From positions 1-64,000 of the forward strand of contig JADGKB010000028.1 in assembly GCA_027604185.1 (NCBI GenBank): 64,000 nt of DNA, written 5' to 3'. This stretch comes from Boothiomyces macroporosus (lineage: Eukaryota > Chytridiomycota > Chytridiomycetes > Rhizophydiales > Terramycetaceae). Of this stretch, positions 1 to 64,000 are shown one piece after another. The notes beneath the pieces were generated by a model, which made no database searches, was not told the origin of the DNA, and saw only the letters and a list, made by a program, of their open reading frames with translations. Every line of letters starts with the position of its first letter. Position 1 is the first letter of the stretch. The position numbers were made by a program, and so were the translations under genes.

Positions 1-115
1 CATGCTTGTTATGGAATGCGTACACAATGTCATAGAGCTTCTTGGAATAAGTAGGACGGTATCGCTTGTAAAGATCAGAGTTATATTCAACCATTTTGCG
101 GGCAAATCTTTTCAT
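1..115 (-). CDS. N-terminus of a probable SAM-dependent methyltransferase (partial)
   Basis: An open reading frame runs off the left edge. It starts at the ATG at 115 and gives 38 residues, beginning MKRFARKMVEYNSD and then YKRYRPTYSKKLYDIV. The F-x(n)-Y-x-x-YRPxY-x-x-LYD-x-I pattern is the usual opening of the Crg1/Tmt1-like (trans-aconitate type) class I methyltransferases of fungi, where it precedes the SAM-binding fold. The SAM-binding motifs lie outside the window, so this rests on the opening motif only. It could be another methyltransferase of the same superfamily. Confidence 0.5.
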   Translation of the reverse strand, partial: MKRFARKMVEYNSDLYKRYRPTYSKKLYDIVYAFHNKH

Positions 116-212
116 CTGTATTTAAATGAAAAACCCCCACAAATCATGTGTTGATGACTGTATGCATTTTCGGATCCGACCAAATCAAAATTCAATTAGA
201 TACAAGTATTTA

Positions 213-860
213 TTAGCCTCTTCGCTTCTCTCTCTTTTGCGTACCCTTCTTCTTTTCTTCCTTTTCCAACCTCTGCTTTTCCAAATTGGCTTTATTTCTT
301 GCCATTTCCTTTTGGTGCTGCTCTTGGTGCTGCAGCTTTTTCAGCCTTTCTTTTTCCTTTACCAGCTCCACATTGTTGTTCATTAGTGAATCATCGATAT
401 ATTTTTGTTTTCCTTTTTCCTTGAAAACAATTTCAGTTTCCCCGTCAGCACCTTCGACAATCTCTTCAAATTCATAGGCGTACTGGCTAAGAATTCTATC
501 TCTGGCTAGCTTTTCTTCTTTTGAAAGTTGCTTTGGCTGGAATCTGGATTGTCTTTGTTCAACTACTGGCTCTAGCTCTTTTTGAATTTGAAGTTTTTCC
601 AATTCCAGGATTTTCTTTTCTTCTTCATTTTTTGTTCTAATATCCTGCGCAAGTTGAATGATTTCTTTTACCCATTGCTTTATTTCTATTTCTGTTATTT
701 CTTGTAGGAACTCTGTGATAATTTCTTCTTGTTCTTCGACAGGCATTCCTTCATCTTGCACTATTTGAAGGATGTATTCGGCAAATGTTTCATCAGTGAT
801 ATCGATTGATGCCAAGTATTGGGAAACATTATTGAAGAGTTCATCAAAATTTTGGGTCAT
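213..860 (-). CDS. CCDC43: CCDC43-family protein
   Basis: A single-exon gene of 215 aa starting at the ATG at 860. The N-terminal ~75 residues form a helical domain (an FAEYILQIVQDEG-type segment as in CCDC43). The middle has SKEEKLARDRILSQYAYEFEE, matching the family's EEEKQRKAALLAQYA region. Near residue 160 is MNNNVELVKEKER, matching the family's NTNVEDV block. The C-terminus is a charged coiled coil ending KKKGTQKREKRRG, as in animal CCDC43. Length fits the family (about 220 aa). Its cellular role is poorly known. No intron is needed, which is unusual for this window. Confidence 0.85.
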   Translation of the reverse strand: MTQNFDELFNNVSQYLASIDITDETFAEYILQIVQDEGMPVEEQEEIITEFLQEITEIEIKQWVKEIIQLAQDIRTKNEEEKKILELEKLQIQKELEPVVEQRQSRFQPKQLSKEEKLARDRILSQYAYEFEEIVEGADGETEIVFKEKGKQKYIDDSLMNNNVELVKEKERLKKLQHQEQHQKEMARNKANLEKQRLEKEEKKKGTQKREKRRG

Positions 861-1259
861 GATTTTTTTTTAAAGTTTTTGGCTGTTGTTGAGCCAACCA
901 GCTATTGAGACCTATGTAACATCGAAAAGATTGAATGGATTGCTAGACAATATCTGATTATGCCTGAGTTGAGATTACCCTTACACCATAATCCAAGCTA
1001 CACAGTAGCATTTTCATGCATAAATTGATTTCCAAGTAGAGCCAAGATACATGCATGTAGCATTAATTTCATGCTTACTGCAAATTGCATTATTTTCAAA
1101 CACTATAAATTGATAAAATATGCTCTTTTACAAAAACAATCTTTGGGAATTAAAGTCTGGCTTCTACAGTTCAATTCGCCGACTCGCTTGGGGTAGGCTT
1201 GGAAACCTTCAATATAGTGATCTGTTGGTTGTAGTTCTATGTTAGATGAGCTTACTGAC
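861..1259. other. Intergenic, no gene seen
   Basis: About 400 bp between the CCDC43 start and the end of the next minus-strand gene. I see no conserved ORF, tRNA or repeat. The bases just left of the CCDC43 ATG are a poly-T run on the plus strand (A-rich upstream of the start on the coding strand), a common feature of starts in this window. Confidence 0.5.
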
Positions 1260-2040
1260 TTAACCGTAGGAGTTCTTCCTTCTTTGGTGCAGCGCGATAT
1301 ACTCCTTGAGCATCACAAAGTCCGGCTCTTGTGCAAAGTCTAGCATCGAATATCCACCCAGTGCCTGTTCTATACTGCTCGTTGAAAATTTTCTTTTTGG
1401 TCTCAGAGCTACCTTTTTTTGCTTTGGAGCTATGTTATTAATTAATATACCTTTATGGCTATTCGTCAGGTTTAGCAATATAGATTCTTTGGTATTTTCC
1501 GTATTTGTTGGCACTTCAAATACAGTCGATTGAGGAGCTAGGTTAGAAATACACCAACTTTCAATGTGGAGGCGCTCCAGCTTATATGACAAAGTGATGA
1601 TAGGGTCTTCAGCACGGTTACCACTATGTTAACTAATATTACAAGTGATTTTCATAAAATCTTTGACACAGCAAATAAAGGTTGATCATACCCCTGACAA
1701 TCCTTAGCAAAGCGTCAATAGCAACATAGATCATAAATAAACAGAGGAGAAGAGTTAAAACCAATAGGCCGAGTCTTGTTTAGTGTAGCTTACCGTTCAC
1801 GAGAAGCTTCTCGCCAATTGTATACATCAAATAGTAGATCAAGACATGATCTGACATAACTATGGTTAATAAAAGGTACCCAAGAACTAGATCTTTTAGG
1901 TATTGGTCAAAGTTCACAGGATAGCTTTCCAGTATTCTGATCGCAGGGAAACCGTTCGGGTTTCCTTCTCGTACCCAAGAAATCAAAGCTAAAGGAAAAT
2001 TTGTTTCCAATAGCATAATAGAATATTTAATTTCTTCCAT
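1260..2040 (-). CDS. Predicted membrane protein, splice model incomplete
   Basis: Three exon-like blocks lie in order on the minus strand. Block 1 starts at the ATG at 2040 and holds a hydrophobic segment (LKDLVLGYLLLTIVM and on). Block 2 (about 1774 down to 1643) encodes a clear membrane helix (LGLLVLTLLLCLFMIYVAI). Block 3 ends at 1260 and is soluble and basic (VALRPKRKFSTSSIEQ). Blocks 2 and 3 join cleanly across a 19-nt GT-AG intron at 1624-1642. Blocks 1 and 2 share a frame but are separated by TAA. The canonical 19-nt intron at 1775-1793 breaks the frame, and removing 18 nt would keep it. I do not recognise the family. A base error, an odd splice, or two separate genes are all possible. 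Confidence 0.5.
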
Positions 2041-2841
2041 CTTTTGGAAGAACAGGTTGACGCTAAGTTAACCAGTAGTTACTATTGAACAAAGAGAGCA
2101 ACGATAAAAAACATTTTTGGGAAGGAAAAAATGAGGCCAAATGAAAAATAAATCAAAATACTAGAGCATTTTTTCTTTCATTTTACCTTGCTTCTTGTTG
2201 AACTGGTTTACTCAATTACAGGTCCGCATACAGCAGATGGATGAGATAACAGGAACAAGAGCTAACCCAGAAGGCTATTTTCTATGAAATAACATACAAG
2301 TGTATCTGATCTTTCTATATCTTGATTTCGATTGAGCGTGGTCCAGTTTCATTAAATCCCTGAAGAATATCGAATTGAAATTTACTTGGTTTCACAATAC
2401 ATCGCCATAATAATTGCAATACTTGATATATATTTAATTCATTATTTTCTCTAATTTTCTATCCGTTCTTGTTCACACCTACCCTCGACAAACTCTGATT
2501 TTCATGATAGTAATTTGCGTGCCATTAAAGAAACCATAGATAATATAAAGAAACCTTGTCTAAAAAACTCAAAGTTTCTGCATTAATTTCATGCAAAATG
2601 AAACTAGTTCCCACGCTAAAAAGTTGGCATTAAATAGTTACACGCATCTAGTGACTGGTAATTCACTAGGTGCCATTACTAAATACACCAGAGTAACGCT
2701 ATTCTGTCGCTCGCGAAATGAAAAGAGGAAACGTCATGCGCGAAAATCAAGAGTTGAGCTAGTCGATGTGGCAAATTGACACACTACAGCACAAAACGAA
2801 ATACTTAAATTCGCAATTTCAAGATAATAGTTGAATTGCTT
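2041..2841. other. Intergenic, about 800 bp, no gene seen
   Basis: AT-rich stretch between the membrane-protein start and the 3' end of UTP25. The only longer ORF (2591-2779, plus) has no recognisable domain and a random-looking composition. No tRNA-like B box or repeat was seen. Unusually long for this compact window. Confidence 0.4.
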
Positions 2842-4777
2842 TTATTGTGAAGTAAACATAAATGCTTCCTTTTGAGCTTTAATTAACCTTTCTGCTCTGG
2901 AATTACCAATAATCCTTTCCAAAGCCAACTTGTCGTACTGTGAAAATACTAATGTACAAGTACTTTCATTAAAGTTATCATTATTAAGCATATTGACCAG
3001 TTCTGCATAGTATTCAAATACTGGACATCCATAAAACACTATATGACGAACTCCTTTCAAATTGGGTCTTCTGAAATAATGATATCTTTCAGAATACAGC
3101 AAGAATTTAATCTCTCCTTCTTTGAAATAATTCCTTGTGCGATCGACCTTAGACCTGGAACTGTACTCTGATATTGCTCCAATGTTATAATTGTGTTCTT
3201 TTAAATAATTCCTCACTCGCACAAAGTCAAAGTAAGATGGGATGATAATCAATGTATGCGGTTGTTCAACCAGAGATCTACGCAGAGTTGGTAGTACTTT
3301 GGAAACGAAAAAGTTGAACCTGGTGTCTGGCAAATCTTTTAAAGCACAGCTAGGTAGCTTCAAAAACACTTGTGGAACTTGTATAGCAACATCTTGGATT
3401 ACACCTTCATACTCTCTACTGATTTTTACTCTCCCGCCCACGTTTTTACTGAAGTTCCCAATTAGCGAATTGATTTCAGGTGCATTGAATCTTGATATGA
3501 TAATGTTTTGGCGGACATATTGCAATCTAAATTAGACAGTTTGTTACTTGTTGTCGAGAATATAGTTTCTAGTGCGAGAAAAGTCACACCCGTGATTATT
3601 CTTTGGAATGATATTGAGATGCTTGTACAAATGCTAAATTAGAATGCAAAAACCTTGAGATGATCCCAGTTTTGCATCAAAAACATTTCAGAGTGATCCA
3701 TAATCACTACTTCAATAGATGAGAGAAAATCGAAATCTCTCTTCTTATCACTACAATTAGTAGAATCTACCCTTCGCTTCCAATTATAATCTGCAGCCCC
3801 AAAGGAGACGCAATAATCACATCTGATGAATAAAAACTAGAATATAATTTCAATTGCTTCCTGGAAAACTTGAGTCCAATTTTAAAACAATCATCAATGT
3901 TTCCTTCAAACATCTTGTTGAAATCATCGGGTTTGCGAGGGTCTGGAGTGGAATCGCCACCAAACTCATCCATAAACCTCTTCTTGTTGTCGTGCTGTGT
4001 AGTTCCTGAGAGATTAATGATATCTTTGATAAGAGTGAAAGCATGATTCTTTAGGGGGAGGATTATTAGTACTTTTGGACGTGTGAATCCCTGATCCCTC
4101 AGCTCTAGCGACTGGTCCAATTTAAGCTTTGAGTTATTCTTTAGTACGCGATCTCTAGTTCTATTTGTCAATTTAAAACTACTTGTAAACATGATTAAGA
4201 GTGTGCAGAGCAATGAGGTGGCGAATGTCATCCTGCATTTCAAAAGTTTCATTGGCGTAAAATAAATCAGAATAGGAATTCATGAATCCAAACAGCTTTG
4301 ATTGTAAAGGCGTGAATGTAGTCGACTTTGTTTTCTTTAGCAGCTTTCCATTCAGCGTCTGCCAAGGCTCTCGCAAACGTGTTTTAATTGAATTGACAGA
4401 TGGGCTTGACACATCCACCGCGTTAATAGTACTGTGTAATATTCTCTTTAAAATCTCATCAGTATTAGCTTCATGAGTCCACTCGTTGGTGTCTACCTTG
4501 ATGGATAAATTTTCAATCTTTTCAGATATTTGATCCCCAAAGTGACCTTCAAAGTAGTCTATATTAGCAATCAGTCACCATCAAGACCTTGCTCATCCAA
4601 GTCATCCTTATCCATCTCTTCTCTTTCCAAGACTTCGACTTCTTCATCCTCCTCTATTAATTCTTCATGAATTTCTTCGTCCTCCTCTTCAATCTCCTCT
4701 TCCCTGACAAATTCTTTGTCATTGTTTTTGAATGCCTTCTTCTTTCCTTGCCCTTTAGCATTTTGCCTCTTTGCCAT
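2842..4777 (-). CDS. UTP25: U3 snoRNA-associated protein Utp25 (small-subunit processome)
   Basis: A processome factor needed for early 18S rRNA maturation in the nucleolus, with a degenerate DEAD-helicase-like fold. Six exons (4579-4777, 4183-4558, 3771-4160, 3654-3750, 3548-3633, 2842-3526) join over introns of 20, 22, 20, 20 and 21 nt into 610 aa. The acidic N-terminus is rich in Glu and Asp. Conserved blocks follow: [18 protein letters not shown], then [17 protein letters not shown] (degenerate motif I), [18 protein letters not shown] (degenerate DEAD), [23 protein letters not shown], and the [15 protein letters not shown]-terminal region. All are in family order and length is close to yeast Utp25. 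The helicase catalytic residues are missing, as is normal for this family. Divergent from KRR1. Confidence 0.95.
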
Positions 4778-4801
4778 TTTTTTCAAGAAAAAAAAATAAA
4801 A
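4778..4801. promoter_or_regulatory. 24-bp divergent promoter between UTP25 and KRR1
   Basis: The two start codons face away from each other with 24 bp between them, almost pure A on the plus strand (a run of nine A's followed by TAAAA). Any TATA-like element and both transcription starts must lie here or inside the opposite gene, so the 5' ends of the two mRNAs probably overlap. Both products act in the small-subunit processome, so shared control makes sense. This is inferred from spacing alone. Confidence 0.6.
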
Positions 4802-6001
<1,200 letters not shown>

Positions 6002-6190
6002 ACTATTGATGAAATTGTAAACCTGATTTTTTTCAAAAGTCAGTCGGTACCAAACGCCCAAGGTTAGCGACCAGCTATTCCAAGGCGATAGAGTATCTGT
6101 TGTTGACTTGAGTATTTGACAGCAAACAAAATGAAATGTGACAGTGTGACCAGTCGAAGCTTTGCGCCAAAGATTTTTCCCTTAAACTAA

Positions 6191-9100
6191 ATGAACCCCA
6201 TTAATGGAACAACATCGAGGACAGCACCTCGAATTGTAAATCGTTCTGCAAACGGGTTTTTTGAAGTGTAAGTTTATTATAATTCTAGACCCACTGACGA
6301 CTCACCTCGCTATATTAGGAATCCAGAAACTGGAGTATACGAAAGAGATTATTCAAATAGTCCGAATTCAACTTTAACAAGACCAGCAGTTGCTAACCAG
6401 CGGGATAACAGAGCGGATGCTAGAGCACCTCCTGCAAGAAGTCCCCCATTAAGAACTGAGACGAGGTCAGAAACCCGACGGGTAAGGTCTCCTGCCCCAA
6501 GGTCTCCAAGGGACAATAACCCATCAACATTTGACGATTTACTAAAGGAAGTTGACGAATTAAATACCACAGCCGCCCGCAAAACAACTCGCTCTAGAGC
6601 AAAATCACCAGAACCAATTAGGTCACCAAGACTGGATGGTCGTAAAAATGGATTTGATTTCAATCAAATGACTGATTCTTTGGACGAAATGATTGATTCT
6701 CCAAATCAAAGGCGAAGAGGCTCAGATGCAGGATTTAGGGATGTAGTTACCAGACCATCTTCACAGGATGAAGGAGCACGAAGAATTAATAGAAGAAGGA
6801 ATGATTCAGATACTGAAATTCGCCCTTCCTTGTCAAAACGTTCGGATGATTTACCAGCTCGATTTGATACTGGAATAAACTCCAGAAGAGGGTCAAGAGA
6901 CCGTACAGCCGCTTTGCTAAACGATGATATACCTACTTCTCCAAGAGAAAGACGTAAGGATGAATCTCCTAGAGATGAATCAGTTGGAAGGAGGCGCTCA
7001 CCCCCAATGTCAAGAAAAGGTCCAGAATCTGAAGAAACACTTCGGGAATCCAGAAGAACCAGAGAAACTAGGGAGGATGATTATAGTTCCAGAAGAGTTA
7101 AAGATGACGACTATTCTAGAAGAAGGAGAGACGAATCATCTCCTGCCCCAAGACAGAAGGATGACGACGGCCCGACTAGAAGAGTACGTGATAGAGACGA
7201 CGACTCTCGTAGAACTTTGGACGACACTCCCCGTAGATCCAGAGGCTCTCCGCGCACTCCACAGCCTGCTGAGGAAGAACCTGTCATGTCTGCCCAAGAA
7301 ATCAAGGACATGGAGAAATTAAGAGAAGAAAAGTTGCAGAAAGAAAAAGAAATTGCTGAAGCAGATAAAAGAGAAAAACTCATGATTGCAAAAGAAAGAG
7401 AAAGGAGGATGCAAGAAGACCAGCAGCGAAGAGATGGCAGAAGGGGCTCAACACAAGAGTTTGCTCTAGTATCTGGTGCTCCAGTGGATGAATCGGTAAT
7501 TATATTTTTATTTTAGCTCCTTGTTCCTGATTATCTTACAGCTCTAATGACAACTTTGAGAAATGACACTTCAGTTTCAGTTATTCCTGAGAATTTTGCT
7601 ACACCGGAAGCTTATAATCACTGGAGAACTACCATGAAGCGTTCACTCCAAGAAGTTTTAATCAAAATGATAAAGTACCGATTCCTGACTCCGCCTGACC
7701 CTCAAAAGCCTGGATTTGAACCAGTCAAGATCCGTTTCAAGATTATCCAAGCCCAAGGATTGATTGGAAAAGAAGGGCGAACGAGAAGCACCTACTGTAA
7801 CATTGAATTTGGTGATTTGGCAGCACTCAAAAAACAAAACAGAAATGCAAAAGAAAAGGAAGTTTATAGAACTGATGTGATTGAAGACTCTTTGGATCCT
7901 GTTTGGAATCAAAAGTTGTCGATTGAAGCAAATTCCATCACAGATGAGGCAAAAGTGGAGGTATGGGACAAAGTTAAAGATCATTTCCTTGGCCAAGTAA
8001 TCGTAAAGCTGTCTGATGTCATTACAAAATGTACCAGAAATGGCTCCTATGAATCGTGGATAGATTTATCGCCAAGGGATGGAAAAAATAAGGACAAATA
8101 TGTCGGAGGCAGAATCCTTATAGGGGCATCATTACGAGAAGAAAAAAAGACTTCTTCAGCAAAGTCCTATAAAGAAGTACAATCCATGTTAAACAAAATG
8201 CAAGTTGACAACAGGGCATTGTTTGATATCCTACTTCGAGCGTGTTTGGTTTTGGATTTGTACCAGCCTAGAGAAGGGAGAGCTGATGTGTTGTCACCAG
8301 AAGCTGTGAATATGCTCAAAGCCTGGGCAAATACTTGGAATATCACTGACTCTTATCAAGTTATTGCATACTTGAAAATCCTATTTGAAAAGTACACAAC
8401 GTATGCTATATCCATATCTGATTTGCTGAAAGCGTTCCACTTTGTTTATGCAACAGTGAAGAAGAGAGGTACTTTTAATGCTGTTGAAGTAAGTTAATCT
8501 GACTGTAGATGCAAATGGTGATTGAATTGCTGGAACAGATGAAAGAGCACTGCTCAGAAAGGGTAGTGAAATACAAGGAACTTTTCCCCAAGAATCAGCC
8601 TAGGGGTGCATTGGAATCAACTATTTTAGTTTTGCGAATGATCCATAAATTCCCAACATTTAGAGATAATCATCCAGAAATACAAGAATCTCACAGAGAC
8701 GAATTGAAAATCATGATGACGGAATCCTGCATCGCAAAGTTCCAAGGGTTTAAGGAATTATCTACTCCATTTGATGAAAACGACGTGGAGTCTGTCATTG
8801 AAGGCATCAATAAGTTGGCTGACTTGGTCAATGAGGAAATTGAGCTAGATGTAAAGTATTTCCAGCCTGCATTTGCACAGTAATTTAAATTAATATTCAG
8901 GGAGCTTGACATTGTGCGATTGACTGCTGAGTCACAGCTAAAATACTTTACACTCACCCTCGAAAGTGCTAGTGAAGTGTTGGAAGGGGACGATGCTGTG
9001 AATAATGCTCCGCATTTAGTTTTCGACTTGTACAAGAAGGTTAGAGAGATGTCCGACAGATATGCCTCCTCAGTCCCTGGGTAATTTTACCATTTATCCT

Positions 9101-10948
9101 AGATTAAACAGCTTGTCATCCTCGTATATTGAAGGATGGTTTGCCCCATTCATGTACAAATGGCTACATCAACTTTCCTTGAAAACAATAGGCTGGGTGG
9201 ATGCAGCAGTCAAAGCTGATAATTTTGAACCAGAAGGTGTGAATGAAGATGGTGTACCTAGTCACTCAACTTCTATTAGAGATGTTTTTGCTGCGATATA
9301 TTCGGAACTGGAATTAATCACAGATTTGCAATGGTCAGATCCTGTACAAAATGCACAGTTCTTCCAAGGGTTCTCAAAATCTATGAACACTGCCATTGAG
9401 CAATATTGCGATGCAATCACCACTGTTGAAAAGAAGACCGCAGCAACGACGGGTTACACAGCAGTTACAACTATTGCAAACTTGATTGGAAATAGAAGTT
9501 CGGAACCAAAAGATATTGAACGAGAGGTAATTTTGTGTTTAACCTAGTCATGTGCAAAATTGAGAAACGTTGGATATGCTATGCGCAAGTTGAAAGAAAT
9601 GTATCGAACGATGAATGTTTCTGCAATTACCAAAACTGTAAAGAATCACCGAAAGTCAATGGCAATTTTGAAAAAGACCCCAGACCCATCTTCTGGGGAT
9701 ACTGTTACTGGTGCATTCAAAGTGCAAGCGTCATATGCTGAAAATATCAAGCCGCTCAACAAAAATGGTACTTCTAACCCATACGTAATTGTGCGAGTTC
9801 CAGAAGGAACAGTTGTTCCTCCTCCAGAACAGCTTCCAACAAAAAGCCCTAAAAACAAATCTCCCGATGCAGAAGAGCTACCTCCAGCCCCAACAGTATT
9901 GACAGGGAATAGTTGCGAACTTTTACGCTCTCGTGTAATTAATGAAACGCTCAATCCAACTTGGGATGAAAACTTTACAGTCATTTTACCGCCTGTTCAA
10001 AGGTTGGAAGTTGCTATTTTCTCAAAGAATTTGCTTACTGCAGATGAAGTTGCTGGAACAGCTATCATCGATCTCTCGGTTGGAACTAGACTTCGCAGGA
10101 AGCTTTTGGATCATCAAACACACGATGTTTACGTCGAGTTAGAGCCACAGGGAAGAGTTCTATTGAGATTGACAATGGAAGGTGAGGAAGAAGACGTAGA
10201 TTTTTGGTTCCGTAGAACTAATGAACGATTGATCAGAACACGAGATGCATTCCTACGCTCGCTTGTTGCAAAGGTAAATTTGGATTTATTCTAGGTTGCA
10301 CCACACACCAAAGATGTCTTGACGAAAGCAATTAAAGATAACGAAGCTGCTGTTATACCTGAAACTTCCTGGATCAAATCCCTCACAGCAGCAGTTCAAT
10401 ATTCAGACAAAACAAATGCTGGCCACTCCATTAATGCCCCAGTTTCTGAAAATGATGCTGTAGTTGCACTTCAACCATTGATAGAGTATCTCGAAAAGAA
10501 CCTTGAAACACTGTGCAGTCAAATTCCAAAGGAAATGGCTCAAGAAGTAATATCCAGAATTTGGGTAGATTCACTACTAGTTGCAAGCAACAGCTTGATA
10601 CCACCTCTGTTTGGCTTACATTCACAAAAAGTACTCAACGTAAGACAGGTTTCAATGATTAAAACTTGCATTGCAATCATCAGAGATTTTCTACACGGGG
10701 ATGGAGGAGAGTTTGGTCTACCATTTTCAACACTTGATTCACCACTTTATCAAGACCTCCGCGAGCTGATTTCAATGTACCATTTCGAATTTGAAAAGCT
10801 GAAACGCGAATATGAATTATCACTATTAGGAGGCAAGGATAAAGAAACCATATTAAGACTTGTAAGATTAAAAGCAGAAAAAGATAGTACAGAATTAAAA
10901 TGGATTGAATCGCAATTAGTCAGACGAAGAGAACAATCTCGTCGTTAA
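6191..10948 (+). CDS. C2 and MUN (MHD1/MHD2) domain protein, Munc13/Ync13-like
   Basis: Eight exons (introns at 6268-6288, 7496-7516, 8489-8508, 8880-8900, 9081-9102, 9527-9547, 10274-10294; 20-22 nt) give 1,536 aa. Residues ~1-430 are low-complexity Arg/Ser/Asp/Pro sequence. A first C2 domain follows (about 7715-8130; YRTDVIEDSLDPVWNQ, VEVWDKVKDHFLGQ). The MUN region spans two Munc13-homology blocks (MHD1 around 9100-9450 with YIEGWFAPFMYKWL; MHD2 around 10480-10800). A second C2 lies between them (about 9700-10170; VINETLNPTWDENF). This C2-MHD1-C2-MHD2 order is that of the fungal C2/DUF810 proteins such as fission-yeast Ync13, which link vesicle priming to cell-surface growth. C2 aspartates look only partly kept, so calcium binding is uncertain. 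Confidence 0.9.
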
Positions 10949-10998
10949 TAAATTCTTTGCAATATTAAAAATTTGAAATTGAAGGCCCAAACTAATTT

Positions 10999-11530
10999 TT
11001 GCTGTTCAAAATTGAATCTCAAGGAACGATAGATTTGTGCATCGATAATTCATATTCCTGTTCTGAAAAGAGCTCGAAAATAATACCAGATTCTAGTGAT
11101 CAGCAATCACCATCTCACTACACCTTGGATTTTTATTTGGATGAATTATTCTACATCCTTGACCTGAACGGCAATACATTTGAACTACCTATAAAAACAA
11201 GTATCATGACTCTCGCTTACCAAATTCACTGTATATTAGTTAATTTATTGATTTGCAACTCGAATCATATGGTAATTAATGAACTGCGATTTGCGATTCG
11301 AAGAGCTTTAGCGTTGGTTGTAACAACAGATGTTCCAGCGATGAATAGGCTTGAATCAAAAATGAAAGAATTGGTGAGGATTGAATACCCGGATATTCCA
11401 ATATATTATCGTAGGTTGACTAATATATTTGGATTTCAGATGGATTACATTTCCAATTTGTACAATACGCAAACAAGTAAGCATCACTAATTTAGAAGTA
11501 ATTCAAGTTAACCAAGATAAATTTTCATGA
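10999..11530 (+). CDS. Unrecognised protein with unclear start
   Basis: A long open frame with protein-like composition runs from about 10999 and joins over a 19-nt intron (11477-11495, with a good ACTAATTTAG end) to a short last exon ending TGA at 11530. Visible segments include YTLDFYLDELFYILDLNG and INELRFAIRRALALVV. The frame is open on the 5' side from a TAA just before 10999, and no ATG occurs until 11207. So either the start is non-AUG, the start is the internal ATG, or a short 5' exon has been missed. No domain recognised. Confidence 0.4.
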
Positions 11531-11570
11531 TTTGAATGCTTTCCAGCAATTTGGGCTCAAAATTAGATCA

Positions 11571-12043
11571 ATGAGGGTCGATTATTTCATTAGTAAAGTT
11601 GGTAACTCAAATGTAACCCAGATCTGGTGCGAATAAGCGCATCATTAACAAATTCCAAGTTTAATATGGTGTGCGAACCGTTATTTCAATTTGGATATTC
11701 TAAAATCATCAATGTATTATTTATTCACAGCTGCCAAGGCTGTACCTGTCATCCAGTACCAGATATCGTATCTGTGATGCTTTTGAATAACCCTCAAGTG
11801 TTAGAGCTAACCAAGGTAGACAGAACAAGGTACTTGGGATTATATAATTTCAAAAAGAAAAGGTATATTCTTGATATCAAAGCTACCACTCTATGCAAGT
11901 ACAAATATACGAAATTTTGGTTCAATAATCCTGAATGGAAAGTCTCTGAAACTGCAAAACTCTTGTGGGAGACAAAGAAATACACTCTTACGCCGTTTGG
12001 AATATTGGATTTCAACGGCGATTCCATAAACATAGAATTTTAA
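11571..12043 (+). CDS. Unrecognised 150-aa protein
   Basis: Starts MRVDYFISKV at 11571. A 20-nt intron (GTAAC...CCCAG) removes an in-frame stop and joins to DLVRISASLTNSKFNMV, giving 150 aa. It contains a Cys pair (SCQGCTCHPVPD) and an aromatic-rich C-terminal half (YTKFWFNNPEWKVSETAKLL). A second, 17-nt intron near 11711 is possible but would be shorter than any other here. I do not recognise the family. Its stop is 7 bp from the convergent BIR1 stop. Confidence 0.45.
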
Positions 12044-12050
12044 GAATATA

Positions 12051-13904
12051 TTATTTGAATTTTTCCAATTCTAGTTGGCAAGCTTCATCAAATAGCTTGA
12101 CAACATGATCGCAAATCAAGTCATGGAAATCAGAGACCGTTAAAGATTGGTTTTCTTGGTATAACTTTGTCAAGAATGTCAAATCCACACTAGTAATATT
12201 GGTAATGTTTTGGAATGCTTGCAGGCCTCTTTTAGTCAGTAGAGCAATTTGTTCTTTTGAAGGGGGCTTTATCTCTGTTTTACTGGCAGGCTTTGGCCCT
12301 TCAGCTTTTGAAATTACCACAGAGTTTTCGACCTCTTTTACAGTTTGGCTGTCATCTGCCTTCATCTTTTTCCTTGCAGGTTCTTCAGAAGCGTCCATAG
12401 AGTCGGTTACCGATGTTGAGGCGACAGCATTTTCATGCAGGACCGATTCTTCCTCCATTTCAGATTCTTCTCGAGATTCTTCTTTAGCTACTTTGACAAT
12501 CCTTTTTGTAGTTTTCTTGGGTTCAGCAGGATTTTTCTTTGGTCTTCCCCGTTTTGCTTTCATTGCAGGAACCTTTTCATCTGCTAAATCCTCAACTAAA
12601 AGAGATTCATTACTGACAAAAGAACTTTCCACCACTGATGTTTCGCTTGTTTTCTTTTTCCTACCTCTTTTAGCTTTCGGTTTCTCTTCAACAGGCGCCT
12701 CTACTGGAGCTTCTTTTTTCTTTCTACCTCTTTTCTTTGGTGATAGCTTTACTACCTCTGAAGAGAATGTTATATTCGTTTCATCTGGATCATTTTCATT
12801 GCCCATTTCAGAAGGTTCATCCATTGGAATTACAGATTCTTCAGAAATTGTACTTTCATCTACTGCAGTTTCATTTACTACTTCCTTCTTTTTTCTTCCT
12901 CTTTTCTTTGGTTCAGATGAATCAGTAATTTCCTTTTTTTTTCTTCCTCTCTTTCCTTTAAGAGCCATTTCTTGTAGTGCTTGAATAGTTTCTTGAGGAT
13001 CTTCCTCCACTACAGTTTCTTGAATACTCTCTTCAATAACCGAAGGTTCCTCAATTACAGGCTGAATCGCATCCTTCTTTTTTCTACCTCTCTTTGGGTT
13101 TTCTTTTGTTTCAAGTATTTCTGAATTCTGTACAACTTTTTTAGGCCGACCTCTCCTTTTCGGCTTTTCTAATTCAGTACTCTCTTGAGTAGTTTCCATT
13201 TCGCGTTCATTTTCCAATTCCTTTGCAGTTGCAGTTTCCTTGTCTTGGTTAGTAGAGGGTTGAACAGTCTCCATTGATTTTCCTTCCTCCTTTTTCGATC
13301 TTGTTTTCTTTTTTGGTTGTAATTTTTCAACAAGTTGAACAATAATACAATCAGGTGATCTCTTCTTGTGTTCCATTCTAAGTGAATCATAAAGTACAAT
13401 ATATCATCATCTGGTTCAAATCCGTCCAATGAAATGTCGCAATACAAGCAACAACAATGATCTTTACTGTCGCCAAGAGGAGAAAATAGAAATCCTCCAT
13501 TAATCATCTAAATTAACATGAATTACTTGATCTATTGTTGGTGTTTTTTGTTCATCGTTTGGATACGGCCATTCCAATCCAACAAATACATCCCTTAGTA
13601 ACTCTACTTGAAAATCTCGCTTTTGTATACCTGTATTCCAATCATAATCGCCGGGAAGAGAGCTGTACAGTAAACAATAGGAGCAAGGATCCATCAGGTG
13701 CTTCTCTAGAGGGTGCATATCAGAGCAATCAATAGTTTTTGAACAAAAGAAGCAAGTGAGAAGCAGGTTGTTTGCTTTTGATGGAGTATGATAGAACCCA
13801 AGTTTAGATAGTATTTCAGGTGATTGGCCAGGTATATCTGACGGGAATTTTTTCTTTTTTCTGGAAGAGTTGAAGCTCTTCAGTCGCTGATCTTCGTACT
13901 GCAT
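12051..13904 (-). CDS. BIR1: Bir1/survivin homologue (two BIR domains, AT-hook-like repeats)
   Basis: Probable inner-centromere subunit of the chromosomal passenger complex. Three exons (13527-13904, 13398-13507, 12051-13377; introns 19 and 20 nt) give 604 aa. BIR1 (residues ~5-80) opens RLKSFNSSRKKKKFPSD, with SPEILSKLGFYHTP and CFFC but degenerate later zinc ligands. BIR2 (~125-185) has GGFLFSPLGDSKDHCCCLYC, GFEPDDD and a canonical H-x6-C (EHKKRSPDC), assembled only after both introns are removed. The middle ~300 residues hold seven basic blocks (RRGRPKK, KRGRKKK x5, KRGRPKK) between acidic Ser/Glu spacers. The C-terminal ~60 residues are helical (FLTKLYQENQSLTVSDFHDL), as in fungal Bir1, where this end binds partner subunits. 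The basic blocks look like AT-hooks and may bind DNA directly. Confidence 0.9.
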
Positions 13905-13950
13905 CTGGATTAGTTTTTCAAAAAAAAGTTAAAAATATTACTTTATACAT

Positions 13951-14842
13951 TTATTTCCAAGAAAAGAAGGATTTCTTTTCATTGATCCCAATCTTTTCAA
14001 ACATGTCTTCCAATCCAGTTGTTTCCTAGATTAACAAAAAATACCTGAGTCTTGAAATATTTTGGTGGCTCAATTATAAATTCTTTGGAAATCGGATCAA
14101 CAGTGGGTTCGACTTGTTTTTCACTCAGGAAAATACTTTGGATTCCTGTCAAGCTGTCAAACAAATCTTCACTTTTTTCTACTGCTGGCTCTTCTTTTTC
14201 CTGTTCATAAATATCAATTTCTTTGATTATAATCTTCTTTTTTTTCTTTCCTATCGTAGAATAAAGTATTATTGGAGCAAGCAAGTAAAATCTGAACCAA
14301 GCAGTGATCAGTAGTATTTGAAGAATTTGGCGCTTCCCAAGGTTACTGGGTGTCTTTAATATTTTCAGTCTCGGTTTGGTGTAGATATAATAGCATATTA
14401 CAATGTATTCTACAGTCCTGAAAAGGTAATATATATATGAGAATCGGATAGATTCAAGTACAATTATTGATTGGTTATTAAAGCTGTTTGCAAATAAATC
14501 TGTAGGGACTGAATCTATCCAAAGTGATTTCACTTCTGGTATATTCACAATAAAGTAAGCAATTTGAAATATACACTTGAATGTAATATACCAGCCCGTT
14601 ATTACTCTAAATCTTTTGTGATTAAATTGTTTTTCGGGTTTTTGAGCCGGTAGAGATTCCTTCCTTTGTAGTATTGTTGGATGTTGAATTGACTTTAAAT
14701 AAAGCTCTACTTTTGGTTCACATACTTTACACACTTGGGGGTACTTTTTGTGCAACTGTTCTATATCTTCATCTTGATTACTATTTTGTATTATGTTGAG
14801 AACTAGGTTTTGGTTATTTATACATTCATCACAAAAGATCAT
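13951..14842 (-). CDS. IMA1: Ima1/NET5-like inner nuclear membrane protein
   Basis: A 290-aa protein in two exons (14045-14842, 13951-14025; 19-nt intron). The N-terminal Ima1 zinc domain has C4, C7, C38 and C41 in the pattern CDECINNQ ... YPQVCKVCEPKVELY. This is followed by several hydrophobic stretches (about residues 80-100, 125-150 and 180-205). The C-terminal exon ends TGLEDMFEKI. In fission yeast Ima1 sits in the inner nuclear membrane and helps tie centromeric heterochromatin to it. Shorter than fission-yeast Ima1, lacking much of its C-terminal membrane region. Confidence 0.8.
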
Positions 14843-14946
14843 TTTTTCTTTTTTGATGAAATGTGGCTGGAATGATATTTGAGGCTGAATAGAATATCAG
14901 ACTGAACAGGATTGTGTAAGCAATTAGGTATGAAAACATAATGTAT

Positions 14947-15521
14947 TTAATCATCAAAGTTGAATACCGAGTAAGCTGGTGCGTCCAACTTGGAGATTCC
15001 ATTCAATCCTTTTAATTCAATCAAAAAGATGTATTGGACAGTCTTTCCACCACATTGCTTTACTAAATCACCGGCTCCTTTTGCTGAACCACCAGTAGCA
15101 ATCAAATCATCCAGGATGACCACATTCTGACCTGGTAGTACACCATCTTTGGCAATTTCAAAGGAATCCTAGATTGAACGAATAATTACACTTCCGTACT
15201 CAAGCGAATAAGTGACTTTGTGCGTAGGCGGTGGGAGTTTTCCTGCTTTGCGAACTGGTTGAAAAGCAATTCCCAAAATGCTAGCAACCCAAGGACCTAC
15301 AATCAATATTACTAACCTAACAAGAATCCTCTAGAGTCTAATCCCACGATAACATCAATTTTCCCCAAGGATTTGATGTGGTTGGCGATATGGTTTACTA
15401 GAGTTTGAGTGGCGACCGGGTCTTTGAAGATTGGAAAGATATCTTGGAAAAGAATTCCTGGAATCGGAAAGTCTGGAACTGCTCTGAGTAAGCCTTTGAT
15501 TTTTTCAAGATCCATTGACAT
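14947..15521 (-). CDS. APT1: Adenine phosphoribosyltransferase
   Basis: Purine salvage enzyme that converts adenine and PRPP to AMP. Three exons (15317-15521, 15190-15296, 14947-15168; introns 20 and 21 nt) give 177 aa, the normal family length. Visible signatures: [14 protein letters not shown] at the N-terminus, [17 protein letters not shown] across intron 1, [20 protein letters not shown] across intron 2, and the PRPP-binding loop [17 protein letters not shown]. Divergent from NAD kinase. Confidence 0.97.
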
Positions 15522-15872
15522 TTTTTGAAAGATTTTGGAGCACAGACTTTTACTAATATTTTGTTATGCAAATATTTAGGGTTACTCCAAATACGAGTGT
15601 CTCGAACAGATATGCTTGTGGATAGATAGCGTTAGTGGATAATTTCATACAAGCGAGACTTTGGGCAATTGTCGCGGCTTGCAAGATTAATATAACAGAT
15701 GTTCCCAAACTATCCGCATTCAGATGAACAGTGAGTTACAAGCATCTGAAGGGGAATGAAGCATTAGTGTTAGCCATTGTTTCTTTTCAAGCCATGCCCA
15801 CGCTGAATGAAGCCCATTAGGGACCCACGCTCAATTATAAAACCCTAGAATTAAAAATTTTCAAATTCCCTA
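15522..15872. promoter_or_regulatory. Divergent APRT/NADK intergenic region with TATA box
   Basis: A 351-bp region between two start codons. On the plus strand TATAAAA lies at 15836-15842, 31 bp before the NAD kinase ATG, a good distance for a TATA box with a very short leader. The octamer CCCACGCT occurs twice (15797-15804 and 15824-15831), 27 bp apart, just upstream of it. A regulatory role for the octamer is a guess. Confidence 0.5.
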
Positions 15873-17188
15873 ATGGAACAGCAATTCTTGAATATTATAT
15901 CGCCTATATCATCGTCGCTCAATAACCTTATTTATGAATTCGAACAGCCAGAGCCTGCACCAGAAATTATCAAAAGAAGGCCGCCTTCTCCAATTAGAAG
16001 AACAAAGTCGCCTCGACTGATTTACAAGCGCAGAATGTCTTCGCATTCCAATTTAGCAAAGACCTCGGTTGGTTTAAGAGAGTTGGCCAAAAAGATTGGT
16101 AACCATTGCTGATTGTAGGGCAGGCACCTTTGACTTGGGAATCTCCACCAAAAAGAGTCTTGATAGTTACAAAAATATCCGACAGCTCATTAACTCAGAT
16201 GGCTGTTGACGTTTCTAGCTGGCTATTGCGTTTGGGAATGATTGTCTATATCGAAAAACCACTTTATGAAAGCTACTGCACCATCCCTGGAGCAGATTCT
16301 ATTGAAATTCATGAATATAAAAAGGAAAAGGGTGATAATTTCTTATTCTGGGATGCTGAATTTTGCGCTACTAGAGGAGCAGACGAGATTGATTTTGTAA
16401 TCACTTTTGGAGGTGATGGAACAGTGCTGTTTGCTGCCTGGCTGTTTCAGCAAAAAGTACCACCCATCATTCCCTTTAACCTGGGAAGTTTAGGATTTCT
16501 TACTGTGTTTGGAAAGGAAGGCATGGTTAATACTATTCAAGGATTGATTGAAAATGAAAAAGTACATTGGAATTAATTGCAGGGAATGAGAATGAACTTT
16601 AGAATGCGGTTTCAATGTACAATCCATCGTCAAAATAAGGAATCAAGCGACCATGGAAGCGCTTTTCAAGTAATTATTACTGACATAGGTGTTGAATGAT
16701 TTGGTCGTTGATAGAGGGCCTTCACCATTCCTTAGTAAATTGGAATTGTATGGAAATAATTCCCATTTAACTACAGTGCAAGCTGATGGTCTGGTTATTG
16801 CTACTCCCACTGGTAGTACTGCTTACTCTTTATCTGCTGGAGGGTCGGTTGTTCATCCTGATGTGTCTGCAATATTGGTAACGCCTATCTGTCCGCACAC
16901 GGTAATATTTTTTAACCCTAGCTGTCGTTTAGACCAATGATACTTCCAGATACTATGGATATACGGATACTGGTTCCCGAGGATAGCAGATGTACCGCCT
17001 GGGTGTCATTTGATGGAAGGCACAGGGTACACTTGACTGCTGGAGATTCTATTCAAATAGTAGCGTCGCAGTTCCCTGTGCCTACTGTTTGCTTGGTTGA
17101 GCAATCTGAGGACTGGTTCCATGGACTAGAGACTTGTTTGGCCTGGAACAAAAGGGAGAGACAAAAGTCTTTGTATAAATCAATGTAA
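15873..17188 (+). CDS. NAD(H) kinase
   Basis: Makes NADP from NAD and ATP. Five exons (introns 16099-16118, 16562-16582, 16670-16688, 16902-16921; 19-21 nt) give 411 aa. The catalytic GGDGT motif is clear (DFVITFGGDGTVLFAAWLF), followed by PFNLGSLGFLTVF, LNDLVVDRGPSPFLSKLE, the NAD-binding ADGLVIATPTGSTAYSLSAG, and PICPHTLSFRPMILPD joined across the last intron. Residues 1-75 are basic and low in conservation (RRPPSPIRRTKSPR), as in fungal cytosolic NAD kinases Utr1/Yef1, which this most resembles. Confidence 0.96.
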
Positions 17189-17220
17189 TAAAGTAATTTA
17201 AAAAATACAAATACAATCTA

Positions 17221-18153
17221 TTAGTGATGTCGATATTTAGTCACGAACGCAGCAGGTATCCAGCCGTAATTGGTTTCTTTTTTATGCTGTGGTTGGGGAG
17301 GACCTCTTCTAAATCGTAATGGGTTCTGTTCCTGACTGCCACTAATTACAGCGTGAGATTTTAAAATTCTTCCAAATATCCAAGTGCCTTGTCTCTTACG
17401 TACCATAATAATATCTCCCTTTCGAATGGACAATTCGATATCACTTCTTGCGTCAAAGTCGTGCAAAGCTATTACTCTTTCTTCTTCCGTTTCCATTACA
17501 GACGACGCTTCAGAATCTACTACTGATGCCGCATGTGATTCTGAATCAGCTTCTGGCGGGAAATATACTTGTGGGGTTCTTGCGTTCGATAAAGCCAGCG
17601 GAACACTCTTGATTGCAACCTGCTTGACAGGCGATTGGCTGGTGGCCAAAATATCATGGTACATGCTTCCAAGATAGCCTTCAATTACTGGGGTTTCTTG
17701 GACTTGCTTATTTTCTGGTGAAAGGTTAACCATAGGATCATTTGAAGTAAACCTAGCTTTACGAGGTTGCTGCGGTTTGTTTTTGACAATTTCTTTTTTG
17801 GCAACAGTCATTGCAGGCTTTTGGTTGGTCTTTTCTTGCTCAACATTTGGCTGAACAGTTGGTTTAGTTTCAAATTCCTTGTTGGCAGGGAGTTTGTTGA
17901 TTGAAGTGGCGAGCATACTGCTAATTTTCATATAGGTCGCAGCTTGAGCATTTATAATCGCTCGAAGTGCACTAGTTGCATCTACTTGATTCGTTTCGAC
18001 TTGGTCAATCCAATTAGCAACCTCCAGCGACTAGTTTTATTCATTAATTACCAGCTTGTTAAACTGCTTGCCAATAGGAGTAAGTTGGCTTTGAATGAAA
18101 ATCGCACCTAATGATTCACTTGAATTTTTTAACGCTAGCAACTCTTCTTGCAT
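17221..18153 (-). CDS. C-terminal SH3-domain protein
   Basis: Two exons (18052-18153, 17221-18030; 21-nt intron at 18031-18051) give 303 aa. The N-terminal ~90 residues look helical (MQEELLALKNSSESLGAIF onward). A Lys/Pro/Gln-rich linker follows. The last ~80 residues are an SH3 domain: RVIALHDFDARSDIELSIRK, then GTWIFGRIL and YGWIPAAFVTKY, with a ~25-residue insertion (RFRRGPPQPQHKK) in the loop before the last strand. A helical N-terminus with a C-terminal SH3 recalls Abi-type adaptors, but the N-terminal sequence does not match the Abi homeodomain-homologous region well, so no symbol is given. Confidence 0.8.
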
Positions 18154-18362
18154 GTATATTTTTTTGAAACCTGAAACTTTTCTTCATTTCAGCCCATCTT
18201 GCCATAAAGAGTGGCGAAGTGATACAAGACCGCTGCCGCGTAATTTTCCCATTTACAGCATATTACAATGGAATAATAGATTCGACCTGTCAAAGCGAGA
18301 CAATCTTCTATGGTGTGGCTTGGTTACTATGTAATAACGTCATTGTGAAAAATATAGTTAGC

Positions 18363-19203
18363 ATGTCAATCAAGCCTGTTAAAAATTCTAAAAATCCAAA
18401 GGGAAACCCATTATTGGTTAAAGGGGTCGTTGGAAAGACTAGACCAACAGTATTTGACCTGCCTGATGAAAGTCATGTCTATGGCAAGCCTGTCATACGA
18501 AACCCATCGGAAAGCGCAGTTCCAGGTAAGGCTAGATCTAACGTAGTTCTTCAGCATTGGAATGTCAAAGCGATGAGCAAACAAACTGTTCCTGCGTTGG
18601 ATTACATTACAATGAATCGCAATACTGCCAGTAAAGGTATTATCACCCCAAAGGAAATTAGAAAATACAGAAAAGACAATCCTGTTCGCCTCAAAGAAGG
18701 AGAACATTCCATGTATAGAAGTGATGTAGATCCCAACGGAATCAACTGTGTTTATACTAGGGCAAAAGCCAAACTTCCTAGCGATTCCAACCCTCAATTT
18801 ACTTATGGCAAGCCAACTAGGTACATTGATAGTAATTCAGGCCTTCTACGCCAGTCGCAAAACTGATGACTGACCACTATCAAAAGGAATGGGGAAAGAC
18901 TGTAGAAGAGGAGAACAAACTCAAAGAACAAGCTGCAAAGGTATTTCAATTTGACCGTAGGAAAGAAAGAACAAAAAGAAAAGCTCAAAGCACCATGCTA
19001 CTCATCACAAAGTGGCTCCAAAGCAAAAGTTTGTGTGGGAAAAAGATCCAAAGGAGCTTTTCAAGATGACCAAGTTCAGAAAAATTCCTGCAACCGTTGT
19101 ATCACACAGAGAAGAAAAACATGAGAGCCCAACCCCAATTCCAAACTTTGTGGAATTGAATATCAAGACTGCAAACGGAAAAGTAAAAATACCTATCTGC
19201 TGA
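18363..19203 (+). CDS. CFAP77: Cilia- and flagella-associated protein 77 homologue
   Basis: A microtubule inner protein of the doublet B-tubule in other eukaryotes. Three exons joined over two 20-nt introns give 266 aa. Family blocks: GKTRPTVFDLPDESHVYGKP, LQHWNVKAMSKQTVPALDYI, MNRNTASKGIITPKEIRKYR, and FTYGKPTRPSTPVAKLM. The last block appears only after intron 1 is removed, and RPSTP is the best-kept motif of the family. After intron 2 comes a Lys-rich segment, then APKQKFVWEKDPKELFKMTK. The ATG at 18363 is chosen; an upstream in-frame start would add an unrelated hydrophobic leader. Confidence 0.9.
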
Positions 19204-19269
19204 TACCTGTAAATGCTGTGTCAAATAAAAAGAAATAAACAGGTCATGCGATTTGACTTTTTTTAGAAA

Positions 19270-19878
19270 ATGGACAAGGATGAAGAGATTCTAAAAATGA
19301 TATTCAATCCAGGTGAGTCTTTGCTGATTGAAAGGACGGGAATTTGTGTTCAATCAAACCTCCGGCGATGTTCCAGAACAGGATATTGATCCTTCCCTCT
19401 TAATGAAACTGAAGCAATTTGAATTTGAAGCTGTGGATGCAGCTCAGAAAGAGGACTATCCAAAGGCTTTAGAGTTACTGGATTCTGCTATTTCGATGCA
19501 TTCAACTTATGCCTCCGCATTCAACAATAGGGCTCAAGTGTATAGAATACTGGGAGAAGAGGACAAAGCATTGCAGGATATTGAAGTTGCTATCAAATAC
19601 GGAGGGCCGGCTACATTGAAACAAGTAAGGCTAGATTAATCAAATGGCGTACACTCAAAGAGCAATAATAAACAAACATGCTGGCAGAGAAGCGGAGGCA
19701 GAAAAAGACTTTGCAAAAGGTGTGTATTACTTGACGGTAGGTGCTCAGTACGGTAATGAAGTAGCTCAAGCAATGGTAAAGAACAACCCATATGCAAAAT
19801 TGTAAATCGTGTTAACTCAGATGCAACCAAATGGTAAGCGAAGCAATGGCTAAGCTCGCTCAAGAAAAGTCAAAATAG
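19270..19878 (+). CDS. TTC36: TTC36-like tetratricopeptide-repeat protein
   Basis: Five exons give 174 aa, the family length. After a leader (KMIFNPGREFVFN), TPR helices run through EAVDAAQKEDYPKALELLDS, then YASAFNNRAQVYRILGEEDK. The third repeat is AYTQRAIINKHAGREAEAEK and the end is NPYAKLCNQMVSEAM, matching the family's NPYAxLCNxML. Intron lengths are 22, 22, 21 and 19 nt. The second intron (19625-19646) starts GTAAGG but must end in TG, not AG, to join KQ to AYTQR as in relatives. TTC36 (HBP21) is an Hsp70-interacting protein in animals; its role here is unknown. Confidence 0.88.
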
Positions 19879-20492
19879 TACTCATGTACTTGATACAGTC
19901 TCAGTTTAATAAATAATCATCAAATATGATCAGGATTTTCAGTGTTAAAACCATCATTGACTGTGATAGGTTCATAAATTCAGCTGTACAAATGATTTCA
20001 CACAGCATAGAGTAAGATTGTACAATTCATACAGCAAAATTTACAAATCTAGGGAAATGTAATCCTCTTGGGTGTGTTGAACAACGACGGCATCGAGTAG
20101 TGCAACGACCTATAGAGAGTAATTTTATCTGGGAATCATTTTGACTGAGAATTGCATCTAGTCGCAATCGCCAGCTTCGATAGTTCCGATTAAAATTGAA
20201 AAAGAAAAAAAAGCCACTTTATAGTGCTGTGGCTTACCCAGAGATTGAATTGGTTAGCACTGTTGACGACATTAATGAGACTAAACAGCAGCTTACCATC
20301 AGATAAGTAACCGCAACTAATTTGGGTGTTTCAAAGCATTCAAAACTATTTGTTATTTGTAAATTGCAAGTGCAGGTTGAATTCAATTAATAATGCTATT
20401 CCATTGAGAGTTGGTTCTGATTGTAATACAGCAAAGTTAATGTCTGGTTTGTACATGCAACGTAGTCGTGGCGCAATTCTACTTTTACAATC
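19879..20492. other. Possible small multi-exon minus-strand gene, unresolved
   Basis: A 614-bp gap between TTC36 and SEY1. On the minus strand several exon-like pieces show: a frame reaching down to 20346 containing PDINFAVLQSEPTLNGIALL, a piece near 20235-20315 (YLSDGKLLFSLINVVNSANQ), and a possible last exon VVALLDAVVVQHTQEDYISL ending TAA near 20040. Candidate introns include a GC-AG one of 22 nt and a GT-AG one of 21 nt, but I could not join the pieces into one consistent frame. The ORF to 20549 overlaps the first SEY1 exon antisense, so its true start must be lower. No family recognised. Confidence 0.25.
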
Positions 20493-22949
20493 ATGACCAC
20501 AACCCAAATACAAATCATCGATGAGAATCAGAAATTCAAGTAATTTCACTTAATGATAGTGAAGCGGATAACCCTGCGAGTGTCTGGTCACTTAACGATG
20601 CTGGTTTTGACTACAGCGTGATCGCAGTGTTCGGATCACAATCCACAGGAAAAAGTAAGCCGATACTGATGCAGGTACCCTTTTGAATCACTTATTTTCA
20701 ACTACGTTTGATGTTATGAATGCGGAAACCGGAAGAAGCCAGACTACCAAAGGGATTTGGATGTCTAAAACCCCTACAGCAAATATGCTTGTTTTAGATG
20801 TAGAGGGAACTGACGGAAGGGAGAGAGGAGAAGATCAAGTACACTCGTTGCTTTAATTCAGGATTTTGAAAGGAAGAGTGCGTTATTTTCGTTGGCGACA
20901 GCAGAAGTTGTCATCGTCAACATGTGGGAGCAAACTGTTGGTTTGTACAACGGAGCCAACATGTCCCTACTAAGAACTGTGCTTGAAGTAAACCTGCAAT
21001 TGTTCCAAAAGAATGGTACATCTAAAACGTGTTTGTTTTTCGTATTGAGGGATTCGACTGCTCAAGCTCCTTTGGAAAAGCTCGCAGAAACTTTGAAGAC
21101 TGATTTAGAAAAATTATGGACTGGGATATCCAAGGTAGCATGCTATTAATTTAGCCACCAGGAAAAGAAAATGCTCTTATTAGTGATTATTTTGATTTCT
21201 CGTTTGCCAGAGTAGCTCATAAAATCTATGCGGCAGACAAATTCGCAGCAGATATGCTGGAAATCAAAGAAAGGTAATCTAGTATTAATCAAGATTTTTC
21301 AACAAAGCTCATCCCGAATATGTCTTGAAAAGCAAGTATCACAAGGGGATTCCAGCAGACGGTTTCCATCATTTTGCAAAGTCAATCTGGGATAAAATTT
21401 TGGCAAATAAGGACTTGGATTTACCAACGCAACAACAGCTTTTAGCTCAATATCGCTGTGATGAAATTGCAAAGCAAATATTTACGACATTCAACGGAAC
21501 ATTACAATCATTCAAGCCTCTTTTGGATTCTGGTCTCATTGTATCTGACTTTGGTCAGCAGTCTAACACAATCATAAGCAGTTCAATCGGTACATTTTCA
21601 AATTGATCTTAGCCTCATTCGACAAAGATGCGCAACGATATCACTCTGAAACTTATAAAGCCAAACGATTGGAGTTTATTGAAAAGATGCACTCCAGCTT
21701 GCACGTTTATTTCTTGCAACAATTACGAAACCTCCATAAAAAATGCATTGGATTATTTCAAAAAACAATTGCAGACAAGCTACGGGGTGATGATTCTCAC
21801 TTTTCTGTAAAGTTGGAGGAATCTCAAAATGTTGCAAAGCAAGAATTTATGCAAGTATGTAAAGAAGCGTGCATTAAGGATGCCAACTGGACATACGACC
21901 AATATTACACTGCATTTTTAAAAGACATAGAAGAGTTGAGCGCTCAGAAAAGAGAAGAGGCTCTAAATCGCCTGTCAAAATCGATTGAAGTAAATTGCGG
22001 TTAATTTAGAAAACTATGCTGACAAAGTTAGCTGAGCCAGTGGTGGTTCTTTTAAACGACGCTCCAAACGATCTTTGGACTAAAGCTGTAGAAATTCTTT
22101 CCAATGTTATTGAAGAAACTAAAAGATTGTCGGAAGTAAAGTTGTCAGAATTGGGTGTATCTGAGGATGTTGTGCAGGTTTCAGTATTGACTATGAAGCA
22201 TCAAGCTTGGGAGTTGCTATTAAAAGTCGCTAAAGATGAAGTAGCGGATGTCCAAATCTTGGAAAAATTGCGAAGAAGATTCGAAAGCCAATTTAGATAC
22301 GACGATAAAGGGTTACCAAGAGTTTGGAAGCCAACAGATGATATAGATAGTTTGTTTGCTGTTTCCAAGGAAAAAGCGGAACAGTTGCTCACATTAATCT
22401 CAAAGTTTGATGTCCCTACCAGCTCTCTTGATCAAGATATCGTTCAAAATTCTGATTTTGATGTTTCATCCTTCCAAATCATTTCTCCTACGCGCCAACA
22501 AGTTGTAAGAGAAAGATTTGGAAAGGAGGCAGATGGTTTATATGTGGAAGCTAAAAGATCCACTGTGGCCTCCAGAGCTGTGATTCCTCCTTGGTTCATA
22601 GTCATGACCATTGCATTAGGATGGAACGAGTTTTTGGCAATTTTAAGAAACCCTTTGTTAACACTCCTATTCTTGATTGCAATTGCAAGTAAGTATTGTT
22701 TTAACCGCAGCATCTTATTTGATTTACTACACCAAAATGGGAGGACCTGTACTCCAAGTTGTAAAAGCCAGTACCAGAGAGGTCGGAAACCAAGTTAAAG
22801 AACAATTGAAGTCAAGTGGCTATGACTTGGATACTATGATTCCATCTGCAAAAGACTACATTTCCAAGATTGTGAACGGTACTCAACCACAAGCTGGGGG
22901 CGATGAAATTGAAATGGAATCCATAACTCAAGAGAAGAAAGAACAATAA
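20493..22949 (+). CDS. SEY1: Sey1/RHD3-type dynamin-like GTPase (ER fusion)
   Basis: Drives homotypic fusion of ER tubules, the fungal counterpart of atlastin. Nine exons over eight introns (20, 20, 23, 20, 20, 23, 20, 22 nt) give 762 aa, normal for the family. GTPase motifs: P-loop GSQSTGKS, split by intron 2 right after GK; switch region [27 protein letters not shown]; and the guanine-specificity FVLRDST. Then the long helical bundle, a membrane hairpin near the C-terminus ([18 protein letters not shown] and [11 protein letters not shown], then a second short hydrophobic stretch after intron 8), and a cytosolic tail. It stops 4 bp from the convergent MED21 stop. Confidence 0.97.
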
Positions 22950-22953
22950 ATAG

Positions 22954-23422
22954 TCATGTTAGATCTGATTTTAATGAATTATTTTGAATATCAATTACTT
23001 GTCCCAGGATATTTTGCAAATACTCCATCATCTCTTCTGCTTCTCTCACAGCTTCCTCCAGTTCTTTCCCAACGATATGGTTTTCTTTTTCCAATTGCTC
23101 CAGTTGGTGAATCTTGATTAATGATCTGATACCTGCTGCTCTTCTGTCTCTGTAATTCCTGGAAGATTATCTATCAGAAAGTCAATTACTTTGGCTGTCT
23201 CTACAATATCTTTGGAAACGGATTTCGATAGCTCTAAGGTTAACTCTGGCAACCTTTATTTCCTTCTGCATTTGTCTTTATTTGTTCAGGAGTCCAGCAA
23301 GTGATTGGGATTTTGGGATTCGTTTCCATCAGCGGTGCATCCCTCTGCAGCGCTCCAACTGATATATAAAAAAGCTCTGATAATTTGTCTATACACATTT
23401 GCAGCTGGGTCAATCTATCCAT
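22954..23422 (-). CDS. MED21: Mediator subunit 21 (Srb7)
   Basis: A middle-module subunit of Mediator, pairing with Med7 in other eukaryotes. Three exons over two 20-nt introns give 142 aa, the usual length. The N-terminus MDRLTQLQMCIDKLSELFYI is the family signature. SKDIVETAKVIDFLIDNLPG with ITETEEQQ follows across the introns, then a C-terminal coiled coil (LEEAVREAEEMMEYLQNIL). The start is at the ATG at 23422, 121 bp from the divergent CFAP97 start. Confidence 0.93.
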
Positions 23423-23543
23423 CTTTGCTTTTCTTGATTTCGAAAAAAACTAAAAATACTAACATTGAGTAAGAAAATAATGATCATTGGCAATATCGAT
23501 TCTATGAATGAATAATTTGATGTCATGTTTGACATTTGTAATG

Positions 23544-24443
23544 ATGTCAGCACCACTTGCCAAAATGTCAGAAACGACAAATACCACAGCGGATATCAAC
23601 CTTCCTTCACTGGAAAAAGAAGGGGCAGACGAGAGAAAGGTTATCATAGCGGAAAAGAAACCAAGAGCGCAAACATGCAGAGAGAGGAAACCTGTCAAAA
23701 TTGAAAGACCAAAGTCAAGTAAATCGACAGGCGATCTCAGCGATTCAAAGGATCCGTTTGCCTATAGACACTTTCATACATTCTTTCCATCTTGCAATAG
23801 ATTGTTGGCAAAGAAATGGGAGGATCGTGCGAAATCAATGCACCTGCAAAAACTACACGAAGCGAAGCCTACTATTGACAACGCACCGCCAAAAATCTAT
23901 CCTCATCTAGAAATAAGATTAAAAAAGCTCAAGCTTGAAGAAGGTCGGTCGTTTTTAATTCAGATAGGATGGAAGATATTGAAAGAAAAAATCACATCCT
24001 CTTGAAACGAATTGCAGACCAAATGTCAAAAAATGGGGATAAAAAACCTGCTAATAGAAACTCGACAGAGCGAAAATGCCAAAGTTCTTTGTCTGGGGAT
24101 AAAAGGCGAAGGGACCAAATTCTAATTGCCACTCAGAACGCTGTAAGAGTAACTTAAGATAGGAAATATTTAACAGAATCCAAAACAAGCCACCACACTA
24201 CCTTCGACAGAATTGGTTGCTTGACAGAAGGCAAAATCTTGATTATTTAAAGAGTATATCCGAATATCCGCAGATCTATATCAAACGAATCAAAGAGTTT
24301 GACGACAACAAATCGTTTGCAAAGTTGAGACGAAACTCGTACAAGCCTTACTCTGAAAAGATAGGTAAACATAAACTGACAAAGAAAGAATGATTTCTGC
24401 CTTCAATGAAACGTATATCGATGAGTCTATTTCGTCCAACTAA
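23544..24443 (+). CDS. CFAP97: CFAP97/hemingway-family protein
   Basis: Four exons over three 20-nt introns give 279 aa. The conserved KIAA1430 core is seen: LLAKKWEDRAKSMHLQKLHE, then KPTIDNAPPKIYPHLEIRLK and KKLKLEED joined over intron 1 to RMEDIERKNHILLKRIADQM. In animals and algae this core belongs to CFAP97 and CFAP97D proteins, linked to cilia. The remainder (NKPPHYLRQNWLLDRRQNLD and on) looks like a fuller CFAP97D-type tail. Two ATGs lie just upstream in frame (23520, 23541); 23544 is chosen by position only. Confidence 0.85.
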
Positions 24444-24468
24444 ACATTTTATTTTTCAATGATTGATT

Positions 24469-25336
24469 TTAAAACATTCGTTCTTCCACTCCGCCAGTTC
24501 CAACCTCTTCTGCTATTCCTTCTACATTCTTCTTGATAAAGGCCAATTTCTTTTGCAAAACCTTCAAGCCTGCAATAATCGCTTCTTGCGGTTTTAAAGC
24601 TCCTGTAGTTTCTACATTGTAGTAAAACTTGTTTGGTTTTGCTAAATAATCAAAAGGCTCATCTTCCGCTGGTTCTTCTTCTAATTCTCCATTCTTTGAA
24701 ACGGGCCATTCTGATTTCACATCATCTTCTACCCAATAAGTGGTGTGTCGAAGTCTATTGTGTGGATCATATTCAAAAGCAACTGCAGCACAAGGGGACC
24801 ACTTGGCATGTTCTTTGGCAATACCTTTCTTTGCGATACACCTTAATGAAATTTCCTGCCCCTTTACCAATTTTGCAATCAGAATTCCAGAGTCGCTTTC
24901 TGACGTAATGGGTTTAATCTGCTGGTGTACTGATATCAAATCGTTAGACGTAACTGATCTACTCTCTTGATCGCACTTTACGTTTAAATGCAATTCAACG
25001 GAGCACGAAGGGCAATATTGTTGGCAACTACATTCCCTACTTGTGAATGGGATCATTGTATCAACATCAGATGAAAATAAAGGTATTAGTCCTAATCTAT
25101 GTGCAATAAATTCGTCAGTTAGTACGGACTATGGTCAACGAGATTCTTACTGTATTATTTTCAAACTCTACCAAATCAATAGCCATCGTAGTTACCTCTG
25201 CAATCATTGCTCTGCGGATTGCGTTCGCTACAGACAAGTCAGTATTGCTTAGGATAAAGGATATACTTTCCTGGTCTTGTCCTGTAATTGACACAAATGG
25301 CTTATTTGCGTTTTGAGTGAAATTAGAATAGTTCAT
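24469..25336 (-). CDS. RPB3: RNA polymerase II subunit RPB3
   Basis: The alpha-like subunit of Pol II that dimerises with Rpb11. Two exons over a 22-nt intron give 281 aa. The N-terminal dimerisation motif SNTDLSVANAIRRAMIAEV is followed by VEFENNT, joined over the intron to SVLTDEFIAHRLGLIPL. The zinc loop SRECSCQQYCPSC has the four-cysteine arrangement of Rpb3. Later blocks are KGIAKEHAKWSPCAAVAFEY and FYYNVETTGALKPQEAIIAG. The match is to Rpb3 rather than Rpc40, given the Cys loop and the WSPCAAVAFEYDP block. Confidence 0.96.
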
Positions 25337-25379
25337 GAGATTGGGGAAAAAAGTAAAAAATAATCTAAATTATTTACTA

Positions 25380-25862
25380 TCAATCGGAATCCTCTAAAAA
25401 CGGAGATATCACTTTCTTCTTTTTCACTGGCAAAGCAACCTTCTTTTGAATATTGGAATTTATCCGCTTTTCCTTCAACTTTTCAATCTTCTTGCTTAAT
25501 TTTATTTGCGATTTCAGCTGATCTACTACAAAAAGCCTCTCGTGCAACTCCTTTTCATCCTCTGGCTGATGCGGTGCTTCTGGTTCATTTTCTGCTGTAA
25601 GCTCGTTGATTTCTTGTTCAAAAAGTGCCATCTCTTTCTCAAAATCAATCTCTTTTTGATCTTTCGGTGCTTGAATAATAACAGCAGCATTACTGTGCGA
25701 TGCAGTGATCGACTGTTTCTTGCTCTGGTAAAAATCTGATGGAACTTGAACTTTATCTGGTGGTGCTTCATCGGTTGGCTGGATAGGTTCTGCTGAAACC
25801 TCTTTTTTAGCTGAATTCCTTTTTGCTAACTGCTGTTTTAATAATGCCCTCGCATCCGCCAT
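25380..25862 (-). CDS. ZNF830-like protein without the zinc finger
   Basis: Single exon, 160 aa. The N-terminus ADARALLKQQLAKRN, the middle VPSDFYQSKKQ and the acidic stretch DFEKEMALFEQEINELTAEN, followed by a basic coiled coil (LKSQIKLSKKIEKLKEKR), recall the C-terminal part of ZNF830/CCDC16, a spliceosome-linked protein. No C2H2 finger is present. The start at MADARALL (25862) is chosen over an upstream in-frame ATG at 25913 because it is where the likely family similarity begins. The family call is tentative. Confidence 0.5.
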   Translation of the reverse strand: MADARALLKQQLAKRNSAKKEVSAEPIQPTDEAPPDKVQVPSDFYQSKKQSITASHSNAAVIIQAPKDQKEIDFEKEMALFEQEINELTAENEPEAPHQPEDEKELHERLFVVDQLKSQIKLSKKIEKLKEKRINSNIQKKVALPVKKKKVISPFLEDSD

Positions 25863-25896
25863 AAAAGAAATTTCAAGAAAATATTTTTGCGCAAAG

Positions 25897-27558
25897 CTAT
25901 TTATTTGATTCACTCAAACTGATTGCCAGTGCTAGATCCATCATTTCTTGCTCTGATAGCTGGTCCGGAACTTCCTGGAGATTGTCTCTGGACAGAATCA
26001 TTGCATATGACAAAAGGTCTTCTTCACACATTTGATGGACATTTGGGTCTCCATTATATTTTAATATTCGGTCATTCATTTTGCCTTTCAAGCTTTTCTC
26101 TGTCTTAATTTCCTCTAGCGCGTCAACCACTTCTTCATACAGTTCTTCTGCATTCAAGCTAGTGTTTCGGGGAACCTGGATTGGAATCTTTATCTTATTT
26201 CTACTTCGTTGTGATTTTTTCTTTGGGGGCTGTCTAAATTCCCAAGAAACAACAAGTGGGCCCTGACTGCAAATAATGGATTTCGCTGATACAATCAGGT
26301 TACTAACTCTTTTGTCCTCTGCTAAACTTCTGCTTCTAAAATTAAAGTTTCTAATCAATTTAAATTCAATAGTGTCTGAAATACATATTGTTCCATCTGA
26401 AGAGCCCGTTACCATAAAAAATTCGTTCAATACAATTGTCGACACTGGCGCAAAATGTAGACTCTGGGTGACTATTTGCGCTTTCCTTATTTCAACATTA
26501 AGGATCCTGATGGAGACTTCTCCGGTGCTGTATCCCAGAACTAGGATCGAATTTGAGTTTGCAATATTGCGTTGTTTCATTGAAAAATAGCTGCAACTTA
26601 TAGTCTTCTTTGATGCTAGTTCTATCAGGGTAATTTCGTCATTTTTTCTACAATACAATCCATTAGTGCACACAATATACTGCTCTTGATCGTTCACCAC
26701 ATGGATTGATTTTGGGTCCAAAAGCTCGATATTAATTTCATGGCAGAGCTTCAGCCCTGAGCTGTTTTCGAATTGGTAATATTTCTGATTGTCCAGGACG
26801 TACATGTAGTTTTCATATACTTGCAGTAGTCTAATTTCATTTTCCAGAATAAGTTTTGTAGCAATTTGCCCAGTAGAAAGGTTCCATAATATTAAATCAT
26901 TTGTTGAAATTGAAATTGCAAAATTATCTCCAGTAAGCTTCACAAACCTCACTCGTGAATTATGGCGGTCTTCTAGCAGCTCTAAATCGCTCCATATTCC
27001 ACTATATTTAGAAACAAGTATTCTCCCATTTAAACACCCAATAATTATACGCTCGCTGGATTAAACCTGTAGTACTTTGACATATCTATAGATCCAATAC
27101 GGGTTTGTTCGAATATTCTTGAAGCAAAAAGTGCGTTGCGGTAAACTTTACCAGTAGAAGGATTACAAAAAGTTACAACCCCGGTTGCCAGCGAACACAA
27201 TGCAATGTCTCCGGATCCTAGTTGCTGAATATAATCTACAACTGAAATCCTCGGATCAAACTTGAACGATTGAATATTTCCGTTCCAATTTTTATGCAGT
27301 TCCAGACGAGAAAGGTATTCAGCTTTCCACTTATCACTTATACGTCTAGATTAGTTTGTTCAACCTCTTTGGATTTCCTCCAAAATGGTATTCAAATGCA
27401 ACCTTCCAAGAAGAATCGTCGCTAATAATTCTGTTCCAGGACTTACACACTCCCAATATTAATTTCTGATTTTAAACACCTATTACCCTATCTGTTGCAG
27501 GTAATATTGCAAATACATATATCAAAATTTCTATAGGTAGCTGGAAAACGTGAGTCAT
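25897..27558 (-). CDS. F-box/WD40-like protein with C-terminal UIM
   Basis: A probable substrate receptor of an SCF ubiquitin ligase. Four exons over introns of 21, 19 and 20 nt give 533 aa. The F-box is built across intron 1: QLPIEILIYVFAILPATDRK, then LILGVCKSWNRIISDDSSWK. A beta-propeller-like region follows, with blades such as NFAISISTNDLILWNLSTGQ and FFMVTGSSDGTICISDTIEF. A basic linker leads to a ubiquitin-interacting motif at the very end (QEMMDLALAISLSE). The propeller repeats are weak and I count no firm number. F-box plus propeller plus UIM in one chain is uncommon. Confidence 0.75.
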
Positions 27559-27707
27559 CAAAATATTTTGGGGAAAAATTAATGCACCAAGAATTCCACA
27601 TTAAAATAAGTCCAGCGATGGCCAATTACTCATAGTGCTGCTATAGTATTATTTTAATGTAAACATGTGGTCGGCGAGACCGTAGTTTGTATCCGCCCGC
27701 ATGGGGT

Positions 27708-27714
27708 TATAAAA
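27708..27714 (+). promoter_or_regulatory. TATA box of the patatin-like lipase gene
   Basis: TATAAAA 34 bp before the lipase ATG at 27748, at the same spacing as the NAD kinase TATA box. It is preceded by a GC-richer patch (GACCGTAGTTTGTATCCGCC), unusual in this AT-rich window. Confidence 0.5.
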
Positions 27715-27747
27715 GCAACCTGAGACAAAAAATATCTATTATTTGAA

Positions 27748-29564
27748 ATGAAGAGAAAAAATAAGAAGCAAAGGAAGAGAGCCTCTGAATATCCCATGGG
27801 CAAGCCGAATTCGGATTATACAGACACAGAGTCAACAACAACCTTGGAGAACCATTTACCCCACAAAATCAGCAGCGTATACAAACAGAAAAAGAAAGCA
27901 TCGTCGTCACTCACTTTCTACATTGTACAATACCCAATTTTATTCTTCTCTATTGGGATGATGATATTCAATTTGGTATGCTACACAGTAGCAAGATTTT
28001 GCGTAATGATTGCAGAGTTTGTCATAGATGGCCTTTCAAGGCATCGAAAGTTACGTTTAAAGCTCAAGGAAGCCACTACTTATGGGGAATGGCTGGATAT
28101 TGCAAAAAGACTGGATGAAAAAATGGGACTAAATAAATGGAGAAATGAGCCAAATGAAGAGTACGCATTCGATGAAGAGTTACTGATTACAATGTCCAGT
28201 CGCATGAAGAATGGGCTACAAAATAGTGATTTAAACAGCTTGTGTAATATACTCCAGTACGAAGTGTGTAAACAAGACTTTGCAGGAATCGAACATGAAT
28301 TACTGTACTCTCGATGCTTTTCAGGTACTAAACATTCCATTGAAGAGTATCTATCACTTGTTGACAGATCGCTAGATTTCGTTGCTGAATCCAGCCAGCT
28401 CTCAAAGAACGAAAAATATGCCATATTTAAACAGATATCCATGACTTATGGTCGAACAGCTCTCTGTTTAAGTGGTGGTGCAACTCTAACTTATTTCCAC
28501 CGTAAGTATATCATTAATTATAGTGGGTGTTATCAAGTCACTTTTGGATGAAAAATTATTGCCAAATATCGTATCTGGTACAAGCGCAGGTTCTTTAATG
28601 GCAGCTATGGTTGCGGTAAGAACTGATGAGGAAATCCGATCGGAGGTTTTTGTACCTGATTTCGTTGATCATGTTCGATGTTGCCATGTTCCTTTGCAAA
28701 CTCGACTAAAGAACTTTTACAATAGAGGAGCTCTTTTTGACGAGGAACTATTCAGACAAGAAGCATTATGGTTCTGCAAAGGAAATATGACCTTCTTGGA
28801 AGCTTTCAAGAAAACTGGTCGAGTTTTGAATATAAGTGTGGTTTCCAACGAATCACACTCCAAGTTAAAAGTAAGATCCTTCTTATATGTAGGTATTAAA
28901 CCATATCAATGCCCCACAAGTTACGATTGCCTCTGCAGTTGTTGCATCAAGCGCTGTTCCATTTGTATTGCCTCCATGTGAACTGAAAATGAAGGATGAA
29001 CTGGGAAATATTGTTCCTTATTACTCTGCTGGAAAACTGTGGAGAGATGGCTCATTGGTATCTGATATCCCTGAAAAAGAGCTCAATCAATCCTTCCGGG
29101 TAAAGTATATTATTGTCTCTCAAGTTAATCCACACATTTCGCTGTTCTTCTTTAGTCCAAAAGGATCTGCAGGTTGTCCTCCAATGCAAAGATCTGGAAG
29201 AGGATGGTAACTTTATCCTAAATATAGGCGGGGCGGATTTATCGCATCTTCGATTGTTCAATACTTCTTACTGGACCTCCATAAATGGCTAACTTTTCTA
29301 AGAGACATGGACTTGATGCCAAAAATTATGGACTCAAATGTTTCAAACATATGGCTACAGAGTTTTGCTGGTAATGTAACGATTTTACCTCCAAATCCTA
29401 CAATAGGGGATTTGACCAGATTAGTTACAGACCCCGATAAAGATCGTCTGGATAAGTTTTTGGCTGACGGGCAACTATATACTTGGCCGAAAATTGCTAT
29501 GATTGCAAATCGCTATAAGAACGAAAAGAAAATTCTGCAGCTACTTGACAGGTTTAAAAATTAA
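27748..29564 (+). CDS. Patatin-like triacylglycerol lipase (Tgl3/4/5 type)
   Basis: Probable lipid-droplet lipase. Four exons over introns of 22, 22 and 21 nt give 583 aa. The N-terminal DUF3336-type region holds a membrane stretch (YIVQYPILFFSIGMMIFNLV) and YGEWLDIAKRLDEKMGLNKW. The patatin core has the oxyanion segment LSGGATLTYFHLG, joined over intron 1, the nucleophile elbow GTSAGS and the second dyad residue in WRDGSLVSDIP (DGS, as in yeast Tgl enzymes, rather than DGG). After intron 2, NAPQVTIASAVVASSAVPFV and VNPHISLFFFSPKGSAG match the fungal family. Yeast Tgl4/Tgl5 are far longer, so length is closer to Tgl3. Confidence 0.93.
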
Positions 29565-31003
29565 TATATAATATCCAATATCATCCATCTAGTACTCATG
29601 TATATCTACAACTAAATATACCGCAAAGTAAATCAGTCAGAATTAGTATAATATAAGTTACTGAGAAGTAACTGATTCTTGTTATGCAATGAAAACATTC
29701 TAATTTTTGAAGTTACCAATGTTTTTTACAGGATCCAAAAATATTGCGTTAATTTTCGATAGCTTAAAGTTTTTCGATAAAAACTAATTCTATGTAGAAG
29801 CAAATTTAAATGTTTTCAAATTTTGGTGGTTAGACAAATCGTATACAAAAAAGTAGACAAATTCTATACAAATTTACAAAACCGGAGTTTTTACGCTACC
29901 AATTGAAATATGTGGTTCTAACAAGTCTTCTCAGCCACATATGATTGACCTGTTTGATCATCTCCTAATAAATTTTAATCTCTAAATTCAACTGGAATAA
30001 TTTTTGATTCTTTGCAGAAACCTATTTTAAATTGCGACCGTTGTCAAAAGCTCATTGTTTTCTCAGTTACACCGTTCATGATGGGTGGGATAGTTAAATA
30101 TTCTAGGATAGAAATATAGAGATATTTTTTACTCATTCCATTACCCTGCTCCAACAGAAGTAACGATTATTTTCTAACAGAGTTAGTATTTGCGGTACAT
30201 AGTCAAAAGTTCTGATCCATTTACTTTCTTATAAGTTGAAACATTTGAAAGTGTTAATTCAGCGTAGATAAACCTTATGTTCAAAGTATGGAGTTTCCTG
30301 AATCTGTACATGTTGGATTCATTTCCAATTGGTAGTCCTATGGAAAGTTGATTTAAATCAAAGTTATTCATATCTGCATTTCTGGGGACGCAGATTCTTT
30401 CTAGAAGCTCACATTGGTTGTAACCTCACTTGACTTATATTTTCCATCATTTTGGTTGAACAGAAATTCTCATTATAGTTTGAAAGCAATTAGTATCGCT
30501 TTTGAATTCAAAAGTTTTCTATTCACATTCTTAAACTAAGATAACTCAGACTGTAAATTTTAAACCCTTAATATCAAGTGATATTCTTAAATTTTATTTT
30601 AATTGTTGAGTTAAGTGTTTAGTCCTTGGAGCAATGAGTGATGTCCTTTAAAATTTTCCCTCAAACGTCTGCCACTCTTTCAAAAGTTGAATTCTAATAT
30701 TGAATATATCTTTTGGTTTCTCTATCCATACATTCGACTGGAGTCTCATTTCTCATTAAAAGGAATGAAAAAGATTGAATACTATTTTTTGCACTTATTG
30801 GAGGTGAAGGAAAACGTATACAAGATTTTATACAATGGATTTATTTCAAATTGAATATTAAGCAGCTTTGCTATTAAGTAATTTAAGTTGAACATGTTTA
30901 TTACGATCAAAACATTTTCTATACTTGTCACAAAGTAACACAGAAAATGATTACCACACAAGTATTTTAACACTACCAAATCTGTGGTTAGAGTAATTGT
31001 TCT
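29565..31003. other. Gene-poor AT-rich region left of the transposon
   Basis: Over 1.4 kb without a supportable gene, exceptional here. Short minus-strand ORFs (30183-30371, 30782-30979) lack recognisable domains. An imperfect direct repeat (TAGACAAAT then CG or TC then TATACAAA) occurs at 29831-29849 and 29854-29872. A short hairpin, AGTTACT-GAGA-AGTAACT, lies near 29655. Motifs like GTTTTTACGCTACCAATT near 29887 reappear in similar form near 33414, on the other side of the transposon in the same orientation. This may be non-coding element DNA or decayed sequence. Confidence 0.4.
29831..29872 (+). repeat. Two-copy imperfect direct repeat, 23-bp period
   Basis: Two 19-bp copies, TAGACAAATCGTATACAAA and TAGACAAATTCTATACAAA, separated by AAAG. 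They differ at two positions. They lie in the gene-poor left flank of the transposon. Subterminal repeats of this kind can bind a transposase, but nothing here proves that. Confidence 0.6.
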
Positions 31004-31798
31004 TTAATGGGCGAGGTTTCTTTGACTCCAACTTATTACATTAACGCAAATAACATGAAAAGTGTAGTCGTGACTTCGAAATTCTAAGGCCATGAATCTC
31101 CAGTCTTTCATCCGTTTGTTTACTCGCTCAATATCCTGTCTCTTTTTGGAGAGTTTATAATTCATCCTTCGTTGATCTGGAGTGATATTTAATCCTTTGG
31201 TTGGAGCCAAAATTCTGCTTGATTCACCGACGTATCCTTTATCTCCTATCAATAGTTTCGTACTTGGTACCATAAATGTGAGGCGATGGCGGAAAACACT
31301 GATATCACTGTATGCGCCTTTGTAAGGGCCGTTTACCAAGATGATTCTTTTAGGCTTACAATACGAAACCACTATTTCATACTTTAATGCATAAAATTTG
31401 TCCTTTCCCGACCAGTACTGCCAACATTCAAGTGTGGGTTTCTGGATTTTGCATCGCGTTACATCCACAGATCCGATAAATGTTTTGTCAGGGTTAATTT
31501 GGTTGAAATCAGTAGGAAACCCTGGAAGACACTGGTTTAGTTCGGTAATGGTTTTGACAACATACTTTTTGTAGGTTTTCACATCAACTTTGAATATAGT
31601 TGCAGCAATTAGTAGCACTGGATATCGTTTCAGGTAAAACAGAGCCCAGAGTAGATGTATTTCTTTGGTTTTCTTGCTTTCTGGAATTGCATCCCAAACC
31701 TTCTTTGTAGTATCTGGATCAAATCCGAAATAAACTTTGAAGGTCGCTTCATCCCCATAGTCAATATATGGCTGGGATATATCCAAATATTCAGACAT
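31004..31798 (-). CDS. DDE-superfamily transposase (Harbinger/DDE_Tnp_4-like)
   Basis: Single exon, 264 aa from the ATG at 31798. Likely catalytic residues: D in GSVDVTRC (about residue 112), D in YKGAYSDISVFR (about 167), and E in DIERVNKRMKDWRF (about 224), with LLIGDKGYVG between them. The short N-terminal helical region (LLWALFYLKRYPVLLIAATI) resembles the helix-turn-helix that precedes the catalytic core in this family. It is shorter than most Harbinger transposases (350-450 aa), chiefly at the N-terminus, yet the frame is intact. Confidence 0.8.
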   Translation of the reverse strand: MSEYLDISQPYIDYGDEATFKVYFGFDPDTTKKVWDAIPESKKTKEIHLLWALFYLKRYPVLLIAATIFKVDVKTYKKYVVKTITELNQCLPGFPTDFNQINPDKTFIGSVDVTRCKIQKPTLECWQYWSGKDKFYALKYEIVVSYCKPKRIILVNGPYKGAYSDISVFRHRLTFMVPSTKLLIGDKGYVGESSRILAPTKGLNITPDQRRMNYKLSKKRQDIERVNKRMKDWRFMALEFRSHDYTFHVICVNVISWSQRNLAH

Positions 31799-31953
31799 CA
31801 CTAAAACTAAATTTCATAGGTAGTGCAAATACTAAATTTTAAATTAGTGTGTCACCTCAACGAGATTCACGTTGACTAATATTAAATAATATTTTTAGCG
31901 CAGGGATATTTTGCTAAAATAAATTAGTGCACTAAAACTTTACTATCTTGAAT

Positions 31954-32658
31954 ATGGCACGAACTAAAGGCAGTGACAACAAGAAACCTCCATATCATAA
32001 GTGGACTGCTGAAGAGAAACAACTTGCATTCAATTGGCACAAAAAAGGTTACCCACCTGCACGAATAGCGGACGAGAAATTACCCCATCTCAGACCTGGC
32101 CAAATCTCTAGCATGATAAATAATTCACGACTCAAGAAGCAGGTCAAAACTGGTACCATTAGCAACCCAATAGCTACTTCTGCACTCGAAGAAGAGTTGG
32201 ACGAAGATGTAGATGACGACGTTGTGCTTGTAGAAGATGATGCTAGTGACACCTCACCAGTGGATCTATTCTCTAACTTTATCAAAAACAATATTGTGTA
32301 CACGTACGAAAGCAACTCGCATTTGTTTGTCTTCATTAGACTGTTCGAAGATATGGAATTGAAAGTCGGCCCCATCCAGCAATTTGGATTGACTATCCAA
32401 ATGAAATTCCCTCCAATCCCTAAAAAAATCCTCAATCTCATTGGTTTGCCTGCTCAAGATCTAAATATCGTCAATCGTCAATTCGAAGAAGATAGGAACG
32501 AGTTGGAATTTCTGGTCCCTTCATCCAAAGAATTATGTCGCAGTCAAGATAAATATGATAAAAAAATCGTACAATTGGATACTAGTAGGGAAGGTAGCCC
32601 AGTTCTTGTCAAATGGGCAATTATCAAAATTGAATTTTACACTAAATTTGGTCAATGA
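31954..32658 (+). CDS. Myb/SANT-like DNA-binding protein of the transposon
   Basis: Single exon, 234 aa from the ATG at 31954. Residues ~10-65 are a SANT/Myb-like three-helix domain (YHKWTAEEKQLAFNWHKKGY, then ARIADEKLPHLRPGQISSMI). An acidic linker follows (EEELDEDVDDDVVLVEDDA), then a domain I do not recognise (about 90-234). Divergent pairing with the transposase suggests it is the accessory DNA-binding partner. A host transcription factor is less likely given the lack of introns and the location. Confidence 0.65.
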   Translation: MARTKGSDNKKPPYHKWTAEEKQLAFNWHKKGYPPARIADEKLPHLRPGQISSMINNSRLKKQVKTGTISNPIATSALEEELDEDVDDDVVLVEDDASDTSPVDLFSNFIKNNIVYTYESNSHLFVFIRLFEDMELKVGPIQQFGLTIQMKFPPIPKKILNLIGLPAQDLNIVNRQFEEDRNELEFLVPSSKELCRSQDKYDKKIVQLDTSREGSPVLVKWAIIKIEFYTKFGQ

Positions 32659-33724
32659 TCGTGACTGGCAGCTTGGAATTGAAGTTGAAAATCTGTAATA
32701 AATCTGATTCATTTATTTAAAAGATCAATTTTCATTCTTTGGAGTTTTTCTCAATTTTCCTTTACCTCCACTGGTATTGAATATTTTAAATTAAAAATGA
32801 GATAAATGATATGTGAATTCACCGTTTGATGTATGTCTACCTTACACAATCAATGATTGGAGCCAAATTTGTTTGATATTGAATTTATTTCTTTTTGGTG
32901 CAAATATCAATCAAAATCAAGCCCCTTTAATACACTATTTACAGGAAATAGCATAAGTAAAAAGAAAGTACATGTTTGAAGTTCATTTAGTGATAGATAA
33001 TTTTAATTAAACCGTAATCTGGTTTTAGATTTTTAGATTGCCTTATGCTGCAATATTAAAATAGTTGGGAAATTCTTTTTGAATATCCTCGCACATAGAA
33101 AGGATAGTTGAGAGAAAACATTAAGTTCGACGCGAAATGCTCTGTTTTTGTCAAAGAATTCGAAAGTGAAAAAATGAACTCTGGCAATGCGAAGGTAAAT
33201 GGATGGCGATATCGTTGCCATGGGGAAAATTGTTATATGAACAAAAATCATCATTCTGATTAGTACACTTTTAGTCTAGTGGAAATTGAACTTGCCAAAT
33301 ATTGATTATCATATTGCCTCATTTGAATGAACAATACAACTTTGTGTTTCGGATGATCAAAGATACTTCTGTTCCAGGAAAGTTGAATTTCTAGTGAAGT
33401 AATACTTGGCGTTTTTCATGCTACCGATTACACTCAATTACTTTAGGAAGAGCACGATTTCGAATATTCATTTAGAATTGTCGTTAATATCGTGGTTTTA
33501 AAAGTATTAAGTAGCTCGCTCTATATAAGTCAATAATACCACAGATTGCAAATGATTGAGCTGCAATAGTTACAAAACGCAGTTTGAAGGAGAAAAGGCT
33601 GAATTCATAATGTATTATCGGCCATTCAGTTCTTTTTATTGAAGAACAGACATACTTCAACTGCAGTTAGATTTCACATATATTTTAATCAAGCCACACA
33701 CTTGCCACTTTTAACTTTTTTTGT
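32659..33724. other. Gene-poor AT-rich region right of the transposon
   Basis: About 1.07 kb with no convincing coding sequence on either strand; the longest minus ORF (33033-33254) looks random. With the 1.4-kb left flank it frames the transposon in the largest gene-free zone of the window. No inverted match to the left flank was found by eye. Confidence 0.4.
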
Positions 33725-34693
33725 ATGGAAATCACAGTCTTTACAGGTTTTTTAGGATCAGGTTACTTGAATTTGATATTTTAGGAAAGACTACTATTAT
33801 TTTGGACCTATTAAGGAAATGCCCGAAAGATTACAAGATTGTAGTTCTCAAGAATGAGTTTGGAGATGTCAAAGTGGATTCAGAACTAATGAATTCACAT
33901 GTTCAAGTCACAGAAATGATGAATGGATGCTTGTGCTGTGTTCTAGTTGGGCAAATGAAGAATGCGATTTTGGAAATTCAAGAAAAACAGAGACCAGACA
34001 GGATAATCATAGAGACTTCTGGTTCAGCGTTCCCAGCACCAATTGCATGGCAAATTAGGGAATTGAAGGATGAAAGTATTAGACTTGATTCAATTATCAC
34101 AGTCATTGACTGCGTTAATTTCAAAGGATATGCAGATACTTCTTACACTGCTAAAATGCAAGCCCAGTACACTGACTTGATAATGATGAACAAGCACGAC
34201 CTTGTATCAGAAAGGGAACTGGATATAGTTTTAGATTATGTTAACGAGCTGAATACAGATACTCCTAAAATCAAATGGGATCGAAATTGCGCATTTGATA
34301 TTTGTTTTGGTTTGGATACTCCACTCTTCCAAAGCATGGAAGGAGTGCTGGAACTTGACAAGTTGCATCACGAAAGAGAAATCGATATAATTACGATTCT
34401 ACAAGATTCATTTGACCTAAATATCCCGGTGGTGGAGGAACTGTTACAAAAACTACCGAAAGATGAAGTGTATCGCGTAAAGGTAACTAGTAACTAATTA
34501 GGGAATATTTCCAAACTCAAAAGGAAGTTTAATTCTCAACTGGGCTTTTGGTAGATGGACCTGGAGTGATAATAAGGCAAAGAATACACTGAAGATCTCA
34601 GTGATGGGTATAGATTTGAAGAGACATGTTGCCCAATTTGAGAATGTGTTTCCTGGAGCAGAGATTTCATTTTCGCCTGCTCATAGACATTAA
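33725..34693 (+). CDS. CobW/COG0523-family GTPase (metallochaperone-like)
   Basis: Three exons over introns of 23 nt (33762-33784) and 19 nt give 308 aa. The Walker A motif ITVFTGFLGSGKTT is split by intron 1 between G and K. Other landmarks: LKNEFGDVKVDS, the metal-binding CxCC in MMNGCLCCVLVGQM, RIIIETSGSAFPAPIA (switch II region), DSIITVIDCVNF and the G4 motif LIMMNKHD. The C-terminal CobW_C domain ends AEISFSPAHRH. Proteins of this family deliver zinc or other metals to client enzymes; the client here cannot be told. Closest in style to fungal CobW proteins rather than animal ZNG1. Confidence 0.92.
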
Positions 34694-34879
34694 TAAATTT
34701 GATATTTTCGTCTCAAACTTATTTTAAAACTTCAAGTAGTCTCCCACTGAACAATTGCTGATATATACCCAACAAATCAACTCGTGCGTATCCAAGTCAC
34801 AGGTTTAATTTTGTGTGGGGATATGATTGTGAGTTTTTTTAAAGTATTCAGCAACACGAAAACTTTCTCGCATTTCAAC

Positions 34880-37800
34880 ATGGTGGATAAAGATCCAAGT
34901 TTTACCAACTCTACATTCTTATATAGGCATCAAACGCATCTCAAAATGGACCACCGGATTACAATATCGGGCAGCAAAGGGGAATTTGCGGAGAATCAGA
35001 TAAATATTTTAGATTATTTTGATACGCTAGCACCTGAAATCGTCTGGATTGAAAGCCAAAGAAAGTTTTTTTCCCAATTTAAACTCTTCAAAAGGACTAA
35101 TTTTACCCTTAATGACTTGAGGGATGCCTATCGAGTAGTGCGGTCTCAACGAAGGTATCACCAGAAATAACAGTAGAATTGAACCAACGGAACACCGGCT
35201 CATGTTTTTCTTGATGGAAGTTTACCGAATGAACAAGGATGTAAGAAAAGTAGTAAAGAGAAATATTTGGGTACTGGAACTGATGTTTTTCTTTATTGAA
35301 ACAATGTACTGTATTTTCTATCTCGTGGAAATTCAAATCAACTATTCATTTCCTTGCGACCCTGATTCATGTTCAAAGGGTATGTTGCCCAGTTGGATTG
35401 TTGTCAATCGCACAGCAATCCACTATATTTGGCTAATATCAATTTCTACCTTACGGCTTGGGCTAACAGCGATAAATGCCATGTTGACAGATAACCCGCT
35501 AAAGTTCTTGGCTGCTCCACGAACGCTTTTGAATATCTGTACTGCCCTGCCATTCCTTATCCTCTCGCGATTTGAAATTGGGCAATATGTAAGGTAGTTG
35601 CTAAAATAGATATGTAAATATTGTATAATGTAGATATACCTTATTTCCTTAGATGTTTTCTATTTATTCACCAATTAAAGCTGGTTCTGATGATGAAGAA
35701 CAAATGGTCACCAATCAAGTTCTCTGAATTCACAGAGAGATTTATATATTTAGTGGGGAATATCTGGACATTACTCTTTTTTGGAGTGGCTGCATTCAAC
35801 TACAGCGAAAGTGAATTTCCAGGTGAAAAACGAAGTACAGTTGGCAGCAGTACTAGTTCCAACAACAAACTCTCGTTGATGGACACGTTTTACTTTATAT
35901 GCATCACAATTACAACTGTTGGGTATGGCGATATTAGTAATTACAATTAATATAGCACCCCAAACTATTCCCGGACAAGTTGTTATTATTCTTCTCATTA
36001 TTTCTGGTATCACTATTGTGCCAGGACTGGTGACTGATATGCAAGAGTCTTTAAAAATGCAGCAATCTGGTGCAGGATCATACAACCCGGGGAGGAACCC
36101 GTTTATTGTAATTTGTGGATTATTCAACGATACAACCAGGACAATAAGGGTTGTTCGTTCAATATTGACAAGAGTAACTTCAATTTAATCCAGGATAAAA
36201 CTGAAAATACCACGGTAGTCTTACTTTCGCGAGAAAATCTCCATCCAATCACAAAGTATGCACTCAAAAAGTCAAAGTACAAAAATAGAGTCTTCCACAT
36301 TCAAGGATCTGGTTTGGTACTTGAATTTTTACCCAGGTTGTGGAGGATCTGAATAGAGCACAGCTGAAGAAAGCCAAAGGAGCAATTATTCTGGCAAATC
36401 TGTCTACGACAAACCCGCGATTAGAAGATGAACACAATACCTTGAGAGCTTGGGCATTTTCGGACTATGAGCAAAAAATCCCGTTATTTGTGGAAACACT
36501 ACTTCCAGATACATCAATCTTTCAGGAATCTATAAATGGAGGAAGTAAGAACAAACTGATTCAGCTATATGCATAAATGAGTTTCAGCAAACATACCTGG
36601 CGTATAATTGTCTTTATCGAGGAGTAGGGACTTTGATGGTTTGATTTCCTAACTCAGGTGAATCTAATTCAAAAGTTTCGGAAGCATATTGACTTTACAG
36701 AGCCTTGGCAATTGCAATATGCCGATGGACTGCAAAATGAAATATTTGTTTGCAAAATGAATCCAGTATTTGTTGGAAAACCATTTGCTGAAGTCACAAG
36801 CTATTTATTAAAAGAATTCCAAATTATCTTGTTTGCCTTGGATGTATACATTGCCGAAAAGCAGAGCCATCATGTGGTGTTAAATCCGGGATTGCATTAC
36901 AGCTTGAAAGAAGGAGACCAGCTCATTTTCATCGCACCGCAGTATTCAGATGTTCTAGCTGCTTGTGAATTGGTAATATTTCACTTATGTAGACTGAAGT
37001 AGAATATTTACGGTCGAAAGTTGATAAATCAGAAGTGCCAGATATCGAGCCCCTTTCACCTGATATAACAGTTCCACGAATCAACTCTAGTAAATCTTTT
37101 GATGAATACGCAAAAGATTATCCCCCTGAAGCACATCGAGCGAAAGGTAAGAAAATCTGACAGTTAGTCCCACTGTGCCTATTGCTAAGACAGCCACCAA
37201 CATCTTTAGATTCTGTACTTCTTGATAATGCTAATTGTCTGGAAAACCACGTCCTCCTAATTTCTTGCAACTTTCAAGTGTTCAGATTCATTTGCACTTT
37301 AAGATCAGCGCATTTAACAGTAAGCGAGCTGAAACCGATTCTTATCATGTGTCCCAGACCGCCAAACCACAAAGAGTTTAACAGGCTTCGGAATTTTCCA
37401 AAAGTATTTTTTATTGTTGGAACTGGAAATCGGAGGTCCGATTTAACGAAAGCTGGAGTACTAACTGCTGATAGAATAGTTTTGATGAACCTTTCGCAAA
37501 GATCAATAGAGGAAAAGTACAGTGATGAAGACGACCCTTTTGGTGACACTTCCGCAATGTCAATGATTATTAACCATAGAATGATAAGTAACTTAATACT
37601 CCACCTTTGCACGGTAAATGGATTGAGGAAACAGATCATTACCGACCTAAGTAAGACTATAGTTAACTTAGCGCATGAATCAAATGTTAAATTCATTTCT
37701 TATCCTGGAAAAGACAAAGCTTCCCAACTGAAAAATGGAAGCGAAAAGGCTCAGGTGCATTTCAACCCGATTTTCGCAGGTGATTTTGGCTAATAATAGC

Positions 37801-38196
37801 TGGAAGAGTTATGATATCGACAATGCACGAAGAAATACTCTCGGCTGCGTATTTCCAACCAAGTATCTTGAATATTTTCAATGCTCTTTGTGGAGTTCGC
37901 TATAAAGTAAAAGTGTCTTAACTCAGTCTGATTATGAAAATGATCAACTATTGGACTTTGAAGCTTCATCTCTGTGCTATATTTCCGTTCCGGGTGATAT
38001 GGTAAACAAGCAATTTGGATTCCTATTCCAAACTCTTACAGAAATTCATGGAATTGTGCCAATTGGGATCTTAAGAAGTGAGGATGAAAAACTAAAGAAT
38101 CCACTTCCATTCGTATATACAAACCCTCCATGGAGTCTTTTATTAATGCAAAATGATTTGGTATATGTATTAGCAAATCCTCTAACAATAAAGTAA
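34880..38196 (+). CDS. Slo/BK-type potassium channel alpha subunit
   Basis: Thirteen exons over twelve introns of 19-21 nt give about 1,025 aa. After a soluble N-terminus come the S1-S4 helices (WVLELMFFFIETMYCIFYLV, WLISISTLRLGLTAI, LRCFLFIHQLKLVLMM), S5, and the pore with selectivity filter TITTVGYGD, then S6 (IPGQVVIILLIISGITIVPG). Two RCK domains follow: GRNPFIVICGLFNDTTRTIR opens RCK1, with HIQGSGLVVEDLNRAQLKKA, and NHVLLISCNFQVFRFICTLR opens RCK2. This is the Slo family layout. An Asp-rich calcium bowl is not obvious (only DEDDPFGD near RCK2). Intron 1 has alternative acceptors giving 19 or 22 nt, and the S4 region needs a 4-nt micro-exon. The start at 34880 (MVDKDPSF) is a choice; upstream in-frame residues look non-coding. 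Confidence 0.92.
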
Positions 38197-38199
38197 TCA

Positions 38200-40089
38200 T
38201 TATATATAATCATCATCCCGATATTTTGTGGAAGATACATAGAATGGAATTGAACGATCTGATTGCGAGCGCCGATGTCTGATACTGTATTCAAAGTATC
38301 CGGCATTTGATGGGGTTCTTGGTTTTACAGTCATTTCTTTCCAAGCTTGGCCGTTCATGAACATTGAACTCTGACTATCTGAATAAGCTCGTGAGCTAGG
38401 ACGGCTGGATTCAAACCAATGATTTTGGGCGGTTGAATTTGCGTCATTGTCAGGATTTCTTTTGAATTTGGATGAAGTGTATGCGATTTCAGTGTAATCA
38501 AGGTTCTCGCTCACTTTGTTCCTAAATGGACGTTTACTTTCCGCCTTTGCCTTTTGCTTTTCTTGCTTTTCATACCTATATCTTAGAATGTTCTCATCAA
38601 TGGCTTTATATTCTTGGCGAGTCCACCAGCTGCTAGTTCTAGCCTTTATCGACAAATTGGAATTGTTCTTTTGTTTATGCTTATTATTATGAATATGAAT
38701 GTTGAATCGCTCAATAATATGCTGCTTTTCTTCTTTTCTTTCTGCAACAATGGTATTGAGATGAAGAAGCTATGATTAACTAGCACATACTTTTGTAATT
38801 TTCGATCTCTTAAACAGTTCCGGTTTCAGGTACCTATTATGATCTTTCAAATGATCCACTGATCGAATAGGTTTCCCTTTTTTAGCGATAGATTCTTCTG
38901 GCTCTACTTTTTTTGGAATCTCCAACTGTGGTTTTTGAAGGTCGATTGGATGACAAATAGCTTTGCGCACTACATCTGAAGGAATGCTAGAGTTTAATTC
39001 TTTTAATCTTATTATGATTTTCTCTGCCTCCAGCCTTTCTTGCACAGAGGAGTCGTTTTCTTCTTGATAGACAACTTTGATGTTCTTTTTCTTGTTCTTT
39101 TTGAACCTGTAAATGTTACCTACATAAAAATAAAGATTACCATGATTTGTTAGTGGTGTAAATGGAATAGGAATGTGAGCATCTAGATTGTCATCAATGT
39201 CATTTGGTTCACCACTAAGCACATTGAAATTTGAATTCCTTCTGATGATACTTCCTTTTCGCGAGGAAAATACAGACTGCTTCCTAACGTTCAATCCTTT
39301 CTTTGTTTCTTTTGCTATGCTTTCTCGGTCATTTAAGACATCTTCAGTGGATGATTGGGAAGGTACTTCATCACCAACATGGATTGGCGGAGGGGGCGGA
39401 ATAGTTGGCATTTTGATACTCTCCTTTCTTTTTCCAGATTTATTTTCCTTTTGTTCCAGTCTCTTTAATTTTGGAAGGAGCTTTTGTAATTCCGCGTCCT
39501 GTTGAATATGCTGATATAGCATATCCAGGTCCTTTTGTTGATCATTTCCATTGGATACTTTCTCCACCGTGCTTCCATATTTTCGAGCAAACAAAGTTCT
39601 GTCCACATCCAATAATCTGTTTGGTGTTGAAGACCTCCCCTCGCAAAAGGTATGTAAATGCTTCCCCTTTCCTAATGCGCCTTCCAGTACCGTACTGATT
39701 CTTGGTGACGGTTGATCTTTGATTATTTCTGGGGCATTCGGCACAACATCCCTTTTTCTAGCTTCTGGAGCTGGTTTTGAAAACGGTGCCTTTACCACTC
39801 TCGTTGACGGTTTACTAATGTCTCTAGTTCTTGCCAAAAGTCGCTGCTGTTTATTCTGAAGTAAATCGTTTACTTTGCAGTCTATTTCCTGAAGACCATT
39901 CACACCAACATAAGCAAATGTCTCGTAGTGATCTGACCTGTCACTCGTTTCCTTTTTCTCCTTCCCTAATAGCCTATTGAAAAATTCAGTAAGAATAGTA
40001 TTTTGGTTGAGCTGCTTTGATTTCTTTGAATTTTTTGAAGCTATCGAACTCAAGAAATTCATTTGAGCGACTGCTGAAGTCTCGTCCAT
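38200..40089 (-). CDS. Unrecognised 615-aa basic, low-complexity protein
   Basis: Two large ORFs are joined by a 21-nt intron near 38755-38775 (GTATGTGCTAG...CATAG), and a second 21-nt in-frame intron lies near 39121-39141. The result is 615 aa from MDETSAV. Features: a proline run (IPPPPPIHVGDE), basic Ser-rich patches (RKGSIIRRNSN), and C-terminal helical sequence (WWTRQEYKAIDENILRYRYE). No domain recognised. The style resembles flagellar or cytoskeletal accessory proteins but that is a guess. Its stop is 3 bp from the convergent channel gene stop. Confidence 0.65.
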
Positions 40090-40226
40090 AGTATAAAAAT
40101 AAAATGTCGTCACCAAATATTCGCATTGGCCAACATGAAAGAATATAAGCCGTTATTGAATTATAAATTCAGATTGAGAACCGACTGCCTCAGTTTCGGT
40201 ATCAAACTACCCGTACAGACAAATCT

Positions 40227-42665
40227 ATGTCAAGCCTCTCTGGTCGCATGAGTCCAAATTCAGTAAGCGTTTTAGGGTCGGACAAAAAGGTTGCTCAAGT
40301 TTCACATTTTTCTCCTACTTTTTTCACCTTCAAAATGAATGGTGATGCCGACGATATATATAATATTATGGGACAAGATATAAAGAAAAGGTCGTACATG
40401 GAGCAGAAGGCGCCAGTATACCCCACTTTAAAATCTACCCTCTCCGTCAACGGATACAAATCTCAGGAAATTGTTTCAAGTAGAAATGACGGAAAACAGT
40501 ACCAGGAACAGTTGAAGACCAGAATGTCTTATTTGTCTGTCGCTGATCTATCTAGAACGGACAAGGAATCCGGTCAAAAGTCCTCCAAACGCCAGACTTA
40601 CTCTGATTTGAAAAGACAAGTGAAAAGCAGTTACAGTGAAGAACGAAAACCAGTAGAAAGATCAAAATCTGGGAATGATGCAAAGAGGGTAGTGAAACAT
40701 GAACAAGAAAGACCCGCCTCTTTAAGACTCCCTCTTTCGCCGAAAGGTACTTTTATTATTTACCCCAGTAACTTTAATGCAATTTAAATCTTTGCTTAGT
40801 GTATATGAGCAGCAGGAAATTCTAAATTGGCCTGAAATCTATTTCGCAGGATCAGCGACTATCGAGAAAATTGGAACTTCGAAGCGAAGGACTGGAGCAG
40901 ACATGCATGATGTATATAATTTATCTGGGACAAACTTTGATCAAGATGGCAATGTGTATAATAATGGTGCATCTATTTTAATACTCAGGATTCGACGATT
41001 CAAGGGGAGATCTTTACCTTACCAGACATGATCATGTGGGATATCGGTACGAAATATTATCTTTGCTCGGAAAAGGTTCATTTGGACAGGTTGTCAAGTG
41101 TTATGATCACAAAACAAAAGCCAACATTGCCCTGAAAATCATTAGAAACAAGAAGCGATTTGAAAAGCAGGGTGTGGTGGAAGTGAACGTTTTGAACAAG
41201 CTGACACAGGAAGTATGTTTGTGTTAAATGTAGGATCCAAATGAAGAATACAATTTGGTTCATGTCTTGGATCACTTTTATTTTAGGGGGCATTTGTGTT
41301 TCTCGTTTGAATTGTTAGGAACGAATTTATACGAGTGGTTGAAAGCTGGTGGATTTACTGGTGTGCATTTGGGTGTAGTCAAAAGATTTGCAACACAAAT
41401 GCTTCAGTGTCTTAATTTGCTTCACTCTTTAAAGATAATCCATTGCGATCTGAAACCTGAGGTTAATGAATACTAACAAAGAATGTTTTGTTGAAAGATA
41501 GTAGAATATTGAAACCATTATCCGCAGATGCAAACACTTATCACTCTAATTCATCATCAAGATCTACATTTTCTTCTAAAATCCCTCCAGATTTTAATCC
41601 CAACAATCATATTTATGATATCAAAGTAATTGATTTTGGCAGCTCATGCTATGAAGATGAAAGATTATACACATATGTGCAATCTCGGTTTTATAGATCT
41701 CCTGAAATTATACTTGGATTGCCATACAGTATGTCCATTGATATGTGGTCATTTGGCTGTGTATTAGCAGAGTTATTCACGGGGTATCCAATTTTCCCAG
41801 GAGAAAATGAAAATGAACAGCTAGCTTGTATAATGGAAATTAAAGGTTTACCGCCATCTTCTCTCTTAGCTACCGGCAGCCGAACTAGAACATTTTTTGG
41901 TATTTTATAGCTGATTTAGATTCAAACAACACTCCTCGATCAATTACAAACTCCAAAGGAAAGAAACGCAGACCTGGAAGTAAAACATTATCTGGAGTAT
42001 TGCGCAGTACTGATATGGCATTTTTAGATTTTCTTGACAAGTGTTTTTCATGGAATCCTGAACAAAGAATTACTCCAAAAGAAGCGCTGGAACATCCATT
42101 CATCACCGGACAACGATTCATTCCCGAATCATCTGATAACATACTGAGAAAGGCAATTCAAAAACAATCGCAGCTAGAGAGCGAAAAGAAACCACTTTCT
42201 GGGTCCAGTACACCTAAAAACACCCTCGTAAGAAACAAATATCAGTCTGCAATATCATTAAATGCTCCTGCCAACAATCCTAATATTATTCAAGAACCTC
42301 AATCACAAAAACCATCACAATTAAAGCCTCAAATGTCTTATGGATCCCTCAAGAGCAGGCTACCTGCAGTCACCACCTTATCCAGATTTGGATCCCAAAT
42401 ATCTCAAGCTGTAGGCCTCAAAAGAGAAAAGCCGCAATACAGTTCATTGAATAACATACGCGTGCCGAACGCTTCAACTGGTGATAGCTTGCCCCCAATT
42501 AACCGAGTTAGAGGGGAATCCCACTATCAGCGAATAGAAAGAAGACAATTGGATGCAAAGAGTGCTTCCAAGCCCAGTTCAGAAGAAAGAAAATCTGCGA
42601 CGCTTGCATCCAGGATCAACAAGGTAAGCTTGAGTTGACAATAGAAGCTACCACAATGGAGATAG
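40227..42665 (+). CDS. DYRK-family dual-specificity protein kinase (Dyrk2/Pom1 type)
   Basis: Seven exons over introns of 22, 22, 21, 20, 20 and 21 nt give 770 aa. A disordered, Ser/Lys-rich N-terminus leads to the NAPA-like block [20 protein letters not shown], a Dyrk2/Pom1-class mark. The kinase: [37 protein letters not shown] with the DYRK-typical Cys in place of Arg, joined over an intron, then DFGSSC, the activation loop [13 protein letters not shown] with its autophosphorylated YxY, and [21 protein letters not shown] ~45-residue insertion lies between VLL and DFG. A ~200-aa disordered tail follows. These kinases act in cell polarity and growth; the substrate is unknown. Confidence 0.95.
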
Positions 42666-42744
42666 ATACTGACTAATCAATATATTATATTTTACGAATT
42701 TTCGGCATTCTTAAAGTTGAATTTTCGAAATTTTTAATTTTGCA

Positions 42745-43432
42745 ATGTTCTTTCGACAAATCCACAGGGTGTCTTCCAAATTCATCAATCCAACATTCGC
42801 ACGCCAATTGAGAGTCAGACTCCACCATGTAGCCAGAGTTCAGAAGCCAGCACCAGAGTGGACCGCTCCAGCAGTAGTGGATCAAGAATTTCAAGACATC
42901 TCTTCCGCAGATTTCCTTGGCAAATGGTTGGTACTATTCTTTTATCCGCTTGATTTTACCTTTGTTTGCCCAACAGAAATCATTGGATACAGTGAACGAG
43001 TTTCAGAGTTTGAAGAATTGAATGCCAAAGTGGTTGGGGTTTCAGTAGATTCAAAGTTCTCACACTTGGCATGGATTAATCAACCGAGAAAAGAAGGAGG
43101 TCTCGGAGAAATGAACATTCCGTTAGGTAGGTCCCAGCTTGATAATAGTGTCTGACTTGAACAAGACGATCTCTGATTCTTATGGGGTTTTGTTGAAAGA
43201 TGGTACCGCTGCAAGGGGAACGTTTATCATTGATCCAAAGGGCACTGTCCGTCAAATTACAATCAATGACTTGTCTGTTGGAAGAAACATTGATGAGACC
43301 CTTCGCTTACTTGAAGGCTACCAATTCGCCGATGAACATGGCGAAGTCTGTCCGCTTGGCTGGAAGAAAGGCGCCAAGACTATGAAGCCAGATCCAGTAG
43401 GAAGCAAGGAATACTTTAATAAAGTCAATTGA
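42745..43432 (+). CDS. Typical 2-Cys peroxiredoxin, probably mitochondrial
   Basis: Reduces peroxides using thioredoxin. Two exons over a 22-nt intron give 221 aa. The N-terminal ~30 residues are basic and lack acids ([13 protein letters not shown]), like a mitochondrial presequence. The peroxidatic Cys sits in [15 protein letters not shown] and the resolving Cys in [31 protein letters not shown] is conserved. [13 protein letters not shown] is joined across the intron and gives the GGLG sensitivity motif of eukaryotic Prx. After the C-terminal helix the end is EYFNKVN, in place of the usual YF motif. Confidence 0.96.
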
Positions 43433-43452
43433 GTTGCATGATAATTTTTTGA

Positions 43453-44057
43453 ATGAAAATTCGAGTGAACAGCAATCAGAAAGGAAATCCAATTCTCCAG
43501 CATTTCAAAGCGATTTGGGAATACGCCGATATCAAAGCAGACTACCAGGTAGGCAAGCATAACGGAGTGTTGTTCCTATCGCTGCGCTATCACAAGCTAC
43601 ACCCAGAATATATTTTCACAAGAATTAAAGACATTTCGGGAAATTTAAACATCTTGCTCTTGTTGGTGGATGCGGTATATAACTATTGATTTAGGATTCG
43701 TGGGTTCATATCCGGGAAATTAACAGATTCGCTTGGGCAAGTAATTTCACGTTGATTCTCGCTTGGTCGAACGAAGATGCTGCAAAGTACATTGAGCTGT
43801 TCAATCAATACGAAAATAAACCAGCGGATGTAATCAAAGAAAGGATAGAAAAGGATCATTTTTCAAGGCTGTCAAATTTCCTGACTGATATTCGTACCAT
43901 CAACAAAACCGATGTTATAACGCTTACGAGCAATTTTAATTCCCTGTATGATGTTGTTCATGCTTCTACAGAAGAGTTGAAAATGCTTCCAGGGTTGGGG
44001 GACACCAAGGCAGCCATGCTAAAGGAAATATTCCAATCGCCATTTATTTCTGAATAG
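43453..44057 (+). CDS. RAD10: Rad10/ERCC1/Swi10 DNA-repair endonuclease subunit
   Basis: Partner of Rad1/XPF in nucleotide-excision repair. Two exons over a 20-nt intron give 194 aa. The central domain: VNSNQKGNPILQHFKAIWEY, QVGKHNGVLFLSLRYHKLHP, and, after the intron, DSWVHIREINRFAWASNFTL. The C-terminal helix-hairpin-helix tandem ends LKMLPGLGDTKAAMLKEIF. The protein is short: there is no long N-terminal XPA-binding extension. The start lies only 20 bp after the peroxiredoxin stop. Confidence 0.95.
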
Positions 44058-44162
44058 TAATAATCCAAGTGTCTATTGTAGATGTTAATATAATGATTTC
44101 GCGTTTATGCCATTGTTCCCCAGAAGCGACCTTGCTTTCGCGACTCAAATTTATTGTTCAAC

Positions 44163-46240
44163 ATGCAGGATGATTTGTTAAAAGTCACACCAAATGAAGG
44201 AAGAGGGCACAGAAAAGTGGTTAGTATGGCTCCGTCGACAAGAGAACTCAATTCGAAAAGAAATAGTGTAGCTAGAAGTTCTTCTATTGCAGCAGATAGC
44301 CCAATAACTGGACATACTAGGGCGCCTAGCGCTTTAGGAACACAAATTAGTATAAGCCCTCTAAAGCTTCGGCTAAGCATATCCAGGAAGAAAACTATAA
44401 GAAACAATAGAATGAAAACGATATTTGAACGGCCAAAGATTTGCCATAACAAATACTGGGTAGTGTCGCTGGCGTTTTCAACGATATGCATTATATTAAT
44501 ATCTGTGTTTGGAATACTGAATGCGGATTTTAAAGGATTATTGTACCCTTACGATTACGATGGCAATCAGTGTGGAGTAACAGATGGCTTTTCTAACATG
44601 ATTAATCTTTATCACTTCAACCTATCTACCTATACTTCGTATACAGAATGTGTCAAGGACTGTCCCATTGATACTTCCATACTATGTCGGTACAATGTTA
44701 CACCCTCTTGGAATTCGACTGTACTAGCCCAGCAATTAGCTCAAGAAGAATGTGTGCATGCGATTCCATCCATGTCTGTGATGTATCAATGTGTCCCACA
44801 GATTAGCACTGCTGGCTTCAATCCCCTAGATGCAATGAAGGTTATCAACACTATCAATTCAGCCAATCGACCTTCACAAATTGTGAATGAAATTTTTAAT
44901 GGCGCTACAATTATTATAGGGTAAAAAAGATTTGATTTAGTGTTACAATACTGTCTGTTATTCTGGCAACCATTTGGTTCTTGCTCCTAATTAAAATCGG
45001 ACATAGCCTTATCCTAGCTTCCGTGTTTGTTATTATGACAAGTTTACTTGGAGTTACCGGATATTTATTGTATGCGTATCTCACATACAAGCTAAACGGG
45101 GTAACTACAGGAGTAGGGATTGCAGTAATAGACGCCAATTTATACAATCAAAACAACCTTTTATACGCAACTATTGGGTTAGGCGTGCTAATTCTGCTGG
45201 TATCATATTTTCTATTTTACTTTTGGAAGACGATTCAAATTTCTAGGAAGATTGTGATTGAAAGTGGCAAAGCCCTTAGCAAGATCAAGTTTGTTGTCCT
45301 ATTTTCCTTTATCGAATCCGTTATAGTCCTTATAATAACTGCCACCACTGCAATAGTAGTAGTTTCGCTATACGTATCTGCCCCCAGTGCTACTACTCCA
45401 ACTTTTCTTGTGGATTCATTGTATCCTTTTATTAATTTAGCGAATTTTTCGTTATATTATTCATGATTCTTATCTTAATATGGTATGTATGGGTTCTTTG
45501 CGTTATGTACACTGTGGGGATAACCACAATTAGTAGCGCTGTTGGCAAGTCCTATTGGCAGAAAATGGTAATTACTACTAACAAGAGACTGGAGCAAATA
45601 TTTCGCTATACAGCATGTTTATCCACACAGTTCGCTACCAGCTTGGGTCTATTGCAAAAGGCATTATAGCAATTCCAATTAACGAATTAGTCAAACTGAT
45701 AGAATTCGCAATTCGCCCAAATTTTGGAAAGGCTGAATTAGCAGAAGCGGCAGAAAAAGAAACCAAAGTTGACGGATTCTTTGAACAGATTGGTAGATTG
45801 ATGAAGGGAATCAACCCAGATGCCTTTATTGAAATGGCATTACATGGCGGAAGCTTTGTGGAAGCTGGTGTAATCGCACGCGCACTACTGCATGGCAATA
45901 CGAAAAGGTAATGGTTATTTGACAAAGCGTATCAGCAATTGGGACTATTAGTCGATATGTTTTGTGGCTGGGTGTTCTTGCCGTGCTGAGCGCTGATTTT
46001 GTTTTGGCAGCAGTGCTGATGGACGAGACGGGAATTACTCTTATAAGCAATCAGATTATCCCAATGGTAATCATTTTGGGATTCTCGCTTATCACAACCT
46101 ATGTAATTCTAGGGAACTTTGGAATTGCAGTTTCAACGATTTTATATTGCTATTGCGAGGATCTCGAACTAAATGATGGAAGTGCAGAGTCACCTTACCA
46201 AATGTCAGACTCTTTAAAACACTTATTGCATTTAATCTAA
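44163..46240 (+). CDS. Choline-transporter-like protein (CTL/SLC44, Pns1 type)
   Basis: A multi-pass membrane protein of the SLC44 family. Five exons over four 20-nt introns give 665 aa. The basic cytosolic N-terminus (~85 aa) is followed by TM1 and a Cys-rich outer loop with LLYPYDYDGNQCGV and YTECVKDCPID. Eight or more helices follow (VILATIWFLLLIKIG, IGLGVLILLVSYFLFYF). The C-terminus has the family mark YCYCEDLELNDGSAESPYQM. Intron 3 (45594-45613) must start GC rather than GT to give RLDMFIHTVRYQLGSIAKG. A possible extra in-frame 18-nt intron (45568-45585) has good signals and may or may not be removed. Confidence 0.9.
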
Positions 46241-46278
46241 TATAGAAAATTTTATATTTTTTATTCAAAGACTTGATA

Positions 46279-49200
46279 TTATCCAACCCAAACTCTAGCA
46301 TTGCGGAACAATCTCATCCAACCAGAATCATCACCCAATCCATCGTGGATAGTTCCCCAAGTGTTGGATACACCACGTACCACTCTTTCAGGATGAGGCA
46401 TTAAAACCAACACCCTTCCATCCTCTGATGTCAGGCCAGAAATAGACAAGTCACTTCCGTTAGGGTTGAATGGGTAGTGGTCACTTGAAGCCAAAGATCC
46501 ATTATTTTGAATGTATCGAAGGCCAATCAAGCCATTGCTGACAACGCTTTCTCGATCTTCTTTAGTTCTAAACTCGGCACGGCCTTCCCCATGAGCTACA
46601 GCCACTGGCAGTTTCGATCCGTTCATACCTTTAAACCAGAAACTAGTAGAGGATTGATCAACTTCAAGCAATGCAACCCTAGCTTCAAACTGCTCAGAAG
46701 CATTTCGTTTAAAGTTTGGCCACGATGACGCACCAGGTATCATTCCAGCTTCAGCTAATTGAGATAGCATTTGACATCCATTGCAAATACCAATCGCAAA
46801 AGTATCCTTTCTTTTGAAAAAGTTTGTAAATTCCTTTCTAGCGGATTCACTCAACAAAATGGATTTGGCCCATCCAGTTCCTGCACCAAGAACATCACCA
46901 TAAGAGAATCCACCAGGACATCCTAACCCAACAAAGGATTCTAAAGAAACCTTTCCTGATAATATATCCGACATGTGCACATCAACTGCAGTAAATCCAG
47001 CCCTATAGAATGAATAAGCCAATTCCATGAATGAATTGACACCTTGTTCACGCAGAATGGCTACCTTTGGTTTAACCTCAGACAAGCCGGCTGACAATAC
47101 AATATCCAATGAAGGATCAAAAGTTAATTCAGCTTTCAATCCAGGGTCTGATACATTTAGCAATGAATCATATTCGGCAACGGCGCAATCTGGATTATCT
47201 CTTCTAGCTTGCATTTGATACGAGGTTTCTGCCCAAACCCTTTGCAAATCAACTCTTTCGGCTTGGAACAATTTAACTTCATGAGCAATAATTGAGATAG
47301 ATTGCTTTGACGTGACCTTTCCTAAAACATGGACAGCATTTTCTAGGTTGGACAGTTTGGCATAATCTTTAAAGCTTTGAAGATCTTTTTCTTTGATTTG
47401 AACAACGGCACCAAGCTCTTCATTAAACAGACCAGAAATGACTTCATCATGTTTAGCTGATGCCAAATAAGATGAAAAGTCCAATTCGCATCCAAGGTGA
47501 CCGGCAAAACACATTTCCAAAATGGTGGTAAGTAAACCCCCATCTGAACGATCGTGGTAAGCCCAAATCAAATTTTCAGAAGTAGTCTTTCTTCCAAATT
47601 GAATCAATTGCCAAAAGTTCTTTAGCAATTCTGGGTCTTCAACATCTGGGCTATGTTTACCGAGCTTGTTGTAGACTTGTGCCAAACAACTTCCACCAAG
47701 ACGCTTCTTTCCTTTGGCCAAATCAATGAAAACCAACACACTTTCACCAATCTTTTCTACCGGTTGAAGAGTTGGAGTTAGAGTCAATCTAGCATCATCT
47801 ACAGGTCCATAAGCTGTAATAATAACACTCATTGGTGCAGTAACCGAGTTTTCAACGCCATTTGCATTCCATTTGGTTTTCATTGACATTGAATCCTTTC
47901 CAACAGGTATGGTCAATCCCAAAGTTGGACATAACTCCAATCCAATCGCTTTGACAGCTTCATAAATACCAGCACCTTCACCTTCATGAGCGGCAGCAGA
48001 CATCCAGTTGGCGGAAAGACGGACCGATTTCAAATCAGGAATGCTAGCAGCAACCAAATTAGTGAGAGATTCAGCAACAGCCATTCGTGCAGAAGCGGCA
48101 TGTGAGAGCAAGGCCAACGGAGATCTTTCTCCCATTGCCATAGCTTGACCAGAGTATTCAGTTGCTTCTGGTGAAGAAAGGATAACCGACACATCAGCAA
48201 CTGGTGTTTGCCAAGGTCCTACAAGTTGATCGCGGGCTACTAGCCCAGTAACGCTACGATCTCCAATCGTAATCAAGAAAGATTTTGAAGCAACAGTTGG
48301 TAGTGATAGTACTCTTCTAGTTGCCTCTAATACCGAAACAGTTTCTTCAAGTTTGAATTCCACTCTGTATGGGCTAACAGATTGCGCAATTCTATGCATC
48401 TTTGGGGCTTTGCCAAACAAAGTCGACATTGGAAGATCAATTGGTGTGGTTCCCAACAAGCTGTCTTTTAAAATTAGACGCTCTTCCTTTGTAGCGACAC
48501 CCACAATTCCATATGGACATCTTTCTCTTTCAGCAAAAGATTTGAATAGTTCCAAATCTTTATCAGAAACTGCCAATACATACCTTTCTTGAGATTCGTT
48601 ACACCAAATCTCCATTGGAGACATTGAAGGATCTGAACAAGGAACCAAGCGTAAATCAAAAATGGCACCCAGACCAGCATCGTGTACAAGCTCTGGCAAT
48701 GCATTGGATAAACCACCCGCACCGACATCATGAATGGCAATAATTGGGTTGGCTTCGCCTAAATTGGTGCATTGGTCAATAACCATTTGTGCCCTACGCT
48801 CCATTTCTGGGTTTTCACGCTGCACAGATGCGAAATCCAATTCTGCAGATGATTGACCATGCGCCATTGAAGAAGCAGCACCTCCTCCAAGGCCAATCAA
48901 CATTGCAGGACCACCCAGTACAATGATATGAGCACCAGGAGTAATTTTACGCTTTAAAATGTGCATTGGTCTAACTGCACCCATCCCACCTGCAATCATA
49001 ATTGGCTTGTGGTATCCTCTCCATTCAGAAGTGGTTTCTGTGATTGGAATTTGCTCTAGATATGTCCTGAAGTATCCATTAATCCCAGGTCTTCCGAATT
49101 CGTTATTGAATGCACATCCTCCAAGTGGTGCTTGAATCATGATATCAAATGAAGAGGATATGTGTTCAGGCTTTCCAGGATGCACCATTTCCCAAGGTTG

Positions 49201-50256
49201 AATGAATCCAGGAATCATTAAATTAGAAACAGTAAATCCGGTTAATCCAGCTTTAGTTTTAGAGCCTTGTCCAACAGCTGCTTCGTCACGAATTTCACCG
49301 CCAGACCCAGTTGCAGCTCCGGGGAACGGAGATACAGCGGTAGGATGATTATGCGTTTCCACTTTAATCAGAGTGTGAATTGCTTCTTTTGTAAATTCGT
49401 ATTCTTTGGTTTGATTATTAAAGGACAATCGGAGAGAAACAGGGCCATTCAGCACAGCAGCGTTGTCAGAATAAGCTGACAAGATGTTTTCAGGGTGTAA
49501 TTTAAAAGTATTTCTAATCATTGAGAATAAGGATGTGTCATATTGCTTTCCATCGATAGTCCATGATGCACCAAAGATCTTGTGACGACAGTGCTCGGAA
49601 TTTACTTGGGCAAACATCATCAATTCCACATCGGTTGGGTTTCTAGAAACTGACGAATTCAAGAACGCATCGACCAAGTAATCAATTTCATCTTCTGCTA
49701 AAGCTAAACCCCATTCCTGGTTTGCTTTTACCAACACTTGTCTAGGAGTAGGGCCATTCTTCCCAACGGCACCTAACAAATCTACCTGCTTTAATGGCTT
49801 TGGATTTCCATAAGTAAAGAATTCAGACTCTTTTGGAATAGTTTTAAATACTTGATGGGTCATTCGATCATGCAGGTGCGCGGAAATGTTTTTATAAGCT
49901 TCATCGGAAGTATCTGATGTCTGCACAAAGTAGACAGTCCCTCTTTCGATTCTTTTCACTTGGCTAAAACCACAAATATTTGCAATATCAGTTGCTTTTG
50001 ATGACCATGGAGAAATAGTTCCAGGGCGAGGCAATGAAATGAAAATCTGCCATCCATTAATCTGCTTGCGGGCCAACAATGAATCCAACAAGTCGTTTTT
50101 CGATTGTTTTCCCAAGAGAGACTCGAGATTCACTTGTCCGTCAGCTTGAACCAAATGCAGATGATAGGCTTGGATTGATTGGACTCCAGGTAATTGGGCC
50201 AGCAGATTCTTGGCTCTGAATTCCGATATGGCGGTTGATCCGGTCAAAACAAACAT
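46279..50256 (-). CDS. ADE6: Phosphoribosylformylglycinamidine synthase (FGAM synthase)
   Basis: Fourth step of de novo purine synthesis: FGAR, glutamine and ATP to FGAM. One exon of 1,325 aa with the full eukaryotic layout: PurS-like N-terminus, linker ([36 protein letters not shown]), two synthetase halves ([60 protein letters not shown]), and the C-terminal glutaminase with the nucleophile in [15 protein letters not shown] and the triad His in [11 protein letters not shown]. No introns in 4 kb, in contrast to its neighbours. Confidence 0.98.
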
Positions 50257-50654
50257 CTAGGTTAGAGTCACGGGTACTTTTCTTTAGTGATGAGTTTGTT
50301 TTTCTGAAAAAAAAATTGAAAAAGAAAATTGCTAAATTGGCGCGATTGAGAAAAAGAAAATTTACTTTTTGGGATTCACTCTATTCATTTGAAAGAATTC
50401 CAACCAGGGTGCACTACGTGATTGACTGAATACGTTTCTTTCCAGCTATTCGATTTTCTAATTAGAATTGGAATTGATGTTGGCTCACTGCCCACTCTTC
50501 TTTTTTCAATAAATCATTAGTGATTACCAAGTGTGGCAAAAAGAGCACTAATGGGATTTAAAGTTGCATAAAAGTATAATTGGGGTTTACTATATAAATC
50601 CTCCGATAAGAGGTGATAAGAACGTGTCTGCTTAATTTTTTAGTTTTTAAAAAA
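50257..50654. promoter_or_regulatory. Divergent FGAM synthase/glycogenin intergenic region
   Basis: About 400 bp between two start codons. TATATAAA lies at 50591-50598, 57 bp before the glycogenin ATG, and may be its TATA box. Nearer the purine gene are A-rich tracts around 50310-50330. A small plus ORF (to 50429) overlapping the start of FGAM synthase looks like chance. Confidence 0.4.
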
Positions 50655-52075
50655 ATGACTTTTGCTTTCGCAACCCTCCTCACATCAGATTTATATCTCC
50701 CTGGAGCTCTGGTATGGTTAAAATCACTCAAGCAATTCACGAAATATCCGGCAATTGTTATTGCTACAAAGAACTTGGCTGATACGACAAATTCTATTAT
50801 TCAAAAGCAATTCGATTCCGTGTTCCATGTAGACACTATAAAATCAGGTGATTCTGCCAATTTGGAATTATTAGGAAGGCCAGACTTGTTTGATACATTT
50901 ACCAAGATACATGTTTTTGATTCAAATTTACCATTTGAGAAAATCTGCTTTATGGATTCAGATACACTGGTATTACAAAATATTGATGATGTATTTGATT
51001 ATATACAAGGAGATGTTGTATTCGCTGCAGCACCGGACATTGGATGGCCAGATTGCTTTAACTCTGGCGTGTTCGTATTGAAACCAGATCAAAAAGCATT
51101 TGGCGACTTGAAAGATTTCGCTGCAAATAAGTCCAGTTTTGATGGTAATCATTTCTAACGTAGGTGGAGACCAAGGGCTATTAAATTCCTATTTTTGTAA
51201 TTGGTCTACTGGATCTGATGGCAAGACTGCCAGATTACCATTTGGATATAATGTTACCCCATCAACATTGTATTCTTATTTGCCTGCCTTCAATCATTTC
51301 AAAGACCAGATTAGAGTAGTCCATTTTATCGGTTTAAACAAGCCATGGAAATTGAACAGAAACTATGATGGAAGCCTGGTATATTAGTAATTATATTTAA
51401 CAATAGCGGGGATGCTTCTGAACACACTTTGAGCCTTATTCAACACTGGTGGAGTATCTTTGATTACAATGATATTCATTTGATCCTAAAGGACATGGTA
51501 TTGGATAGGGACTGGTCCAGAGTAATCAATAACTGATATAGTATGTAAAACCAGAGATCCAAAGCTCTTTTCATTCTGCAAACTCTTTCCAGCTTGTTGA
51601 CCAAGCCACTCAATCATTCAATAATTATAAAGTAGATTGGAATCAAAATGAGCTTGGACCTTACAAGCTCAAACTTGCTACTAAATTAGCATCAGGGGCA
51701 ACTGCACTTCCTAAAAAACAAAAGAAGGAAAAATCGCCAAACAGTATTTCCTTTTATTCCACGCGTCCTGCTTCACCCACCAAATCCCAAAAGTCCTCTG
51801 CATCTCCTACCAGTATAATAGATCCCGTACCTGTAATCAAGGATATCAATGGAATGTATGAGCCTGGCTCTGTGATGACTAGAGTAGAATCTAAGTCTGA
51901 ACTATCTGAATTCCATGAATATAACATTGATTGGAATCCTCAAGAACTGTTGGGAAGGCCAACTGCTATCCCAACAGTACATGATGTCAAAGTAAATCCT
52001 TTAGCTGGTAAAACTATTATCAAGACTGATAGCTTTACCATCACATCTGATGGTTTAATCCACTATCATGATTAA
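50655..52075 (+). CDS. Glycogenin-like glucosyltransferase (GT8)
   Basis: Primes glycogen synthesis by self-glucosylation. Four exons over introns of 19, 20 and 20 nt give 453 aa. The GT8 core: FATLLTSDLYLPGALVWLKS, FDTFTKIHVFDSNLPFEKIC, the metal-binding DSD in CFMDSDTLVLQNID, CFNSGVFVLKPD, and GGDQGLLNSYF joined over intron 1, then HFIGLNKPW. A disordered Ser/Pro/Lys linker follows. Two similar short motifs, VDWNQNELGPYKL and IDWNPQELLGRPT, flank the linker. Glycogenins usually end in one glycogen-synthase-binding motif; here the motif appears doubled. The acceptor tyrosine was not assigned. Confidence 0.9.
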
Positions 52076-52190
52076 GTAAATGTTTTGTTTTTTATTACTA
52101 GTAGTTTTTCTTTAGTTGGTATTGAACAATTGCGAGTCTAACAGGTCAAATGAGATGTAGCGCCAAAACACGTGATAAAATGGATATATT

Positions 52191-53020
52191 TCAGAGAAGG
52201 TAATCAATAATCAACAGTAAAAGACTAGATATGATAAAGAAATAAAAAACCCAGTACCTGCTCCCTCCAAATATTTCTCTAGTTTTTTTCAATATCCCTA
52301 CACCAGCACTAATATTATTCTCTATTATTTCAGCATCCATCTGTATGTTCTTTGTGGTTTCTAATTGAGTATCCAAATGCATATTTAATTCTTGCTGCAT
52401 CTGTACAATTTCTTGTATCTTTTGATTCGCTTGTCTATGTTAATGAATAGTACTCTATTTGATTTAGGGATTGTTTGTAATCCTGAATTAGCTGCTTGTT
52501 TTCCATTTCTAGTAATTGGATAGTTTCTGGATCTAAATCATCTTCTTCAACAGGGATATCTTTTACTACAGTAGCAGTTTTAAAAGTCTGCGGTTTAAAC
52601 AAGGAGCGCTGTGAATCTAATGATTTTAAAATCTCAACTGCTAAACTCAATTGGTGATTCAAAGATTCCTTGATTTCATTATTAATTCGACATTCACAAT
52701 TGGTGCCTGAATTAATATAAATTACTCTTGATTTCATTCTGTAATTCCTTGATCCTTGATTGTAGCTGAAGGTAAAATGCATTCTTTTGGTTGCTTGTCA
52801 TTTCAAACACCATCCTTGGCGAAGGTAAATCCACTTCAATCTGATCAACAGTAAACGAAATATTTAGAAAAGGCTTCCTTATCAAATGTAAATAGCATTT
52901 GAATTTGAATATTCTGGAATTGATTTCCTTGAATTTGACGATCCTGTTTTTCTTTGGTTTTGATAATATTGGAGGATTGAATTTCTTTGTTTCTGTAAAG
53001 AATTCCAAGGTTCGATCCAT
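52191..53020 (-). CDS. UFE1: Syntaxin-18/Ufe1-like ER Qa-SNARE
   Basis: A target SNARE for Golgi-to-ER retrograde transport. Three exons over two 19-nt introns give 263 aa. N-terminus MDRTLEFFTETKKFNP as in syntaxin 18. The block LEMENKQLIQDYKQSLNQIE, just before the SNARE helix, matches syntaxin 18 closely. The SNARE helix runs about residues 175-235 (QKIQEIVQMQQELNMHLDTQ). The C-terminal anchor is YWVFYFFIISSLLLLIIDYL. An upstream in-frame ATG at 53035 would add five residues. Other ER SNAREs (Use1, Sec20) fit less well. Confidence 0.8.
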
Positions 53021-53216
53021 GATTGTAAAATTCAAAATTGCTTTTTTTACAAGTGCATTCTTGTTGAATCTCTTGCTTTGATATCAGCTGATTGTATTCA
53101 TGATTCTTGACGATTTACTATCTTTAACCACCCCACTAACTACCATGTGAAAAATCAACTTTGAAAGAATGAATATCTCTATAGAATTAAAGTTTATTTA
53201 AGGTTTGAATAATTTT

Positions 53217-54163
53217 ATGCTGGTGCAGGCCAACTTGCAACTTCCACTTTTTTCACTCTGTAAAATGCATCAGGAATTCTTGAAAAAGATTTTGGCTGTA
53301 AACAGCAAATGGATCCAGCATGCACTGAAACCAATGAAATCAAGAAATTCAAATATTTACATTTACGGGACTAGCAAGTTGCTCTTACCAATTAAATCCC
53401 AGATCCCATTTTCAAATAAATTCGAATACCAGTATCCGGCAACACTAATGTTTAACCAATTATGGAATGTAATTGAAGAGGGAGAATTAAAAGTATTATT
53501 GGATTTTGAAAAGAACGAAAAAGATTGGCTGCAGGAATACTACCAGGAATACAATTCTTGTTTGAAGATAACAAAGTAATCATTTACTAAAAAGATTTGA
53601 TTTGGATGAATATTATGAAATTACTAGAGAGAAAATTAGTAAAAAGAATGAACATGTGGATTTGACTTTGGGTACTAATTGCTAATTCAGGGTTGCCAGA
53701 TGACTGGGTTGATTTGATGACTTTTAATTTGCCTTTCTGGGATATAGTTGAATTAACAAGATTGATGGAAATTTACAAAGAACCAGTGGACTCTCTTGTA
53801 TTGGAAAGCATAGACTATGTAGGAATGGACCCAACCCTAATTGATTCACTAGTCCAAAAAAGAGAATTGAAAGATATCGCCTCAAAATTACAAGATTTCT
53901 ATTTAAATTTGTGCAATACTACACTACAGGAAATTAAAAATGAAAATACACCAAATATACAACTAAATTCTTTGATCCAAAAACAGTTAATATCCCCAGA
54001 GCACTACAAAACTTTTCTTGACATTACTGGCAGTGATAGACAGCAAGTTATCGCTAACCATTTGGTAAAGCAAATCAAAGGAGGAGATTATTTAATTGTA
54101 ACTGATAGAAGTGTTGTTCCTATGTTAGAAGAGCTGCTATGGGATCTTGGATATGAGAAATAA
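53217..54163 (+). CDS. Unrecognised 302-aa protein
   Basis: Three exons over two 19-nt introns (ends TACTAAAAAG and GCTAATTCAG) give 302 aa from the ATG at 53217. The sequence is helical and lacks membrane segments: WLQEYYQEYNSCLKITKFDL across intron 1 and DLTLGLPDDWVDLMTFNLPF across intron 2. The N-terminus is free of acids for about 18 residues (MLVQANLQLPLFSLCKMHQE), which might be a weak mitochondrial signal. No family recognised. Its stop is 44 bp from the convergent dynein stop. Confidence 0.6.
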
Positions 54164-54207
54164 ATTTCTATATTATTTTTGAAGGAGTATTATTAATAAA
54201 GAATTTA

Positions 54208-57200
54208 TTAACTGGTGGAACATAATAATGCTATTCCTCTCATTATCCAATAATCTGGGTTTTGAACAGTCTTGAGTTCAATGTCAAAGATATAGTTTTG
54301 GTCAGTTCTTCTTGGTCGCTTATAAACAGGGCATCTGTACATCTTTGGATCTCCTTCATCTGTAGAGTTGATTGCACTGACATGTATCACTGGCATACTC
54401 TGGAAACTGACTTTTGGTTGCGATTCTGTCAGTCTGATATTCTTTCTATCCCATCCAGCACCTTCGATAAACAAACCATTAATATACAATCCTTCAGCTG
54501 GTTGGGCAGTGATGTCTTCCTTCATTTGTTTCATTACTTCTGGCGCTAGTTTCACACCATCTAAAGCCCAACCGTTGTGGGCTCTAGTGATTTCTTGTCT
54601 GATTGCAGTCAAGAAACCTTGAGGGTTGAAGAAACCAGGCAACCAAAAGACTAGCGGCCTTCCATCATATAACCATGTGTGGAACTGTGCGGCCCTGGCA
54701 AGGAATTCAGAGTACCACAAACCAATTGTTGCACTCTGCCATGATATTTTGGCCCATGTTGCTGGAACTACTGCATCATATAACGAATCCAAAGCATTTT
54801 GTAAACTTGCAGCCATGATAATTGTACCGTCAATCGCCAATTTCAGATCAGATAGAGTATTCTTTACCGCGGAAATCACATTCTGCATTCGGTCAATTTC
54901 TTGTCCGAGGAAAATACTAAGTGGTTTGTTGGCACCCTGTTTTTGCAATAGAATCTTTGTTCTGTTCTTGTCAAATGATTCTGGTAGCTTGCTAAGCAGA
55001 TCATTTGCCATTTTCTTTACCGCATCTTCCCTTGTTTCTCCAGTGCCAGTGTTACTATCTTTTGGTTGAATTGACATGATGGTTTCTAAAATTAAAAATA
55101 TGTACCAAGCATCTTTTGCGATTCTTTAGTTTGGCATGAGATATCTGCATTTGGATGTAATCCAAACACATCAGGCGTATCTGTCAATGGTAGAGATTCA
55201 ATGGAGGTTCGGTATTCTTCAACAGTCTTCAAGTGTGGAATCACATAGCCTTTATAAAAGTTGAAGTTTTCCAAAAACATGTGGTCGCCGAACCAAACCT
55301 TACCATAGGTTGCCAATAATCGTCTAAAATTATTAATTAATTACCTATCAAAATCATCAGTTACTCTGCCACCGTAGTGTACTTCACAGAACATGTATCT
55401 AGCAGTAGTCCATGAAATGTTAGCTCTTGGTGCCAATTCATCCACATGGTTTTGAACAAATTGTACACTAGCGGCTAAATCACTCTGGTTGAATTCATAA
55501 GGAATATTCCATCCCAAAGGGCCAAACTTTCTTCTCTCTTGTACTACAGAATGCAAGAACGCCAGCCCATAAATCAGTGGTTTGTATTGGGGTCTCGCAC
55601 TCATATCCAGCATATCTTGAGTCAGCCAAGCATAGGTTCTCTTTAGACCGGCTTTTAGACCTTGAGGAGGTTCGTTCGTAAATTTGATTGACATTTGAAG
55701 GAATGTGATTGGAAACTTTGGACTGACGTCGGTAGTAATCCATAATCTAAACTTTTCATCAATAGTTTCCGTTTCCAGAATTAAGCCTAGCAGTTCATCC
55801 ATGAAAGGCAGACCCAAATGGCAGTTTTGTAGTAGCGCCCAACCACCGTTGGTCATGAATGCAGATAATAATTTTCTTGCATGCACTTCCTGGCCCTGGC
55901 CCATGGAAATGGCTTTGCAGTCAATCTTGTGTTTCTTTGCCAAGTTTTCAATATCAGCGGACGGATCAGAACCCTGAGAAAGCAAACAAATCATCGGAGT
56001 TCTATTGGTAGACTCGCTCAGTAGCGCATCCAAATCCAAAATTTGTGCTTCGGCGAATCTTGTGGACATTGATGAAGCAATGTATTGACGAGACATCATC
56101 ACTGTGCGGTCCAAACACCATGATCTTACAAGCAAGAGTCTTCTGAATGCATCCAGAGAGTTTTGGTATCCACTTGGAAGTACTTCGTTTTCTGGAGAAT
56201 CTTTTTCGTACCACGACTTCCACGCTTTTTCATTCTTTCCAACCTGGTTCAGGATATCATTAAACCCAGGCATTTTGCTGAGTGCAACAAGGTTGAGCCA
56301 TGTCATGTCTGGAATCCAGTTGAATGGTTTCTTGACCACTGTATTGATATCCAATGCTGCACCTCCCTTGATCAGACATCTAAATTCTTCATGTGTCACC
56401 TTATTCATTGAAATATCAATCTTGATTGCCATCAGCAATACATAAAGAACCTTGTGGATTTCGTAGAGACCTCTAGCAATATAGGAGAATGATCTGAATG
56501 TGCAGTACTCGATGATGTTTTGAATTCTCTTGCTCGGAATTGGGGATGGGGCTCCCAACTCCATACTTTCGTCGAATAGCTGCAAGAATTGCTTGAGAGA
56601 CGTCTGGTACATTACATTGACCATGCTCATTTCAGCAACCAAAAAGTAAAGGATGGAACCTCTACTTGCAACCGGTCTGTATTCTTCTCTGGCAATACCA
56701 ATCTTCTTTTGAGTTTCAGCTGCAACCACTAGCTTTTCGTTAACTTCTTCAGCAGTTGTCTTTGTCACTGCCAGAACTTCGATAAGAGATTCATCATCCA
56801 CTAAGGAGCCTTTTGTGGATGTTAATCTTTCAAGCAAGTTATCTTCAAGCTGCTTCATTTTTCTCTTGTTTCCATTTACTTCCTCCATTAGTTTAGCCCT
56901 TTCGGTTTCCAATTCCTGTTTTTCTTTCATGATTACGCGACCAAGCAACTGCTCTTCCAAACCTTTGCTGGTTACAGTAAAATCAATTACAGAGCATTTG
57001 GCATAGATTTCTGGGTTGTAGTTTGGATTAGGCAGTTTAGTTGTGATATAAAGGTAGAAGCCTTCTTGCCAATCAATTTCCTTGTCTCCAAACAGAACTT
57101 TGTAACCCCTACCAGCTTTGATCAAGTTCTTTTCAAGAATGTTATCAAGTGTAGGATCCAAGGATTCTTCAACGTCTTCAATCAAAAGTGGGCGCCCTTG

Positions 57201-60200
57201 ACTCACACAATCTTCGATATGCTGTCTAAAGTACTTGTGAGAAAGTGTAGTAACAATTAGCTTGTTCTTTTCTTCTCTATTTTTGATCCAGACCTTGGCT
57301 TGCGTTTGCGGATCAATTAAAAGTGGGAAACGGGTACCTTTTGTCACGATGATACCATTCTGGGTGGACAGTTCATCGGTAGGCAAGCCTTGGATGTTCC
57401 ACTCACCCACGGTGGTATTGTCCACTAAAAGGCCGATAATATCCAAATCTTCAGTGTGCGGAATCTTTTTCTTTGCAAGTTCTTTCTTCCAATCATTCAG
57501 CAAATTGGTTCTAAAGGTTTGATTGAACGGACCACTATAAGATAAGAAAGCAGTTGCTAGAATAATATCCCCAACCAATTTACCAATTCTGGTCGCGAAT
57601 TCCTTACTTTGGATAGTCCATCTATCCTTTTCTCCTTTCAAACCGCTAATAAGTGTTGTTGCAGCAACCATCTTTCTCTTACAACCATCAGCATCCGCTT
57701 GGAGGGCTTGTTTGGTAGCAATAGCATCATTGTACTTTGCTTGGAAAACGTCCAATTCTGCTTGTTTTTCATCCAAGGCTTGTTGAGCTTTGTTCAAATC
57801 ATCCATGGCAACAGCAAGTTTGAATTCTTGAATAACCAAATTTGCTTTTAGCGGAATTACCATCTTGTTTACTGAATAATATGAAGACTACATTAATAGA
57901 ATAGTTACCATCGCGTTTACCCATGAAGCGAGACCGGCAACATCAGCAGACACCTTTTTAGCACCTTCCAAGTTGAAATCGGGCATTTCCTGCAAAGGCT
58001 CCAAAAATTCTACAGTTTCTTCGTTGATTTCGTCCTTTGCAAAGTTCAACAAGGAGACCAAGAAATCGGACTGAGACATTAGCTTTAGTGATTCAGACCA
58101 CGATGGAGTCATGCATGGTCTTTCTGCATCCTGTACCAACGGAATAGCAACTTTTTTCTTCTGAAGCAGCAAGACACCATCCATAATTCTCATGATCAAA
58201 TGAGGAGGTTTAGCCAACTTTCTGACCGTAGAAATGTGGGCAGGTTGGATAGAGTTCAAAGCACTTCTTGCCATCTCCAGAGCTGGCTCTGCGGCTACCA
58301 ACTTTTCTTCAGCAATCAATTTATCGGCCTTGATTGCATTTGCAATTCCTTCAGATTTTGTTTTCACTTTCAACACGGCCTCCTTTACCTTTTCTGCAGC
58401 CAAAGTACCGCTAGTAACATCAGCCAATACAGCATCGGCTTCTTTGGATGCAACTGCCAAATCCTTTTCTTTGAATACCAATTCCCCTTGCAGAATAGCA
58501 ACAGATTTAGATGCCTCAATCAGTTTTGAAAGACCCATGTTCATCCTTTCTGATAGCCCCCCAACCTCGTTTCGTTTTGCTTGATAGTACGATTTATATG
58601 AACCTAAGAATGACAAATATGATTTTGGAGTGACGTGAGTTCTTCTTCTGAATTGATTAAAGTAGCTATCGCAGGCATCAGTTACCAAATCATGGACAAA
58701 GGCCATGTGGAAGACCACATCCTTGATAATCTGTTCAGTACCAACAATTTCCATTTCCGAGACAAACTTTTCCGCAACAGCTCTTAGAGCTTGTTCAGGC
58801 CATCTGCTGAACCAATCCATTGTGCAACCAGAAACCAAACCAGGGAATTTCAAAGATCTGTTTCTGAACTTTTCACCTACTGGAGAGAAGCAAAGGACAA
58901 CGTGCAAATTGGCTTTCACTCTGTCAATAAAGAATTGCCAGAGATTTTCAACAGTGTCTACAACATCAGGTCTTTGCTTTTTCATCGGCAAACGCATATC
59001 ACCAGAGATAGAGATGACTTCATCTTTGGCAAACAGGCCAGTGATTTCGCCAGAAGTCATAATGTTGTTGATGAAGCCTAAAAATCCCTCCTCTTTGATT
59101 TCATTATCAGTGAAGATGAAGGTTACTGACTTTCCTGATCCTGCATGCTTATACATGACTTTTAAATCTTCCATCAAGTTTGTATTATTGTAGCTTTTAG
59201 TGATAGCAATTTGGAAAACTCTGGACTTGGCAATGAATGCAGCTAGTTTGGTGAGGGATTGTTTTCCTGAACCTCCCACACCCACAAGAAGAGCACAACC
59301 TCGCGCAGTTCTAATCACTCTGGAAATTCTGACTATGTGTTTCATCGCGTCTTCAAATAGCACAAGGTCCATTTTTGAGCCTCTAAGAGTCTCATTTAGC
59401 TGGCGCATGTAGTCATTGAGTTTGTCACGCAGTACATCAAAGGAAGGAACTTTTTCGTATACTTTGATCGCCTCCAGGTCAATTTCTACTTCTGGATCAT
59501 CATTTTCTGGAGGCTCTCTTAGGAAATCAACAAAGTAACTCTTTTGAGAAACAACTGCGGCCATATCGTCACCAAATTCCTTCTGAACCATATTCACTAG
59601 TGCCTTGTTGAACCATTCTACATCTTCAGCTGTAATGAAACGATCTGGCAGTACTCTGGAACACTCATGTTCCCACAAGTTCAGAAGCAGTTTTTCGTTC
59701 GAGATGGAATCATTGTTGGAAATGAGCATACCTTCGACAATGCGACTAAGATCTCTAAGATTGAAAATGTAATGGAATTTGGCTGGGGTTGGAAGCATCT
59801 TGACTTTGGTGCTTTGCCATATTCTTCTGGTGAGGGAGGGGATTTTCTTGGCTATTTCGATTACCTCTGGCGTAAAACCTCTTGCTTCACAGAAGTGCCC
59901 TTGCAACATTGTTCCGAATATTTTGTCTACTGAAACATCCGATGGAATGGTCGAATTGATTACAACAAATTGTCTCTTCAGTCTTGATGGAATGTCGTTT
60001 CTGCCACCACCAGGGTGCATCATCGCTGCCAAGAAGAATAGATCAACTATAGCAGTCCAGTCTCCAGGCCTGTCTAATGAATAGAACCCTTGCCATTCCA
60101 TCAATTGCCGAACAACTTCACCAGTAACTTGGTCTCCCCATTCGTTAATTTCTGGCATATTAATATCATCAATGAAGATGATCATTTTCTTTCCAGCTGG

Positions 60201-63200
60201 AGGACCATACGTCGAGCCCATGCGCTTGTCAAGATAGCTTTCAATTGTTCTTTGGAATATCATTGGAGTAGTGGCCGATGAGAAACTCATTAGTTTAGAT
60301 AAATGAGTCTCTGGATTAATCTTTGCCAAAAACTTTTTGATTGTCACTGTCTTTGCCGTGCCTGGTTCACCAATAAGTAGAACTGCCTTTCCTTGTTTGT
60401 TCAGCGTTTCAATCAAGAATTCAGCACGAACATTATCTACCATCGGAACAATAATGCTGGAGAACTCTGGAGTAGAATCACCTGGATAAACCCAGTCTGT
60501 GACTCTATCCTTCCAGTGTTGCCATTGTCCATTGTCATTGACAAAGAATTCAAAGAAGGTATCCTGAGAGCTTGGGTCAAACGAAGGATATTTCAGGTCT
60601 GGAATCTTTTCAAGCATGAATGTTTGTAGCTTTTTTCGTTCATCCAATTCCAGTAATGCTCCAAACGACCAGAAGCAAGCAAAAATGAATAATCTTTCAA
60701 GATGTTCAGCAGAAATCTGGGTCGCCTTAGGAATGAGCCCAGTAAGTAAAATAGTAGCATTTACTACATAGTTTACTTGGCCAATAACCATCTTTGGATG
60801 AAGATCCAATAGCAAGAACAAGTTGAGTTGTGGCCAAGTGGCATTGAACAATCTTTCTAGGACTGGGACTTCGTTTGGTTGTCTGGATTTCAGCCAAGAT
60901 TGCAGGACAATGTCCCAGGTGAGAGATGTAACACCAATGTAAATCATACCACATCTAGATACAGTTGCAGGAGAAGCATTTCGCAAACTGTGAACTTCGA
61001 ATGTCAATTTACAGGCCGCAGACATTGGAATTCTATCACCATTAGCCAAGGTTAAACATTTGTTGTCGTCCAATACAGAGTTCAAGTTTTCAATCCATAC
61101 AGCATCGACAGGGCCATCCAAAATAATCCAAATTGTTTGGCCTTTGTTTTTCAGCGTCTTTCTCCATAATGAGGAGAAAATACCATCTGTCCAATCATTA
61201 GTAGCAACGTCCAATTTACCAAACATCTGGAAATCAGTAATAGCCTTTGGATTCATTCTGAGTTCCTTATGAGGATCTCCACAAGCAGTCATGGCTTTTA
61301 GCAAAGCGTTGATACACTTGGTTTTACCTGTTCCAGTTGGGCCTAATATCATGATACCGTGTCTGACTTTGGCAGTTTCGTATAATTGAATAACTTTTAG
61401 GGTCCATGGTGGGTGGCTAATCAAATTAACTTCGCTCAACTGCTGATCAATAGCAGCTTCGACATTAGGGTATGATCCCTTCTTTGCATTGAGCCCAGGG
61501 AACAAGTCGTTAACCAAACTAAGGAAAAGTGCTTCATCTTCATCAACGAGTTTTGAAAGATTCATATCTCTCAACACCCTCATCATGATCAACATTTCAG
61601 GGTCTTCAGGGTTTGCTCTCTTTACCGAGCCAGAGGTACGCAAGACTGAAAGAATGTTACGCAATCCAAAATCGTAGTGCACTTGCTTTGATAATTGTTC
61701 TTCGCAAAGTCGGTACAATACAAAGAATTTCTTGGCGAGCACCAAGTTTGTTATGAAACCACAACCGGCGAGCTTCACTCTGATAATAATTTGTCTATCG
61801 GGAACCATCATAGCTACGTATCTGAAATGAACTTTAAGGTTTTCAGGCAATTCTACACGACCTGCGTAACCAGGGTTCATAGTGATAAACATACCAACTT
61901 CAGGATTCAATTCAACGCAATCACCGTCAGTAAAGATAAAAGTAGTTTTTCGTTCCTTTCTGGCACCAAAAACAGAACCAATTTGTTGCGCAGCCACGGA
62001 TAATACAGGTAATTCAATACGATTGAATTCGTCGAAACATCCCCAGCATCCGCTCTGCGCAAGACCTTTGTAAATTCGTCCTAGACCACGATAATCCATT
62101 TGATCTGAGCAATTGAATACAACTACCCATTTGCCCAAGTTTTTGCCCAAATCCTTTACTGATTCGGTCTTTCCTGTTCCAGCAGGTCCAGCTGGAGAAC
62201 CGCCAAGGGACATTCCTAAAGCTTGTGCAAGTGTGATATATACTCGATCTGTCAAAGGAGTAATAACCAATCTATCGGTACAGCCAAGGTATTCGCATTG
62301 ATACTGGAAGTCAAAGTTTGTGATGGAAACCATGCAACAGTCTTTCGTCTCGTGCCAGTAGAAACGAGCTTGACGCAACCATTCAAAATCTTCTGGGGTT
62401 TTTACGTGAGCCTTCACTAGCTTCTCAAACACATCTCTGTGATGCACCTGGATGGTAATAAGAGTTTCATACTTTACTCTATCCATCTTTGTCAATTCTT
62501 TGGTGGTGACTTCAATGAGTGTGTTCAAGATATCAGTAATTCTTTGCATAGTAGCAGCCATTTTCTTTTTGTCAGTTTTTGATAAAGTGAGAGCTTCCTC
62601 AGACATCTGAGTCCATTGGATTTGACAACACAAAAGGCCAATTTGTGCTGGATATTCATCCATAAACTTTTGAAGAGGAACATCATTAACTCTACCTGCA
62701 GCTTCTCTGATGATGTCATTTACAGATATTTGCATTGATTTAAGAAGTGTTCCCAACCACATTTCCACATTTCCAGCTGCTAGCATAGGGCGACTGAGAG
62801 TAACTCTTTCACCTTCAGACGATTCCAAACCAACAATCTTGTCGTATTCTTTATCATGGAATTGTACTTTGTCGACATTATCAAATACACTCTTCAAGTG
62901 GGCTTGAATAGTGTGCGAGTCACTGGCCTGTCCCAAAATTTCAAGCAAAGCAGGATCAGAGACAAAGAAGAATCTTGGGAAAATGGCTCTCTTGGATTCA
63001 AGATACCCAGATAAAGATTTTTGACATAGTTCGAGCTGCTCGGTCAAATGTGGAAGCAAGTTTGCAATTGTTTCATCAGCAACACAACATTGAATAACAT
63101 TAGGATGCTCGTTTGCTAATCCCATAATTTTGCACCAAGATTTATCAATGTTGCTGAATCTCTTTGCCTCCTTTGGCATTTGCTTTGCGATATCACCACC

Positions 63201-64000
63201 AACAAACACAGCTTCGAGGTAAATCCACAAATTTTGTACAGAGAGCCAGTTTTCGATGACTTCAGAGGCAGTAGAGAGATTGTGAACCCAAGTTTGAATA
63301 GTTGGTTTGAATGGGGCATTGTAGCGATTACTCATCAAGGATGCCAAAGTCATCAAACTATCTTCCATCTGAGAGATGATTTCAGCTGTTGCGGATGGTT
63401 TCAATACCAAATTACCCCTGGTTTTGAATGGACCAAGAGTAAATGCTTTGTCTTCCCAGTCGCTAACGGTAGCTTTTAATTTGATTTCTATTTCTGCTTC
63501 TTTTACGGCCGCAGTACAAATATCTTCGATATCTTCTTGATGTTGGGTCAATGGAGCATCCAAAAGATTCTTGACATAGAACATTTCTGGATCCAAATTT
63601 AATTCCGCTTTGGTAATGTTCATGATGGCGTCCCAGTGACGTTGCTGCATAGACTTGTGGCTCATCATTTCTAGTAAAGGCACCATGGCTGCCAAGTTAT
63701 CTACAATGTTCTTTAGTTCAGTGAAAGAATCCCAGTCTTTAATTGCTTTCGGTAGTTTCTTGATTTTTGATTGGAAATCAGTCATATCAGTGTTGATGTC
63801 TTCCAATTTGATATCCTGCCATAGAGTCTCGCAGTACTGCTGGCGTTTGTTCAAAACATCGTTGTACAAACTGTAAAGGTTTTGCAATAGTTTGAGCTCC
63901 TTCTTGATTCTGACCAAGTTGGGGAACGGAGTAACCGGTAATGAGAATAATTCTTCACCTCCGGAATAGGTTTCCCACTTTCTATTTAATTCATCGAACC
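54208..64000 (-). CDS. Axonemal outer-arm dynein heavy chain (gamma/DNAH5-DNAH8 type), partial
   Basis: Flagellar motor. The right edge cuts off the N-terminal part (about 1,250 residues, judging by family length). Exons 57909 to beyond 64000, 55345-57887, 55106-55323 and 54208-55085 join over introns of 21, 21 and 20 nt, giving about 3,240 residues. From the N-terminal side: linker ([15 protein letters not shown]), AAA1 P-loop [10 protein letters not shown] near 62165-62190, AAA2 [10 protein letters not shown] near 61330, AAA3 [10 protein letters not shown] near 60355, AAA4 [10 protein letters not shown] near 59270, the stalk with microtubule-binding domain around 57450-58560, AAA5-6, and the C-terminal domain ending [20 protein letters not shown] and MRGIALLC. 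That tail fits the outer-arm gamma/DNAH5-8 group best. It is direct evidence of a motile flagellum. The codon after the AAA1 P-loop lysine pair gives GKTES where GKTET is usual. Confidence 0.96.

Follow-up and report, generated by a model that had tools for sequence, protein, structure and literature searches.

Near-uniform ultrashort introns predicted across the genome of the chytrid fungus Boothiomyces macroporosus

Does a fungal nucleus carry spliceosomal introns of only 19-23 nt, or are short GT...AG segments being taken for introns? The question is raised by a 64,000-nt stretch of Boothiomyces macroporosus DNA (the window), in which an earlier note had worked out by hand some 90 introns, spread over about 30 genes, with lengths of 19-23 nt throughout and of exactly 20 nt in about 40. 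A learned gene model, trained on 264 kb independently of that list and having learned a length distribution of its own, closely reproduced these figures: it placed 95 introns in 31/36 window genes, 94 of them at 19-23 nt (16 at 19 nt, 40 at 20, 24 at 21, 11 at 22 and 3 at 23). The sole exception, modelled at 66 nt (1237-1302), is taken as a modelling error where a weak gene ends, and the learned model needed no intron of ordinary length in the well-supported genes of the window, as had been claimed. With a flat length prior (10-400 nt) and the branch motif scored, 60/76 window introns fell at 19-23 nt. The DNA had been attributed to a fungus-related flagellate with a standard code; the standard code fits our tests, and we place the organism among the true fungi (Chytridiomycota, Rhizophydiales, Terramycetaceae).

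If read through, 84/95 window introns lead to a stop, either in the intron itself or no more than 90 nt on. Seven are stop-free 21-mers and hence undecidable by reading frame. The remaining four are not multiples of three, yet their read-through frame stays open for 97-206 nt; one of them (5219-5238) is Pfam-supported and another (31105-31123) is contradicted by a DDE transposase domain. Of 34 junctions in 11 genes, 21 fall within a single Pfam stretch.

In several genes the predicted introns fall inside domains. On the minus strand, UTP25 (2842-4777) has five introns in the gene model, 4559-4578 (20 nt), 4161-4182 (22), 3751-3770 (20), 3634-3653 (20) and 3527-3547 (21), and four of the junctions lie within a single UTP25_NTPase-like Pfam stretch (162-416). 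KRR1 (4802-6001, plus strand) has modelled introns at 4812-4833 (22 nt), 4897-4916 (20) and 5219-5238 (20), the last within KH_KRR1_1st. A fourth, 5454-5473 (20 nt), was overlooked by the gene model: the upstream model closes with profile positions 1-64 of KH_KRR1_2nd, the next exon opens with positions 65-91, and a 20-nt GT...AG segment can be read from the sequence between the two parts. The RNA polymerase subunit RPB3 (24469-25336, minus) has one intron, 25129-25150 (22 nt), with its junction after residue 62 within the Pfam stretch. In a phosphoribosyltransferase that we take to be APRT-like (14947-15521, minus), the junctions of 15297-15316 (20 nt) and 15169-15189 (21) both fall in one Pribosyltran stretch. 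The flagellar protein CFAP77 (18363-19203, plus) has introns 18526-18546 (21 nt, stop-free, so that frame is indecisive), 18821-18840 (20) and 18941-18960 (20, read-through frame open for 106 nt beyond it), and the first two junctions lie in the CFAP77 stretch.

The pattern recurs on the plus strand in a DUF3336/patatin lipase (27748-29564; introns 28502-28523 and 28871-28892, both 22 nt, and 29207-29227, 21 nt; two junctions in the Patatin stretch), a CobW GTPase (33725-34693; 33762-33784, 23 nt, with its junction in the cobW stretch, and 34483-34501, 19 nt), a 1-Cys peroxiredoxin (42745-43432; 43127-43148, 22 nt, within AhpC-TSA) and a family 8 glycosyltransferase (50655-52075; 51145-51163, 19 nt, 51387-51406 and 51522-51541, both 20 nt; one junction in the GT8 stretch). 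A protein kinase, presumably DYRK-like (40248-42665, plus), has six introns of 20-22 nt (40747-40768, 40967-40988, 41213-41233, 41462-41481, 41900-41919 and 42624-42644), three with junctions in the Pkinase stretch. A Slo-like K+ channel region (35202-38196, plus) comprises two gene models with 11 introns of 19-21 nt: 35589-35609, 35614-35633, 35937-35955, 36174-36193, 36317-36336, 36973-36992, 37147-37167, 37559-37579, 37651-37671, 37780-37799 and 37907-37926. Three of these junctions lie in Pfam stretches, and Ion_trans_2 and Slo-like_RCK were matched in the first gene, which the domain scan covered. The 4-nt exon between 35609 and 35614 is doubtful, and 37559-37579 and 37651-37671 are stop-free 21-mers on which frame is indecisive. 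A C2-domain gene, which we assume to be Munc13-like (6191-10948, plus), has modelled introns of 20-22 nt at 6268-6288, 7496-7516, 8489-8508, 8880-8900, 9081-9102, 9527-9547 and 10274-10294, with C2 in exon 7517-8497. A dynein heavy chain that extends past the window (54208-63998, minus) has introns 57888-57908 (21 nt), 55324-55344 (21) and 55086-55105 (20), with dynein domains in 55341-57887.

Other introns come from the gene model only. A membrane protein, so named by eye (44163-46240, plus), has four of 20 nt (44921-44940, 45421-45440, 45568-45587 and 45908-45927). The weak gene with the doubtful 66-nt intron (1209-2114, minus) has six others of 19-21 nt (2063-2082, 1860-1879, 1775-1793, 1624-1642, 1538-1558 and 1430-1450), the last two being stop-free 21-mers that frame leaves indecisive. 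Two models at 11269-13904 have introns of 19-20 nt, 11477-11495, 11498-11516 and 11602-11621 on the plus strand, with a doubtful 2-nt exon between 11495 and 11498, and 13508-13526 and 13378-13397 on the minus strand, the frame staying open for 206 nt beyond the latter. Single-intron models at 13951-19878 give 14026-14044 (19 nt), 18031-18051 (21), 19313-19334 (22) and 19802-19820 (19); models at 23541-27083 give 23944-23963, 24143-24162, 24365-24384 and 27056-27075 (all 20 nt). Those at 43453-54163 give 43675-43694 (20 nt), 52707-52725, 52435-52453, 53576-53594 and 53672-53690 (all 19), and 53298-53318 (21, stop-free, frame indecisive). Between 31084 and 40089 lie 38770-38790 (21 nt), 39120-39140 (21, likewise stop-free and indecisive) and 31105-31123 (19), which we judged false because a DDE_Tnp_4 match runs continuously across the segment in the unspliced ORF.

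We compared three genes with homologous proteins, aligned with free gaps and without any splice-site rule. SEY1, a dynamin-like GTPase (20493-22949, plus), has eight introns supported by the gene model and homologs: 20540-20559 (20 nt), 20655-20674 (20), 20839-20861 (23), 21135-21154 (20), 21274-21293 (20), 21590-21612 (23), 21990-22009 (20) and 22689-22710 (22). Gaps of exactly these lengths were found in 3, 78, 78, 78, 69, 50, 75 and 26 of 78 homologs, respectively. Overall, 531/721 gaps measured 19-23 nt and 523 exactly 20, 22 or 23 nt; GT-AG lay within 6 nt at 451, of which 449 were 20, 22 or 23 nt. NAD kinase (15873-17188, plus) has four introns of the same standing, 16099-16118 (20 nt), 16562-16582 (21), 16670-16688 (19) and 16902-16921 (20), with exact gaps in 9, 3, 7 and 10 of ten homologs; 31 of its 52 gaps had GT-AG, 29 of them at 19-21 nt. 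The intronless FGAM synthase gene (PFAS; 46279-50256, minus; 1325 aa, 91% identical to Boothiomyces sp. JEL0866) served as control, and five homologs yielded a single 18-nt gap in total. Two B. macroporosus proteins match the window at 743/743 and 382/382 aligned codons. The SEY1 protein (P0121; 743/743) fits the excision of six of the eight modelled introns and disagrees at two: the gap measures 121 nt at the first intron and 32 nt at the sixth. The NAD kinase protein (P0242) fits two of its four introns, and a single gap of 127 nt takes in the other two, of 21 and 19 nt, together with the exon that separates them. Existing protein sets thus already show the predicted introns in part. SEY1 of Terramyces can be aligned over its whole length, the eight introns being the only codon gaps, which fits ultrashort introns in that genus as well and does not prove them.

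Outside the window, 19-23-nt introns were called in each of 20 other contigs sampled. With the flat prior and no length preference, 126/186 introns in 264 kb were 19-23 nt (5/109, 4/93, 6/100, 7/100 and 11/123 in five decoy pairs), and 125 of these 126 could not be read through in frame. Adding the branch motif, itself trained on short introns, gave 203/265. A first gene-model pass had low sensitivity (30 of its 62 introns at 19-23 nt; 3-6 of 49-55 in six decoy pairs) and was replaced by the trained passes. In an independent 200-kb sample, GTAA...YAG spacings numbered 86, 85 and 90 at 19, 20 and 21 nt over a background of 47 +- 6.8 for each length from 50 to 119 nt. In the genome as a whole, GTAATT-N4-6-TTAAT-N1-3-TAG was matched 442 times versus 16 for the reversed pattern, and a second pattern 41 times versus 5. 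Related DNA was looked for in viral and prokaryotic collections, with no match.

These data bear on whether the introns are chance GT...AG pairs, picked because they repair reading frames where the assembly is noisy or the gene calls are poor. Joins made by hand easily take in such pairs, at least one of the window calls is false, and decoys under the learned prior still yield 30-55 calls at 19-23 nt versus 353 real ones, a false-call rate of about 8-16%; 30 of the 353 are stop-free 21-mers undecidable by frame. Against this, the independent sample, the decoys and the homologs agree on the lengths, and the five PFAS alignments produced just their one gap. For most introns an artefact is already contradicted by the homolog alignments and decoys, and we give it almost no credence.

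Coding introns across the genome form a narrow ultrashort length peak without an ordinary class, and rare longer ones may still occur. Codon-based models could miss a sizeable minority of ordinary length, for example in untranslated regions. The learned model kept 7/268 introns of at least 38 nt in the sample, and GTAATT-N10-40-TTAAT-N1-3-TAG matched 89 times versus 48 reversed; at least two of the 89 contain a listed short match (C1:349231-349253 and C11:209675-209695), and the rest of the excess is unaccounted for. The flat prior, in turn, gave no excess of introns above 40 nt (49 versus 65-87 in decoys), and 344- and 248-nt modelled introns at the Prp18 locus look, in our judgement, like two merged genes. 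GTAAGT with CTAAC 7-10 nt apart (intron 22-27 nt), a pattern designed before the actual branch spacing was known and now a negative control, gave 2 sites versus 9 reversed. We consider such a minority unlikely.

In a typical intron, a GTAATT-like donor is followed by a spacer of 4-6 nt and the branch motif YTAAY, and the intron ends with YAG after a further 1-2 nt. The distance from the 5' end to the branch A is 14-16 nt in 319/327 introns, and the tail after the A measures 5-6 nt in 293/327; the commonest branch 5-mers are TTAAT, TTAAC, CTAAT and CTAAC. Donor position +5 is T in 42% and G in 20%, a poor fit to the canonical U1 and U6 sequences. In-frame stops occur in 44/79 introns of 19 nt, 92/142 of 20 nt and 62/92 of 21 nt. 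Avoidance of stop-free introns of 3n length is known in Paramecium. Such selection is not evident in the chytrid: the 21-nt class is not depleted and 30 of its 92 members have no in-frame stop, a count in which real cases are harder to detect and some may be false calls.

Genes for U1, U2 and U6 snRNAs were found, with canonical recognition sequences. U1 scores 68.8 bits, just below the gathering score of 69.5, with its 5' AUACUUACCUG intact; both U2 genes have GUAGUA, to which the YTAAY consensus is complementary. SF1, U2AF65, Slu7 and Prp18 are all found in the genome, and loss of Slu7, Prp18 or U2AF65 was rejected as an explanation because all three are present. The SF1-HH and Slu7 domains matched full-length. 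Once predicted introns were removed, the partial Slu7 matches (154.6 and 94.7 bits) gave a single full-length match of 294 bits, and U2AF65 rose from 230.7 bits (below the curated cut-off, profile 168-471) to 342.7 bits (above it, profile 62-505), a gain partly due to wider profile coverage. For the human-type Smu1/RED short-intron route, RED_N had no match here and likewise none in the control genomes. The U2AF65, SF1 and Slu7 gene models themselves contain 19-24-nt introns. This last observation speaks against removal without a spliceosome, whether by DNA-level excision in another nucleus or by translational bypassing, as do the GT-AG ends, the U2-complementary branch motif at a fixed position and a genome that also encodes spliceosomal snRNAs and factors. 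We regard such removal as very improbable.

Overall, we suggest that these are, with high probability, major-class (U2-type) spliceosomal introns pared to little beyond their recognition signals and the normal intron class genome-wide. The computed basis comprises lengths, frames, consensus, branch position, 20/20 other contigs, canonical U1/U2/U6 and the four factors SF1, U2AF65, Slu7 and Prp18. Base pairing would be the usual one, of U1 to the donor and of U2 to YTAAY. Since a 14-16-nt stretch is too short for U1 and U2 together, U1 would have to yield, handing over to U6 before or during the locking-on of U2 and the tri-snRNP. The resulting lariat would have a loop of some 15 nt and a tail of 5-6 nt. 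A pyrimidine tract has no room after the branch A, so U2AF65 must bind elsewhere, if at all, either at the T-rich spacer upstream of the branch A or in the downstream exon. More tentatively, and with the odds somewhat against it, the spliceosome may read donor and branch as one composite signal, a fixed 14-16-nt ruler, and no longer be able to remove introns well above about 25 nt in length. If so, nearly all introns would be forced into one length class with at least SF1, U2AF65, Slu7 and Prp18 kept, and a fungal spliceosome would work far under the reported human donor-branch minimum of roughly 50 nt.

Known cases of ultrashort uniform introns are single-celled protists and relic nuclei, to which a fungus, presumably free-living, is now added; if the sampled density holds, its genome has perhaps 12,000-20,000 such introns. 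Having the four splicing factors and U1, U2 and U6, the organism suits study of a 15-nt donor-branch distance. The question opened is how a largely standard spliceosome handles that distance, when human extracts are described as needing about 50 nt (PMC6692369).

Uniform ultrashort introns are described in Stentor, mikrocytids and nucleomorphs (PMC9505925, PMC10245619); in the open-licence literature searched we found no report of them in fungi. The lengths, frames, consensus and spliceosome parts agree with the proposal that the chytrid introns are spliceosomal and near the lower known limit, as far as sequence can tell. Encephalitozoon cuniculi, a relative of fungi, also has short introns but, in the account of PMC3629993, these are 22-76 nt and fewer than 40, with a strongly reduced spliceosome and U1 not identified. 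Paramecium likewise has ultrashort introns only, genome-wide, and at about 25 bp they are longer than those of the chytrid (PMC5014332). Mikrocytos mackini shares narrow ultrashort introns of conserved sequence, but they are 16-17 nt, number 224 in 179 genes and belong to an obligate parasite (PMC10245619). Stentor coeruleus, as described in PMC9505925, resembles the chytrid in near-uniform, AU-rich GU-AG introns, a fixed branch A, canonical U1/U2, U2AF and SF1 present, a standard code and a freshwater life, with a 5-nt tail versus 5-6 nt here. It differs in length (15-16 nt, branch A at position 10-11, versus 19-23 nt and 14-16), in intron-bearing genes (18%, with 8,806 annotated introns, versus 31/36 window gene models) and in Slu7 and Prp18, listed as not found in its table and present in the chytrid. 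Closest in length are the 18 to 21 bp introns of the chlorarachniophyte nucleomorph, a relic endosymbiont nucleus whose roughly 300 genes hold more than 800 introns (PMC10245619), whereas the chytrid introns lie in a fungal nucleus with a 15.2-Mb assembly.

Uniform ultrashort introns had been proposed for the whole window in an earlier note. The proposal is borne out by a spacing peak, by a gene model without length preference set against decoys, by gaps in homolog alignments, by junctions spanning Pfam domains and by genome-wide sequence patterns. Counting every GTAA to TAG/CAG ends by length in a 200-kb sample of 20 other contigs, we found 86, 85 and 90 occurrences at 19, 20 and 21 nt, versus 47 ± 6.8 per length at 50–119 nt; the window gave 26, 29 and 31 versus 14 ± 3.8. 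A clear peak at 19–21 nt was absent in the 200-kb sample for GTA[CT] donors (77, 92 and 75 versus 74 ± 8) and for GT[GT]N donors (322, 300 and 293 versus 295 ± 19). Genome-wide, GTAATT-N4-6-TTAAT-N1-3-TAG occurs 442 times versus 16 when read backwards, and GTAAGT-N4-6-CTAAC-N1-3-TAG 41 times versus 5. With a spacer of N7-10 the GTAAGT/CTAAC pattern shows no genome-wide excess (2 versus 9 backwards); the GTAATT/TTAAT pattern with N10-40 gives 89 versus 48. On contig C143 (578–4640, minus strand) three copies of one 21-nt intron sequence stand exactly 2,021 nt apart, pointing to a tandem array of genes that each carry one ultrashort intron.

The gene-finding model was trained on long ORFs, with splice-site weights trained iteratively and an intron length prior flat from 10 to 400 nt. 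It placed 126 of 186 introns at 19–23 nt in 264 kb, the window plus the 200-kb sample (32, 52, 26, 12 and 4 at 19, 20, 21, 22 and 23 nt, respectively). Five decoy dinucleotide pairs put through the same flow yielded 93–123 'introns' each, just 4–11 of them at 19–23 nt. Introns longer than 40 nt in coding sequence were below decoy level under the flat prior (49 with the real ends versus 65–87 in decoys). When the branch motif was also scored, 203 of 265 introns fell at 19–23 nt, the window contributing 60 of its 76; this step is not fully blind because short introns had served to train the motif. Once the length prior was learned, 353 of 363 introns in the 264 kb fell at 19–23 nt, and six decoys drew 30–55 such calls each, corresponding to a false-call rate of ∼8–16%.

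Homology was assessed with a protein-to-DNA aligner that permits gaps of at least 8 nt anywhere, without a splice-site rule. For SEY1 and 78 homologs, 531 of 721 gaps measured 19–23 nt; GT-AG ends lay within 6 nt in 451 of the 721, and 449 of these were 20, 22 or 23 nt long. Exact length was recovered for six of eight predicted SEY1 introns in 50–78 of the 78 homologs, but for the first and last introns in just 3 and 26. In individually displayed alignments, the remaining gaps fall either on the first intron or past 22660, where conservation of the protein is lower. For NAD kinase, the four introns were recovered by 9, 3, 7 and 10 of ten homologs; 31 of 52 gaps had GT-AG ends, 29 of them at 19–21 nt. 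Five homolog alignments of the control gene PFAS (1325 aa; 46279–50256, minus strand), which has zero introns although the surrounding stretch is intron-rich, contained a single gap, of 18 nt. Among 11 genes with Pfam matches, 21 of 34 junctions lie more than three residues inside one matched stretch. In the second KH domain of KRR1 the profile ends at 64 and restarts at 65, with a 20-nt GT...AG segment between.

The window covers positions 1–64000 of contig 28 in a 15.2-Mb assembly of 216 contigs. SEY1 and NAD kinase proteins listed for B. macroporosus match it at 743/743 and 382/382 identical codons, and PFAS is 91% identical to that of Boothiomyces sp. JEL0866 and 89% to that of Terramyces sp. 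JEL0728. Boothiomyces is a chytrid of the order Rhizophydiales, family Terramycetaceae; the window genes for dynein heavy chain and CFAP77 fit a flagellated zoospore. The public B. macroporosus protein set already has some ultrashort introns removed, with errors. Its SEY1 implies a 32-nt intron at 21581–21612 (23 nt according to 50 of 78 homologs), and its NAD kinase a 127-nt intron at 16562–16688 that takes in a pair of ultrashort introns together with the intervening exon. Re-annotation of both places would restore lost exons.

When read through, 84 of the 95 window introns hit a stop codon either internally or no more than 90 nt on. Seven others, each of 21 nt, contain no stop, which makes the reading frame uninformative for them; such undecidable introns make up 30 of 353 in the learned set and 5 of 203 in the branch-aware flat-prior set. 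For four further window introns the read-through frame stays open for 97–206 nt; one, 5219–5238, sits within a KRR1 domain. Another of the four, 31105–31123, we counted as false, as it cuts a DDE_Tnp_4 transposase domain that matches Pfam unspliced (residues 116–248, open ORF). The model split KRR1 and missed its intron 5454–5473, and two of the modelled exons span just 2 and 4 nt. The transposase (31004–31813, minus strand), which we take to be PIF/Harbinger-like, adjoins an ORF without a match (31936–32658, plus strand). Overall, the intron total is sound, and single introns without further support are perhaps ∼85–90% reliable. Extrapolation gives ∼12,000–20,000 coding-sequence introns genome-wide (11,690 from the flat-prior count and 20,329 from the learned count, both uncorrected for false calls), a figure that rests on the window and the 200-kb sample, one fixed position in each of contigs 1–20.

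Across 355 short introns (18–23 nt) the commonest donors are GTAATT (55), GTATTT (22), GTAAGT (21) and GTAAAT (21), and the acceptors are TAG (244), CAG (73), AAG (34) and GAG (4). The branch motif is YTAAY; among 327 introns whose branch site is clear, its A occupies position 14, 15 or 16 in 319 and has 5 or 6 nt after it in 293. A short intron comprises a donor of 6 nt, a spacer of 4–6, a branch motif of 5, 1–2 nt and YAG, with few nucleotides besides signals. Introns are 71% AT, and the spacer is 42% T versus 28% in exons. Despite canonical U1/U6 recognition sequences, T outnumbers G at donor position +5 (42% versus 20% of short introns in the whole window and the 20 sampled contigs); AT bias is the only explanation we offer.

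U1 scores 68.8 bits, slightly below the 69.5 threshold, with its 5' end AUACUUACCUG intact; U6 carries ACAGAGA, and both U2 genes carry GUAGUA. The U2 genes, on contigs C80 and C178, are divergent (142.2 and 135.4 bits), the second having more broken pairs. SF1, U2AF65, Slu7 and Prp18 are all found in the genome, with modelled introns of 24, 22 and 21 nt in SF1, 19, 20, 19 and 19 nt in U2AF65, 21, 20 and 23 nt in Slu7, and 19, 20 and 21 nt in Prp18, where two more (344 and 248 nt) seem to reflect fusion of the model with an adjacent gene. Intron removal raised U2AF65 from 230.7 bits (four internal stops, profile 168–471) to 342.7 bits (profile 62–505), exceeding the 310.3 cut-off, and gave Slu7 a single full-length match. 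The RED_N profile had no match in the genome, nor in any control.

Signals, spacing and this partial parts list are read from sequence; splicing itself probably follows the usual two-step route through a lariat of ∼15 nt. With branch-to-AG distances of 5–6 nt there is no room for a downstream pyrimidine tract, and within the intron U2AF65 is left with the T-rich spacer as its sole alternative. Yeast Slu7 is reported to be dispensable at branch–AG distances this short. Passages of one source put the donor–branch distance required for assembly in human extracts near 50 nt, with a structural estimate of ∼52 (PMC6692369). The long helices that U6 forms with the donor and U2 with the branch in human B complexes could not coexist at 14–16 nt; we therefore infer that U1 may be released early and that the helices may be shortened.

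Open-licence PubMed Central literature, covered mostly at listing level, yielded no description of introns of this kind in chytrids or any other fungus. In the passages seen, a fungal survey terms Cryptococcus introns (mean 63 bp) relatively short (PMC8476143), a pan-eukaryotic survey left out introns below 30 bp (PMC10639083), and two chytrid genome papers discuss introns without such lengths (PMC13391722, PMC5364385). Uniform ultrashort introns are known elsewhere and, as far as searched, are new for fungi. Excerpts of the respective papers give 15–16 nt for Stentor (PMC9505925), 16–17 nt for Mikrocytos and 18–21 nt for nucleomorphs (both PMC10245619), and 22–76 nt for Encephalitozoon (PMC3629993). 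Whereas Slu7 and Prp18, two late splicing factors, are listed as not found in Stentor (PMC9505925), B. macroporosus keeps both.
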